Shown one piece after another: positions 1 to 64,000 of a DNA stretch of 64,000 nucleotides. Below the pieces are notes generated by a model. That model worked only from the letters and a program-made list of their open reading frames with translations. It was not told the origin of the DNA and ran no database searches. Position 1 is the stretch's first letter. Every line of letters starts with the position of its first letter. The DNA comes from Unio delphinus (Eukaryota; Mollusca; Bivalvia; Unionida; Unionidae), in NCBI GenBank assembly GCA_029339505.1, contig JAQISU010000070.1, positions 4,384,001 to 4,448,000 of the forward strand, read 5' to 3'. The translations under genes were made by a program, and so were the position numbers.

Positions 1-1845
1 ACTACCGTGAATTTTTACGAAGAGCTCACAATAAACCGAGTATTAGGTCTTCCTGTCGGTGCATATTTTAATCAGGGCTAAGTAAAGGAAATAATTGCAA
101 TGAACACGATTTACCTTCTGTAATCGGTTTTTTTATGCCTTTGTGGCAATCGATCACTGATAATCAGATAGGATATATAATCTTAATTAAGTACAGAAGC
201 CTATTTTATATATTGGTACTTATTTTCAACCTGTTAAATATTCTTATATTTAAACAAAGTTTCAGATCGTTCTTTTAAATTAAGATGATAAGACAATATT
301 GATTACACTCACCACGTGGTAAGAAAGATGTTTATTGTAATAATGGTTCCACCACTTGTTATGTAAGAAGATGTTGTTGTTGTAATAAAGGTTGTTGTAC
401 GGCTACATCTTTGAGAGAGAGAGAGAGAAAGAGAGAAAGCTCTCTTAAACAAGTGCCGCCATGATGTTAAATCAGCTACATCTGTATATCTGTAATGAGA
501 GACAAAACATCTATTTCTTTTGTCGGTACGGAACTGACTTTTTATTTAATTAAACAACACAAATATATTGACTACATTCTAGAAACACATCTAAAAACTT
601 TATAATAAAAGTTCATGCAATACATATCATATTTTCCCTTTTCAAGCTTTCCAACTTCATTTATTCGTATAACTTCTGCATTTTAGAATATTATACAAAT
701 AGTTAATTTCAATCATTTTCAAGATAGCCAAGATATAAAAATGTAATGACCATAATTAGTGTAACAATTAATTTAAAGAAATGCATTTTACTTATTTTAA
801 AATAGAAGATTGATTTAGAATATATTGCTAGATAATATTCTTTCTTACTTAAAGAATACTTTATTTCAATATTAAATCTAAACTTGAAGTTGGTAGCGAA
901 TTAAACTTTACAATAAAAAATACATAAATATAATTAAATAATAATTCTTTAGAACATTTAAACATTCCGTTACAATATATTATAAATAAAAGAATTCAGT
1001 AGCAATGTTGCACGCAAAACAGTTTTACCATTAAAATCTCAATCATTAAAAATACTTATTCCTAAAATGAGTTATAACATATACAATTATTTTACCTGTA
1101 ATGAGAGACAAAACATCTATTTCTTTTGTCGGTACGGAACTGACCTGACCCTTAAATGCGTGGTCTTTTATATGCATCCTGTGTCAGGTTAACGTACCCC
1201 TGGACATAGATGTTTTATTCTCAACAAGTAAAGATCAGTTTTTCCTGGTCTAAACCGGCTTAATTTGACGTCATCTGACATAAGGTACAACTCAGATTTG
1301 TAGTTCGTTTGGCATTAGTTACGTCCGAACATGATAATCCCTAAATATTCTAAATCAGGAAAATGTTTAATATATTTAAGCCAGCAGCAATGTCCGTCAA
1401 TCTTTAGATAAGAACCATTTTTGTAGAAACGACTGTCCATCATTAGTTAAAAACCATTCTGTATTTACGTTAACACGGAAGCCTGCTCTATGCTTTACCG
1501 ATAAGACTTAGGGGTTCACTGACTTTCAGTAAGATTTCTTGCTAATGCCTGGTTTTACAAAATATATATCTGACTGATAAACTTAAGAGCTGACTGACTT
1601 TTGTTTTATAACCTATTTTTACTCGATAATGTATATTCGTATAGCTAATGATTTGCGTTGCCAACTTATGCTTCGTATATCAACTATTTTCCTTCAATTA
1701 ATATATAGTTGTGCTTTGGAAATAAATGAAATTAATCTTAACACACTTTTAGAACTTACTTAATATAAATGAATAAAACATTACTCTAATACAATTTAAA
1801 GAAAATATCAATCTTATTAATTTTACTGAAAATTGAATCCTAACA
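1..1845. repeat. Large duplicated segment, copy 1
   Basis: This stretch is repeated almost base for base at 2397-4304; it begins at or before the window edge, so copy 1 may be truncated. The two copies differ by scattered substitutions and mainly by the length of a GA microsatellite (about 411-440 here, 2809-2895 in copy 2). Inside each copy a 49-bp direct repeat, starting CTGTAATGAGAGACAAAAC, sits on both sides of a ~560-bp AT-rich stretch (here 490-538 and 1097-1145). No ORF of note is present. The spacer 1846-2396 between copies holds CA/GC-rich and TG microsatellites. Confidence 0.95.
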
Positions 1846-2219
1846 CAGACATTGTAGCGATATGACTGAATTTATTTAAAGCTACGTTTAAAATCCAGAT
1901 CACACACACACGCACGCACGCACGCACACACACACAAACACACACACACAGAGGCTTACACACGAGGAGAGAGATAAATGCACAAGCTTAGATTTATATC
2001 AATGGAGCAACGCAGCTTTTGTTCCTCTCTCTCTCTCTCTGTTAAGTTGGAATTAAATGTCTTTTCTGAACGCAATACAGCCGTTGTATATAAATATCGA
2101 ACACATTAACGGAGAAACGTCATTTTCAAATATTAATCTGACAACACATTATTATTCCAATGTATGACATCATGCCGTCAGGTTGTCCCAATGAACGTTT
2201 ACTTGTGCTGCGTTCGGCT

Positions 2220-2220
<1 letters not shown>

Positions 2221-2281
<61 letters not shown>
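2221..2281. repeat. (TG)n microsatellite
   Basis: Uninterrupted TG dinucleotide run in the spacer between the two large repeat copies. The ORF across it is an artefact of the repeat. Confidence 0.97.
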
Positions 2282-2283
<2 letters not shown>

Positions 2284-2396
2284 GTGATTAACCCTCAAAT
2301 GATCTTGTATTATTTAAGTCAGACCTTCCAATATCATAAGCAGTTTTGGGCATTAGTCATTTATGTGTGAATTTATATTTTTATCGTGGGAAGAAT

Positions 2397-2805
2397 ACTA
2401 CCGTGAATTTTTACGAAGAGCTCACAATAAACCGAGTATTAGGTCTTCCTGTCGGTGCATATTTTAATCAGGGCTAAGTAAAGGAAATAATTGCAATGAA
2501 CACGATTTACCTTCTGTAATCGGTTTTTTTATGCCTTTGTGGCAATCGATCACTGATAATCAGATAGGATATATAATCTTAATTAAGTACAGAAGCCTAT
2601 TTTATATATTGGTACTTATTTTCAATCTGTTAAATATTCTTATATTTAAACAAAGTTTCAGATCTTTCTTTTAAATTAAGATGATAAGACAATATTGATT
2701 ACACTCACCACGTGGTAAGAAAGATGTTTATTGTAATAATGGTTCCACCACTTGTTATGTAAGAAGATGTTGTTGTTGTAATAAAGGTTGTTGTACGGCT
2801 ACATC

Positions 2806-2898
<93 letters not shown>

Positions 2899-4304
2899 TC
2901 TCTTAAACAAGTGCCGCCATGATGTTAAATCAGCTACATCTGTATATCTGTATTGAGAAACGAAACATCTATTTCTTTTGTCGGTACGTAACTGACTTTT
3001 TATTTAATTAAACAACACAAATATATTGACTACATTCTAGAAACACATCTAAAAACTTTATAATAAAAGTTCATGCAATACATATTATATTTTCCCTTTT
3101 TCAAGCTTTCCAACTTCATTTATTCGTATAACTTCTGCATTTTAGAATATTATACAAATAGTTAATTTCAATCATTTTCAAGATAGCCAAGATATAAAAA
3201 TGTAATGACCATAATTAGTGTAACAATTAATTTAAAGAAATGCATTTTACTTATTTTAAAATAGAAGATTGATTTAGAATATATTGCTAGATAATATTCT
3301 TTCTTACTTAAAGAATACTTTATTTCAATATTAAATCTAAACTTGAAGTTGGTAGCGAATTAAACTTTACAATAAAAAATACATAAATATAATTAAATAA
3401 TAATTCTTTAGAACATTTAAACATTCCGTTACAATATATTATAAATAAAAGAATTCAGTAGCAATGTTGCACGCAAAACAGTTTTACCATTAAAATCTCA
3501 ATCATTAAAAATACTTATTCCTAAAATAAGTTATAACATATACAATTATTTTACCTGTAATGAGAGACAAAACATCTATTTCTTTTGTCGGTACGGAACT
3601 GACCTGACCCTTAAATGCGTGGTCTTTTATATGCATCCTGTGTCAGGTTAACGTACCCCTGGACATAGATGTTTTATTCTCAACAAGTAAAGATCAGTTT
3701 TTCCTGGTCTAAACCGGCTTAATTTGACGTCATCTGACATAAGGTACAACTCAGATTTGTAGTTCGTTTGGCATTAGTTACGTCCGAACATGATAATCCC
3801 TAAATATTCTAAATCAGGAAAATGTTTAATATATTTAAGCCAGCAGCAATGTCCGTCAATCTTTAGATAAGAACCATTTTTGTAGAAACGACTGTCCATC
3901 ATTAGTTAAAAACCATTCTGTATTTACGTTAACACGGAAGCCTGCTCTATGCTTTACCGATAAGACTTAGGGGTTCACTGACTTTCAGTAAGATTTCTTG
4001 CTAATGCCTGGTTTTACAAAATATATATCTGACTGATAAACTTAAGAGCTGACTGACTTTTGTTTTATAACCTATTTTTACTCGATAATGTATATTCGTA
4101 TAGCTAATGATTTGCGTTGCCAACTTATGCTTCGTATATCAACTATTTTCCTTCAATTAATATATAGTTGTGCTTTGGAAATAAATGAAATTAATCTTAA
4201 CACACTTTTAGAACTTACTTAATATAAATGAATAAAACATTACTCTAATACAATTTAAAGAAAATATCAATCTTATTAATTTTACTGAAAATTGAATCCT
4301 AACA
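2397..4304. repeat. Large duplicated segment, copy 2
   Basis: Second copy of the segment at 1-1845, starting at ACTACCGTGAATTTTTACG and ending at GAATCCTAACA. The internal 49-bp direct repeat is also present, with its first instance carrying several substitutions, so the internal repeat is older than the segment duplication. The period between copies is 2396 bp. No gene is visible. Confidence 0.95.
2809..2895. repeat. (GA)n microsatellite
   Basis: Long GA run, expanded by about 60 bases relative to the same position in the first repeat copy. Confidence 0.97.
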
Positions 4305-4391
4305 ATACCCTCTGATTTATTTGAAACGAGTCCTCGAGTCTCGAAAAGAAAAATCAATTTTATTCATCAAAACAAGATAAAAGGTGAAAGA

Positions 4392-4700
4392 TCAAAAATA
4401 CAATGATAAAACATTGCGAGACATTTTCGCAAAGTTTAAAGATACAATGTAAACACTGCAAAATATATTGCAAAATACCAGGTAAAGTACAAAAAATACA
4501 ATGAGAAAGTACATTGCAAAATACTCAGTCAAATTCAAAAAGTACAGTACAATGTAAAAGATTTGATAAAATTTCAAAAAAAACAATGGGAAGTGTATTG
4601 CACAATACTCAGTCAAATTCCAAAAAATACAATAAAGAGTACAATGAAAAATTCGTGATAAAATTCCAAAAATACAATGGGAGCAACATTGAATACCTTC
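4392..4700. repeat. AT-rich tandem repeat, ~87-bp unit
   Basis: Two recognisable units share ATTGCA(A/C)AATACTCAGTCAAATTC followed by AATACAATG-like words (about 4513-4599 and 4600-4690), with a more diverged unit before them. The ORFs on both strands here come from the repeat. 4701-5410 shows no gene. Confidence 0.7.
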
Positions 4701-5410
4701 ATAAAATACAGTAACGTAACGTGGTACTACATTAAATAAAAATTTAAAAGTTTACGTAACTTAAACAGCTTTACAATATAAAATTCTACAAAACCTACAT
4801 AGAAACTAGTCTTGTCAGACGATTGTAACACAAAATAGTAGCATGCAGTTCTTGGTATCTTTATTTTTCTTTTTCTATTTGAGTTTACTCTTTTTTTATA
4901 CTTTTTTCTTTCTTTTTTTTCTTCTTTTGTCTCTTCTTCTCGTTTATATTTATTTGCATAACATCAGCAGAACATATGTATGGGTGACTACGTTATTAGA
5001 TTGGTTCAGCCAAGTGTAATGAAAGAATTCTTGTTCTTATGAATAATGCTAGTAAGCCGATATTGAGATGATCTTCCTAGTTCAACAAGGAATTAACAGT
5101 AGCTTTGAAGTAAGAATAGATGCAAAGACAATGGCGTACAATTTTAGTATTAATCAAGAGTTAGGAAACTGACAATTTAATATTGTTCTAGCCTTAATAA
5201 CCATGACGTATGTTCACTTGCAATCAACTTGACCTGTGCGTGTATGAATATGTATCGCCTTTGAATTAACCTAAAAACAATGAACATATCATTTAAGCGT
5301 TTTTGGTACGGTATGGTCTAGTACATCTTTGAAATGTACGTGTTTATCAACGTTATCTCTGACGAAGGAAAGATAATGGATTGCCATATCGTTTTGAACT
5401 AATTTGACTC

Positions 5411-5774
5411 AGAAGCTGGCCGTATATAGACCAATAGCTGCTCATATCGTGAGAGCTAAGCATTACGTTAACTCGGATTCGAGTAATCGCTAGGACACTT
5501 TGACTATTTTATATCATTTCACATACATTTAAGTCAACATCAATGGATGTTGCAAAACCATAGAAGGAAATCACCTCTTCTACTGGCTGATAGAAGCTGG
5601 CCGTATATAGAACAATAGCTGCTCATATCGTGAGAGCTATGCATTACGTTAACTCGGATTCGAGTAATCGCTAGGACACTTTGACTATTTTATATCATTT
5701 CACATACATTTAAGTCAACATCAATGGATGTTGCAAAACCATAGAAGGAAATCACCTCTTCTACTGGCTGATAG
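5411..5774. repeat. 181-bp tandem duplication (two copies)
   Basis: Two head-to-tail copies of a segment beginning AGAAGCTGGCCGTATATAG, at 5411-5591 and 5592-5774, nearly identical. No coding function is apparent; 5775-6967 after it contains nothing I recognise. Confidence 0.93.
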
Positions 5775-6967
5775 GTAGGCATTATAGCCGTTCCTATAGT
5801 ACGTACCATAAGGTACAGGCCTTCATACAATTGTATGAAAATTGTGAGATAAATACCTCTAAAACATTGTCGAACCATTTGGCTGACAAACAAAAAACAT
5901 CTGAAGTCAATATGTTCGAGACGACTAGGCGGAATTTACAATTCTCCCTCGGATAGGTAAATACGGTAATACTATGTTGAATGTGCTGTTAGCGTATCAT
6001 GTATACGATAGTTTCAGATTTCAGTACGAACAGGGTTTTTGATAGCGTAGGCAAAGGATACAAGAAACGTCAAGTGTTTCATTCAAGTTCTGTAGGCAAA
6101 ACATTACAATTGTGATGAATATTGTAGTAGATATAAGCAATAATTATGTTACTACATAAGAAATACAGCAAAAATTAGATCAGTTCTTTAGGAATATCAA
6201 GTAACGCATTAACCTTATAATATTATAAGAAACAAAATAAGATTAAGCAAAAAACATATCTGTGTGTGAATTACTACAGTCCAGAAATATTATTCCTATG
6301 AATGAATGGTATATTAAGGAATAGTAAACAATGCACGTATTGTCTGTGAGTTCAAATTGTAAAAAGTTCAAGTCACTGTCAATGCGGCTGTCGTTGACTC
6401 TGGGTCTGGCGGAGATGTTGCTGTTATATCCACGGAAAGTTCTGTTTAAGGCATGGATAGGTGTATTTCAGTCTGGATTGCGGTAGCTTGATTTCGGCGC
6501 TGGACTAGGGATATATACATTCGACATGTGGGATGTTTCAAGCGATACTACAGGAAGAATTCTCATCGGCGATAAGCATTGTATGCTGGTAAACGTCTCA
6601 GTTTGTACATGTTGTTATTCCCATGGTGTGATGATACTGGTGCTGATGTCTTAGAACTGACCCTTCGTGTGGGCGAAAAAAATACGAAAATCACAGAAGA
6701 GTTGTTCTGTCATTCCTGAGTTCACGAAGTGTAGCTGACGGCGTGATGTCTCATGATAGCAAAGATGTTGGTGCGAGTCTATGTCATGGATTATAGTTAT
6801 ACGTGTGACACCTGTATTCATGATGTTGTCTTCTCCAACTTTTAAGAGAACTTTTGTTGGAATGTCAACTCAGGAAAATAGGAAGAAGAGAAAAATGATG
6901 AGTTCCTATATAAAAAATGTCACCCGATGCTGGTAATGCCTTGGGGAAAGGTACGGAATCGAAGCTG

Positions 6968-7156
6968 AACTGTCTCCCAGTCACATTATCCTGACACCAG
7001 GCCGACCAGTCCAAACAATAACATCTTAATGCTGAGCGCCGAGCGAGGAGTCTTTTAGCACCGTTTTGTAAGTCTTTGGTATGACTCGGCCGGGGATCGA
7101 ACCCATGACCTCCCGCTTCTGCGTCTGACGCTATAACCACCAGGCCACCGTAGCGG
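6968..7156 (-). mobile_element. tRNA-derived SINE (family A), copy 1, partial
   Basis: On the minus strand it opens with a tRNA-like head having an A box (TGGCCTGGTGGTTATAGCG) and a B box (GGGTTCGATCC), then a conserved body shared with copies at 49526-49777 and 62020-62275. This copy lacks most of the 3' body seen in the others. The family resembles tRNA-SINEs common in molluscs; I do not assign a family name. The ORF overlapping it is not a gene. Confidence 0.85.
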
Positions 7157-8714
7157 TGTTGATAAATATTATCTTTTAAAATATATAAACTAGAATCATT
7201 GTTTGTAGTTTCCTTTATTAGGACTATCGTGTGTGGTTGCCGTCTGCAAACATTTAACTTTATCACAAAGACATTAACATTTCCCCTTAGAAAAATAAAT
7301 ACTTTCTCATTTGTTTAAAAAGTGATTTTCTTAATCATTATTTATCTAATTTAACAAGTCAAAAAATAATTACTTGGATCAGGTTTTAAAATTTCTTCTG
7401 TGTTGGAATGTTTCTGTAGAAACGTAAATAGTAGTATTTAACATCCTACCCCAACCTTTAGGTACCAATCCAGGAAATCACCAGTCAGTGTCAGCTCGAA
7501 CAGCTTTATCATGTATCGGGGTGTTTTCTCTAAAGAAAGGTTGTATGTTTCAAGGCACTGGATGTGGAATACGGTGGGATACATTTCCGATTTCCGAGCA
7601 TGCATCAAAAGTCACCATAACCTGATGCTGTAGTATACAGTACACCTTGTAAACATGAATCTTATTATAAGATCGCCATCAACACATGGGCATATATGAA
7701 CACTTACAGACATGGTATATATTCTTAAGCAAATATATATAAAAACTTGTTATGATATTTTAACATCCTTTGGCGCGATATTATATGACTTACTGTTGAA
7801 TTTTTTGTACTAACCAGCAGATGCAACAATTTTATCTAGTTTTCATTATATAAAATTGCCATATATATTGAATGAAAATCCATCACTAAGAAGACCTATA
7901 ACTGTAGTAAATCATATATTAGCTTAAAATACAAAGAATGGAACAAGGGAGTTAAAGTAAGTTTGACTTTGTTTCATACCTTAAGTGTCCGATATATTTT
8001 AACATCCCTGAGGGATGTGTTATAACAGGAGCTCCTCATGAATACTGGCACAAATTTAACTTTGCCGGAAATAACAGCACTGTAAGATATTACATGCATA
8101 TATGCTAATTCCGTAAATGCATTAACGCATTACACTTCCATGCACAACAGACAATCATATGCGTTCATTATTAGTTCAATTTGGTTTGGAACACAAGTTT
8201 CGTCTTTGTCTTAATCGGGTAAATAGATTTGCGACCCGGACATGTGATAAACGTTTGAACATAGATGGTTTGTAAAGGTCAAATGAATGCCAAATCAATG
8301 TAGGGGATTAAAAACATCACGTGAGTATGAAGGACCAAAACTACAATTTTCGGAATGGATTTTTGTGTCAATATAATATGGTTAATTTCAACATTTTCTG
8401 CAAGGAATAGATGTAAACTAGTCAATCAATTTAATTATTTCATTGTCGATATGAGTTTAACTGAGGCTTATAAAACTATGTATCCACCTGATGAAGCAAC
8501 ATATACTGTCATAATAATATATCTCTATCATTAGAATGATTCACTGCATACTCAAATTATTTACGTTTTCAGTTTCTTGAACTGAACTAGGTGAATATCA
8601 GCATGTAGTTTTTGGTGGATGAGATTTCCAAGTCATTTTGAATTTTGTCGTTTTGTACCCGACAAACGCTCGCGCTATGTTCCCATCCTTTAACCTTTTA
8701 GTCCTTGTGATCAC
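7157..8714. other. No gene seen
   Basis: AT-rich non-coding sequence. I see no ORF with family resemblance, no RNA gene and no terminal repeats. Confidence 0.6.
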
Positions 8715-8945
8715 TTGAGATTAGTAGATTCATTTTGATGAGTATGTACATTGGAGACTAGAAGGTTCATTGGCAATTAGTAGGTTCATTGGAGACTAAA
8801 AGGTTCATTGGAGATTAGTAGGTTTATTGGTGATTGTTAGGTTCACTGGTAATTAGTAGCCTCATTCGTCATTAGTAGGTTCTTTGGTGATTAGTAGGAT
8901 TATTGGTGATTAGTAGGTTCATTGGAGATTAGTAGGTCAACTTGT
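8715..8945. repeat. Minisatellite, ~21-bp unit TTAGTAGGTTCATTGGAGA
   Basis: About ten degenerate head-to-tail copies of a unit like TTAGTAGGTTCATTGGAGA, with variants (GGTGATTAG, GGCAATTAG). Confidence 0.92.
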
Positions 8946-9078
8946 CGGGAAATAGAACTATCAACGGCAGTTATGTCAAAGCTAAAACCCATATGAAGAC
9001 ACAATACTATCTTTCTGAAAACTAAAGTCAGATTATTGAGATCACTAGTTATCTCAGTATATTTGTATTGATTTAGGC

Positions 9079-9497
9079 CTGGACACTGACAGCAGAATTA
9101 TAACGAAGAATCCATGTATTTGAAATGAGATGCTAACGATCCATCCTTGGCATCTCTTACATGGACCACATCACACATGCAGAAGTGCTTAACACTATCA
9201 GGCGCAAAGTAGGCGATTATGAAGACCTTCTCACCACTGTCCAAAAGAGAAAGCTAAAATTGTATAGCCATGTCACTAGAGCCAACAGTCTGTCCAGAAC
9301 AGTACTGCAGGGCAGCGTCAAGGGTGGCAGAAGGAGAGGTAGACAGAGTACAAAGTCGACTGACAACATCACAGAATGGATCAGGAAAAGTTTTGAGGAG
9401 ACACAGGCATTGGCATATGACCGAGACAAGTGGAAAGAACTGGTCAGATGTTCAGCAGCACATCGCCTTGACGACCACACTAAGTCAGGAGACTAAT
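9079..9497 (+). pseudogene. 5'-truncated LINE tail (C-terminus of reverse transcriptase ORF)
   Basis: The reading frame is the C-terminal tail of a non-LTR retrotransposon polyprotein, with the landmarks AWTLTAEL, ILGISYMDHITHAEV, EDLLTTVQKRKLK and QGSVKGGRRRGRQ in the order usual for this family. It carries in-frame stops near 9103 and 9142 and has no polymerase domain, so it is a typical dead 5'-truncated insertion. It belongs to the same family as the minus-strand LINE at 21122-22960. The clade (RTE-like or related) is not certain. Confidence 0.85.
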
Positions 9498-10644
9498 TAT
9501 TCCTGTCATATTGTACAGATTTTGGACACCATACATGTTATTTGTTAATATGAATAAACAATGCTAGTAAAAGATGTTGCCCATGAAGGCGACAAAGAAA
9601 TGTATGGCCACACAATAATGGGCTTATAAAATAAATGTCTGATTCATCACAGAACGGCGAACTTGAGTAAATGATGGATATCATACTCACGTCACAAGGA
9701 AGAAGGCTGACGACTGCAAAGAGCAATGTCACGGTCATGGGCAAGCATTTGCCAGGTTCCTCAATGTGACGTGAGGATCTGATTTAGTCAGATTAGACGT
9801 TAACTTGTTTCATATTCAGGGCATTCTTTGTAGCGAAGACAAGACACTGTCTAATCGCAATGCAAAACACTAGACTGCACACATTTTTCTTTTGTAACAT
9901 ACTCAGTTACCGTTATACGTCTCTTAGATCAGTAATTTACGACAATCCTAGTATTAATAATATTATGAGGAGAACTATAAATAGATCTAGTTAAATCTGT
10001 GGTGATAAACATTATATAAAATTTCAACGTGCCGCTAATCGAATATATAGAATGTTTTCAAAGTCGCGATTTTAACAGTTTTGTAAAAACGCTCATGCAT
10101 CACTCGGTTTCTAGCATCTTAGATTATGTGAAATGATGAAAAGATGGTACACTATTTTGTTGTTTATTTAGGTAATGAATGTACGAACATGATCGACACG
10201 TGCAACTGCTCTGACTGCCGAAACGTTTCTCTCTTGGCCAAAGCACTCTTTACTTCTGGATACAAATAGGTGAAAACGATAAGATCTTCGACAATTTCCC
10301 TCTTGTTTAAAATGATTTTCAAGCAAAATATTTTAAACCAAAGGATGACTTCACGGACCGCTTACATTTTTCAATTAGGTTACCTTTGTAATGGTCTGTT
10401 TCGCTACTAATTGCGTCACACATCTAGTGTTCATGAGGTCATTGAACAATCAGCAGAATTAACATTTAAAAGGGAGCAAATATGAAAAGCATTTTGAAAT
10501 GCAAATACACGAGTCATGTTGTCTTTGAAAATAGTTTTAAAAAGTTAAATCAATAATCTTGGCAGATCTGTTGCGCGCTACTAATTTCATATATGGATAC
10601 ATGGTATTGTACAAAGTTTACAACATCATTTATAGCACATATTA

Positions 10645-10700
<56 letters not shown>

Positions 10701-11411
10701 ACAAGCTCAGATCAGATTGATTGTAGCGTTTGTATCTGACTTGTGAACTAACACGTCATCCTTCCGACAGCATCGACAATTGATGTTACTTAAAATGACT
10801 ATAACAAAACTGTACCGTGCACTGTTACATCTGTTTTCTATACGAAATAGACTGTCAAATTTCCGTTCGATCATATACGAAATAGACTGTCAAAATTCCA
10901 TTCGATCATATACGAATTAGACCGTCAATTCCATTCTTGTGGTGGTTCAACAGCGACGGTCAATATATATGAGATTCCGATATATTTTTTATGTAGGCAT
11001 GCATCACTTTAATTTAGGCATGTAACACTTTAATTTAGGCATATATCACTTGTTTTGACGCTTTGCTAAAATAGCTCAAGTTCAATCTCAAAGTCTCAAA
11101 TGTTTTGACAATCTATAACGTTAAATAAAATAAAGCTATATTACTTTCAACTTTTAGTCCTTTTGTAAAGCTTTATGTTCGTCTTTTGGACTGCTGAATG
11201 TCTATTACGTAGATTCACCATAATGTTGCGAGACTACAATGCTTGGTTAATTGAGAATCATGTTCTCTAAAACCCACTATACTCAACAGATGACATGCGA
11301 CGATCCCCTTTACGATTGTAAAATTTATTTCTTTGCAAAACGACCACTGCAGTGCTATGCTCAATCTTGAAGATAGTAATTCAGATTTTGAAAATGATGG
11401 TTTTACGACTC
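9498..11411. other. No gene seen; short repeats
   Basis: Non-coding AT-rich sequence with a CA run at 10646-10704, three ~35-bp tandem units at 10839-10937 and three ~20-bp units at about 10994-11045 (TTTAGGCATGTAACACTTTAA-like). Confidence 0.6.
10839..10937. repeat. ~35-bp tandem repeat, three units
   Basis: Three successive units starting TATACGAA(A/T)TAGAC(T/C)GTCAA, separated by TTCGATCA. Confidence 0.85.
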
Positions 11412-11496
11412 ATGTATGTATGTATGTATGTATGTATGTATGTATGTATGTATGTATGTATGTATGTATGTATGTATGTATGTATGTATGTATGTA

Positions 11497-11589
<93 letters not shown>
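11412..11589. repeat. (ATGT)n-(GT)n compound microsatellite
   Basis: About 22 ATGT units to 11501, then a TG run to 11589. It produces long artefact ORFs on both strands. It lies 84 bp outside the left end of element 1. Confidence 0.97.
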
Positions 11590-11591
<2 letters not shown>

Positions 11592-11672
11592 CATTTCAAC
11601 ACTGACCCTTCTTCTTGGTAAGATCGAACACATGATGGCTCCACCTGGCAGAACCTTATCCATATTGAAGCC

Positions 11673-11853
11673 AGCAGCAGAGAGGGTGGACAGACCGAAA
11701 CTATTTCCAGCAAACCGAAACTATTTCAAGCAAACAAAACCAATTCAGGCAGACAAAAAAAAAAGAGAAATGGTTTCGGTTTGTCACGCTACAGACCCAG
11801 CACCGATGTCGCTGCGGAGACGAATTGTTATGGTAAAACTCTTTACGATTTCA
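11673..11853 (+). repeat. Element 1 left terminal inverted repeat
   Basis: Begins AGCAGCAGAGAGGGTGGAC and runs to ACGATTTCA. It pairs with the reverse complement of 19844-20015, with a few indels (A-run length, a short GCGGAGACG segment) and substitutions, estimated by eye as about 85% identical. It contains internal short repeats of ACCGAAACTATTTC(A/C)AGCAA. Confidence 0.92.
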
Positions 11854-11892
11854 CAAACAGACTAATTTGTAAAACCACACCTCGTAAATCAA

Positions 11893-13538
11893 TCAGATTT
11901 TGGATTGGTATGTGAGTTTAAAATTAATTATCATTAACGAATCATTATGACATCGCATATAGACTGGATTAGTTTGATCCTCAATGATTAAAAACCATGG
12001 AGGAGCTGGTGGTGCAAATGAATATAAAATATATCCCTGCTGAGCTTGAGTTGATCTTTCGAGATTTGTTTGATAACTTCCTTCGATAACATCACATACT
12101 AAATTCAATGCAATCATCGAGGATATATTGACTTTTTGAGGAGCGATATGCTGCCCGCCTCCGTCTGTGTCATTATTATGTTTGAGGATAGTTGAACCCT
12201 TGTGTTGTTGTCTCCATGAGGTGAATATCGCAGTAAATGTTTCATTGATAAACTCATTAACGGAATGTTTTAGTTCGTTTGCGTTATACCCAGGAAACTT
12301 GAAATTCGGTAGATCAGCTTCTGTTATATTGTATACAGTTATGAAATTTCGTTTAGAGTAATTAATGTTGTCAAGCTATGATCAATTATTACTTGAATTA
12401 CTCGCTGGTTGATATATTCCATGTCGGATACAAGTTGATTCAATATTTCAATTCGTTTAATGATTTCACTCCGATTAGACTCATTGAAAGCATGTTGTAG
12501 TCGTTGTAGACTGCTCTTGATTGATCTCTTTAAAATATTCAATAATTCTGTTATGATATATATTTATATATGTAATTGATTATGGAGTCTGTCCAACCTT
12601 AAGTCTCCAAAAGGCGGAATCCTGATCAATAAAATTAAAACAACTACCCGACAGTGATGACGTTTTTATATCGAGGAGGTGTTCTTTATATGATGTGGTA
12701 ATTTCATAGTATGATTGTTTATCCGTAACATAATCAGATTTTTGTGGTTCAGGTGGAGGTGTTTTTTCAGGCCATCCTAACACGGTTCTTATAGAACTCT
12801 GATAGATATCTACGACATAACTGGGTGAGTTTATCTCAATGGCAGATGATAGTGTTGGTTCGTGAACCGTTTAGCGATTTTCGATTGGCTGATGTTATTG
12901 AGATCATGCTGGTTTTCACCGGTGTGGTATTTTCCGCTATTCGTTGAAGTAGTTCTTGTGATGTCGCCATTGTTAATATATTCGTGTTGTTTTTCTAATT
13001 TTGACATCGCGGAATCATTAACACGTACCATCGCTGAGAACTCACTATCGGATATTAATGTGTCATCGATTGACGACGATATCATCGAGGATAATTGGGA
13101 GTATGCGGTTGACACAACATGTAATTTAACTAAATAGTCTTGTAGTTTACGCTGGCTGCATGATGATATTTTTTTCTTATAATCGAAATAATTCCCGCGA
13201 TTGTTGATGTACAAATTGGAACAGCTATCGGGGCAATCGTTGTCACCGAAGAGAGTATTATACCAGCTCGGGAGTTTACCCTGATCGGAAAATACCGCGA
13301 TAGCATTTTCCGTTACACTGCGTTGTTTAACTAAAATATCATCAAGATAAACATTACTCGTTTTCAATTTACCCTGACGATCTTGAAATACAACTATCTC
13401 ATTGGGATCAACACTTGCTAACTTCAACATCTCAGCTATTTCATCTTTGATTATATTTTTTTTTACGTCACCGATTACAGATATTTCCGCGGTGGGTATT
13501 TTCAGGCTTGATAAAGATCTCCCCCAAATAACAATCAT
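11893..13538 (-). pseudogene. Large unknown protein of element 1 (~550 aa, frameshifted)
   Basis: A 235-aa open frame starts at the ATG at 13538, one base after the protease stop. The reading then changes frame near 12855, 12560 and 12350 and continues to 11893, only 40 bp from the TIR. The pieces join naturally without overlap, so I read them as one decayed gene. No domain is recognised. The middle part (about 12542-12350) is helical and rich in I/L/Q/N; the end has a PPAPPWF segment. From its place after protease and capsid genes it may be a structural or attachment protein; that is inference only. A TTATATAAAATAAC motif precedes the ATG. Confidence 0.55.
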
Positions 13539-13539
13539 G

Positions 13540-14013
13540 TTATTTTATATAATTTCTCTCTAAAAAGCGATTACTCGTATATTCGTATACGGTTTTATGG
13601 GGTGGTTTTCCCGATGATGAAATAGCTTTGAGGATATTCAGTACTTCTATGCCGCATATTGGTGGGTCATTCATTTTCTGTGTTGGTAGCGTAGTTTACC
13701 AGATAGGAGTTTTTAAGTGGTTTATATAACGCGTAAATTCTTTAGGCGGCGCTAACCCATATGAATCGAAATAAACAATTGCACGCGGATCAATCGTGTA
13801 TGCAACCTAGTGGGTTCCAGGTCCACTGCTGTTATCGAGATTAATAATACCGGTTTCAACGCTGTTTGGTTGTTGTGGTAATTGATCTTTCATAAAGACA
13901 CCTCTAAAGCTTTTTATCGCTAATTTTTTAGCAGCATCGAGTAAATCAAAATTTGACATGGGAACTATTGTTGGGAAACTGTTCCTAGTGTCAGGCCGTT
14001 TCCGCTGTATCAT
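13540..14013 (-). pseudogene. Adenain-like cysteine protease of element 1 (two in-frame stops)
   Basis: Adenain-family (C5-like) proteases cleave capsid precursors during virion maturation. The order of landmarks is that of the family: FRGVFMKDQLP near the N-terminus, GPGTH with the catalytic His (about 13813), an acidic VYFDSYGL segment, and ICGIEVLNIL with the catalytic Cys near the C-terminus. Codon 51 or so, normally Trp after His, is TAG (13808-13810) and another in-frame TAA follows the KTPIW segment; otherwise one frame runs to the TAA at 13540-13542. The natural start is probably the internal Met at 13959 (MSNFDLLDAAKK). The stop is 1 nt from the next ATG. Element 2 carries a separate, more diverged member at 25691-26257. 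Confidence 0.8.
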
Positions 14014-14035
14014 GAATACGGAGTTCCTGGTAATC

Positions 14036-14440
14036 TTAGACCCTTTGCTGATAGTTTCTTTTTTTGTATCCCTGTCCAGTAGCTTTATTTAGTGCCATCC
14101 CTGCCGCTGTACCAACGGCTCCTAGAGCGGCGGCTTTTGCTACTGCTGGGGCCGATGCTGTAAGTAATGCTGCAATCGCAGCTAACAACGGGAATATACC
14201 ACCTGATTTTATCATGTTCTTAATCGCGGCCGCAGAGAGAGTGATCTGAACACCCTTTTTATTTTTGATGGCATCATTGAAGTGTTTTATCTGACGAGCT
14301 GTCAATGACAGTTTATTCTGACCGCCATACATCTGATTGTAATTCTGCGATATTGTGGTTCCACATTTTTTAGCTGATTCAAATTGCAATTTGTTAATTT
14401 GACCAGGCGTTAACGTAACACTAACATGACTATATGACAT
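14036..14440 (-). CDS. Hydrophobic capsid-associated protein (pVI/PX-like) of element 1
   Basis: An intact 134-aa ORF. Residues ~1-75 are polar with a repeated theme of LTPGQINKLQ, LSLTARQIKHF and ITLSAAAIKNM, each a short helix after a Thr/Ser cap. A Gly/Ala/Leu-rich hydrophobic stretch follows (GGIFPLLAAIAALLTA to about residue 115) and a basic tail (GYKKRNYQQR). Proteins with this plan sit next to the capsid genes in Polinton-like elements, and are compared to adenovirus pVI/pX membrane-active or cement proteins. It lies between the major capsid protein and the protease. The start ATG is preceded by ATTAATATA, the A/T motif seen before most genes of this element. Confidence 0.6.
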   Translation of the reverse strand: MSYSHVSVTLTPGQINKLQFESAKKCGTTISQNYNQMYGGQNKLSLTARQIKHFNDAIKNKKGVQITLSAAAIKNMIKSGGIFPLLAAIAALLTASAPAVAKAAALGAVGTAAGMALNKATGQGYKKRNYQQRV

Positions 14441-14481
14441 TATATTAATACAAGATTGATCTAATTGCTACATTACATATT

Positions 14482-15899
14482 TTACACTGGTGCATCAACT
14501 ACTTTCATTCGTCCACCAACACCTTCGAGTGGCATTGATTTGTCACTGAGAATGACAGCAACTGCTCTGTTATTCGGGATAGTGACAACACCACCTGCAA
14601 CCGGACGGGTTACACGAGCTCTGAAATATATGTCAACTACGGATTGTCTTGTTAAGTCAAGATGTTCCAGCGAGAAGTAATAGATGGGATATCGTTTTCT
14701 AAAATCCAACTGTGATATTTGCAGACAAGTATCCATATTATTATCGCGTCCCATAAATGTCAACAAGCGATGATACACGCGTGCTATTTGGTTGGTTCCG
14801 CAATCAAGTTATATGTCCTCGGATGGTTCTTGTTGACCGTTTCTCTTCAACGAAACTTCATTACACCCAATTTGATCAAATATAATATGACTGCTTGTTT
14901 GTGAATTCAATCGCATCCTATCCTGTAACGCAATAAATATAAGACGCGGAGATGAAATACCTTGTTTTGATGTCAGGTGCCATGTAAGTGTACCATCAAT
15001 ATTAGAATCCATGGTACCTATGGTCACTGTTAGCCAACTTAGCAATGATTTTCCTCCATGGTCCATGAATGATAGTAATTTTTCTTCCATGGTGATTGAT
15101 GGAGCCATTACTGGCATCCACAATGATAGTTTTGTTATAATGACTTTACCCTCAGCAGCGTCAGCACTACGCCAGATTGCATCGTTTTCACTACCCGTTC
15201 TCACGAGTGCTACTGTATGCTTCGCTCCATAGATAACTTTTCTAACATGTCTGTAAAATCATAAAATATGTAGTGAAAATTGTCTGCGCTTTCTTGCAAC
15301 ACTGATACGCGTGTTGCAAACCCCAAGTTGTAATTAAAATTAACGCTTTTTATAATATCAAAGGCAGCAGCTGGTCTAGCTTCGTGTTCAAGAGAACCAT
15401 CTGGTTGTGGATCAGATGCGGTATCTTGCGGTGTCAGCAATTTAGTATACGGAATGTGTTCAGGGTGATCAGTGATATCCTTAGAGAACATCATAGACGG
15501 ACCTGCCGATCTTGTATAATCACCGAAGTATCTTGCTAACCCCATTATTGTTGTGGCAATATCAACCTCACGCTCTATAGACTCGAACTCTCTTCCATCA
15601 ATCATGTATCTAGGACTCTCGAATAGCGCCATGATACCATTATTGACAAAACCAACTCAGATATTTTTATCATCTGGTTATGGTGCATCACCAACATTGG
15701 TTACGATTTCTCCTTTTATTTCGATAAACGCTTCAGCGGTTAGAAAGTATTTGCTGGTATCATGCACTTGAAGTTCGATTCTTGATCAAAGATCCGGTTG
15801 TGTTGCATGATAGGAAAAATACTGATAATCGCGTACAGAATCATTCTTGGGTATTGGGGCGTCCATATCAAACGCTGGGTCAGGAGCCGATTTGAACAT
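14482..15899 (-). pseudogene. Hexon-like major capsid protein of element 1 (stops and frameshifts)
   Basis: About 470 codons from the ATG at 15899. The N-terminal part (to ~15640) holds three in-frame stops, then open pieces 15632-15210, 15204-14809 and 14778-14482 are linked by frameshifts. Landmarks known to me from major capsid proteins of this element group: SRIELQVHDTSKYFL, an AIWRSADAAEGKVIITKLS stretch, LTWHLTSKQG then PRLIFIALQ and FDQIGCNEVSLK, then SVVDIYFRARV and AVILSDK near the C-terminus. These are double jelly-roll capsid signatures by family resemblance, not by a search I could run. The start is 2 nt after the stop of the upstream coiled-coil gene, so the pair formed one transcription unit. 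ATATATAAT precedes the ATG. Confidence 0.7.
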
Positions 15900-15900
15900 A

Positions 15901-16365
15901 TTATATATTTCTTGATCTAAATCGCGATTTCGTTCGCAATTTCAAACCACTTCCCGCTATCATATTTTCAGCAATATTTCCCTGAGTGTCATATCCATCA
16001 TTTATCCGTGATGCTATATTCTGCTCCACTGCATCGTTTATTATTTTACTAATACTTGTTTTTAAAGATTTTTGTGTTTGTTCAGTTTCCCCTGCTATTT
16101 TTTCAAGTACAGGAAAAAGAGCCGGTCTTTTCCATTGTTCGTCTTTAGGAATATCTACCCATATTGCTTTTTAAGTGGTTGATAAAAATCATTAGTTGCA
16201 TGTAGTAATGGGTTTAAACAATTGTTCCGTGCCTGTCGTAAAGTCGGTTTGAAGGTCCTGTCTCGTTTGGAGCATATTTCGAACGGAATCACGAACTGGA
16301 ATAAACTTCTTTATCGCAGCTAATCGTTGTCGTGCTAATTTAGTTGTCAGTGCTTCACCTACCTT
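15901..16365 (-). pseudogene. Coiled-coil protein upstream of the capsid gene (frameshifted)
   Basis: Two open pieces in different frames: one from about 16360 (segments LARQRLAAIKKFIPVR and LQTRQDLQTDF) ending at about 16205, and one from about 16174 to the TAA at 15901-15903 (segments WKRPALFPVLEKIAGE and ENMIAGSGLK). They are charged, helical and lie directly ahead of the capsid ATG. The start codon is not clear; a TATATTATATTTATAAAG motif lies at the expected place. Function unknown; small coiled-coil virion proteins are common at this locus in related elements. Confidence 0.5.
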
Positions 16366-16383
16366 TATAAATATAATATACGG

Positions 16384-16619
16384 TGTTATTCACATCGGAG
16401 GGACCCAGAGGATACATATATAAGACAACACATCAATCCATTGTAACATTCGAACGCAAATCGATGACAATAATATTTCTTCTTTCCCGCACTAAACATC
16501 AAATATCCATGATTATTCACAACACCAACTGGGTTCTTCAGTTTGCGGTTTCTGACAATACCGTCACGAGATACTTCATAATTGGTAATCAGGGATGTGG
16601 TTGAAATTCTTGGTTCATT
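16384..16619 (-). pseudogene. HNH-type endonuclease fragment
   Basis: After a one-base shift just inside the likely ATG at 16619, the frame reads NYEVSRDGIVRNRKL, VGVVNNHGYLMF and KKKYYCHRFAFECYNGL, which is the N-terminal half of phage-type HNH/NUMOD4-like homing nucleases. The HNH core (a DHINNN-like motif) is missing: the frame runs into unrelated residues and stops at about 16384. Such nucleases are free-riding or replication-associated genes in related elements. ATTATATAA precedes the ATG. Confidence 0.6.
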
Positions 16620-16658
16620 TATATAATATACTATTATTTGTCTAATTTATTATTTCGC

Positions 16659-16994
16659 TTAATTATTACTTGGGAATCTTTCAATATAGTCTTGACGTGT
16701 TCTTTTGATTTTGTCATTGACGCTGTCAGGGACAGAGACAGAGTCGTTGACGGAATCTTTGATGGAAACCTTGATTCGTTTATCATAAAAGCGCTTTATC
16801 ACTCTGTATCGCTTACCACCACAATTGAGACACAACTGCGATTTTCCTCTCAAACCTACCCCACATCGGATACAAGGTAGCGGACCTAAGTTTCCACGAC
16901 GTACACTTTGCAAATGATATACACATAATTCATTTCTGCATGATTTGTTACAGGCGGTTACTGATCCTATCATAAGCCATTTGCAATGATTCAT
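16659..16994 (-). CDS. Cys-rich Zn-ribbon protein of element 1
   Basis: Intact 111-aa ORF. Cys/His ligands are arranged in clusters: MNHCKW, TACNKSCRNELCVYHL, LPCIRCGVGL and QLCLNCGGK, giving two or more likely zinc sites within residues 1-65, followed by a basic then acidic tail. I recall similar small zinc proteins in related invertebrate elements, without known function; a nucleic-acid or regulatory role is possible. It starts 43 bp from the divergent gene at 17038, with TTATATA just before its ATG. Confidence 0.6.
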   Translation of the reverse strand: MNHCKWLMIGSVTACNKSCRNELCVYHLQSVRRGNLGPLPCIRCGVGLRGKSQLCLNCGGKRYRVIKRFYDKRIKVSIKDSVNDSVSVPDSVNDKIKRTRQDYIERFPSNN

Positions 16995-17037
16995 TATATA
17001 ATAAATTCTTTATTTAAATACTTGTTTTAGTTATAAT
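16995..17037. promoter_or_regulatory. 43-bp divergent promoter region of element 1
   Basis: The whole intergenic space between the leftward Zn-protein gene and the rightward ORF is 43 bp of A/T-rich sequence with TATATAATAAATTC on one side and TTATAAT touching the ATG on the other. It must drive both halves of the element unless transcription starts upstream. Confidence 0.5.
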
Positions 17038-17310
17038 ATGGAGGAGTTCGAGAGATTATCGAAAATTACGCCTTGGAACAATGTTGAATTCAATCTTGAT
17101 AGAGTCTCCACTAATGTACCAATGAGTCTAATAAGTGATAGAAGCATGGTGGGTAAAATCCTTGATGGTTTTAATAAATTCAAGCGCGATGGAGCATCTC
17201 ACTGTTGGTCGACATTTCGAATTGATGGTAGTGTTGATGCTACCATGAACGACGAAAGATTAGCAGTGATTATCTCACATCTTGACAAGAAAAAGTATTT
17301 TTTAGAGTGA
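17038..17310 (+). CDS. Small unknown ORF of element 1 (90 aa)
   Basis: Open 90-aa frame beginning MEEFERLSKITPWNNVEF. It overlaps the following gene by an ATGA stop/start (17307-17310), which argues that both are real and co-expressed. No domain is recognised. Similar small ORFs precede the polymerase gene in related elements, to my recollection, but function is unknown. Confidence 0.55.
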   Translation: MEEFERLSKITPWNNVEFNLDRVSTNVPMSLISDRSMVGKILDGFNKFKRDGASHCWSTFRIDGSVDATMNDERLAVIISHLDKKKYFLE

Positions 17311-19032
17311 AATGCATTATCCGTTCAGAAACGGGGAATTGGATTATACGCGACAAATTTGAACCCATCCTGAAAAGTAAGAGAACTGTCACTGTGAGTC
17401 AATATTCCAAACCAGGAATTCTGACTGGAATTGACGAACCATATTACGAGAGTTCCTATCCTGTAACCGCGGTTGTTTGTGGAATCTATCCGATAAATGA
17501 TAAACCGAGTATTGAAAAACTAAAACCAATGAAATATTCGTCGTTGAATTGTGCAGCAGAACGAATAATAGAACACTTCACAAATGCGTTGCGTAGAAAC
17601 AAATAGATGGATCTAAGATTCAACAAAAAATAAATAAATGGGGATTAACAGTGTAAGAGAGCGGAGCAACAATTCAAAATGTAGCCGCGTTAGAACGGAT
17701 ACTAAAATTCCCAATATCCGTAGAGACGATAACAGGAGAGATATTATACGTCTTGAAATATAAATCGAGAGTATCTCCAATCAAAATTATTGACCATAAT
17801 GCACACGCTTGGACCTCCAAAATAACAATATTTCCGCTGGATAGAACCGTAAAATATTACATGGGAAATTTATTTGATTTTATTTGCGAGTCGAGTAAAT
17901 AATATCCTGTGTCAGTGTGGTTACTTCACAGTTTTGAAGACGAAGAGGGTAAATTCGATCAATTTGTAAAACCCAATGGCGAATTATATCGTACTGAAAC
18001 CCTCCACAACGAGATGAAAAAACTAGCTGGTGGTTTTTCAACGGATTACAACGAACAATTATAAACTGTTTTACAATAGCGTCAGTTGCAGCTCATTTCA
18101 AGAGAAAGAGAAATCTATGGAAACCAACAAGAGCAGAATTTCTCTCAGATATCGAATCAAGCTGCGTGGAATATAACCATGGTGGATTATGGAATACAAA
18201 ATACGACCCTGAAAGTATTATTTCGGGTAATATGATTGCGTGTTATCCAGGGAGTTTTCTTGGGTACGGAGAGTTCTATGAGTACTTCCAAAGATTTGGA
18301 CATCCCACACATGAAATGACCCGTGTTGCGATTAAAGGACCACTGCCCGATTTTGATTTAACCGGATTCTCTCGTGTGGTATCATTTGAATTCGATAAAG
18401 GACTTCATCCGTGTTGTTATGTTTGGCTTGGTAGACACATCTCTGAAAAACACTGGATGCCAGTTGTGTTATTATGGTATATGATTGATTCAAGAATGCT
18501 GATATCACTGATTGTCAGTGAAGCAGTTATATCATATCGGAAACAAATTGAAGTCTGGTTACCACAACCCGATATTCTAGATAGAATAATCAGCGAAAAC
18601 AAAAAGCAATTCCCCGATCTCGACGAAGAATATATCATTAAATGGTCAAAAGAAATCTTTGAAGTTAGAAATAAACACTCAAAATATTTCGGTAGAAGAA
18701 TAATTGGTAAATTTACACAAGGTGGAAAATACGACCACAAACAATATTCTTCGCGGTTGATTATATATGATGCTGAATACGATTTTATAATCGCAGATGT
18801 AACATCTAGGGGTATATACGTCGATCGTAAAGACGCTTTATTGTCCGATGGAACCAATATATGTCTGTTTACTGCTTTTATAAGCAACATCATGAGCATG
18901 ACACGCCTTATCAATGGCGTTTATTGGATTCTCACCAGGTCGGGGTTGGTTTTGATCATCGAGTCGGATATCGAGTCTTGTCCCGGGTCCACAAGAGTTT
19001 TTCTTTTTAAAAATCACCTGCAGATTTCATAG
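17307..19032 (+). pseudogene. B-type DNA polymerase remnant of element 1
   Basis: Reading starts at 17307 (MKCIIRSETGNW), is open to 17606, passes several stops and shifts through 17.6-18.15 kb, then is open from ~18120 to 19032. Landmarks: SSLNCAAERIIEHF; a GATIQNVAALERILK segment; NAHAWTSKITIFPL; a polymerase motif A-like NMIACYPGSF in which the usual Asp is Asn; HPTHEMTRVAI; and IIGKFTQGG, which I take as the motif B region. The C-terminal motif C (a TDS-type triplet) is not found before the stop, so the palm is incomplete. The resemblance is to long uncharacterised invertebrate proteins that I regard as viral/organellar-type PolB. The ATPase follows 150 bp downstream. Confidence 0.55.
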
Positions 19033-19183
19033 AAATAAATCTAAATTTTTTGTACGACATTGTTCACACTTACCAGTAAGTGCTGATCTTTTATTTTTAG
19101 TTGTAATCGTCGTCAAGTGATCAGTGCCAGTACGCTTCTTACATCTTACACAATATATTAGATTCATAATCATTTATAATAAT

Positions 19184-19846
19184 ATGAATGTAATTGATTT
19201 TTCGGCGACTAAAACACGAGGACCAGTTAAGCATCATGCAGCGCTACCGAATTCTATTCGCATGATTATAATCGGACCATCTGGAAGTGGCAAGACGCAA
19301 CTGTTACTTAATTTGATAATGAGATGGATGAAATGGGATAAACTGTATTTGATTACTCCTAGTGTAGATGATCAGCGATATTACAAGGTGTTAAAAAATT
19401 TTAACGAGAAAGCAAAATCGGAAATCGATGAAGACATTATTGAGTTTATAACCGATATCGAGGATGCACCGAGCATTGATGATATTGATGGAAGTATTAG
19501 CAATTTAGTCGTATATGATGATGTCATGCTAGACAATCAAAAGAATCCCGCTAGGATATTTTCCAGAGGTAGGCATAAAAATACCGTTGTGATATATATC
19601 ACTCAACGATACACTCAAATACCAAAAGTGATCAGAGATAACTGCAATATTCTTGCTGTATTCAACGGAGTTGACACACATTTGCTACGAAATATTTGGC
19701 AAACTTGGTGCGGCGGTGATATGGATTATAATCTCTTTAGAAATTTCTTTAGTCACTCTCAGTCAATTCCACATGGATTTGTAACTATAAATGCGCATGA
19801 TTCTAGATCAAGATATCGTATCGAACTTGATCAAATATTCGGTTGA
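19184..19846 (+). CDS. Packaging ATPase (FtsK/HerA superfamily), intact
   Basis: 220 aa from the ATG at 19184 (MNVIDFSATKTRG); an upstream in-frame extension to 19124 has no ATG and is not used. Walker A is GPSGSGKT at about residues 31-38; Walker B is the hydrophobic strand LVVYDDVM near residues 106-113; a VVIYITQR segment follows, the usual sensor-like strand ending in Gln. Size and order match the genome-packaging ATPases of Polintons, adintoviruses and relatives, which pump DNA into the capsid. It is the only large enzyme of element 1 without a lesion. Its stop lies on the inner edge of the right TIR. TTATAATAAT precedes the start. Confidence 0.85.
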   Translation: MNVIDFSATKTRGPVKHHAALPNSIRMIIIGPSGSGKTQLLLNLIMRWMKWDKLYLITPSVDDQRYYKVLKNFNEKAKSEIDEDIIEFITDIEDAPSIDDIDGSISNLVVYDDVMLDNQKNPARIFSRGRHKNTVVIYITQRYTQIPKVIRDNCNILAVFNGVDTHLLRNIWQTWCGGDMDYNLFRNFFSHSQSIPHGFVTINAHDSRSRYRIELDQIFG

Positions 19847-20015
19847 AATCGTGAAGAGTTTTTCCATAACAATTAACAGCGACATCGGTGCCGGGTCTGT
19901 AGTGTGACAAACAGAAACTATTTCTCTTTTTTTGACTGCCTGAATTGGTTTTGTTTGCTTGAAATAGTGTCGGTTTGCTTGAAATTGTTTCGGTCTGTCC
20001 ACCCTCTCTGCTGCT
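19844..20015 (-). repeat. Element 1 right terminal inverted repeat
   Basis: Reverse complement of the left TIR. The ATPase stop codon (19844-19846) is the first triplet of this TIR, so coding sequence and terminal repeat abut exactly. Confidence 0.92.
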
Positions 20016-21121
20016 AAGCGACATATTTTGAACGGAAGAAAAATACAGTGCCTGTGAAAATTTCCCAACCGCGATACATGTCATTGATCTAGCAAATCAA
20101 AACGTCATGTCCTGTCTTTTGCAAGCCAGACTGTTGAAAATATAGATTTGCTTAATCAGTCACCTGACGTACTCATAGACGTCGAACTATCTAGTGATGT
20201 CACGGTCACCTTCAAACGTGAAGGACGAACATCGTGTATGTATACATTGCATGTATATGTGTATATACTCTCCAACTGTTAATTTGGAAATAGCAGTCTT
20301 TCCTAAATGTTACATAGCTGTTTGCTTACAGACACCGGACTAACCAATGGAGATCATTTTGTACGATAACGTCAAACTGCGATAAGGAATACATTTTATC
20401 GTGGTTCGTCTCTTATGCGTGTTTCTGTGTATTTATGTAGGTTTAGCCTCTAAAAGAGTTCTGAAAAGTTTCTTCAGTACTTTTACTTTGAAACTTTTAA
20501 GTAATATCTGTACATTTCTTTATAAATGAAGGTACATTTGGGAATTTTTTAATGAGTATTTTTACATTGAGCATGGAAAAGTCCCTGCAAAGGTACACTA
20601 TATGTAGAAGAACTTAAAATAAATATACAAAGTGTAATATATCTTGTTGGCAGTCCATGTTTTAAGTTGGGACTCATCATAGTTGTCTGGGATTATCGAT
20701 TTTCCAAGTAATCATTGAAAATCAGAATAAATGCAAAATCGCTATCAAGAACCACGGCCCTTACTGGATGGTATTTGTTTTATTCAAACCTGTAAAATAT
20801 TCTGGTATTTCAAAGATAGGCGATGACCATATGTTATTTACATACAATGATGGTAAAAAGTGACAGAAATATCACGTGATAAACGTCTTGCCTCCATAGG
20901 CATATATTTCTGATGAGCAGATCATGTTTTCACTATAATTCTCCAATTTTCTGCTCAAACTGAGATTTTATATTTATATTATTTTGGTAATGATACTTCA
21001 ACATCAACAACACTTTAATCAAAGAAAAAGATTGCAGAAAGTATGCAAAACAACTTGCTTCTTTTAACATTTAAAATTTAACACATGGAAATATTTTTGT
21101 AATAAAGAATTTAATAATTCC
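20016..21121. other. No gene seen
   Basis: Flank between element 1 and the next LINE; AT-rich non-coding sequence without recognisable features. Confidence 0.6.
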
Positions 21122-22960
21122 TCAGGCTTTACATGTAGATGAGGAGTCATGAAGAAAATTGTCGCTTCTACCTTCATCATCATCATTTGTCCCTTGACCT
21201 AGTGTGGTCATTGAGACACTGTGTCGCTGAACATCTGACCCGTTCCCTCCACTTGTCTCGATCATGTGACAATAATTGTGTCTCAGCAAAACGTTTCCTG
21301 GTCCATTATGTGATATTGTCACTCCACCTTTTCTCTATCGACCTCTCCTACCACCTTGGATACTATTCTGCAGTTCTGTTGTGGATAGACTGTTGGCTCT
21401 AGTGGCATGTCCATACCATTTCAGCTTTCTCTTTTCGACAGCGGTGAGGAGGTCTTCATAATGATCTACTTTGTGCCTGATGGTGTTACTCACGTCTTCA
21501 TGTGTGATGTGGTCATTGTTCATGTAAGAGATGCCAAGTATGATTCTGTAGCATCTCATTTCAAGTGCCTGTATTCTTGGTTGTAATTCTGCTGTCGGGG
21601 ACCAGGCCACACATGAATACAGAAAGAGTGAGATGACTAGTGCTCTTAATAGTTTGATTTTACTTTTCAGACAGAGATTATTTTCTCTCCAGATGGGTTT
21701 TAGCTTTGACATAACTGCCATTTTTTCTGCTGTTCGTGACAAAATATCTGCTCTTGATCCCTCTTCAGTGATTATGGAATCAAGATGCTGGAATTGACCC
21801 ACTGTTCCAGTTCCTGTTCTCTGACTTTAATCTTGGTTGAGATTTGTTTGTCACTATTTGTCATCAACTTTTTATTTTCGGCTCTTATCTCTATGTCAAA
21901 TCTGTAAGATGTTTCATCCAGGTTCTTCACTAAGGTGGCAAGCTCATATTCACTGCCTGCCGTTTCTATCAATGTCGTGTGCTAAGCGGAGGTTGGTTAT
22001 GTTACGCCCTCCAATGCTGACTGTCCCACAGTGGTTTTCCATGGCTTTGCTTATGCTGCGCTCTAAGTAGATGTTGAAAAAGCATCAGTGACAGGAGACA
22101 GCCTTGACGTACTCCAACTGCTGGCTTGAACAAGTCTCCCACATAACGTTGAGCAGCTACTGCACTGGTAGCCTTGGCGTACAACTGCTTGATGGTGTTG
22201 TTCAACTTTTGACCCATGCTGTACTTCTTCATTGTGGCCCACATTGCCTCATGCCACACTCTGTCAAAAGCCTTTTTGAAATCTATTGAAGACATGATAG
22301 ATGTCTTGTTGATGTTAGGAGTACTTTTCACAGAGAACTCTATGATTTAATATTTGTTCTGGTGTGCTTCTTCCACTCCGGATCACTGTCTGTTCTTCAG
22401 CGTTTATTTCTTCTGCTTGTGGGTTCAGTCTGTTCAAGATGATCTTTAGCATGAATGTTACTAGCATGCCGATCAAACTGATAGTTCTGTAATTTTGGCA
22501 CAGCTGGATATAGCCTTTTTGGGGAGTGTTATAATCAGTGACTGGGTTCACTGTGTTGGCCATTCACCTGTCTGCCAGATCTTGTTAAAGATTATTGTTA
22601 GTAGCTCTATCACTGATTCCCCACCATTTAGGATAAGATCACAGCTGGAATGTTGTCTACTTCAGCTGCCTTCCCATTCGTCAGTGATCTTATTGCTGAC
22701 TCCAATTCTTCTTTGAGAATGGGGAAATCATCATAATTTTGGAGTCTGGAACTTCAAGCACCCTCTGGGTCTCCTGTGTACGGATGGTTGTAGAGTTCTT
22801 TACAATACTCATGCCATCTTTCTGCAATGTCACTTGATTCTGTGAGGCATTTTCCACTTTTGTCTTGAATGGTACTGATTCTTGGTTGCTTCGGTCTTCA
22901 TATCTCTTCTTTAAATGAATACAAATGCATGTAGTGTATTTGTGTTTGGTTGTCACTTGC
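21122..22960 (-). pseudogene. Decayed, 5'-truncated LINE (reverse transcriptase half)
   Basis: Minus-strand fragments in several frames follow the order of a non-LTR reverse transcriptase: NGKAAE-like fingers (near 22650), SLIGMLVTFMLKIILNRLN, SSIDFKKAFDRVW (motif A, near 22280), GVRQGCLLS (motif B, near 22100), then SKLKPIWRENN, ALEMRCYRIILGISYMN and QNSIQGGRRG at the C-terminus. The FADD box reads LAHD (about 21974-21985), so a catalytic Asp is lost. No endonuclease domain is present. Same family as the fragment at 9079-9497. Confidence 0.88.
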
Positions 22961-23009
22961 ATAAACTTTGTGTGTGATGATCGTATGCAAGACAGTAGTT
23001 ATAGGGGGG

Positions 23010-23290
23010 GCGATACAGCAACAATGGGAAATCCAGTCAAAAAGGTCTTGGGCCTGTATAGCGACAATGGAAATCCCAGTCAAAAAGGTCGTGTGCCTAT
23101 ATAGCGACAAGAGAAATTTAAAATGGCGGGTCTGTATAGCGACAAGGGGAATTTAACATCGGAACTCTTTGGGCCTATATAGCGACAAGGGAAATTTAAC
23201 ATGGTGGGTCTGTATAGCGACAAGGGGAATTTAACATGCGAACTCTTTGGGCCTATATAGCGTCAAGGGAAATTTAACATGGGGAATTTG
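23010..23290. repeat. Minisatellite with TATAGCGACAAGGGAAATTTAACATG units
   Basis: Six to seven degenerate units of ~38-40 bp built on TATAGCGACAAGGG(G/A)AATTTAACAT, alternating in two forms so that the higher-order period is ~78 bp (GGTGGGTCTG and AACTCTTTGGGCCTA spacers). Confidence 0.92.
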
Positions 23291-23312
23291 CATCTGGGTC
23301 TTTAGTTACTAC

Positions 23313-23981
23313 TTATTTTATTTTTCTTCCGTTTTTCCACCACTTTTTGAATTTATTAATGACTCCCTTTTTCTTCTTTTCGTCCTCGGGAATCCAGTCA
23401 GGATGTCCCATAGCTCTACACTTATCTTGTATTTTTATCCAATTGTTATTTAATCTTTCAAATTCCTCTTTCTTTCTTTTGTTTTCATTGACATTTCTCT
23501 CCTTACTCCATTTATCTTTTATCTTCTTCACTTCTAATAGCTCCTTTCTCATCAGTTCTTCGGCTTTCTTGAGCTGGTCCAAACCATTTTGGATATGGGG
23601 CCACTCTGTCAAAAGATATTATAGAAAAAGCACTTTACGTTTTGGACAATATCTATCACTTCCTTCAATGTTCCCACTCTGACATAGGGTGGATTAATGC
23701 AGCCTCGTAACGTTTCGGCTTTTTCTTCTAGCATTCCTTCTAAGAGCTCCCTAGCTATTTTCAGTCTGTTTGCAAAGTCCGGGCTGTTCGTAAACTTCCA
23801 TTCATTATGTAGTCTTTCCACTACATATTCCCCGTCTAATATCCAGAAATAGCTCTGTCTTAAATTGTTGAATAAAGTTGATGCTGTCACCATCTTCTAT
23901 GGTTATTCCGTGGAATGGTTCTAATTTTTTGTATTTATATGAATTAAGGTCGCATGCGCAAGTATGTGCTTTCGCGATCAT
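23313..23981 (-). pseudogene. Unknown coiled-coil gene at the left side of element 2
   Basis: From an ATG at 23981 (MIAKAHTCACDLNSYKYKKL) the reading is open to about 23805, changes frame into a piece ending at 23609, and changes again at a T-run (near 23612) into a Lys/Glu-rich coiled-coil piece ending at 23313 (KKAEELMRKELLEVKKIK, NKFKKWWKNGRK). I infer one gene of about 220 aa broken by two shifts. Product not recognised. It has the same upstream motif plus TATA box (24009-24043) as the next two genes, which groups it with element 2's accessory genes. Confidence 0.5.
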
Positions 23982-24008
23982 GATGGTTCTAATAGCCGAC
24001 ACTTGATG

Positions 24009-24043
24009 ATATATATCTTAAGCACGGACGTGAAGGAAAACAT
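24009..24043 (-). promoter_or_regulatory. Shared promoter module, copy 1 (motif + TATA)
   Basis: On the minus strand ATGTTTTCCTTCACGTCCGT is followed within a few bases by GATATATAT, about 30 bp ahead of the ATG at 23981. The same module is at 24899-24936 and 25396-25432. Confidence 0.7.
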
Positions 24044-24089
24044 TCCTTACACTCACTTTTCATATTATATACTATTCACAAAACATACA

Positions 24090-24240
24090 ATCTACCATCC
24101 ACACAAACGGGGAAGCAGCCAAAACGAACCACATAATTTACTATCCAATATCATACCATCTACCATCCACACACACGAGGAAGCAGCCAAAACAAACCAC
24201 ATAATTTACTATCCAATATCACACAATCTACCATCAAAAA
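24090..24240. repeat. ~70-bp tandem duplication
   Basis: Two units containing CTACCATCCACACA(A/C)AC(G)GGGAAGCAGCC and CATAATTTACTATCCAATATC, with the beginning of a third. Confidence 0.88.
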
Positions 24241-24319
24241 TAGTCAGTGTTTATAATCACGCTACTCCTCTCTCATACTAATTCACAAATTGAACAGTCT
24301 CTTTTCTAGACATTTGGTT

Positions 24320-24335
24320 AGCCCTAAGAAGGGCT
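24320..24335 (-). terminator. Histone-like 3' stem-loop (a)
   Basis: Minus strand AGCCCTTCTTAGGGCT: 6-bp stem, 4-nt loop, preceded by A-rich AACA and followed by AACCAAA and, after about 12 nt, the purine-rich GAAAAGAG. This is close to the histone mRNA stem-loop consensus (6-bp stem, UUUC-type loop, ACCCA after it, purine-rich downstream element). Loop differs here (TCTT). Confidence 0.55.
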
Positions 24336-24846
24336 GTTTTTTTTTAAAACTTCAAAATGCACCTGTCTAATGCTGATATCTTCCAGGTCTAGCCCCGCAC
24401 ACACATCTTCTACTCCAATCATTCTTCCAATTGACTCTTGTGATTGGGAGTGCAGAGGAAGCTTGAGTGGCTTCACTATCCCAATCTTACGTTTGAGGGA
24501 TAATGAAAGCCTGTTCACGTCTTCCTCTATACCGCAAGCGTGGATGAAGTTGTGGTTGTTGCGGTTGGGGTTGTGGTTGTTACGACCGGGGCTGTGACTG
24601 GTTGGCGAACTGATTCTGGTTGTGGAGGCGTCCTCACTTCAGGTTACACGTGACAGACTTCAACCATCATGAGGTGAGGCAAGATCGGTCTTCTCTTGTC
24701 CTCGTTTTTCTTATTTTTTTTCTCTCCTTCTGTTCTTCTTCAATTCTGGTCTGTTCTTCTAAGGCCTCCATAGCCAGCTCGTCCAGGAGACGTCTAGCAT
24801 GCTCCAGGTGCATCTGAAACTCCCTAAGCTTGTTGAGTCTACTCAT
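24324..24846 (-). pseudogene. Accessory gene with coiled coil, hairpin 3' end
   Basis: The ATG at 24846 opens a 59-aa frame (MSRLNKLREFQMHLEHARRL, then a Glu/Gln/Lys-rich coiled coil) ending at 24667; a different frame continues through an Asn/Pro/His-rich linker to SLSLKRKIGIVKPL and VCAGLDLEDISIRQV and stops at 24324. I infer one frameshifted gene. Its promoter is the module at 24899-24936. The end coincides with a histone-like stem-loop (24320-24335). The N-terminus MSRLNKL resembles MCSRLAKL of the next gene, so these two are probably paralogues. Function unknown. Confidence 0.45.
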
Positions 24847-24898
24847 CTTCTTTGAGTTGATGGGCCAACGATATATATCCAGACTGACGAGTGCTTCT

Positions 24899-24936
24899 CT
24901 ATATATGGGACAAGCGCGGACGTGAAGGAAAACACC
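24899..24936 (-). promoter_or_regulatory. Shared promoter module, copy 2 (motif + TATA)
   Basis: Minus strand GTGTTTTCCTTCACGTCCGC then, after CTTGTCCC, ATATATAG; about 50 bp ahead of the ATG at 24846. Nearly identical to copy 1 over 20 bases. Confidence 0.75.
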
Positions 24937-25180
24937 CCCTATGATAAAAAACTTACATTAGCAAAACACGCTGACCTGAAAGAAACACTCGCTCACGTTT
25001 TACTTTACTCGCATGAATTATAAATTTAATAAGTTACTGGAAAATATACGTTGTGATTTTAGACGCACTTCAAACAAAAGTAAAAGAGACTGTGATCATA
25101 GACTCACTTCTATTTTTTTTCTAACTTCCTCACATACCATTAGCATATTGAATTATTAATTATTTTCGAGAATATTGGGT

Positions 25181-25196
25181 AGCCCTGAAAAGGGCT
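25181..25196 (-). terminator. Histone-like 3' stem-loop (b)
   Basis: Minus strand AGCCCTTTTCAGGGCT: perfect 6-bp stem, loop TTTC, preceded by ATAAAAC and followed by ACCCA. It matches the core of the replication-dependent histone mRNA hairpin. It lies 83 bp after the stop of the short frame at 25279. Confidence 0.7.
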
Positions 25197-25278
25197 GTTT
25201 TATTTGTGTGTGCACGAGGAATGATGGCAATCTTGTATCATCTAAGATTGAGTCCTAGTCTGGAAACAGGCTTTGGCA

Positions 25279-25341
25279 TCAGACTTTGATACGATGAAGA
25301 TTGACATAAGCTTCGTTTAGCTTGGCTAGTCTTGAGCACAT
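25279..25341 (-). pseudogene. Truncated accessory gene (MCSRLAKL)
   Basis: Downstream of promoter module 3 the first ATG (25341) opens only 20 codons, MCSRLAKLNEAYVNLHRIKV, then stops; a second frame continues a little further. The N-terminus resembles the gene at 24846. With a promoter before it and a histone-like hairpin after it, this looks like a decayed paralogue. Confidence 0.4.
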
Positions 25342-25395
25342 CTTCGTAAGAGGATGAGTCAAACAATAGATAGTCAAACTGGAGACTACCCCTGT

Positions 25396-25432
25396 TTTAT
25401 ATGGTTCAAGCGCGGACGCGATAGAAAACACC
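25396..25432 (-). promoter_or_regulatory. Shared promoter module, copy 3 (motif + TATA)
   Basis: Minus strand GTGTTTTCTATCGCGTCCGC, then CTTGAACC and ATATAAAAC, about 55 bp ahead of the ATG at 25341. The stretch 25495-25690 beyond is low-complexity CAAATAACAAACAA sequence. Confidence 0.75.
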
Positions 25433-25690
25433 TCTCTACGTTTTAAGGTTGAAAACGTTAGGATAGTTTGATGTGAGGGAGAGAAAGAAGTCAAAGAGCA
25501 TCTATATTAATAAAAATGTAAAACAAACGACAGACGCATTGGTTTCAAAACACAACATTATTATTCAAATAACAAACAACTAACAAAACACAATTTTTTT
25601 CAAATAACAATCATTTCAGTATTTTCAACTAACAAACAATTTTTTCTTCAAATAACAAACATTGTTTTTCAATAACACCAATATATTATT

Positions 25691-26257
25691 TTATTTTTGA
25701 CATGGTTGACAGCGTTGACAATTAAATTGAGATTTCCACTGATGGAAGTCACTGGGCCATAGATGTAAACTATGTTTCCTACCTAAAGACAACAAAAAGC
25801 CATAATAGTCACAATGGTCACAAAACCATCGATCTACTTTGTCATCGTTTCGAGACGGATGACGATCAAAATAAGTCACTAAATGTTATAAAGAATATCC
25901 AAGACTGCGATGATGCAAAAAATAGACACAATATTGTCCACACATCAAAGAATCTGCGCCTTGCTATTTCACATTATTGAATCGTGTAATCTGGGCATTT
26001 CTTCTCATAAAGACAATGATATCGTCATCCAAAGGTGGTAATCCATACGAATCAAAATACTCCACACAACCCTGTTGATGAAAGTAGACAGCTACCCAGA
26101 GAGTTCCTAGAAGATGACTGTTATCTGTGTTGATGACATAAGCTTGATTCTCTTGAGGTTTGCGATGAGGTAGTTCATCTTTAGTACACACTAAAGGATT
26201 CCAAGAAGCAGTGTACGAACTACGGTTCAGAAGATAATAAAGTTCCCAGGTATCCAT
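25691..26257 (-). pseudogene. Adenain-like maturation protease of element 2 (inactive)
   Basis: 98-aa open frame from 26257 continuing through two in-frame stops (25964 and one ~65 bp further) to 25691. Landmarks: VCTKDELPHRKP; LGTLWVAVYF, where the catalytic His expected before Trp is Leu (codon 26099-26101 reads CTC); VEYFDSYGLPP; SLMCGQYCVYFL with the catalytic Cys; and YFDRHPSRNDDKV, the usual C-terminal helix. These proteases process capsid precursors at GG sites. Loss of the His and the stops show it is dead. It is the last gene of the capsid cluster. Confidence 0.85.
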
Positions 26258-26284
26258 TTTTTGTTGCCTTGTTTTCTTCTTTCT

Positions 26285-26539
26285 TCACAGGCGATGATAA
26301 GTCATCAATTCGATCCAGACTTTTTGCATGGAAAGGTCTGTCAAGTAACTGTTTGTTTGCTTCGTCTCCTTACTCTGTGCCAAGAGCGCTTCGATGTAAT
26401 CAATCTCTCGAGCAAACAATGGAGGAGAGGAATGATCACGCAAGTCTGTATACCACTGAAGTAACACGGCTTCTTCTGAGATGTGACTCCAAGCTTCGTT
26501 CAGATAATCGTCAAATGTTGCTTCTTGACTCATCATCAT
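26285..26539 (-). CDS. Unknown small protein between capsid and protease genes
   Basis: 84-aa frame starting MMMSQEATFDDYLNEAWSHI, acidic and helical, ending IELMTYHRL. It is 28 bp upstream of the protease and lies in the conserved capsid cluster, so I keep it as a likely gene or gene fragment. No family recognised. The 26540-26727 stretch before it shows no clear frame. Confidence 0.4.
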   Translation of the reverse strand: MMMSQEATFDDYLNEAWSHISEEAVLLQWYTDLRDHSSPPLFAREIDYIEALLAQSKETKQTNSYLTDLSMQKVWIELMTYHRL

Positions 26540-26727
26540 ACATTTATCGTGTTGAATTTGACTGGGAAGATTGATTTAACATCCATAACAATCTTTTTTG
26601 ATCATGTCCCTCATTGTATTCTCCAAGTGTTTGGCAAAACAGGTGACTAAATGTTGTTCCTGTTCTGGCCATCTGGACACTACTTCTTATTTTTGGTCTA
26701 GGGGTCTGCTTTCTCCGTAGCCTTCCA

Positions 26728-28082
26728 TTACATTTCCATTGATTCTCCACTGTTCAAAGAGGGACAAGAGTCTTCCATGGTTTCTAATAGTCTAGAATGA
26801 TGTCTCTCAAACTGTTGATTGCTATGGTATTTATCGAGAATGACATTCACCGTTTCGAGAAGAGCTGCAAACTGAAGTTCCACACGCAGTTGCCCAGATT
26901 TTATAAGGTGGAAATGTCCCTCGTCATTGACTTGGTCTGGAGTGAAATCAAAATCCCACAAAGTGTAACCTCCTGCATAATCGTCGTAGGAAATGCCGTG
27001 GCTGGTGTTGGTTCCTAACTGTCCTATGGCTTCGTACAGCGACAAGTACGACCTCAAGTTATTCTTCTGGTCAAAGTTGGGTTCAAAGGGTCGGGTGCAC
27101 AAAGTTTTGTCATCGCGACTGACTTCGATTTTGGATACTTTGTAGTGCTTAAACTGGAAAGGATTTTCATCCTGGGCACTGTTGAGGGCTGCATTGCTGA
27201 CAATACCAATGACTAAACGTTTGGGTAACTGTCCTTGGAACAGATGATCTTCGATCTTAGATCGGTGTCCAGCGGCAATGGTGAAAGTGTTTACTTCCAC
27301 GCGTCGTATCGGATACTTGGCTGTCGTTCTGCTCAAAGTGTGACTGATGTCATTTCCCACTTTAGGTAACACTTCCACACGACGCACGTATAACCTGGAT
27401 TATTGGATAATTGTTTTGTATTCGTAGGCATGAGCCATCAAATGAAAAGCAATACTGTTACGATTCAGTCTCAAGCTAATATCCACCCCGTTTAGCAAAT
27501 ACTTATCTTGAAACCACATGTCCAAATGCAAACGATCGAACAGTTCTAAACTACGTCCATGCAAAATTTTCTTTCGACGGTCGCTAAAACCCACCTTGTG
27601 AGAATCGTTATCTGCGGTCAAGACTGTGTCGTTAAACTTATCTGTTGTGTCAGGTTTCCATACCAAGCAAGCATCTAGATGTTCTTGGCTTCTTTTCCGT
27701 ACGTCAAGAGATTTTCGAGGTACGCTCGGTAAGGGTAAGTATCAATGCTACTGTTGACCACTTTGGTATTCATGTACAAATCCACATAGCTGAACAAGGA
27801 ATGCATGAAATTGTTGACGGGAGCTACTCGGGCATCGACTTCTGGGACGGAGTTGTCCGTTTTGATCACTTTCAATTTCAAATACAAGTAAGTAACTGCT
27901 GCTCAGATCGATGAAATCTTCGCGTTGCCCTTTGATTGCAAACTCGATGGGAGCTGAATCCGCCAAAGAGGAGACGGGTTGTAATTCGAGCTATTGGGCT
28001 TCTTGCATGGCCATCATCGTGGGGACATTGGAAAGAGATCCATTTCCGACTTGGAACGGGAACAAGATTCTTGGTGCATCAT
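26728..28082 (-). pseudogene. Major capsid protein of element 2 (F54H12.2-like, frameshifted)
   Basis: About 450 codons from ATG 28082. Pieces: DSAPIEFAIKG and DFIDLSSSYL (near 27950), VAPVNNFMHSLFSYVDLY and TYPYRAYLENLLTYG (27840-27690), LDMWFQDKYLLNGVDISL (near 27510), then an open 219-codon piece from 27387 with AKYPIRRVEVNTFTI, QGQLPKRLVIGIV, GYTLWDFDFTPD and LRVELQFA. These are the landmarks of the F54H12.2-like family, the hexon-like double jelly-roll capsid protein of Polintons/adintoviruses. Frame changes near 28010, 27890, 27670 and 27395 break it. It starts 6 bp after the preceding gene. Confidence 0.85.
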
Positions 28083-28088
28083 TTTTTC

Positions 28089-28550
28089 TCAGTCTCTATG
28101 TTTTGCTTTTAATAATAAAAAATGTCTAAATCTCGAACGGTTCTCTTTTCTTCGTCTTTCTAACTTTAGAGGTATGGAGACTTTTGGAAGTGTGACTTCG
28201 TCGTCGCTCTCTGCCTTGTCCTTGCTGTGCCCTTTATAAGCAGGAATGCCAGACGTGGTACCGTTCAGGGCATCTATAGGACTTTCTCGTTGGCCCAAAA
28301 TCTCTTCACCCGTTTGAAGCAAGACATTTTAGCCTGCTCTCAAGAAAGCTCCATTGGGGTTTTGTTTGTCAATGAGGACATTTTGAATAAAATCTTTGCC
28401 GTGAGTCAATGCGGCATCTTTTAAGGCGTGCAATCCTCGTGTCACAATCGGTTTGAAAATAAGGACCACATAACGAATGGCCGATTTAAACATCTCTCTT
28501 AAACCATATCCTCGTTGTCGAGCAACTCCTTGGTATACATGATACATCAC
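28089..28550 (-). pseudogene. pVI/PX-like capsid protein of element 2
   Basis: ATG at 28550, four bases from the end of the minor capsid gene. YQGVARQRGYGLREMFKS and FKPIVTRGLHALKDAALTHG form the amphipathic/hydrophobic N-terminal half typical of this family; an in-frame stop at 28329 separates a polar half ending in basic residues (LKLERRRKENRSRF) at 28089. Family members are thought to act like adenovirus pVI (capsid interior, membrane-active). Confidence 0.65.
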
Positions 28551-28553
28551 TTT

Positions 28554-29331
28554 TCAGTTGTTCGAGAATCGTTTTTGAAAATGGAGTTTCATTGTCACTT
28601 TCCTTTTGGTAAATGGAATATTTTGTCCCAGATCTCCTTTTATAGTAATGTTGACACTGTCAAAATACGCCTCACTGACAGGCAAATAATGAGGATGTAC
28701 AAATTCGCGGTGAACGTGATAAGTATTTCCACCTTCCTCGTCAGCGGTTGCAGCAGAAAGGAATGACAGCAGTAACGGCAAAGATGTGTGTCCGACGACG
28801 TTGTACTCCACCACATTGGAGTACACAAACATGAAGTTGAGTCCTTGGTTCATTTCTACAGGGAATCGAAAATATTTTGCAAGATCCAAGTTACTGGTTA
28901 TGGCTGGTATTTCTTTTTTCTTGACCAACCTGAGCTCCACCTAAAATATCATAGAATTCATAACAAAAGGTGATAGCCATCATTTTATCCTCTGAAAATT
29001 TGATCATTAGTCGATGAGTCACTTTATGGTATTCAAAGATAACACATTTTCTGGCTTTGTCCATGGCTTTACCAAACAAAGTATTGAACCGGGTTGCAAG
29101 TGTAGCCATTAAATGTTGACCACTAAAATAGTAGCGTGTCGGAATGGTTAATAGATAGGTGGACCGATTAGTTTTGGCGTCCTGTGTTGTCATTGTGTCA
29201 CTACCAGTGTTGCGTTTTTCGTTTAAGTGTTGTTGCAATTGCTCGTCATACACTTCTACTGAAAAACTGTTTTGATTTTCGACGATGTTTTTGATTTGTG
29301 TCTGGTGTATCATTTCCACTAAAGCCATTTC
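28554..29331 (-). pseudogene. Minor (penton-type) capsid protein of element 2
   Basis: Reading begins in the middle of the usual N-terminal region (EMALVEMIHQTQIKNI, near 29331), fused in frame to the integrase chromodomain. It continues with IPTRYYFSGQHLMATLATRF and ITFCYEFYDILGG, shifts frame near 28925, then NFMFVYSNVVEYNVVGHTSL, HYLPVSEAYFDSVNI and KVTMKLHFQKRF to the stop at 28554. The second half fits the conserved minor capsid/penton-like protein of Polintons. The first 30-50 residues appear deleted together with the intergenic region. Confidence 0.7.
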
Positions 29332-30173
29332 AATCCAAGAATAAAAAATGGGAGGATATCCTTTCCAACGTACTTTGACTTCTTTGACACGACGTTTTCC
29401 TACTTTACGGATTCTTCGTTCGAGAATGCTTTCAATGTCGTACACGTCGTCTTCTTTTTTAGTGACACGTTGTAACTCAGGCAAATAAAACGTTTCTTTT
29501 AATAATTCTACGTTCATGTCTTCCAATTTATAGACGGTAGGATGACGATCACGCACTCGTTCTTTAACACGAAAGAATTCGGTGGTCCAGTTGGGTAAGT
29601 AACCTTTGTCGAAAGTGCGTTTGGTTTTGCCAATGCGAACCCAATCTCCAGGGGTTAACACTCCACCTTTCTTGGTGACAGCCATTCTCCAATGTTTCTA
29701 TGGTAAGATTGGTTGTAGGCTTGGACTAAGTGCGGTCAAATGTCGATGTACTTGAAAGTCTGTTGATGCATACAATATTTCCACATGCGTTCTTTCATGG
29801 TACGTTGAAAACGTTCCACGATGCTGACTTTGGTTTCAGGATTTTCGGTGGTGAAAAAATGAATGTCACGTTTCTTTAATTCTCGTTGGAAAGCTTGGTT
29901 CAAAAATTCGGTATCTTTGTTGGTTTGCCATCGAAGAGGGCGACGATCACTTTGTTTCGACACCAGTTGCAGGACTCGTACTAACTCTCCGCTTGATTTG
30001 GAAGTCAATGGTACAACCCAGGCAAATTTAGAAAAAACGTCGATGGCAGAAAACAAATATTTGTAGCCACGATTGTAGGTGGTTAATTGAGAGACATCGG
30101 CTAAATCGGCTTGTCATTGATGATCGATATCTTCCACTTTAGTGCGACTTCTGTGAAATTTTCGTCGAGACAT
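29332..30173 (-). pseudogene. Chromodomain integrase of element 2 (inactive)
   Basis: Retroviral-type integrase that would insert the element. From ATG 30173 the frame reads KFHRSRTKVEDIDHQ, stop (TGA in place of Trp), ADLADVSQL (first catalytic Asp), NRGYKYLFSAIDVFSKFAWV, QTNKDTEFLN (the second Asp is Asn), SIVERFQRTMKERMW (catalytic Glu). A TGA at 29736 and a shift near 29690 follow; then GDWVRIGKTKRTFDKGYLPN, and a chromodomain DDVYDIESILERR...VRWKGYPPIFYSWI (29435-29332). The chromodomain then runs without a stop into the minor capsid protein. The N-terminal zinc region is absent. Confidence 0.88.
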
Positions 30174-30360
30174 TCAAACAACATTCACACACAGTATCGA
30201 TGACATCTTTGGAGGCCGTTTTAATGATTTGTTCTTGCATGGTCGGAGAGGCTTTGTACGGGACAGACAACATGTCCCCATGTTTGACTAAACGAGAAGG
30301 TAGTCCTTTCCTTTTCTTTCCTTTGTGGGGTGAATAAGAATGTTTTCTGCGAGGAGACAT
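30139..30360 (-). CDS. Basic core-like protein 2 of element 2
   Basis: 73 aa from MSPRRKHSYSPHKGKKRKGL, strongly basic in the first third, then PSPTMQ-type middle and a helical C-terminus (IIKTASKDVIDTVCECC). It overlaps the integrase start by 35 nt. The N-terminus resembles that of the upstream basic protein (MSPKKRAHH). Small basic proteins of such viruses condense DNA (adenovirus VII/X-like); the assignment is by composition and place only. Confidence 0.5.
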   Translation of the reverse strand: MSPRRKHSYSPHKGKKRKGLPSRLVKHGDMLSVPYKASPTMQEQIIKTASKDVIDTVCECCLNVSTKISQKSH

Positions 30361-30430
30361 CGTTGCTTGTTTGTTCCAAAAATCCATTGACGTCAAAGAC
30401 TTGGTACCCTCTTTTATCTACTTTTTGGAA

Positions 30431-30649
30431 CTAGCAATTCGTCAAAAATGTTACAATGTTTTTCCCAAAATCGCCAAAGTAACCTCCGTTTTGATGACTC
30501 TTCTTTCTCTTTAAACAACTGCGTCTTTTTAAGGGATGACGTCGATGTTTGGCTAAGCGTTTTGTAGGATGACGAGATCGTCTTTTTCTTTTTCCTTTTT
30601 GGACAGCAGAACGGCAATGGTTGTGGTGTGCACGTTTTTTCGGAGACAT
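30431..30649 (-). CDS. Basic core-like protein 1 of element 2
   Basis: 72 aa from MSPKKRAHHNHCRSAVQKGK with about 35% Lys/Arg/His, ending GGYFGDFGKNIVTFLTNC. The GG-Y context is of the kind cut by adenain-like proteases. It is a likely virion DNA-condensing protein. An upstream in-frame extension to 30784 exists, with a different composition; I prefer the internal ATG because the paralogue starts the same way. Confidence 0.5.
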   Translation of the reverse strand: MSPKKRAHHNHCRSAVQKGKRKRRSRHPTKRLAKHRRHPLKRRSCLKRKKSHQNGGYFGDFGKNIVTFLTNC

Positions 30650-30838
30650 AATTAGATGTTTGTCCTGGGTGACAGATTCTTCATCTGGCACTGTCACTAA
30701 CACAGGTTTAAAAGTGACTTTTTTCTCTCGAAGTTGAATTTTACGATCACAATGCATGAGCATAATGGGATGCTTTTTGTACAAGCCTCAAAATCCCAAT
30801 ATGTTTAGTCACGTACATCTGTCCAATGATGGTGTAAA

Positions 30839-31639
30839 TCACAAACTACACACACGTCGTCGTACACCGCTTTCGTACGTAAAAGTTGATAAATCTTTTA
30901 TTCCTGTAGAGGTCGATACGTATCCAGATGAAAGCGTTAGGCTTTTAACTGAATGAGTCTCTCGTGGACATTTAAAGGTGTCACCATACTGTCTTTGTAG
31001 GTATTTTTCGTAAAGTGTCCACAAGGAATCGACAGGTAAACGAAATCCCAGAAAGCAAGTCACTAAAACACACCTTACACGTCGACCCCAATGGATGGGA
31101 CACAGTTCTCGTAATAAGTGTTCGTAATCGTCCACCGTGTGAATGTTTTCATTGATATCCTTCCACGGAATCTGTTTTATCACAAGTGATAAAGGTTGTG
31201 GCACGGTAGTTCTATTTTATACTTTTGTTTGTCGAAGACCATAAGTGTACATTCTGCACAGAATTATTTAAAATCTAAAATAGCGAAAGTGATTAACATA
31301 ACGTGCAATTTCAGACCACTGCCATTCAGGGTAACGGTTGAGAATGATCAAAAAATTTTCAGATGTAAACGAACTAAATTGGAAACAAAGGAAAAAGACA
31401 CCCTTGATCCAGAGAAATCTGACACGTTGGTTGCTTTTTGTCACTTTCCTCTTGTGAATTTCACGACACAAAAGTTCTACAGTCACTAATTGAGATTTTT
31501 CTTCAGCAAGTCCCTGTCAAACTTCCTTGTAGATCTTCTCTTGCAATTCGTTTGGTAATCCTTGAATATTATGTTTTAGAGAGGGTTTATATACTGGACT
31601 AGGTTTGTCTCCAAGCCAAACTGGATTGTTAAACGACAT
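30839..31639 (-). pseudogene. Unknown protein of element 2
   Basis: ATG at 31639 (MSFNNPVWLGDKPSPVYKPS) leads to GLPNELQEKIYKEV, an in-frame TGA, then LVTVELLCREIHKRKV to 31268, a shift, and a second piece 31204-30839 with IPWKDINENIHTVDDYEHLL and RVRCVLVTCFLGFRLPVDSL. LPNEL..KI is reminiscent of an F-box start but too short to claim. It lies 28 bp after the BIR gene. Function unknown. Confidence 0.45.
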
Positions 31640-31666
31640 GGTACAGTATTGTCACTTTCAATCACT

Positions 31667-32156
31667 AAGGTCCCACGAAAGGTAGGTATTGTCAATTAGC
31701 AGACCATCGAGCATGTTCCAGGTAAGCGGAATCCTGTTCCCACTCGTAAATTGACACACCACAACTGAAACACTTGACTTTATCCACCTCGCCGTAAAAG
31801 AAAAATCCGGCACTAGCTAAATCTTCAGGAGTTGGTCCAGGCATATATTTTGGCCATTTATCTTTGAAGGTTTGGAATCGAATTTTAAAGTAACAGTATT
31901 CAGTTCGATGCAGGTACGTTGAAATTTCTAGGTGTCCACGATAACGTGTGGTATCGCTTTCGCATCCCATAGGTTTGACACGTACCGCATCACTTTCCAT
32001 GGTAGAAATAGGGGTGGTAGTCATAGCAAAGTTCCCACGATGTCCTGCTGAATCGCTGAGGTCACAGCATTTGACATCACTGCAATCGCAAGGTATAACA
32101 TTAAACTCCACTTGAGAATCCCCAAATTTGAATGATGTATGTTTAAACCTATTCAT
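31667..32156 (-). pseudogene. BIR-domain (IAP-like) protein of element 2
   Basis: BIR domains bind caspases or related peptides and block cell death. From ATG 32156 the first ~95 residues are Cys/Thr-rich without a known fold; the C-terminal BIR reads RFQTFKDKWPKY, LASAGFFFYGEVDKVKCFSC, GVSIYEWE and LEHARWSAN. Zinc ligands CxxC and His are present, but the codon for the fourth ligand (Cys, seven after His) is TGA (31692-31694); the frame then stays open to 31667. The ATG overlaps the polymerase stop by 8 nt, so it belongs to element 2, not to a host gene. No RING domain. Confidence 0.8.
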
Positions 32157-35012
32157 CTTGTGTCGCTTGCTCGTTGTAGTTATAAATGAACCATTGGTCT
32201 TGGGCGATGTCCCTTTTTATATGCTGTCCAATCTCGACGTGACCGTACGGTAAAGTGAAGTGATTTTGAAGTCGTACTCTCTTTTGGTACACGATTTGAT
32301 AGACTTTTTCCAAAGGTCGACTGACGATTTGGTATGTGGGTAAACGGACAATATTTTGCGGTTCGTGGGTGGTCACTTTAAAAGTTATATCTGGTCCCGA
32401 CTGTAAGACTTCTTGTAGCACGTTAAAGTTCACCACTCGACTGGTGCGATAATTGAGAGTCCATCCTTTCATTTTACATTTGGTGTGCATTTCACCTTGT
32501 CTCAGTATTCGTTGCCGTAATTATTAGGACCGCCACTTGCAAAACATAGAATGTTGTCGTCGGGATATTCATCGGGTGAGGCTCTTAAACGGTCTTTTTC
32601 AATGACAGGGTTAAACTGATTCGGCCGGTGAATGTAGATGCAACTGTCTGTGTCAAAATACAACACACGATCTCCTAACAGTTCTAACACTTCGTACAAT
32701 TTTAAGCGAGCGTGGGCTGTCACGAAAGCCGCAATGATGACTTCGAAATTGTCAGCTTCTACAAAGTCTAGTTCTTCTTCGTAATTGACTAAGATCAAGT
32801 CGTCACGAATGACGTCCACGTGTTTCATGTATTTGGTTTTGTCGTGAATCATCTGGAATTAGCGGGAAGGTTCGGACAAATACTCCTTCTTGGGTAAAGA
32901 CGGGCGTTGTGCCATTTTACCCAACAAGCAATTTAACATCACGTTGTCAAACGATCGCCTTCCTTTGTATTTCACCACGTGGTCTAAAGTGATGCCTTCC
33001 TGCTCCCGATATTTGTCTTTGAATATATTTTTGTCTTCGGGATTGTGACACCAGGACCGATAGCCGCTAGCTTCTTGTTTTAGTTTTAAAAAGGCATCCA
33101 CGTAGTCTGGAAAAATACCTTTCTGTGTCTCGTCGCCCTTGTGATATTGTTGTCTTGGTAAATTTCGTACACTTCTAACAGTTGGTATCCCAGGTCCAGA
33201 GCTTTAAACAATTCCACGCTAACCCACGTTACTGTCAAGGCGCGTTCTTCCTGGGTGTGCTGATAAGGTTGATCTTGGTTGCAAGTTTTGGCACAAAGGA
33301 ACAATCAGTTTCCCTTGGCAATGGTGAGGTAAAACGGGATGGTACAAGTCCGTGGGTGGCAAGACTTTGCACTTGATCAATCCTTTGTACTGGCGTATGT
33401 GGTCCGAGTCAATGTGTTCTGTCATCAATTCCGGGTGCCCATCGGGAATGTGACGATATTTGCCCACGTAAGGATACAGCGAACACACGTTCAAGTATTT
33501 GATTTCTTCTCCCTACTCTTCCTCCGCCTTTTACAGCAAACAGGTGGCATTCGTCAGTCCTCCGTACAAACTATCCCGAAGGTTCTGGGGGTCAACTAAC
33601 TTGTAACTTTCTACGATGCTTTTAAACTCGGGATCGGTTTTGAAACGCTGATCTTACTCGTGTTCCCATATTTCCAGCACTTGGTATCCTTGCTGTTCTA
33701 ACTTCAAACGTCGCTGACATGTTGTCTGGTACAAGACTTACATTGCCCGTTGTAAAACAGATTTTTGATGTCACGTTGAGGGTAACACATGGGACATCCG
33801 TGAAATAAGCATCCTTTAAACTCGTACACAATTTGAGTGTTTTATAAGTCCCAACCATCTACCGAATACGTTTCGATGGTCTTTTCGCCTCCACCGTTGC
33901 GAGCGTGTTGGATCCATTTGTCTTCTTTGTCGCACAAGTAATGCAGCTAACGTAGGTCTTTGACCGAATTTTGACTTGACAAAGTTCGTCGTTTGAGGGC
34001 TGATGACAGCGAGGGTATTTTCAGGCACGAATCGTTTTCTGTATACGAAGGAACATGCTTTGGCGTTGGTACAAGCTTCTTTCAAAGGATCAATCCCTCC
34101 GTGCTCCATGAACAATTCTCAAAAATTTTCCATAGCAACGTCGTAAAATGTCCACGTCGGATCTACAGTACGTTAACATTTATTCTTGAAAGTCAAAGGT
34201 GTCCGAGGCGTGAGTCTGGTACCAAGCGTGGAAAGCTGATCGTTGTTCGGTACGCATATTGTCGGGGTCGTAGTAGTGATCCTCAGGCAAATGGGGTGGA
34301 ACGGCATATTGATTGGCTTCGGTATTGAAAAAGTGTGGAAAATAACCTTTGGCCATTTTTGTCATTCCAAACGTTTTAGGCTTGCGACTCAAAGGCATGG
34401 CCAAGTAACTCAATGAATCTGTAAACTGTACTTGTCCTACTTTTGCATAGAAATGATTTTGGTTCCGTTCAAAGTCACTTTAGGACGTTCAGTACTTTAT
34501 TCCGTATAGTATCTGAGCAGAAATTGCCCATCGTATCCCGAGAAATTGTGAACCATTACTGTGGCATGGCGATGACATTCTCCGTAAAGCTCGACGTCCT
34601 CTTGACTAAATGTCTCGTCGATGGGGTTTAAGATCCATTTGGGAAAATTGGCTAGCGTGTTGGAACCTCGAAAGATTTTTTCACGTCCTCCAGGAATCTT
34701 GCTGCAGTGAGGGAAATGACTAAAGATGGGTTCTTGGATTCACTGCTTGCATGCTCGATGAGTCACGAAATTGGGAATGTGAATACCGGTCTCTTGCATG
34801 CATTCGAAATCAAAAAGATAAAATTGCCTTTCTTCTGATCATCTTCTTGTTGGGTCTTGGTATTTTTGAATGTAACATTCGTGCTCGAAGTCAACGATTT
34901 GGTGACAAATGTGACATCGTTTCCTTCCTCGACAAACGTGTAACCTGGCACTATTGGTACGTATGCCTTGTCCACAAGTAGGGCACAATCTCAGAAGCTG
35001 ACAAGCACTTTT
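32149..35012 (-). pseudogene. PolB of element 2, 3' part (palm and thumb), broken
   Basis: Continuation of the gene at 41683-42880 past the LTR insertion. In order: a Cys-rich zinc region (CHICHQIVDFEHECY), KPKTFGMTKMAKGYFPHFFN and HYYDPDNM (exonuclease-linked region, near 34400-34240), IVYEFKGCLFHGCPMCYPQR (near 33800), motif A YLNVCSLYPYV (33500-33465; the catalytic Asp is Asn), CSLYP then GLIKCKVLPPTDLYHPVLP, motif B NVMLNCLLGKMAQR (near 32930), motif C YFDTDSCIYI intact (near 32645), and a C-terminal piece to 32149. Several shifts and stops separate these. This is the protein-primed-type polymerase of Polintons; it is inactive. Confidence 0.88.
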
Positions 35013-36694
35013 TGTCACAGAATTAGGCGAAAATTTTAACTGATTTTTGTTGTACTTGAATTGCAAACGAAACTCACCATTTTCTTGATTACGTCGTACA
35101 CGCATTACCTGGGGTGATTAAGTGGCGTGTAACGATTTGCATGTGCCAATTTGTAATTTACATGAAATCCGAAATACTCGTTTTACGTGGTGCACTGCAA
35201 GCTCGATGTGATTTATGTTCACCTATTGAGAGTATATAAGGCGAACTATTTATCATAATTTTTTACGGGAACTAAAATATCTAATCGAAGGATAGATAAC
35301 CTCGTCTTGCAAATCTCCAGCCAAAGGGGTGAGTGTTAAATTTACATTTCGTTTTATTGTGAATTTTATTCAGATTATCATTTCGTATAATGATGCTTTT
35401 ATTGCAATTAAACGTGGAATATTTGGAATTACTAGTCACTTTTAGACTTTAAATACAATATCGTAATCTACGGCTTAGATTATTTTTGAGACAACTATTA
35501 TTAGTCTGGTTTTGTTTATTATAGCTGATTCAGTCTGATTCCAGCTGATTCCGTCGTTGATACCGTAGAAGTTCATCACTGATAGCGCATCTAATAACAT
35601 CGTTGATACCGTCTCTGATACCGTAGCTGCTAACATAGTTGTTACATTGTTTCTGGTACCGTAGCTGCTAATAACATCGTTGATACCGTAGCTGCTAATA
35701 ACATCGTTGATACCGTAGCTGCTAATTACATCGTTGATACCGTAGCTGCTAATAACATCGTTGATACCGTAGCTGTTAACACATCTGATACCATCTTTTG
35801 ATAAACGTCTTTGAAATCGTTTGATTTGTTGTGGGACATCTATTGTTTGTTCTGGAACATCTCTGTATAAATATCTGAATGTGCTTGTGCCGTTAATTTG
35901 TGCAAACGGAATTGAAGTATCTGTCTGTGTATCGAACTGTCTGTTCGTCAACATCTGTGTAACATGTAAATATCCGGAAAGCTAGAAGTCCGAGTGTCGG
36001 AGCTGTCTTAGAGTTGTAAAACGTCCGGGTCGACATCTAGGGTAGTGAGGAACCGTTGGTTCTGGTAGATGTTGTATGCTGTCTGAACGTATAACTGTGG
36101 TGGATCCGTGTAGGGAAACGTCCGATAATAGTATTGGTCAACCCTCGGTTCTCGGGGAAACTGGGAGACGATTCAACTGTTGCTGAATCGTGCGGTTATA
36201 CAGGGGAGACACATAGGTGTATTGAAATTGTGATATAATTTAATACATTGTTGTATTTGCATGCTTATGTCAGATCGCAATAATATTTCAAGTGATCACA
36301 TAGATATCAATAAAAGCTAGCAACTTGATTCAATACAAGTATATGATCGTGCTAGTTATCGCAATCCATCGTGCGATAGATAGTTTGTCGTTTGTGTTTA
36401 TTTTTTTTCGTAAATCATTCTTGCATTTATTTAACTTTCGTAAAGGATTCTTGGATCTGTGTATAATCCAAGAGATTCCTTTACATTTGTGATTCCTTTT
36501 GTATTGTTATTTAATTTATTCATGTATTGTGAATGGTTGTGAGTGTAATTGTGGGTTGAGCGCGTGAGTTATTGTGTTAATACATCTGTATTTTTTTCAT
36601 TTATAATTTATTACATAAATTTATATTTTCTTTCACAAATTGTGTTTGTATTGTTCATTTAGTCCACCCTCCTCTCGGTAACAATTCTGTTACA
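35013..36694 (+). repeat. 5' LTR
   Basis: Starts TGTCACAGAATTAGG, ends AATTCTGTTACA. A TATA box (TATATAAG) is at about 35230 and an AATAAA at about 36309. It contains a 27-bp tandem repeat, GTAGCTGCTAATAACATCG plus TTGATACC, near 35620-35790 that makes an artefact ORF on the minus strand. Confidence 0.97.
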
Positions 36695-36695
36695 A

Positions 36696-36713
36696 TGGTG
36701 TCAGAAGTGGGAT
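36696..36713 (+). other. Primer binding site (tRNA-Leu)
   Basis: TGGTGTCAGAAGTGGGAT, one base after the 5' LTR. Its reverse complement equals the 3' end of animal tRNA-Leu (CAA), CCA included, as I remember that tRNA. Confidence 0.85.
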
Positions 36714-36907
36714 CGTTGGATTAAGTGAACTGTCAATCATTTTTGTGAAGGTATACATTTAATGTTTATATTTGAGCGTGACCTTCTGTTAAGATAATAC
36801 TCTAGTTGGAGTTTATTTTTGTTTAGTTTACCTAGGTCCGTGTGTCCAGTATAAACGTGTTTAAAGTATTGGTTTGGTTATATATCTATATTCATATTAC
36901 AATTGTC

Positions 36908-39817
36908 ATGTCATCCCTTAAGGACTTGGTTGCCTTAGGCAAAGAATTCGGTTATGAAGGCGAAAGTCTAAGGAAATTTATTCAGGAAGAACAAGCCCGG
37001 GAAAGGGAAGAAAGGGTAAGGGCAAGGGAATTAGAAAGGGAATTAGAAAGGGAAAAAGGGGAAGCCGAAGAAAGGAAACGGGAATTAGAAAGGGAATCCG
37101 AAGATAGGAAATGGGCCTTTGAGAGGGAAAAGATAGGATTAGAGAAGGAAAAGATAGAATTAGAGAAGCAGGCCGAAAAAGACAGGATAGAATGGGAAAT
37201 GGAAGCGGAGCAAAAGCGAATCGAGTTAGATAAACTAGCTAAAGTAGAAATGTTAGAGTTAGAAGAAAGAGCAAAACAACGGGATCATGAGCGTAAGGTA
37301 GAATTAGCGACATCTGGAAGAGAACACGATTCTGCCACTAACAAATTAAGGGGCCCCAAATTACCTCCCTTTGACGATGAAAAAGATAACATAGATAGTT
37401 ATCTTCATCGGTTTGAGCGGTATGCCGAAAACCAGAAGTGGAGTCAAAATGACTGGGCGCTGCATCTGAGTGCTTTATTAAAAGGTAAAGCACTGGATGA
37501 ATACTCGCGACTTCCTAGGGACGATGTGTTTAAGTACGACGTCCTAAAGGAAGCACTTCTCAAAAGGTACGAGCTCACTGAACAAGGTTTTCGAAAAAAG
37601 TTCAGGTATAGCAAGCCCGATAAGGGAGAAACCTTTGGTCAGTTCACCGTCAGAATTGCGAACTATTTTGAGCGGTGGATTGAATGCGGCAAAGCGGTGA
37701 AAACGTTTGAAGGGTTGACTGATTTCTTGCTCAGAGATCAATTATTTAATACAGTTGGGCGAGAATTAGATCAATTTCTGAAGGAGAAAGTCTTCACAAA
37801 CGTAAAAGATATGGCTAAGCAAGCCGATTTATTTGCCGAAGCTCATGGGGGAACCCAGAACGTGGTTTTAAAAGATTTTAAGTCTGGAAACCAGTCTGTA
37901 AGACCTATGCCTAGGGAGCCTGTAAAATCAGCTGAGGTAAAAAGGTCAGTTGGGAATCCAGTTTTTCAGCGTGTGCGGTGTTTCTTGTGTAATGCATTGG
38001 GTCATGTTCAAAAAGACTGTCCTAAAAGAATGGCACTTATACATAAGGTAGCAGTGGCTATACAAAGTAAAGGTATATCCGATAACAACGTACATGTAGA
38101 ACCTTGTATTCATTCACTTGGCACGTGTTTATTTCCTGAAGCGCGTGTACCAACCGCGAGAGGGTTTGTCAACGGTCGAGAAGTCGTGGTATTGCGTGAT
38201 ACTGGTTGTACGAGCGTAGTGATCAAACGTAGTCTCGTGCAGGATAACCAAATGCTCGGGTGGGAATCCCCATGTATGTTACTTGATCAGACGATGGGTC
38301 GCATTCCCGTAGCAAGGATCACAGTAAAAACACCTTTCTTAACGGGAACTGTTGATGCCCTTTGTATGGACAATCCTATATACGATCTGACGATCGGTAA
38401 TGTTGAAGGTTCCCGTATTCCAACCATGGCCGATTTTAAAATACCTTTGGCCCAGGCAGTGGAAACGCGAGCGCAAACACTGCGAGAGAAAACCGCGTTT
38501 CATAAATTAATAGTCCCTGAATCGATCTCAGGAATTTCCCGTGATGATTTCAAACAAGAGCAAGAACGTGATGAATCCATCAGAACAATTGTTGAGAAAA
38601 TCACGTCCGGCGCGATTAAACATTGCAAGCGTGGGGGTAGCTCTAGATTCGTACGCAAGAACGGATTAATTCATAGGGAGTTTAGCGCTCGGGAGGGTAA
38701 GAAGTATTGGCAAGTGGTCGTACCCCAGAGATACAGATCTCAAGTACTTAGGGTGGCACATGAGTCAAGCATGGCAGGACACCTAGGTAAGGCTAAGACC
38801 ACTAGCAGGGTAGTCGCTGAATTCTACTGGCCTGGTGTTAATGGCGATGTCACACGGTTCTGTAGGTCGTGCGACGTATGTCAGAAAACCGTTTGTAAGG
38901 GAAGGGTCACAAGGGTGCCCTTAGGACAAATGCCATTAATAGATACACCGTTTAAAAGAGTGGCAGTAGATATTGTAGGACCAATACACCCGGTTACCGA
39001 AAGAAAGAATCGGTACATACTTACTCTGGTTGATTACGCAACCAGATACCCCGAAGCCGTAGCGTTACCAACTATTGAAACGGAAAGGGTAGCTGAAGCA
39101 TTAGTTGATATCTTCAGTAGGGTAGGGGTGCCAGAGGAAATCCTCACTGATTGTGGTGCCCAATTCACCTCTGACCTCATGGGTGAAATAAGTAGGCTGT
39201 TATCCATCAAACAGCTAAACACTACCCCATACCATCCGATGTGCAATGGACTGGTAGAGAAGTTTAATGGTACCCTGAAAAGCATGCTACGGAAGATGTG
39301 CGCGGAACGTCCGCAAGACTGGGACCGTTATTTAAACGCTGTTCTGTTCGCGTACCGTGAAGTACCGCAGGAAAGTTTAGGGTTCTCGCCCTTTGAACTG
39401 TTGTATGGTAGAACAGTTCGAGGCCCGATGCGGATACTACGCGAACTATGGACTGGTGATGTCGCGAACGAGGAAATAAAAACAACTTACCAGTACGTTT
39501 TAGATTTAAGAAACAAACTTGAGAGTACATGCCAGATGGCACGTGACGAATTGATTAAATCGGGGCGCAGATATGCCAAGTATTACAACCGCAGAGCGCG
39601 TAATAGGAAATTTCTTGTGGGAGATCAGGTGCTATTGCTTCTTCCAACGAGTTCGAATAAGTTATTAGTCCAGTGGAAAGGTCCATACGAAGTTAAAGAA
39701 GTAAAAGGTGACATGGACTATAAAATTGACATGGACGGTAATGTAAAGACATTCCATGCAAACATGCTCAAGTTATACATCAAGAGACAGAGCGACAATG
39801 TCAATAAGGGGAGTTGA
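36908..39817 (+). CDS. Gag-protease-integrase polyprotein, intact (969 aa)
   Basis: Start at the first ATG (36908, MSSLKDLVALGKEFG); the frame is open further upstream without ATG. Residues ~25-140 are a Glu/Arg/Lys coiled coil; ~150-310 a retrotransposon Gag domain (LPPFDDEKDNIDSYLHRFER); 358-371 a CCHC knuckle (CFLCNALGHVQKDC); protease active site LRDTGC with Asp ~431; integrase zinc finger His618, His625, Cys655, Cys658; catalytic core Asp688, Asp748, Glu784 with 35 residues between the last two; a GPY/F module (LVQWKGPYEV) near 920. No YxDD or RNase H motif exists between protease and integrase or after integrase. No stop or shift anywhere, in contrast to the host element around it. Such a product could act with RT supplied by a relative. 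Confidence 0.95.
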   Translation: MSSLKDLVALGKEFGYEGESLRKFIQEEQAREREERVRARELERELEREKGEAEERKRELERESEDRKWAFEREKIGLEKEKIELEKQAEKDRIEWEMEAEQKRIELDKLAKVEMLELEERAKQRDHERKVELATSGREHDSATNKLRGPKLPPFDDEKDNIDSYLHRFERYAENQKWSQNDWALHLSALLKGKALDEYSRLPRDDVFKYDVLKEALLKRYELTEQGFRKKFRYSKPDKGETFGQFTVRIANYFERWIECGKAVKTFEGLTDFLLRDQLFNTVGRELDQFLKEKVFTNVKDMAKQADLFAEAHGGTQNVVLKDFKSGNQSVRPMPREPVKSAEVKRSVGNPVFQRVRCFLCNALGHVQKDCPKRMALIHKVAVAIQSKGISDNNVHVEPCIHSLGTCLFPEARVPTARGFVNGREVVVLRDTGCTSVVIKRSLVQDNQMLGWESPCMLLDQTMGRIPVARITVKTPFLTGTVDALCMDNPIYDLTIGNVEGSRIPTMADFKIPLAQAVETRAQTLREKTAFHKLIVPESISGISRDDFKQEQERDESIRTIVEKITSGAIKHCKRGGSSRFVRKNGLIHREFSAREGKKYWQVVVPQRYRSQVLRVAHESSMAGHLGKAKTTSRVVAEFYWPGVNGDVTRFCRSCDVCQKTVCKGRVTRVPLGQMPLIDTPFKRVAVDIVGPIHPVTERKNRYILTLVDYATRYPEAVALPTIETERVAEALVDIFSRVGVPEEILTDCGAQFTSDLMGEISRLLSIKQLNTTPYHPMCNGLVEKFNGTLKSMLRKMCAERPQDWDRYLNAVLFAYREVPQESLGFSPFELLYGRTVRGPMRILRELWTGDVANEEIKTTYQYVLDLRNKLESTCQMARDELIKSGRRYAKYYNRRARNRKFLVGDQVLLLLPTSSNKLLVQWKGPYEVKEVKGDMDYKIDMDGNVKTFHANMLKLYIKRQSDNVNKGS

Positions 39818-39987
39818 AAATATAGGCGCAGACTACTTGAGTAGGGCGTGATGGGAAATTTGTATGAATTTGCCCAGTAATAAAATCCAGTTTGTAGTAT
39901 AACCAGTGTAAATGTTGTAAGATATCATCAGTAGTTATTTTTCTTCTATTCTGTGTTAGTTTTAAAAATGTGTACATTTTTATTCTT

Positions 39988-39998
39988 AGGGGGGAGGT
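39988..39998 (+). other. Polypurine tract
   Basis: AGGGGGGAGG just before the 3' LTR, the expected plus-strand primer. Confidence 0.85.
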
Positions 39999-40000
39999 AT

Positions 40001-41682
40001 TGTCACAGAATTAGGCGAAAATTTTAACTGATTTTTGTTGTACTTGAATTGCAAACGAAACTCACCATTTTCTTGATTACGTCGTACACGCATTACCTGG
40101 GGTGATTAAGTGGCGTGTAACGATTTGCATGTGCCAATTTGTAATTTACATGAAATCCGAAATACTCGTTTTACGTGGTGCACTGCAAGCTCGATGTGAT
40201 TTATGTTCACCTATTGAGAGTATATAAGGCGAACTATTTATCATAATTTTTTACGGGAACTAAAATATCTAATCGAAGGATAGATAACCTCGTCTTGCAA
40301 ATCTCCAGCCAAAGGGGTGAGTGTTAAATTTACATTTCGTTTTATTGTGAATTTTATTCAGATTATCATTTCGTATAATGATGCTTTTATTGCAATTAAA
40401 CGTGGAATATTTGGAATTACTAGTCACTTTTAGACTTTAAATACAATATCGTAATCTACGGCTTAGATTATTTTTGAGACAACTATTATTAGTCTGGTTT
40501 TGTTTATTATAGCTGATTCAGTCTGATTCCAGCTGATTCCGTCGTTGATACCGTAGAAGTTCATCACTGATAGCGCATCTAATAACATCGTTGATACCGT
40601 CTCTGATACCGTAGCTGCTAACATAGTTGTTACATTGTTTCTGGTACCGTAGCTGCTAATAACATCGTTGATACCGTAGCTGCTAATAACATCGTTGATA
40701 CCGTAGCTGCTAATTACATCGTTGATACCGTAGCTGCTAATAACATCGTTGATACCGTAGCTGTTAACACATCTGATACCATCTTTTGATAAACGTCTTT
40801 GAAATCGTTTGATTTGTTGTGGGACATCTATTGTTTGTTCTGGAACATCTCTGTATAAATATCTGAATGTGCTTGTGCCGTTAATTTGTGCAAACGGAAT
40901 TGAAGTATCTGTCTGTGTATCGAACTGTCTGTTCGTCAACATCTGTGTAACATGTAAATATCCGGAAAGCTAGAAGTCCGAGTGTCGGAGCTGTCTTAGA
41001 GTTGTAAAACGTCCGGGTCGACATCTAGGGTAGTGAGGAACCGTTGGTTCTGGTAGATGTTGTATGCTGTCTGAACGTATAACTGTGGTGGATCCGTGTA
41101 GGGAAACGTCCGATAATAGTATTGGTCAACCCTCGGTTCTCGGGGAAACTGGGAGACGATTCAACTGTTGCTGAATCGTGCGGTTATACAGGGGAGACAC
41201 ATAGGTGTATTGAAATTGTGATATAATTTAATACATTGTTGTATTTGCATGCTTATGTCAGATCGCAATAATATTTCAAGTGATCACATAGATATCAATA
41301 AAAGCTAGCAACTTGATTCAATACAAGTATATGATCGTGCTAGTTATCGCAATCCATCGTGCGATAGATAGTTTGTCGTTTGTGTTTATTTTTTTTCGTA
41401 AATCATTCTTGCATTTATTTAACTTTCGTAAAGGATTCTTGGATCTGTGTATAATCCAAGAGATTCCTTTACATTTGTGATTCCTTTTGTATTGTTATTT
41501 AATTTATTCATGTATTGTGAATGGTTGTGAGTGTAATTGTGGGTTGAGCGCGTGAGTTATTGTGTTAATACATCTGTATTTTTTTCATTTATAATTTATT
41601 ACATAAATTTATATTTTCTTTCACAAATTGTGTTTGTATTGTTCATTTAGTCCACCCTCCTCTCGGTAACAATTCTGTTACA
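40001..41682 (+). repeat. 3' LTR
   Basis: Same length and, wherever I compared, same sequence as the 5' LTR, including the 27-bp tandem repeat (about 40610-40780). Confidence 0.97.
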
Positions 41683-42880
41683 CTTTTCTGCTGTGAACCT
41701 TGGATCTTCAAATGTTGTTGGTAACAGGTATGACTGAAACGGTGCGCTGACAAACAGGGCGATGCACTCGTTCTTTTCCTTTGTCCAGACAGGGTTTAGA
41801 GGCCAAACATCCCTCACAGTTTGATCCACAATGCTTGTATTGTTCTCGATTGTTATAACCATAGTCACATTTTTCAAAGTAGTAACTCTATCCTAGAAAT
41901 GCAGTGATACTGGTAATGGTATCAAAATGCCCATCGTGATGATATATGTGAATGTATTTTCCGTCTTTGAAATCGTGGCCTCAAAACAAAAGAGGACCAC
42001 GCACTTCTTGAGGGTGTACTTTCAAGGTGTAATGTGGCGCTAAGACGTCTTGCAATTGTTGCATTTCTGGAATGCCGCAAGGGGTGTTTTTGGATATCGC
42101 CGTTTGCTGTAACAGTAGTTCTGCTTCACATCGTTGTTTGGCTCGGTCCGATCGTTGAATAGTTTTCAAGGCTTTTTTTCATTCTGCCGTCTCATTCTTG
42201 TCGGAATAAGTTTGTCCCACGACGATGGCACGAGCTAAACAGATCTGGTCTTCAGAATTGTTAATTTGGACGAGGCTTCGCTTAATGTTGCGAAGGATGT
42301 CGACCAATAACACTTTTTTTGCGTTGTCCGGTCCCTTGGGGAAGAGACACGTGGGTCATAAACAATGTGGCCTTTCAATCGGTGATGTGAAACTTGTTGT
42401 TGGATTGTTACAGATGCTCAATTTTGTCGATGACTTTAGAAGGTGTTATTTGTGATGGACGGCTAAGCTCGATCCAAACGGAAGACTTCAAATTATTGTG
42501 ATGAATAGAAAGTCTAAAGCGATCGTCTTCTTTGGCTTGACATTGCTTTTTCAGTGTAGTTTTAACACAGAATCCCACAACTCGGTAATGATCCCTTCTG
42601 TATTCACCAAAGGTACATTGGACTTGAAATCTTTAAACTTTACGGCATACGTGTAAGCCGTAGTTCTAAATTTTCGAGAGGAACGCTTTTCCGTCTCTCG
42701 AATCTGATAGTACTTCTCAGGGTTTACTAAGGGTGGTGAACTTTGCTTGGACTTCGATTGTCTGAGTGTGGATTCTGGCTCACTCATGTCATCTTCAAAA
42801 TCACTGGCATGAATTTCAGCCAAGACTTCAGCTACTGTGCGAGGCGATACATCACGTTTCTGTCTCTACTGTCTTCTCCT
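41683..42880 (-). pseudogene. PolB of element 2, 5' part (exonuclease and Cys-rich region)
   Basis: Minus-strand reading starts near 42880 (RDVSPRTVAEVLAEIHASDF) and includes PEKYYQIRETEKRSSRKF, YAVKFKDFKSN, then pieces in other frames with PEMQQLQDVLAPHYTLKVH, YIHIYHHDGHFDTITSITAF and CDYGYNNREQYKHCGSNC near 41830. These match the N-terminal domain of Polinton PolB. The gene is cut at 41683 by the retrotransposon and resumes at 35012. A divergent TATA-bearing promoter region lies at 42881-43043. A second copy of this segment is at 44868-45960. Confidence 0.8.
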
Positions 42881-43043
42881 TTCTAGACAAACATGATGCG
42901 GTATTTTCATCTTGTTTACAAAATGTCAAATGACTACAACTTAACGACAATGACTCCTATATATTCACGTTCGATCCGTGTATATATAAAGGGTCAGTGT
43001 CTAACCTTTCAGTATTTATTTCACTCTCACATTGAACAGAACG
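42881..43043. promoter_or_regulatory. Divergent promoter between PolB and the CCHC gene
   Basis: TATATATAAA at 42981-42990 faces the plus-strand gene (ATG 43044); GAATATATAGG (about 42953-42963 on the minus strand) faces PolB. Confidence 0.55.
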
Positions 43044-43493
43044 ATGGAAGAGCCTACACAAGTTGAACTTCTCATCAGAGCTTTGCGTGCTGTCATACGA
43101 AAGTTTTCTTCAGACAAGCCGACGGACTACTCTTCCTAATTTCGAGATAAAAGTCAAGATACTTGCTATATCAGTAAGAAGAAAGGACATTGGGCTACAG
43201 AATGTCCAGATCGTGACAAAAACAAAACAGGTGTTAGAAGAAACAAAAGTCAAGATACCTGTTATCATTGTAAAGAGAAAGGACATTGGTCTCTAAACTG
43301 TCCTTAGAAACAACAGGAGCAGGAGGAGGAGGGGGAGATGAATTCTAAACAGGTGGAGGAAGAGGTACCCTCCACCAAAGAAGAAGCTCGACACGTTCAC
43401 AAAGACAAGAAAAGAAGACGAAATGAAAGCGATGAGGAAAAAGAAATAGAGAAACCTGTGACAATAAAGAAATTGAAAAAACAGAAAGTGTGA
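43044..43493 (+). pseudogene. CCHC zinc-knuckle protein of element 2
   Basis: ATG 43044 (MEEPTQVELLIRALRAVIRK) is open for 31 codons, then a shift leads to two zinc knuckles: CYISKKKGHWATECP, in which the second Cys is Ser, and CYHCKEKGHWSLNCP with all four ligands. An in-frame TAG follows, then a Glu-rich and Lys-rich tail to the TGA at 43491. Its place beside PolB and its opposite strand suggest an early nucleic-acid-binding protein; not recognised as a known Polinton family. CCHC knuckles also occur in Gag, but nothing else here is Gag-like. Confidence 0.55.
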
Positions 43494-43746
43494 ACAGAAG
43501 AAGCCTATGAATTGTATAAAGTGGTATTGTGTTATGTTATGTTGTGATTTTGGATTGTAACATTTGTACCAGAATACACCAGACGGAAAAAATGTAAGTG
43601 TCTCTTGGTTTTGACATAGAATAAGAACCTACACTCACACACTCATTCACGCACACGTACATCATGTTTTTTTTTTTAAAAAAGGACTTTTGAGATTTCA
43701 TTTAATTAGGCAATTGAAATAGTATTTCTTTTCGAAAGATTTGAGT

Positions 43747-43762
43747 GGCCCTGAAAAGGACC
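43747..43762 (-). terminator. Histone-like 3' stem-loop (c)
   Basis: Minus strand GGTCCTTTTCAGGGCC: 6-bp stem with one G-U pair, loop TTTC, preceded by CCCAAC and followed by ACTCAAA, then CGAAAAGAAATAC about 12 nt later. This fits the replication-dependent histone mRNA hairpin and its purine-rich downstream element very well. It lies 37 nt after the stop at 43799. Confidence 0.75.
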
Positions 43763-43798
43763 GTTGGGTTTCTTTTGTTTGTTTAAAACAAAACAAAC

Positions 43799-44430
43799 TC
43801 AGAAACGGGACGAAATCATCTTTAACTGTCTTAAGCATTCGCCATAGCCAAAGCTTACTTCTGGACTGGTGGTTCCTGTCAATGATTTGGTAGAAATCAC
43901 TAAAGGCGGTACGGCAGACGTAGTCACAGTTAAATTGGGTTGTTTAGCTCGAGAAGATTTTTTTCTCTTCGGTCGTGATAAAGAAGTCTGATACATTTGT
44001 TTCAGACACCTTAACTCTGCTAAAATATCTAAAAGTACCGTGACCGTTTGATTTTCACTATTCTCTTTCTGTCCTTGGTCTTCTTTATTCTCTGCTGATG
44101 CTACTGTTTATTCCTAGTGTTTCCTTCTTGCTTCTTCTGCTTTCCGCTGTTGAAGGAGAAAGCTTGTTTTGCTTCTATTTGTTGTTGTAAAAGTCGCTCC
44201 AATTCTTGTTCTTGTCTTTGCTTAAAATCATCGCCGTGTAAAACAGAAGCAGAAGGTAACGAAGGTTCCGGAACAAATTTTTGTAAAGTTAGTAAATCCA
44301 CAATATCCCTGTTAAAATCAACTTCTTCTGGGTGTAGATTTGTATTGAATTTGGTAGTCACTGCTGTACCATTACTTGCTGTCTACACTACTGGCTCAAA
44401 CCAAATCATCGGCTTCCTAGTTTCCGACAT
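43799..44430 (-). pseudogene. Accessory nuclear-type protein with hairpin 3' end
   Basis: ATG 44430 (MSETRKPMIWFEPVV) is followed by an in-frame TAG, then an open stretch with NRDIVDLLTLQKFVPEPSLP and a Gln/Glu-rich helix (RQEQELERLLQQQIEAKQAF), a shift near 44100, then VTVLLDILAELRCLKQMY and a basic cluster SRPKRKKSSRAKQ like a nuclear localisation signal, ending at 43799. About 205 aa. Not recognised. It has a CRE-TATA promoter upstream and the histone-like hairpin (c) 37 nt after the stop. Confidence 0.5.
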
Positions 44431-44479
44431 TATTGACAACTCTGTCGCATCGATTGACTGCGCACAGACGCTAGTACCT

Positions 44480-44501
44480 TTATATAGGGAAGGTGACGTC
44501 A
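44480..44501 (-). promoter_or_regulatory. CRE + TATA promoter
   Basis: Palindromic TGACGTCA (44494-44501), the full CREB/ATF site, stands directly next to TATATAAA (44480-44487, minus strand), about 50 bp ahead of the ATG at 44430. Confidence 0.65.
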
Positions 44502-44648
44502 CAGACTGCTCTCTTCCGATTGGACGACTGTGACTGACTTTTGTAGCGCGTGTTTGGATTGGTGAATAAACTCAATCCGTTTCGATTCGAGATTCCCCTA
44601 TAAATAACCGCAGTACACGGCATTCGCTTCACCTGTTCTCATCACAAG

Positions 44649-44867
44649 ATGTGGACCAACGTAGAATCCTCTACCCTTGTTTCATCCATGCTATTTCGTA
44701 CTGACTTACCCATGTATGTCAGATCATTGTGGACTATCACTCATATGACTGATACAGCCCTTTGGAAAAGAAGAATATTTGTGGAGAGACAAGGTTGCTT
44801 AAAGAGAGTTCTCCTCTATGGTTCAGAAGTGAGGAGAAGTTTAAGGAAGAGAAGACGATCAGTGAAA
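44649..44867 (+). pseudogene. 5' fragment of a plus-strand gene cut by a duplication junction
   Basis: TATAAATA at 44599-44606 precedes ATG 44649 (MWTNVESSTLVSSMLFRTDL). The frame continues with a basic stretch SLRKRRRSVKC to about 44867, where it meets antisense sequence of the duplicated PolB segment. The rest of the gene is lost. Product unknown. Confidence 0.45.
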
Positions 44868-45960
44868 TGTTTAGAGGCCAAACATCCCTCACATTTCGAT
44901 CCACAATGCTTGTGTTGTTCTCGAGTGTTATAACCATAGTCACATTTTTCACTGTAGTAACCGTGTCCCAGGAATCCAGTGATGCTGGTAATGGTATCAA
45001 AATGCTTATCGTGATGATAGACGTGAATGTATTTTTCGTGTTTGAAATCGTTGTCTCGAAACAAAAGAGGTGCACGCACTTCTTGATGGTGTACTTTCAA
45101 GGTATAACGTGGAGCCAAGACGTCTTGCTATATTTGCATTTCTGGAATGCAGCAATGGGTGTCTTTGGATATTCTCGCTTGCTGTAACATGAGTTCTGCA
45201 TCACTTCGTTGTTTGGCTCGGTTCAATCGTTGAATAGTTTTCCAGGCTCTTTTCCATTTTGCTGTGTCGTTCTTGTTGGCATACGTTCATCCCACGACGA
45301 TGGCATGGGCTAAATACATCTGGTCTTGAGGATTGTTAATTTGGACGAGGCTTTGTTTGGTATTGCGAAGGTTGTCAACCAAACACTTTTTTGCGTCCTG
45401 TCTCCCGGGGAAGAGACACGTGGGTCATGCACAGTGTTGCTTTTCCGTCGGCGATGTGAAACTTGTCGTTGGATTGTTGCACATGTTGAATCTTGTCGAT
45501 TACTTCGGAAGGTGTCAATTCTGATGGGTGCTAAACTCGATCCACACAGGGGACGTCAAACCGTCGTGATGAATAGATAGTTTAAAGCAATTGTCTTCTT
45601 TGTATTGGCATTATAGTTTCAGTGAAGTTAACGAAGAATCCCACAAATCGGCTATGAACCCTTCTGCTTTCTCCAAAGTTACGTCCGACTTGAAATCTTT
45701 AATTTTCACCATGTACCTGTAGGCCGGAGTTCTAAATTTTATAGAGGAGCGTTTTTCCGTCTCTAGAACGTGATAATACGTTTCTGGTGATACTATTAAA
45801 CTTTGGTTTGGAATATGCTCTCTAGGCCTGGTCGCAGACGTGGAAGATATCGGTTCAGGTTCGCTCATGTCTTCGATTTGAGGGAACATTTCTTTACGTG
45901 TGTGAGGCGATACGTCACGTCGCTGCCTCTTACGTTCTTCTTCTCTCTCACTGAAATTAC
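44868..45960 (-). pseudogene. Duplicate of the PolB N-terminal segment
   Basis: Parallel to 41800-42880 throughout: RKRQRRDVSPHTRKEMF, YYHVLETEKRSSIKF, MVKIKDFKSDV, then LAPRYTLKVHHQEVRAPLLF, YIHVYHHDKHFDTITSITGF and CDYGYNTREQHKHC. It stops being similar at the words GTTTAGAGGCCAAACATCC, shared with the other copy at about 41800. This copy keeps more of the zinc region but has its own stops and shifts. A TATA box (TATATATAAA, minus strand, 45997-46005) lies upstream. It is a partial second polymerase gene, not a complete one. Confidence 0.8.
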
Positions 45961-46005
45961 TGATTCAGAAATGATTTAACTAAGTTGGATTTCTCTTTAT
46001 ATATA

Positions 46006-48269
46006 CCCCTATGTACCTCTAGTTGTGACAATGACTTGGTATATTTCACAAGGGCAAGTGAAAGTCCAACAGTGTAAGCCGTGAAATGCGTGCAAGCCGT
46101 ACAAAAGTTACGTGACTATAGCTTTTAATATTTGCACATACACTTCATTTCATAAGTGTCAAGAAAAAAATTGCTATCAAAATTTTACCATTTTCCAAAA
46201 CACGCACACACTTTCAACGTGACCAGAATCTGCACTTCTATATTTGTGGAAATCCCGCAGACCCGTCCCAGCATACCGAGCTGGCTGAGAACTGTAGAAA
46301 TACATCATTGTGTCAGAAATATCAACAACAAAAATTATGTGCATCTTCCCCGTTCCATCTTTATTAGTGTTTGGGTATGTTCTCTAAAGAAACAAACAGT
46401 TTGGAAAAAAAAATTATATTTTGAATTAAAAATTCTCTCTCTTTATCAATTTATTTCAAGGTGTTGGTGCATTTCAGGTTACACCCAGCGTCTTCTCCAG
46501 GTGAGACATTTATACACGTCATTGCCTTTGTTAAATTCGGTTTTTGAGGTTTTTTTTGGGTTAGTCATCGTTGATTTTTAACACTAATTTTTGATGTATT
46601 TCTTTCTTTTATAGACGATGTAAGATTGCTTATTGTTGTAACGGTGAATATGTTGTTTAGTCTGTTGCTGCAAAAGAATATATATATAGCAAAGTGCTTC
46701 AGTTTGTTCATGTTGTTATTATTTCAAGCTCTACAAAACGTAACAAGTTTGTCTTGCAAGAGGATTGAAACCTAAAGTTGCGCAGACGTGAAGGAAAACA
46801 TACCTTTGTTACAAAAGTTTGCACTCTGTGTTCATTCTAATTATGCTTGCCTGATATCTTTGTGTTTTAGATAACATATTTCTTCTGATGTAAATACATG
46901 CATCTTTGGACAGACACACTGTGTTCTCATCATTGAGGTTCTCTGTACTTAGTTTATTTACTTCATACAAACCCCAAATTCACTAGTTTGACAAAAGTTA
47001 CCATTCAGTACAATATTATTTCTCTCTACCTAGGCGAATGTGTTTATATCAAAATGTCAAAGTAAGAAAATATATTTTCGGTCAGTTTTAAAACTCGAAC
47101 AATAATTGCTCAGTTAAGTGGTTGATGTGTCATGAAAAAAATGGTACAATACGCAACACAGGGGTTGTAAGTTCACACACCAGTCTGTCTGCGCTGCAAT
47201 TAAATTAATGCATGAGCCTAGGCAAAACAATGCGCCAGTCGTTAGAAGCAATTTATTGGCTATACTTTTTTGTCTACTCCCTTAGCTTCGAATTGCCCGC
47301 ACTCGCTTTTAGTGCAGTACTACAGTGACAATATAAGCAGTGCTTTTTTTCTGCGCCTGACCACTACACTACTTACCTTGAATTTAGAACCAAACAATGC
47401 GTCACTCATTGTAACTGACTTCATTGGCAAACCGATATTTTCCACCGCCTTCGCTTCAAATTGGCTTCTGTTGTTATTCTCACAGCGAGAAGATAAGCCA
47501 TGTATTTCTGTACCTGTCCACTAGTCACTTTCCAAACAAAACGTATGCACAAACAATCGCACCATCGTCGAAATGTCAGTGTTATTGCGAAATACACCAA
47601 GACATGTTTGGATGTACTATCTGAGAACTTTACATAACGTTTTTGACAGAATAATTTTAGTAGGCTATGTCTGCAATTCACTCTTGTGTTATTTTACATT
47701 AGCGGTCTCTTTCCTAAAGAATAAGTATGTCAGTGAGATGTGTGTGAAATTTCGTAAGGAAAATATACCATATAAAACGTAAAATATTCTTGATATTTTT
47801 AAAAGTAAGAATAACATTCTCTCCGTCCTAGCAATTTTTATTGAAACCTAATGGGATCTGTTCCTGTTTTGAAGATACCTCTCCAAACTTGTAAGCTGTA
47901 GTAACCATAATTACGTAAACGGTTCCGTCTGTCATGTAAATTTGTTTCCAAAACCTACACCCTAAAATTATAGAACGATTTTTTCTATTATTAGTAAATC
48001 GTTGTATGAAACAAAATCTTGAGTTGACTTGAGCTTGTACAATTCAAGTATCTTAGCTTGATTCTGAAATCAACGTAAGGTAACCCAAACCCAGCAAACA
48101 TGATTTGTTGGAACCCGTTATGTGTAAATGTTATTTATATCAAAGTAACAATTATTTTGGACATAAATATTGAAACTGGATGCAGCACATTGTATCCAAT
48201 TGTTATGCTCATTTTCTTTTACCTCCAATTTCCTTCATTTGTTTTGAAAGTTTTTCTTATGCATTGATG

Positions 48270-48272
<3 letters not shown>
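46006..48272. other. No gene supported; one stray promoter motif
   Basis: At 46779-46803 the minus strand has TATGTTTTCCTTCACGTCTG, a fourth copy of the promoter motif of element 2 without a TATA box, so element 2 may extend here. 47226-47530 has two poorly similar units (AACAATGCG...) that could be an old satellite. The long frame at 46156-46581 has no recognisable content. Confidence 0.5.

Positions 48273-48343
<71 letters not shown>
48273..48343. repeat. (CT)n microsatellite
   Basis: Uninterrupted CT run. Confidence 0.97.
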
Positions 48344-48346
<3 letters not shown>

Positions 48347-48435
48347 CTTTCAACATTTAACCAACCGTAATGTACATGTGGTGATCAATATTTCTTCCTT
48401 ATATGTAAAATTCTGTTCAAGTTACAACAATTTTA

Positions 48436-48615
48436 TCTTGCCCAGACAAAATGTAAAGTATATATGTACAAAGGTCGACATCAAGCTAAGTTACTCGATT
48501 AATTGAACATTGTCCTAATAATGAACGGAGTCACAGTCCTGAATTTAATTCATTTTTTTGGGATAAAGAGGAAGGCCTTTTTTAATTAAACTTTAGCACA
48601 TTTCTGGCAGAACGC
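48436..48615 (+). repeat. Segmental duplication, block a (first copy)
   Basis: ATCTTGCCCAGACAAAATG to TTTCTGGCAGAACG; matches 55549-55725 at roughly 85-90% by eye. The stretch 48616-49137 holds nothing recognised. Confidence 0.85.
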
Positions 48616-49137
48616 TTTAACTTGGGCAACATTCTCTCCTCCCAGAGTTTGTTATCAAATCAAATCTTCTCCACATGTATTCATTTGGGTGTCAATGCAA
48701 CAAAGTCACACCACGTACGATTAGTCAATGATAACTGTGCTTGTACCTTGTAGTAGTAAGTGTGATTGAATTTTAGTTTAATCTTGCCATTTCTAACACC
48801 ACAGTAGAGATCTTTTTTTGTGTGCTGCTTAAAGGGATATCAAATGCCTGTATTTGAAGGGAAATTTCATTTCAACAATGCCACTCGTCTCTTTACAATG
48901 TTCACAGTGAACCAGAGATCTGGACTAGCTGCTAACAAAGGATAATCAAATGGACACATTCTGTCTGTGTACTTTAAACAAAACACAGACTTTTCACAGT
49001 ATACTTGTTTATATCCTCAACTGTCACCTTTTCTTTATCTACATCTGCCATCTTTCTTTACTGAACTATCCGGAAGTGAACTGCACTGATTCGCCCTCTG
49101 ATGAGATAGTAACTGTGAAACCCCCTATATCTTGATA

Positions 49138-49395
49138 AATTGTTGTTGTTGTTGAGGGTTTAACGCCATTTTTCAGCAAACGATAGGCTATACATGGTGG
49201 CAAGTATTAGTGGTGGAGGAAGAACCCGGGAAAACCCTCTGAAAGAACCACCGACCCACGAGAAGTTACTGGCAAGGTTTCTGACATAATTAGAATAGCC
49301 GAATCTTAGACTCGAACACAGGCAGAAAATAGGTGAGATGGCAGTGATTTATAAAGGAGAGCGCTTTAGACCAGTCGGCCACCCGGGATCCCGCC
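49138..49395 (-). mobile_element. tRNA-derived SINE (family B)
   Basis: Minus strand: tRNA-Leu-like head GGTGGCCGACTGGTCTAAAG (A box) and GTGTTCGAGTC (B box), a body, and a tail AACGCCATT.. then (CAA)n at 49138-49150. Unlike family A in body and tail. Confidence 0.8.
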
Positions 49396-49525
49396 TGATA
49401 AATGCAAGGGCGGATAATCGTCTATGTGTTTTGCAGTTGGATACTCTTACAAGCGGTCATATACTGCACTATAGTTTGTTTGATATGAGCTTTAACAATT
49501 TTTCAGTCATATCTCTACGATGTAT

Positions 49526-49777
49526 GCAGCGAGTCAGTTTATAGTGATGTTTAGCACTGGGGCATCATGCCGCAGATATGTATAATGATGTCCCACCCAG
49601 TCACGTTATCCTGACACCAAGCCAACCAGTCCTAACACTAACCTCTTAATGCTGTGCACCAAGCGAGGCATCTGTTAGAACCATTTTTGTAAGTCTTTGG
49701 TATGATTTGGCCGTGGAACGAACCCACGACCTCCCGCTTCTGCGGCGGACGCTCTAACCAATAGGCCACTGGAGCTG
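49526..49777 (-). mobile_element. tRNA-derived SINE (family A), copy 2
   Basis: Full-length-looking copy on the minus strand: TGGCCTATTGGTTAGAGCG A box, GGGTTCGTTCC B box, body with GTCAGGATAACGTGACTGGG and 3' end CACTATAAACTGACTCGCTG. Confidence 0.9.
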
Positions 49778-49789
49778 TTTTCCACTATA

Positions 49790-49985
49790 GTTATTATGTA
49801 TGCAATCGATTTATAAGTCCGATATCTTAAGGAACTTTCGGCCTTATTTGACAAACTTTATTCGTCTTTACCTTATTCTTTATAATGTTTATAATCAATC
49901 TCTTGAAAAGCCTAACAATATTCACTTTCTCCCACCCAAATGGTTAGTAGAAAGCGAATGATTTGCTTTGCATCTAAATATATAT
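49790..49985 (+). repeat. Segmental duplication, block b (first copy)
   Basis: Similar to 57530-57740 (ATGTATGCAATCGATT(T)ATAAGTC, TTCGTCTTTACC, TTGTTAGTAGAAA..AATGATTTGCTT). Diverged with small gaps. Confidence 0.75.
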
Positions 49986-49994
49986 ATATTTGTG

Positions 49995-54343
<4,349 letters not shown>

Positions 54344-54419
54344 CCTTTATAAATACACACAAAAAGCTTAATCATAAATCTTTTTTTTTCTCAGTAATTA
54401 GAACCTATAAGCTCTAATC

Positions 54420-54730
54420 TTTTATATTGTTATCGTGGAATACAAAAGAATCTTCCGATTATGAGTAAAGTATGTTTTCGTATACAGCTTTTGACCTAGC
54501 ATATATGGAGATGAAATGCTGCCGGAAGCAGCCAGAATAAACGGCGATTGTTTTCATTTCCGGCCAATAGAGCAAAGACTCTTGAGTGTCTACAGCTACT
54601 TGACATATCTTGTTACTAAATTTTTCGAGTATTTGTTCTAATTTCCTAACATTTCATTTATTTGTGTTTTTCTTATCAACCTTGTGAATATCATCCGAAA
54701 AATTACTATGTGTAAAACAGTGGGATGATT
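54420..54730 (+). pseudogene. Segmental duplication, block c: promoter and dead first exon (first copy)
   Basis: Collinear with 58083-58405: TTGTTATCGTGGAA(T/C)ACAAAAG, CCGGCCAATAGAG.A..ACTCTTGAGTGTC, TTGACATATCTTG, then an ATG at the same place (54708, ATGTGTAAAACA) where the intact copy has ATGTCTAAAATT. Here the frame stops after five codons (TGA). The rest of the exon is missing. It is a decayed paralogue of the gene at 58365. Confidence 0.75.
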
Positions 54731-54773
54731 GGTTATCTTTTTGGGGAACGCATGCCAATAATAATAATAATAA

Positions 54774-54877
<104 letters not shown>

Positions 54878-55249
54878 TAACGTGAACTGCAGTAAACTCA
54901 TGAATATATGTAAAGGGTTTTAAAATCACTATACCTATGCTATATTCAAGCAGAAAAGGACTGCACAGTTGCCATCTATATTATTACACATCAGAAACTT
55001 TGAGTAACATGAAAAAACCGAAATGAATGATGTTATATGGGTCAATGTGACCTTCTTTCAAAATCTGTTTCCTTAATATAAACAAACCAATCAAGTTTAA
55101 AAATTAAACCTTGTATGCCATCAGTAACATACATGTTCTTGATGTCCTGCTTGATTGTTTGATTGATGGATTAATTGATGGATTGATTGATTGATTTATT
55201 GATTAATTGATTGATTTGATCGATGTTTTTTCTTTATTATTCTTTATCA

Positions 55250-55548
55250 TATGTTTTGATCACGTGTAAATATGGCGTCGGCGTTCGCCTGACTTCATAT
55301 AGTGGAATGCAACACGTGGAGTATACGAAGCAGGGAAGCAGACTACTTAAAAACTGATTTGTTGATGAAGATCCCGGATCGGCTAGGAGAAACCCCTCAT
55401 AATTGTCGTTAATTGCCTAGTATATTAAGGTCTGAAATCAACTAGGGGATGACACTCCTCGTTCATTGGCTAGTATATCAAGGTCTGGATAAGCTAGGTG
55501 ATGCCACTCATAATTCTCGTTAATTGCCTGGTATATTAAGGTATATAT
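55250..55548 (+). repeat. Segmental duplication, block d (first copy)
   Basis: Similar to 63262-63480: TATGTTTTGATCA, GGAATGCAACACGTGGAGTAT, GGGAAGCAGACTACTT, GATC..GGATCG. It also has internal repeats of TTGCCTAGTATATTAAGGTCTG. It ends where block a' begins, giving the duplication junction. Confidence 0.7.
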
Positions 55549-55725
55549 TTATCTTGCCCAGAAAAAATGTAAAGTATATATGTACAGAGGCTACTAAGTT
55601 AATCGATTAATTGCAAATTGTCCTAATAATGAATGGAGTCACAGTCCTGAGTTTAATTCGTTTTTTTAGGGATAAAGAGGAAGGTCCTTTTTAATTATAC
55701 TCAAGAACATTTCTGGCAGAATGAA
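55549..55725 (+). repeat. Segmental duplication, block a' (second copy)
   Basis: Second copy of 48436-48615; starts ATCTTGCCCAGAAAAAATG. Confidence 0.85.
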
Positions 55726-55739
55726 TTTCATGTAAAAGG

Positions 55740-56410
55740 TCTTTTTGTGTGGTTGTCACTTGCATAACATTTGTGTGTAGTTGTCACTTGCATAACCTTT
55801 GTGTTGTTGCCAATTGCATAACCTTTGTATGTTGTTGCCAATTGCATAACCGTTGTATGCGGTTGCCACTTGCATAATCTTTGTGTCTGGTTGTCACTTG
55901 CATAACGTTTGTGTGTTGTTGTCACTTGCATAAACTTTGTGTGTGGTTGTCACTTGCATTACCTTTGTGTGTGGTTGTCACTTGCATGACCTTTGTGTGA
56001 AGGGTTGACACTTGCATAACCTTTGTGTGTGGTTGTCACTTGCATAACCTTTGTGTGTGGTTATAACTTGCATAACGTTTGTGTGTGGTTGTCACTTGCA
56101 TAACCTTTGTGTGGTTGTCACTTGCATAACCTTTGTGTGTTGTTGTCACTTGCATAATCTTTGTCAGTTGTTGTCACTTGCATGACCTTTGTGTGTGGTT
56201 GTCACTTGCATAACCTTTGTGTGTGGTTGTAACTTGCATAACGTTTGTGTGTGGTTGCCAATTACATAACATTTGTGTGTGGTTGTCACTTGCATAACCT
56301 TTGTGTGTGGTTGTCACTTGCATTACCTTTGTGTGTAGTTGTCACTTTCATAACCTTTGTGTGTGGTTGACACTTGCACTACCTTTGTGTGTGGTTGTCA
56401 CTTGCATACT
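55740..56410. repeat. Minisatellite, 28-bp unit TTGTGTGTGGTTGTCACTTG
   Basis: About 24 copies of a unit containing TTTGTGTGTGGTTGTCACTT and GCATAACC, with small variants. A single unit is also found at about 22938-22975. Confidence 0.95.
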
Positions 56411-58082
56411 ATTAACTTTAGCTAAGCAGACCGAAAAAGATATCAACAATGTTCCTTCGCAAAATAAAAACTTCTTATTTAAAATAGACCTCAATCCTTA
56501 TTTAACATTGCCATGCAGTACTCTTCTCTAAAATCTCAAATCTGAGTATTGGATTGCCTATATTAGTAACTATGCTAGAAATTGGATTTTCCTTTATTAT
56601 TATTGTTATTGTTATTGTTATTGTTATTGTAATTATTATTAATTAATTATTTATTTTGAAATGTAGTTTTCATCATATAATACTTTACTGATTTCTTTTT
56701 CAAATTTGTTGATTCGTTTGTTGCTTCAGATTTCAAACTGCGCAGCAATACGTACATGTATCAGTTACATTAAAACAACCAGTCAGATTATATTGCTTTA
56801 AATCCTGATGTATATTAAAATTTGCAAATATCATTGGTTTGCAGTAGACAAATAATTAATATTAGAAAACATTTTTTCTTACTGTTACTGTATATACTCG
56901 CTTATATGTGGAGTTAAGTTCAAACTGCAAAGATCTCTTAATTGAACCAATAGGTTTGCTATGAGTAATAAATAGTACTTGTAACAGATAGCCTGATCTT
57001 TGCAAGGACAGATAAACGTTTTTTTTTTTTTTAAAGTTGGATACTCTTAGGCTACTTCCATTAATTATGTCAAATTATTTTTGCCAATTGTTTACCCTCC
57101 CTCCTTCTTGTCAATCACTGTCAAGCTTTCAGTGTCCCCCCTAATAAAATTATGTCATATTTTTTACTCCCCCCCCCTCTGCAATATTTTATATAGTTGG
57201 CTTTAATGCTAAAAATAGAATTATGGAACTTTAAAGGTCTACAAATAAATTTTAATGCATTTTTTATACATATATAACAGTTTTCAAATTAACTTTGACA
57301 CTTTGAATTCATGAAAAAATCGAGACTTTATATTCTAGCTTATATCATCTTCCCATGCGGAGGCCAAATGTTCCTCAATTATTATAATGTGCATAATGGC
57401 TGATTCATTAATTTTGGATTAAATTGGTGGGGTGTCGACGGGCGAGTGATTGTGTGCCATACCAACACTTCGACTAATTTTCTATTTTGTGATAAATAAC
57501 ACTGATGATGTCAATTTATCAATTTACTGCATTTTAGTTATTAAGTATGTAATCGATTCATAAGTCTGACTTCATAATGAATTCTCTGTCTTATATGACA
57601 AACTTCATTCGTCTTTACCTCATTGTTTTCATTGTTTTAAATTGTTTTAAATTGCTCTCTTGGAAGGCCTAATAATATTGACCTTGTTTTCACCTGGATT
57701 GTTAGTAGAAATCAAATGATTTGCTTGACATCAATTAAAAAGAGCTAAAACTTGCATAGCCACACGTGAATGACTTGAAAGCTAAACATAAATTCATTTA
57801 GTTTTAGTTTGGAGTTGTTGGTATGTTTTTTGTTCCAGTCCAGAACTGAGAGTTTTGATGTAAACTAGAACTTATTAACAAAAATTCAAAATATATTATC
57901 ACACTCTCCGTCTCCACTCTCATATAACTTAGAAATCAATATGTATTTCTTAATGTCATTACAAGGAAATACAAAACAAAAAAACAACCGCACATTATAC
58001 ACGAATTAAATAGATTAAACATAAATCTTTATGTTACTACCTCAGTGATTCATACTGTTTCAGGATGTAGAAAGTATAAAAT
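56411..58082. other. No gene seen; block b' at 57530-57740
   Basis: AT-rich sequence, with block b' of the segmental duplication (pair of 49790-49985) at 57530-57740. Confidence 0.65.
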
Positions 58083-58364
58083 TTAAATTATTTCTATTGT
58101 TATTGTGGAACACAAAAGTGTGTTTCGATTATGACTAAAGTAAGTTTCCGCTTTTAGCGCATAACCTACCAGTGTATGGAGCTGCAACACATTAGTGAGC
58201 GCCCCAAAATAAACAGTGAAAGTATTTATTTCCAGCCAATAGAGAACAGACCCTTGAGTGTCGATTGACACTTAACATATCTCGCTACGAAAGTCCTTCA
58301 GCACTTTTTCTAGTTTTCTAACTCTTTCGTTCATTTATGTTTTTCTATCATCTCTGTAAATAAC
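58083..58364 (+). promoter_or_regulatory. Probable promoter/5' UTR of the host gene (block c')
   Basis: Conserved with 54420-54700 despite loss of the downstream exon there. It has an inverted-CCAAT-like CAGCCAATAGAG box at about 58233 and no clear TATA box. Conservation includes the ATG position. Confidence 0.5.
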
Positions 58365-58619
58365 ATGATAAACCATACCGAAATTATTATGTCTAAAATT
58401 TGGATAAGAGGTTTGGTTAGCCTTATGGGCTTAGTAATGGTTGTTTGTCTGGCTGTTCTACAAATGAAAAGTTTAGCAGACTTACAGGAACTCGGATTGA
58501 CTGTGGCTGCTTTGAAACGGAACGAGGAGATTAACGTAGAAAAATATATGGATAAGATTGGAAAGGGCGGAAAAATGAATAGGGATGCAGTGTATGTGGA
58601 AGACATTGAGATATTGCGG
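58365..58619 (+). CDS. Host gene exon 1: type II membrane protein
   Basis: 85 codons from ATG 58365 (or ATG 58389, MSKIWIRG, which aligns with the ATG of the paralogous copy and is the better start). Residues ~16-38 form a transmembrane segment (GLVSLMGLVMVVCLAVLQM) after a short positive N-terminus, giving N-in/C-out topology; a charged helical stretch follows (SLADLQELGLTVAALKR). The exon ends at CGG|GTAAGT (58619/58620), a strong splice donor, phase 0. With exon 2 it resembles the N-terminal part of transmembrane collagens or ectodysplasin-like proteins: short cytoplasmic tail, membrane anchor, coiled coil, furin site. No collagen repeats are in the window, so the product name stays open. 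Confidence 0.65.
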
Positions 58620-58676
58620 GTAAGTGATATCATGTAAATATTGTTGGCCTGTCGATAATAAGAGAATAGTGGAACG

Positions 58677-58680
<4 letters not shown>

Positions 58681-58734
<54 letters not shown>
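58681..58734. repeat. (AC)n microsatellite
   Basis: In the putative first intron, 61 bp after the splice donor. Confidence 0.97.
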
Positions 58735-58736
<2 letters not shown>

Positions 58737-59062
58737 GAGATATAACTATATAAATATATAGCGTGTAAAAATTATCAGGTTGCGAAATAATCACTGTTTG
58801 TTATAGTCATGTGCTTGTGAGACTTTCTTTTAACTATCTACACATTGAGACCTACCAGTACAATACAATTTTTTTCCCCGTAAATAAATTATGTTATCAA
58901 GCTGTAGCAAACTAAGTTGCTATATCCTGTGGAAATTCCGAATTGAACCATTAAATGTTAATGTTATAAATTCATGTCTTTGACATAACTATTTTTCGTC
59001 TAGAATCTAGATTATTTTTCATATTTCCGAAATCAACCTATAGTCAACTTAAATTCGTTCAG

Positions 59063-59171
59063 ACCCCTAAACGTGAACGCAGTCGCCGTGCAGTGGATGA
59101 TATAGAGCCAGGAAGAGCCAACTCAACCATGAATAAAAATGACCAACATATACATACTCCAACTGGGACAG
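59063..59171 (+). CDS. Host gene exon 2 (probable), furin-like site
   Basis: After an AG acceptor (59061-59062) a phase-0 frame reads TPKRERSRRAVDDIEPGRAN and continues open to ACAG|GTACAA at 59171. RERSRR|AV fits a furin-type cleavage site, expected in the ectodomain stalk of type II membrane proteins. The pyrimidine tract before the acceptor is weak. 109 nt, ending in phase 1; the next exon was not found. Confidence 0.45.
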
Positions 59172-60377
59172 GTACAATTCTCTCCATTATTCTCAATGCT
59201 TTTCTCTCTACAATGGTACATTATTAAAACCGTGTATCACAGTACTGTGAACCCAGTTGTCCAGTCCAGTCTGTGTCAGTCAGATTTCTGTACTAAAGGA
59301 CCAGTCTGCATCCGTACTATCCGAGTTATGTCCATTCAATAGCAATCATATTCAGTGTATTTCGGTAATATAGACCAGAGAAAATAACTTTTATCTACAA
59401 ATATAACACAGACACCGTAAAGATATATGTTTCTAATGGTAAATATAATGTTCCAGTTATACGTAGATAGGAAAGATTTGTTTGTTTTTCAAAATGCGTA
59501 TCCTAAAATTTAACACGGGATTTTTGTTTCACCTCAAGATTTAAATTCATGAATGGAAATGATGTACGCACAATAAAGAATATGTTCGACAACAGCAAGA
59601 GAAATAAAGTAAAATAAAATAAACAAACAATTAAAAATTTAAAAAAAAAATATAATATGCGAAGACGCCATATTGTTACCTGATTGAAAATATGTCTCAT
59701 GGAGAATCTCGGTCATCTAACAGCGGAAAGTTTTATATTTAATATTATGTTTGTTAGTAGCACAATATGAACATTAATGTGGCGGGGTACGGAAGATTGG
59801 ATGGGGGGTGGTGTGCTCCCAACATTTTAGTTAAATTACTATAGAAGTCCCAGGCTCGTTTTGTGTTAGAAGAAAAATTAATGATAGCAACATGTAAAGC
59901 TATTAGCCACCAGTCAGCAATACCGAAAGTAAATTCAAGGGTGAGATTGAACAACAATTTAATTCGATTCAATCAATAACAATAATTTCCTAATCACTCT
60001 TCACCCTCTCAATCCTGTAACAGCATATTACGTCATTTGATATGTAGTGTGATAAAGATTTCTACATGTCCTTGTATTCTACTCATCTGCGTATTATATC
60101 ATATTCTTCCAATTCTACTCTACCCGACGTGCTCCAATTTTTTTCCTCTCGTCTTCTCTATACTCCTCTTTACCTTCTCCTCATCGACTCATTGTCCTCC
60201 TCCTAGATTCTCTCCTGACTACTTTGTCGACTCCGACTGTTCTGCCAATCTCACTTCGGTCTCTCTTGTTAGAGACTCGCGAATAACCATACCGGAAGTC
60301 AAACAATCAAGTATCATATAAATGCTATTACATTCTTCAGTCAGGCAATTGTGTACATCGAAATACCCGTACATTCT

Positions 60378-60451
<74 letters not shown>

Positions 60452-61405
60452 CTTCTTAATTTCATTTTACTGAACAATATCACAACAATCATACGCACGA
60501 ATGTACATAACTCTCCTACAAAGTGAACACAAGTATTCAAATATCCATGCTCTGATAATATCTTTACAGCCATATTAACTAAATTTACACACTGCAACCA
60601 TGTTACAAAGTTACAAATCAATTCAACATTTGCAAAATCTATAATAGCATATGAATAATGCACTAAGTTATTATGAATTAACCAAATAACCAATTACAAA
60701 ATTAATTCTGACAACCAGCTAGCAATCGAAATAATTCTTTATATAATCATCTCTCTAATACGCGTGCAAATTAAACACTACAAAAGTAATTCTGCGAATT
60801 ATTGTTTCTTGTAATGAAGTATACATAATGCACATACTTCCAATTACAATACCGAACAAATAAAGCTTGTCATTTTGCACAATTTTTAAAGAGAAATATC
60901 CATTCAAATATAGTATATTTTCATTTCTGTATTTTCCTTGTTTATTTATGTAATTAGCTCACCCTTTCCTTATCTAGATTACTGCATTGTATTATAACGT
61001 GAATTATAACGCGATGTTAAGTGAATGGTGCTCTTTTACACAGTGTACAGTTCGGCGATACTCTGATCATATGCTTTCGCACTGCTACCTCTCTCGTAAA
61101 CCACGCATCATATTTGCATTTTAAGGAGGGACTTTGTATTTTTAAATTTTTCTAATTTTCCTAAGCTATATCCCAATTGATGTAGATTTTTTCACTTTCT
61201 CTTTACATTTTGTATTTTAGTTACATCTTCTCTAATCCAGTTGTATGTCTTGACTTTATTTTAATCTCATACTTATTGTCTGTCTCTGTAATGTGTCAAT
61301 ATGTTTTTAGTTTCCCTAAATTGTCTTGGTACTTGTAGTTTGTTAATTTAAAATTTATTATTTCTGTATACTTCCACCTGTTCCGAATTCCAAAGGTATA
61401 AAGCA

Positions 61406-61441
<36 letters not shown>

Positions 61442-62019
61442 CTTTGTTTATCAATTTAAACCTATTTATCATGTTTGTTATTTTTACCCGTATGCGATTT
61501 GGTATTGCGATTTCTCCCTTCCTTTAGCTCTTTATATCGTTTTTAGTTTACTTATGCAATGTATTATATATCTCCATATATAATATATTATATCGTTATC
61601 AATAGCTTTTAGGTCGTTGTTTTTAAAGTCTATGGATTTCATTAAACCAATTCTACTAGAGTACATGTTTGTGTTTGCCACTTGGGCTCGCTCCATTTGA
61701 CCTAACGGCGTCAGCGCCCATATGTTCTAATTTTTATTTCGATGTTGCTCATTGCTTTGTAATTGTCATTCTCCCCCACTCTCTTTCCAAAGTAAATACT
61801 TAGTGCTTTTACTCTTTCCTTAATTAGGCGAGGTAGTAATTTTTCCTACAGTTTCCTATTTTAATTATCTGTTTTCTCATGGTTGATTGGCAAACCTAAT
61901 GCTTTTACAAATTTTTCAAACTCTTAATCTACATGTCGGAAGGAATTTGAATCTCTTATAAAGCTTGTAATATCATCTGTATGCTGGAGCATTGTTATTT
62001 GTTCAAAGATACTTGGAAT
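59172..62019. other. No gene supported
   Basis: AT-rich, probably intronic or intergenic. Contains a (TA)n run at 60379-60447 and short TA runs near 61410-61440. 61500-62000 shows faint LINE-like words (for example a TTCCAAAGTAAATACTTAG stretch) but no frame I can follow. Confidence 0.55.
60379..60447. repeat. (TA)n microsatellite
   Basis: Uninterrupted TA run. Confidence 0.97.
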
Positions 62020-62275
62020 CGCTCCGTTGGCCTAGTGGTTAGAAAGTCCGCCCCGGATGTGGGCGGTCGTGAGATCGGTCCCCGTGCCGAGTTGTACCAA
62101 ATACTTACAAAAATGGTACTAACAGCTGCCTCGCTTGACGCTCAGCATTAAGAAGTAAGTGTTAGGATTGGTTGACCTGGTGTCAGGATAATGTGACTGG
62201 GTGGGACATCATGTTACATGTCTGCGGCATTATGTGCTAGTGCTAGTCATCACTATAAACTGCCTCACTGCAGTG
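62020..62275 (+). mobile_element. tRNA-derived SINE (family A), copy 3
   Basis: Plus strand: TGGCCTAGTGGTTAGAAAG A box, GAGATCGGTCCCC B box, body with GTCAGGATAATGTGACTGGG and 3' end CACTATAAACTGCCTCACTG. Same family as 6968-7156 and 49526-49777. Confidence 0.9.
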
Positions 62276-63261
62276 TGAAATGTGAAATATTACCAAAATA
62301 TTAGTCATCAGCCTCAGAAAGATTAGGGTTAGGTCTATAGATATTATGAAATTTAGAGAAATTGATGAGTGTAAGGTGATATTGTTTACATTTGCAACAT
62401 TCACAATGGATGGAAAGAATATTGATATGTTCATTATATGTACAGTAGCTGAACTTTCATTGGACATTGTATTTGTAGAAATTGTAAATGACCTAAGCAT
62501 ACAGCTAAGAAAAATGACTGCTCCTTTGTGCTAAAAAATATCAGTATGAATTAGTCTAAAGTACACCATCTTTAGCAGTTATTAAAATAGGAAAACTGAA
62601 TTTCGGCAGACTACACAATAACAGCTTATGAGACTGCAATTATTGAATTATGAAATATATAAGGTGTAAAAAAACGTTATCGACTCTTTTGTCTAATTCA
62701 TTTTACCTCTGAAATCAAGGAAGCAAAAATAAACAAGTCGAGCTAGCAGCATTTTGAGAGATACATATTCGAAATAAGGCCAAGCTGTATACTCTATAAC
62801 CAATATTACACCCATAAATCATATAACAAAATAAAGAGGGTTAATAGTTCTTTGATATGCAAGGTAAGTTGTGAATTGCCAGTATATCCAGTGAGACACC
62901 CGGGGGAGCATTTTTTTTCTTTAATACTCATACCCTATGCTAAATATTAAACTGGTGAGCGCTACCCTTAGGCTGTTGCACATCGTCTGTTATAAATTAC
63001 GACGTAAATTAACGGAGTAGATTGGACAAGTAATTGTTTATGCAATATTAACAAATTATCGTTGTGTGTACCTCTTTACTTCGTCTTCCCTGCTATTAAA
63101 ACTATCTGTCAAATTTATTATATGACCGAATTATGGTTAAGCTTGAGTACAAGATAACGACTGTTATAACAAATAGAAAGTTTTGAAAACAGTCACATTG
63201 TGCCACTAACACGAATATTAAAGGAATAATTTTGGGGCAGATAAATTAATGAGATATCTCC

Positions 63262-63480
63262 ATATGGAAATATTTGTTTTGATCAAGCGACAACATGTCG
63301 TATAGCCGAGTGCAATGCATGGAGCATATAAAACATGGTAGCAGGCTACTCGTATCTTAAGATCAAGGATCGCAAAGGGTAAGTGTTTCATAATTCTTGT
63401 AACTGGCTTTTATTATAGAATCTGGGATTGGCTAGTAAGCATCTCATAATTATCTAAAACTAGATTGAATACCAAGGTCT
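63262..63480 (+). repeat. Segmental duplication, block d' (second copy)
   Basis: Pairs with 55250-55548 (TTTGATCAAGCGACAAC, GTGCAATGCATGGAGCATAT, GTAGCAGGCTACT). The stretches 62276-63261 and 63481-64000 show no gene. Confidence 0.65.
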
Positions 63481-64000
63481 ACAAACGGCTTTGGGATTCA
63501 ACCCATAACGTGAATCCCATCTTTGCTCATTTTGTTTTAGTAAATCTATGTAAAAAAATGATAAAATATTTTAAACATTAAAGTTTTCTTAAGTTAAAAG
63601 TCATTCACACTTAGAAGCAGAAAATATTACTTTGAATAAATATTTGAAGACAATATGAGAAACTGACAATGTAAAAGAATTTCCCTTTTCTTGGAACTAA
63701 TTTAAGGACATCGTTACATTTTAAGTATCACAACTGGTAGATCAGACATTCTTGTGGTTGGAGATCACTGATCAATATCATTTTAAAGTAGGACCCTGTA
63801 TGATTTAAGATTCTCTCAAACTTCTAATCTAATTAAATGGAAGGACCTGAGTGTATGCCGAATGTTAAGACTGTACAGATTTGATACTACTGACGGCATT
63901 ATGAAATTAAAGGAGCTCTTTATTTTACACAAACATGTATTATCGGTTTAAAAAAAATTATATAGCATGGATGAGAGGATTATTTTCTTAACCTGAACGT

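Follow-up and report, generated by a model that had tools for sequence, protein, structure and literature searches.

Why should a virus-like mobile element in the genome of the mussel Unio delphinus carry hairpins that look like the 3' ends of histone messages? To our knowledge, such 3' ends are generally taken as a mark of metazoan replication-dependent (RD) histone genes. A preliminary description of a 64,000-nucleotide stretch of this genome (the window, hereafter) had reported three such hairpins on the minus strand, and their positions, strand, stems, loops and flanks were all found as described, so that the observation itself is confirmed. Behind each hairpin lies a purine block that corresponds to the downstream element of the host's own histone genes, and it is placed at histone spacing.

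24320..24335, minus strand: histone-type stem-loop a (Rfam 24.0 bits, E 0.026; host covariance model E 7.6e-8)
24298..24310, minus strand: histone downstream element a, TCTAGAAAAGAGA (host counterpart TCTAGAAAAGA)
25181..25196, minus strand: histone-type stem-loop b (Rfam 33.9 bits, E 5.1e-6; host covariance model E 7.1e-9)
25160..25171, minus strand: histone downstream element b, TCTCGAAAATAA, from sequence comparison
43747..43762, minus strand: histone-type stem-loop c (Rfam 30.2 bits, E 1.2e-4; host covariance model E 2.6e-11)
43727..43737, minus strand: histone downstream element c, TTTCGAAAAGA, from sequence comparison

When both strands of the window were searched with Rfam, the Histone3 (RF00032) matches among the 22 returned up to E 10 were exactly these three hairpins, extending over 24340-24294 (a), 25201-25155 (b) and 43767-43721 (c), all on the minus strand. 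None of the three reaches the curated gathering cut-off of 34 bits, and type-1 copies of the hairpin elsewhere in the same genome score up to 43.8 bits. The genome search with Histone3 also gave a below-cut-off match in one of 14 control genomes, that of a bacterium. A weight matrix and a covariance model (CM) were trained only on the five host histone 3' ends. The matrix gave 49.9 for c, 42.6 for b and 39.0 for a, with 12.7 for the next non-overlapping site in the window, and the maxima from 100 Markov-1 sequences of 64 kb had a mean of 11.4 and a highest value of 21.3. The label of histone-type hairpins was borne out by the three Rfam matches, all below 34 bits, together with the host-trained CM (E 2.6e-11 to 7.6e-8), and the assertion that the hairpins are not due to chance held as well, with scores far above those of shuffled sequence.

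The hairpins belong to one of many copies of the element in the mussel genome. It had been likened to Polintons and adintoviruses, and the parts that characterize these, namely a family B DNA polymerase of putatively protein-primed type (pPolB), an rve integrase with chromodomain, an A32-type ATPase, a double-jelly-roll piece and a terminal inverted repeat (TIR), were all found; on this basis the assignment to the Mavericks/Polintons is supported at the level of sequence.

22994..23300, minus strand: left TIR, terminus ...TATAACTACT ending at 22994, where similarity among copies stops
28891..30113, minus strand: the element's rve integrase and chromodomain, in pieces, from profile matches
31692..32156, minus strand: open reading frame with a BIR (inhibitor-of-apoptosis) domain, E 4.9e-17
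32193..34620 (approximate), minus strand: region aligning to the DNA polymerase B reading frames of relatives L013 and L021 (phrog_1907 and PF03175, respectively)
35013..41681, plus strand: inserted LTR retrotransposon of Gypsy type; relative L021 lacks it and aligns across the insertion point

The integrase and chromodomain matches in the window (E 1.4e-7 and 1.9e-5) fall slightly under their Pfam cut-offs (32.1/32.6 and 24.9/25.1). The polymerase was assigned as putative pPolB from profile matches in the two relatives, with PF03175 at E 5.4e-12 in L021 and phrog_1907 at E 2.2e-14 in L013. In the window, the ATPase and the capsid piece lie on a separate fragment at 11.8-19.9 kb; relative L028 has the ATPase next to gene a and the left end, and the capsid region of L018 borders on the right end. 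The TIRs have a 5'-AG terminus, which is the end rule of Mavericks and Polintons. The only organism named among the protein matches was the freshwater mussel Sinanodonta woodiana, in keeping with a mollusc as host. In IMG/VR, the ATPase and pPolB queries brought up no related elements, with at least two weak loci among the matches listed for the ATPase alignment. Hairpin patterns gave 0 and 3 matches there (the three, judged by eye, are without a downstream element at host spacing), and the promoter motif discussed below gave 20, which a rough estimate by hand puts at about chance level. In the window copy, an old and broken insertion with a rearranged right end, a hairpin has been lost and each of the genes a, b, c, L and R is either broken or cut; this copy is therefore probably inert, and any activity would be that of its relatives.

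Five genes of the family have a hairpin behind them, and in the window they survive as follows.

23313..23893, minus strand: left-end gene L, frame broken in the window (ends counted by hand)
24367..24846, minus strand: gene a, starting MSRLNKLREFQMHLEHARRLL, with a tail rich in Cys and Arg; interrupted by stops in the window, open in a copy elsewhere
25279..25341, minus strand: remnant of gene b (MCSRLAKLNEAYV...), which resembles the beginning of gene a and has an internal deletion in the window
43799..44430, minus strand: gene c, starting MSETRKPMIWFEP; frame broken, stop 36 nt before stem-loop c
44649..44870, plus strand: gene R, with a basic tail, cut at the rearranged right junction of the window

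By hand count, stop codon and hairpin are 31 nt apart for a and 36 nt apart for c in the window, and the five host histone genes have 29-38 nt. The close spacing earlier reported for c therefore stands, and its exact figure of 37 nt does not. The placement of the hairpins at gene ends likewise holds for c in the window and for a and b in other copies, but not for a and b of the window, as gene b has lost internal sequence there and gene a is interrupted by stops. In another copy gene a is open and has both its promoter and its 3' signals. Among the copies of gene L, 19 of the 25 evaluable have 14-23 nt between stop and hairpin, and the other six have no in-frame stop ahead of it; gene R of four relatives has its stop about 26-33 nt ahead of a type-1 hairpin (hand count, with the frame inferred). 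Relatives of gene L in environmental sequence encode full proteins of 184-195 aa that are 41-80% identical to the query, and a model of protein L is all-helical (pLDDT 78). An embedded piece of a histone gene was rejected, with no histone family in the 30 window reading frames of at least 109 aa and no histone motif in 27 examined match regions.

The type-1 hairpin sits at the inner edge of the TIR in relatives; in the window it is deleted, after AACTAAAGACCC. When left-end and right-end loci from separate copies were compared, the common sequence ran from the hairpin outward, that is, over the TIR. The family has five hairpin positions, two at the inner edges of the TIR after L and R and three after the internal genes a, b and c, and all five keep the order, spacing and letters of the host's own histone genes. 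This terminal hairpin and the promoter motif described below were both absent from the first reading of the locus.

The same hairpins were expected at orthologous sites of related elements, and they are present in related copies within this genome. Of the 17 copies of a, b and c that could be aligned, 16 have the orthologous hairpin at CM E<0.05, the exception being the a site of L016 (E 0.42). Thirty copies were picked by gene L similarity alone; half of them (15/30) have the exact hairpin, and 28 of the 30 a hairpin and downstream element recognisable by eye, though not all are independent, since L096, L109 and L110, and also L091 and L094, are near-identical. In an alignment of 12 sequences, all 72 stem cells pair and two-sided changes occur in three of the six pairs. 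The rows were chosen by hand, L041 because its stem differs, so the alignment shows that compensatory changes exist and not how often.

The resemblance extends to the starts of the genes. The host cluster holds H1, H2A, H2B, H3 and H4 with the same hairpin and downstream element, and a promoter motif found at host H1, H2A and H2B, with three exact matches in the cluster, recurs in the element.

24024..24041, minus strand: promoter motif of host histone genes ahead of gene L, with 1 mismatch and a TATA-like box at +8
24916..24933, minus strand: proximal of the two motifs ahead of gene a, of host-histone promoter type, with 0 mismatches and TATA at +10
24963..24986, minus strand: distal promoter motif of gene a, 1 mismatch to a piece of the host H4 promoter (0/100 shuffles)
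25412..25429, minus strand: promoter motif of host histone genes ahead of gene b, with 1 mismatch and TATA at +10
44477..44630, no strand: common region between the divergent genes c and R, with two TATA-like boxes, two ATTGG (inverted CCAAT), TGACGTCA and GCATTCGC

The motif has four matches in the window where 0.31 are expected, a count that none of 100 shuffles reached, and 4,426 genome-wide against none for the reversed pattern (11 places were examined); a TATA-like box follows in most matches. The window scan gave no match of the GTTTTC motif at genes c and R, and the match at 46782-46799 has no hairpin behind it. Where places were chosen by paired motifs, six of ten had the hairpin expected there (E<=3e-11) and none was found at the other four.

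The interpretation first given to the hairpins is supported. They are very probably genuine 3' signals of RD-histone type, stem-loop and U7-type element together, through which a Maverick/Polinton family appears to have adopted the control of host histone genes for its small accessory genes. That element genes carry histone start and end signals suggests expression timed to DNA replication. RNA polymerase II transcripts of these genes would bind SLBP, and the U7 snRNP, with the CTAGAAAAGA block of the downstream element as putative pairing partner of the host U7 snRNA, would cut them after the hairpin and leave them without a poly(A) tail. The products would be made and used mainly during host DNA replication, when a self-replicating element needs them, and the outward-facing TIR signal would mark the end of each terminal gene at the edge of the element. 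A search of the host genome for U7 snRNA gave no convincing gene; the best match to RF00066, at E 0.7, falls under the cut-off, and a U7-like pattern had 164 matches, with 235 for the reversed control. We lean, with distinctly less assurance, towards a fuller proposal, by which the whole family impersonates RD histone genes, with promoter motif and TATA box before and stem-loop and U7 element behind, built into the TIRs, and makes its accessory proteins in S phase alone, from mRNAs that are not polyadenylated.

The alternative that survives best, although improbable, is passive carriage, whereby fragments of host histone genes were at some time taken up by the family and their signals are copied along unused. 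The type-1 hairpin region is nearest host H1 (score 34.0, with 23.5-29.5 for the other four), the motif-to-TATA distance of H1 is similar to the element's, and most examined copies are decayed. However, hairpin types a, b and c are nearest H3, H2B and H3, respectively, so that no single capture accounts for all; divergent versions of the signal sit after stop codons with compensatory stem changes, and both the open gene a with its two signals and the full-length relatives of protein L at 41-80% identity speak against it. Gene-end hairpins occur in some large DNA viruses, as with the terminator or poly(A)-site hairpins of giant viruses, but it is very unlikely that those of the element are of this kind and not histone signals, as they agree with the host histone set in loop, flank and downstream block, and genes L, a and b have promoters that match those of the host histones. 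Just as little credence was given to palindromes acting as DNA in the terminal repeats, in replication, packaging or integration; the type-1 copy, on the inner TIR edge, would suit such a role, which was rejected because copies a, b and c lie inside the element, the hairpins are oriented with the genes, and a downstream element that is strand-specific has been retained. Chance hairpins in an AT-rich window, favoured only by the modest Rfam score of site a, have a negligible probability in view of the shuffles, the Rfam and host CM E-values and the recurrence in relatives, and were rejected.

If genuine histone-type signals are indeed at work, a DNA element would have a new way to couple its expression to host replication, by taking over a promoter and 3'-end code. 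Its genes would be natural non-histone reporters for SLBP/U7 biology and a pointer to the promoter motif of mussel histone genes, and part of Maverick expression would be missed by poly(A)-selected RNA data. Should most of the 4,426 motif places (11 examined) belong to the family, it would carry more histone-type signals than the host's listed histone cluster and could draw on shared processing factors.

With the metazoan RD histone 3' end (RF00032), the element shares the 6-bp stem, the UUUC-type loop, the ACCCA-like flank, the GAAAAGA block at host distance with letters as in the host histone genes, and a position 14-36 nt after the stop codon (genes L, a and c, where measured). Its genes differ from RD histone genes in having no histone match and in being part of a Maverick-like element, and stems a and b start with A-U instead of G-C. 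With Mavericks and Polintons, the adintovirus-like integrated viruses, it shares pPolB (as assigned), rve with chromodomain, the A32-type ATPase, the double-jelly-roll piece and TIRs, but here accessory genes have a histone-type promoter motif and 3' ends, with a 3' signal in the TIR; no report of histone-type control signals on such elements was found in the literature searched. Another case of animal viruses borrowing from histone biology is that of the adomaviruses and tailtomaviruses, whose 'histoid' genes encode proteins resembling histones (PMC11071296); there the proteins are histone-like, whereas in the mussel element it is the control signals.

Three histone-type 3' stem-loops had been proposed in the preliminary description at gene ends of a Polinton/adintovirus-like element, and re-reading of the sequence found all three at the positions and on the strand claimed. 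Each lies behind the accessory gene of the same letter, and they are set out here with the landmarks of the carrier.

11.8-19.9 kb: separate fragment with an A32-type ATPase and a double-jelly-roll piece (domain matches)
22994: left terminus of the element (alignment of copies)
24320-24335, minus strand: hairpin a
25181-25196, minus strand: hairpin b
31692-32156: open reading frame with a BIR domain, inhibitor-of-apoptosis type (domain match)
~35.0-41.7 kb: inserted Gypsy element (domain, repeat and relative alignments)
43747-43762, minus strand: hairpin c
44870: rearrangement at the element's right end

When the window was scanned on both strands against 4,227 Rfam families, taking matches to E 10, three Histone3 matches appeared, all of them these hairpins (b, 33.9 bits, E 5.1e-6; c, 30.2 bits, E 1.2e-4; a, 24.0 bits, E 0.026), and since each lies below the curated cut-off of 34, the Rfam label alone would leave them uncalled. 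Models trained on the host are a fairer test than that cut-off. The 2.5-Gb host assembly has a tandem cluster on contig C15 (L038) with H1, H2A, H2B, H3 and H4, each with one hairpin 29-38 nt past the stop codon and, behind it, a block of the kind CTCTAGAAAAGAAATAA. A two-block weight matrix built from only these five 3' ends scored the window sites at 49.9 (c), 42.6 (b) and 39.0 (a), the next non-overlapping site reaching 12.7, while 100 Markov-1 sequences of 64 kb gave maxima averaging 11.4 and never above 21.3; a covariance model from the same ends returned E 2.6e-11 (c), 7.1e-9 (b) and 7.6e-8 (a). The hairpins score far above shuffled sequence, and the purine block described behind them proved, by the host-trained models and comparison with the host blocks, to be the host's histone downstream element. 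In an alignment of 12 stems chosen by the authors (7 element, 5 host), which illustrates rather than measures, pairing is kept in 72/72 stem cells and three of the six pairs have changed on both sides, for example in types a and b, where A-U replaces G-C; column shuffles reached three such pairs in 11/500 cases and the covariation score in 0/500.

The assignment of the carrier to Maverick/Polinton was supported by the pieces around the sites. An rve integrase and a chromodomain lie near them, both narrowly below the Pfam cut-off, and DNA polymerase B was detected in two relatives (L021 and L013) over stretches aligning to window 32.2-34.6 kb. The ATPase and double-jelly-roll are in the separate fragment; within the same family, relative L028 has the ATPase next to the left end, and relative L018 has the capsid region next to the right end. 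Part of the element is duplicated in direct orientation (41794-42729 and 44869-45795; diverged, 78-88%), the duplicate being joined at the broken right end.

A Histone3 search of the genome, with 75 of 434,796 candidates scored, listed 74 matches, six of them on C15; the same search in 14 control genomes gave one match, in a bacterium and below the cut-off. Among 39 examined of the 68 matches outside C15, 38 have the hairpin GGCCCTTTTCAGGGCC or a slight variant (L048 lacks the pattern), and no histone motifs were found around 27 (L001-L008 and 19 non-C15 pieces of L029-L048). This type-1 hairpin lies downstream of two distinct genes, L and R, and because the sequence common to L-type and R-type loci runs from the hairpin to the terminus, the terminal inverted repeat has the 3' signal as its inner edge. 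At the window's left end this hairpin is deleted. Sub-terminal repeats (GCGACAAGGGAAATTTAACATG-like) occupy 23092-23247 within the terminal repeat and vary in number between copies. Nineteen of 20 loci fetched with 10 kb (L009-L028) align to the window's element genes or ends. The exception, L017, has two histone-type hairpins face to face within ~130 bp (4981-5111; host covariance model E 1.6e-11 and 4.9e-5), possibly marking two convergent genes, and lacks the element genes found at other loci.

As these 20 loci were chosen by the type-1 hairpin, their types a, b and c are unselected. Seventeen copies (7 of a, 5 of b and 5 of c) could be aligned to the sites in the window, and the host model scored 16 at E<0.05, the other being an a copy (L016, E 0.42), so the same hairpin recurs at orthologous sites of related elements in this genome. 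Type 1 was controlled with copies picked solely by similarity to gene L, 40 of 2,513 candidates being scored and 30 gene ends fetched after omission of the window itself, one copy already included and 8 of 9 on contig C413; five of the 30 form two near-identical groups (L096/L109/L110 and L091/L094). The exact hairpin is present in 15/30, and a hairpin with downstream element is recognisable by eye in 28/30, some with point changes. A stop codon lies 14-23 nt upstream in 19 of 25 evaluable copies, and no in-frame stop precedes the hairpin in six.

In the host cluster, H1 and H2B are preceded by the promoter motif GTTTTCAATCACGTCCGC, as is H2A with the motif on the opposite strand. The window holds four matches to GTTTTCNNTCACGTCCGC, none with more than one mismatch and every one on the minus strand; the number expected when up to three mismatches are allowed is 0.31, and 0/100 shuffles reached four. 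Genes L, a and b each have one of these matches upstream, followed 8-10 nt later by a TATA-like box; the fourth match (46782-46799, one mismatch) has neither hairpin nor TATA-like box behind it. Across the window and the 20 loci, with up to two mismatches allowed, 15 matches fall in the element; 11 of them have a TATA-like box no more than 52 nt away, and 13 have some same-strand hairpin within 2.5 kb downstream, which in some cases belongs to a gene other than the nearest. Genome-wide, the motif with final C or T has 4,426 exact matches and a reversed control pattern 0. Among the first 100 places, 11 were examined. One chosen by its motifs (L120) combines a pair of motifs and a TATA box with an open gene a reading frame, whose stop is followed 27 nt on, counted by hand, by a hairpin and its downstream element. 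Its motif-to-hairpin distance was then applied to 10 further motif pairs among those 100 places, and the short pieces fetched behind them held a hairpin in 6/10 (E<=3e-11) and none in 4/10.

Environmental sequences contain full-length relatives of protein L, 184-195 aa long and 41-80% identical to the query, and Sinanodonta woodiana contributes fragments of it; the structure model of protein L is all helical; genes a and b are alike at the start and rich in charged residues, and gene R has a basic tail. Most likely the products would be small nucleic-acid-binding or assembly proteins required during replication of the element.

The element genes carry the anatomy of histone-type signals. Judged from sequence, histone-type promoters would drive these genes and SLBP and U7 would form the 3' ends of their transcripts, yielding mRNAs that lack a tail and are coupled to replication. 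The host U7 was not found in the genome with RF00066 or a U7-like pattern. The U7-like string recurs many times in nearly the same letters on contigs C65, C98, C103, C112 and C142, probably as an unrelated repeat. Among the papers listed by full-text searches, which cover few subscription papers, and in passages of PMC11071296 and PMC11071308, histone-type 3' ends are not described for Maverick/Polinton/adintovirus elements.

Compared with the host's histone genes, the nearest hairpin region is that of H1 for type 1, H3 for a and c, and H2B for b, which does not establish that one histone gene was captured in a single event. Host H1 has its TATA-like box 7 nt behind the motif, comparable to genes L, a and b, and a second, distal motif of gene a equals a piece of the H4 promoter except for one letter.
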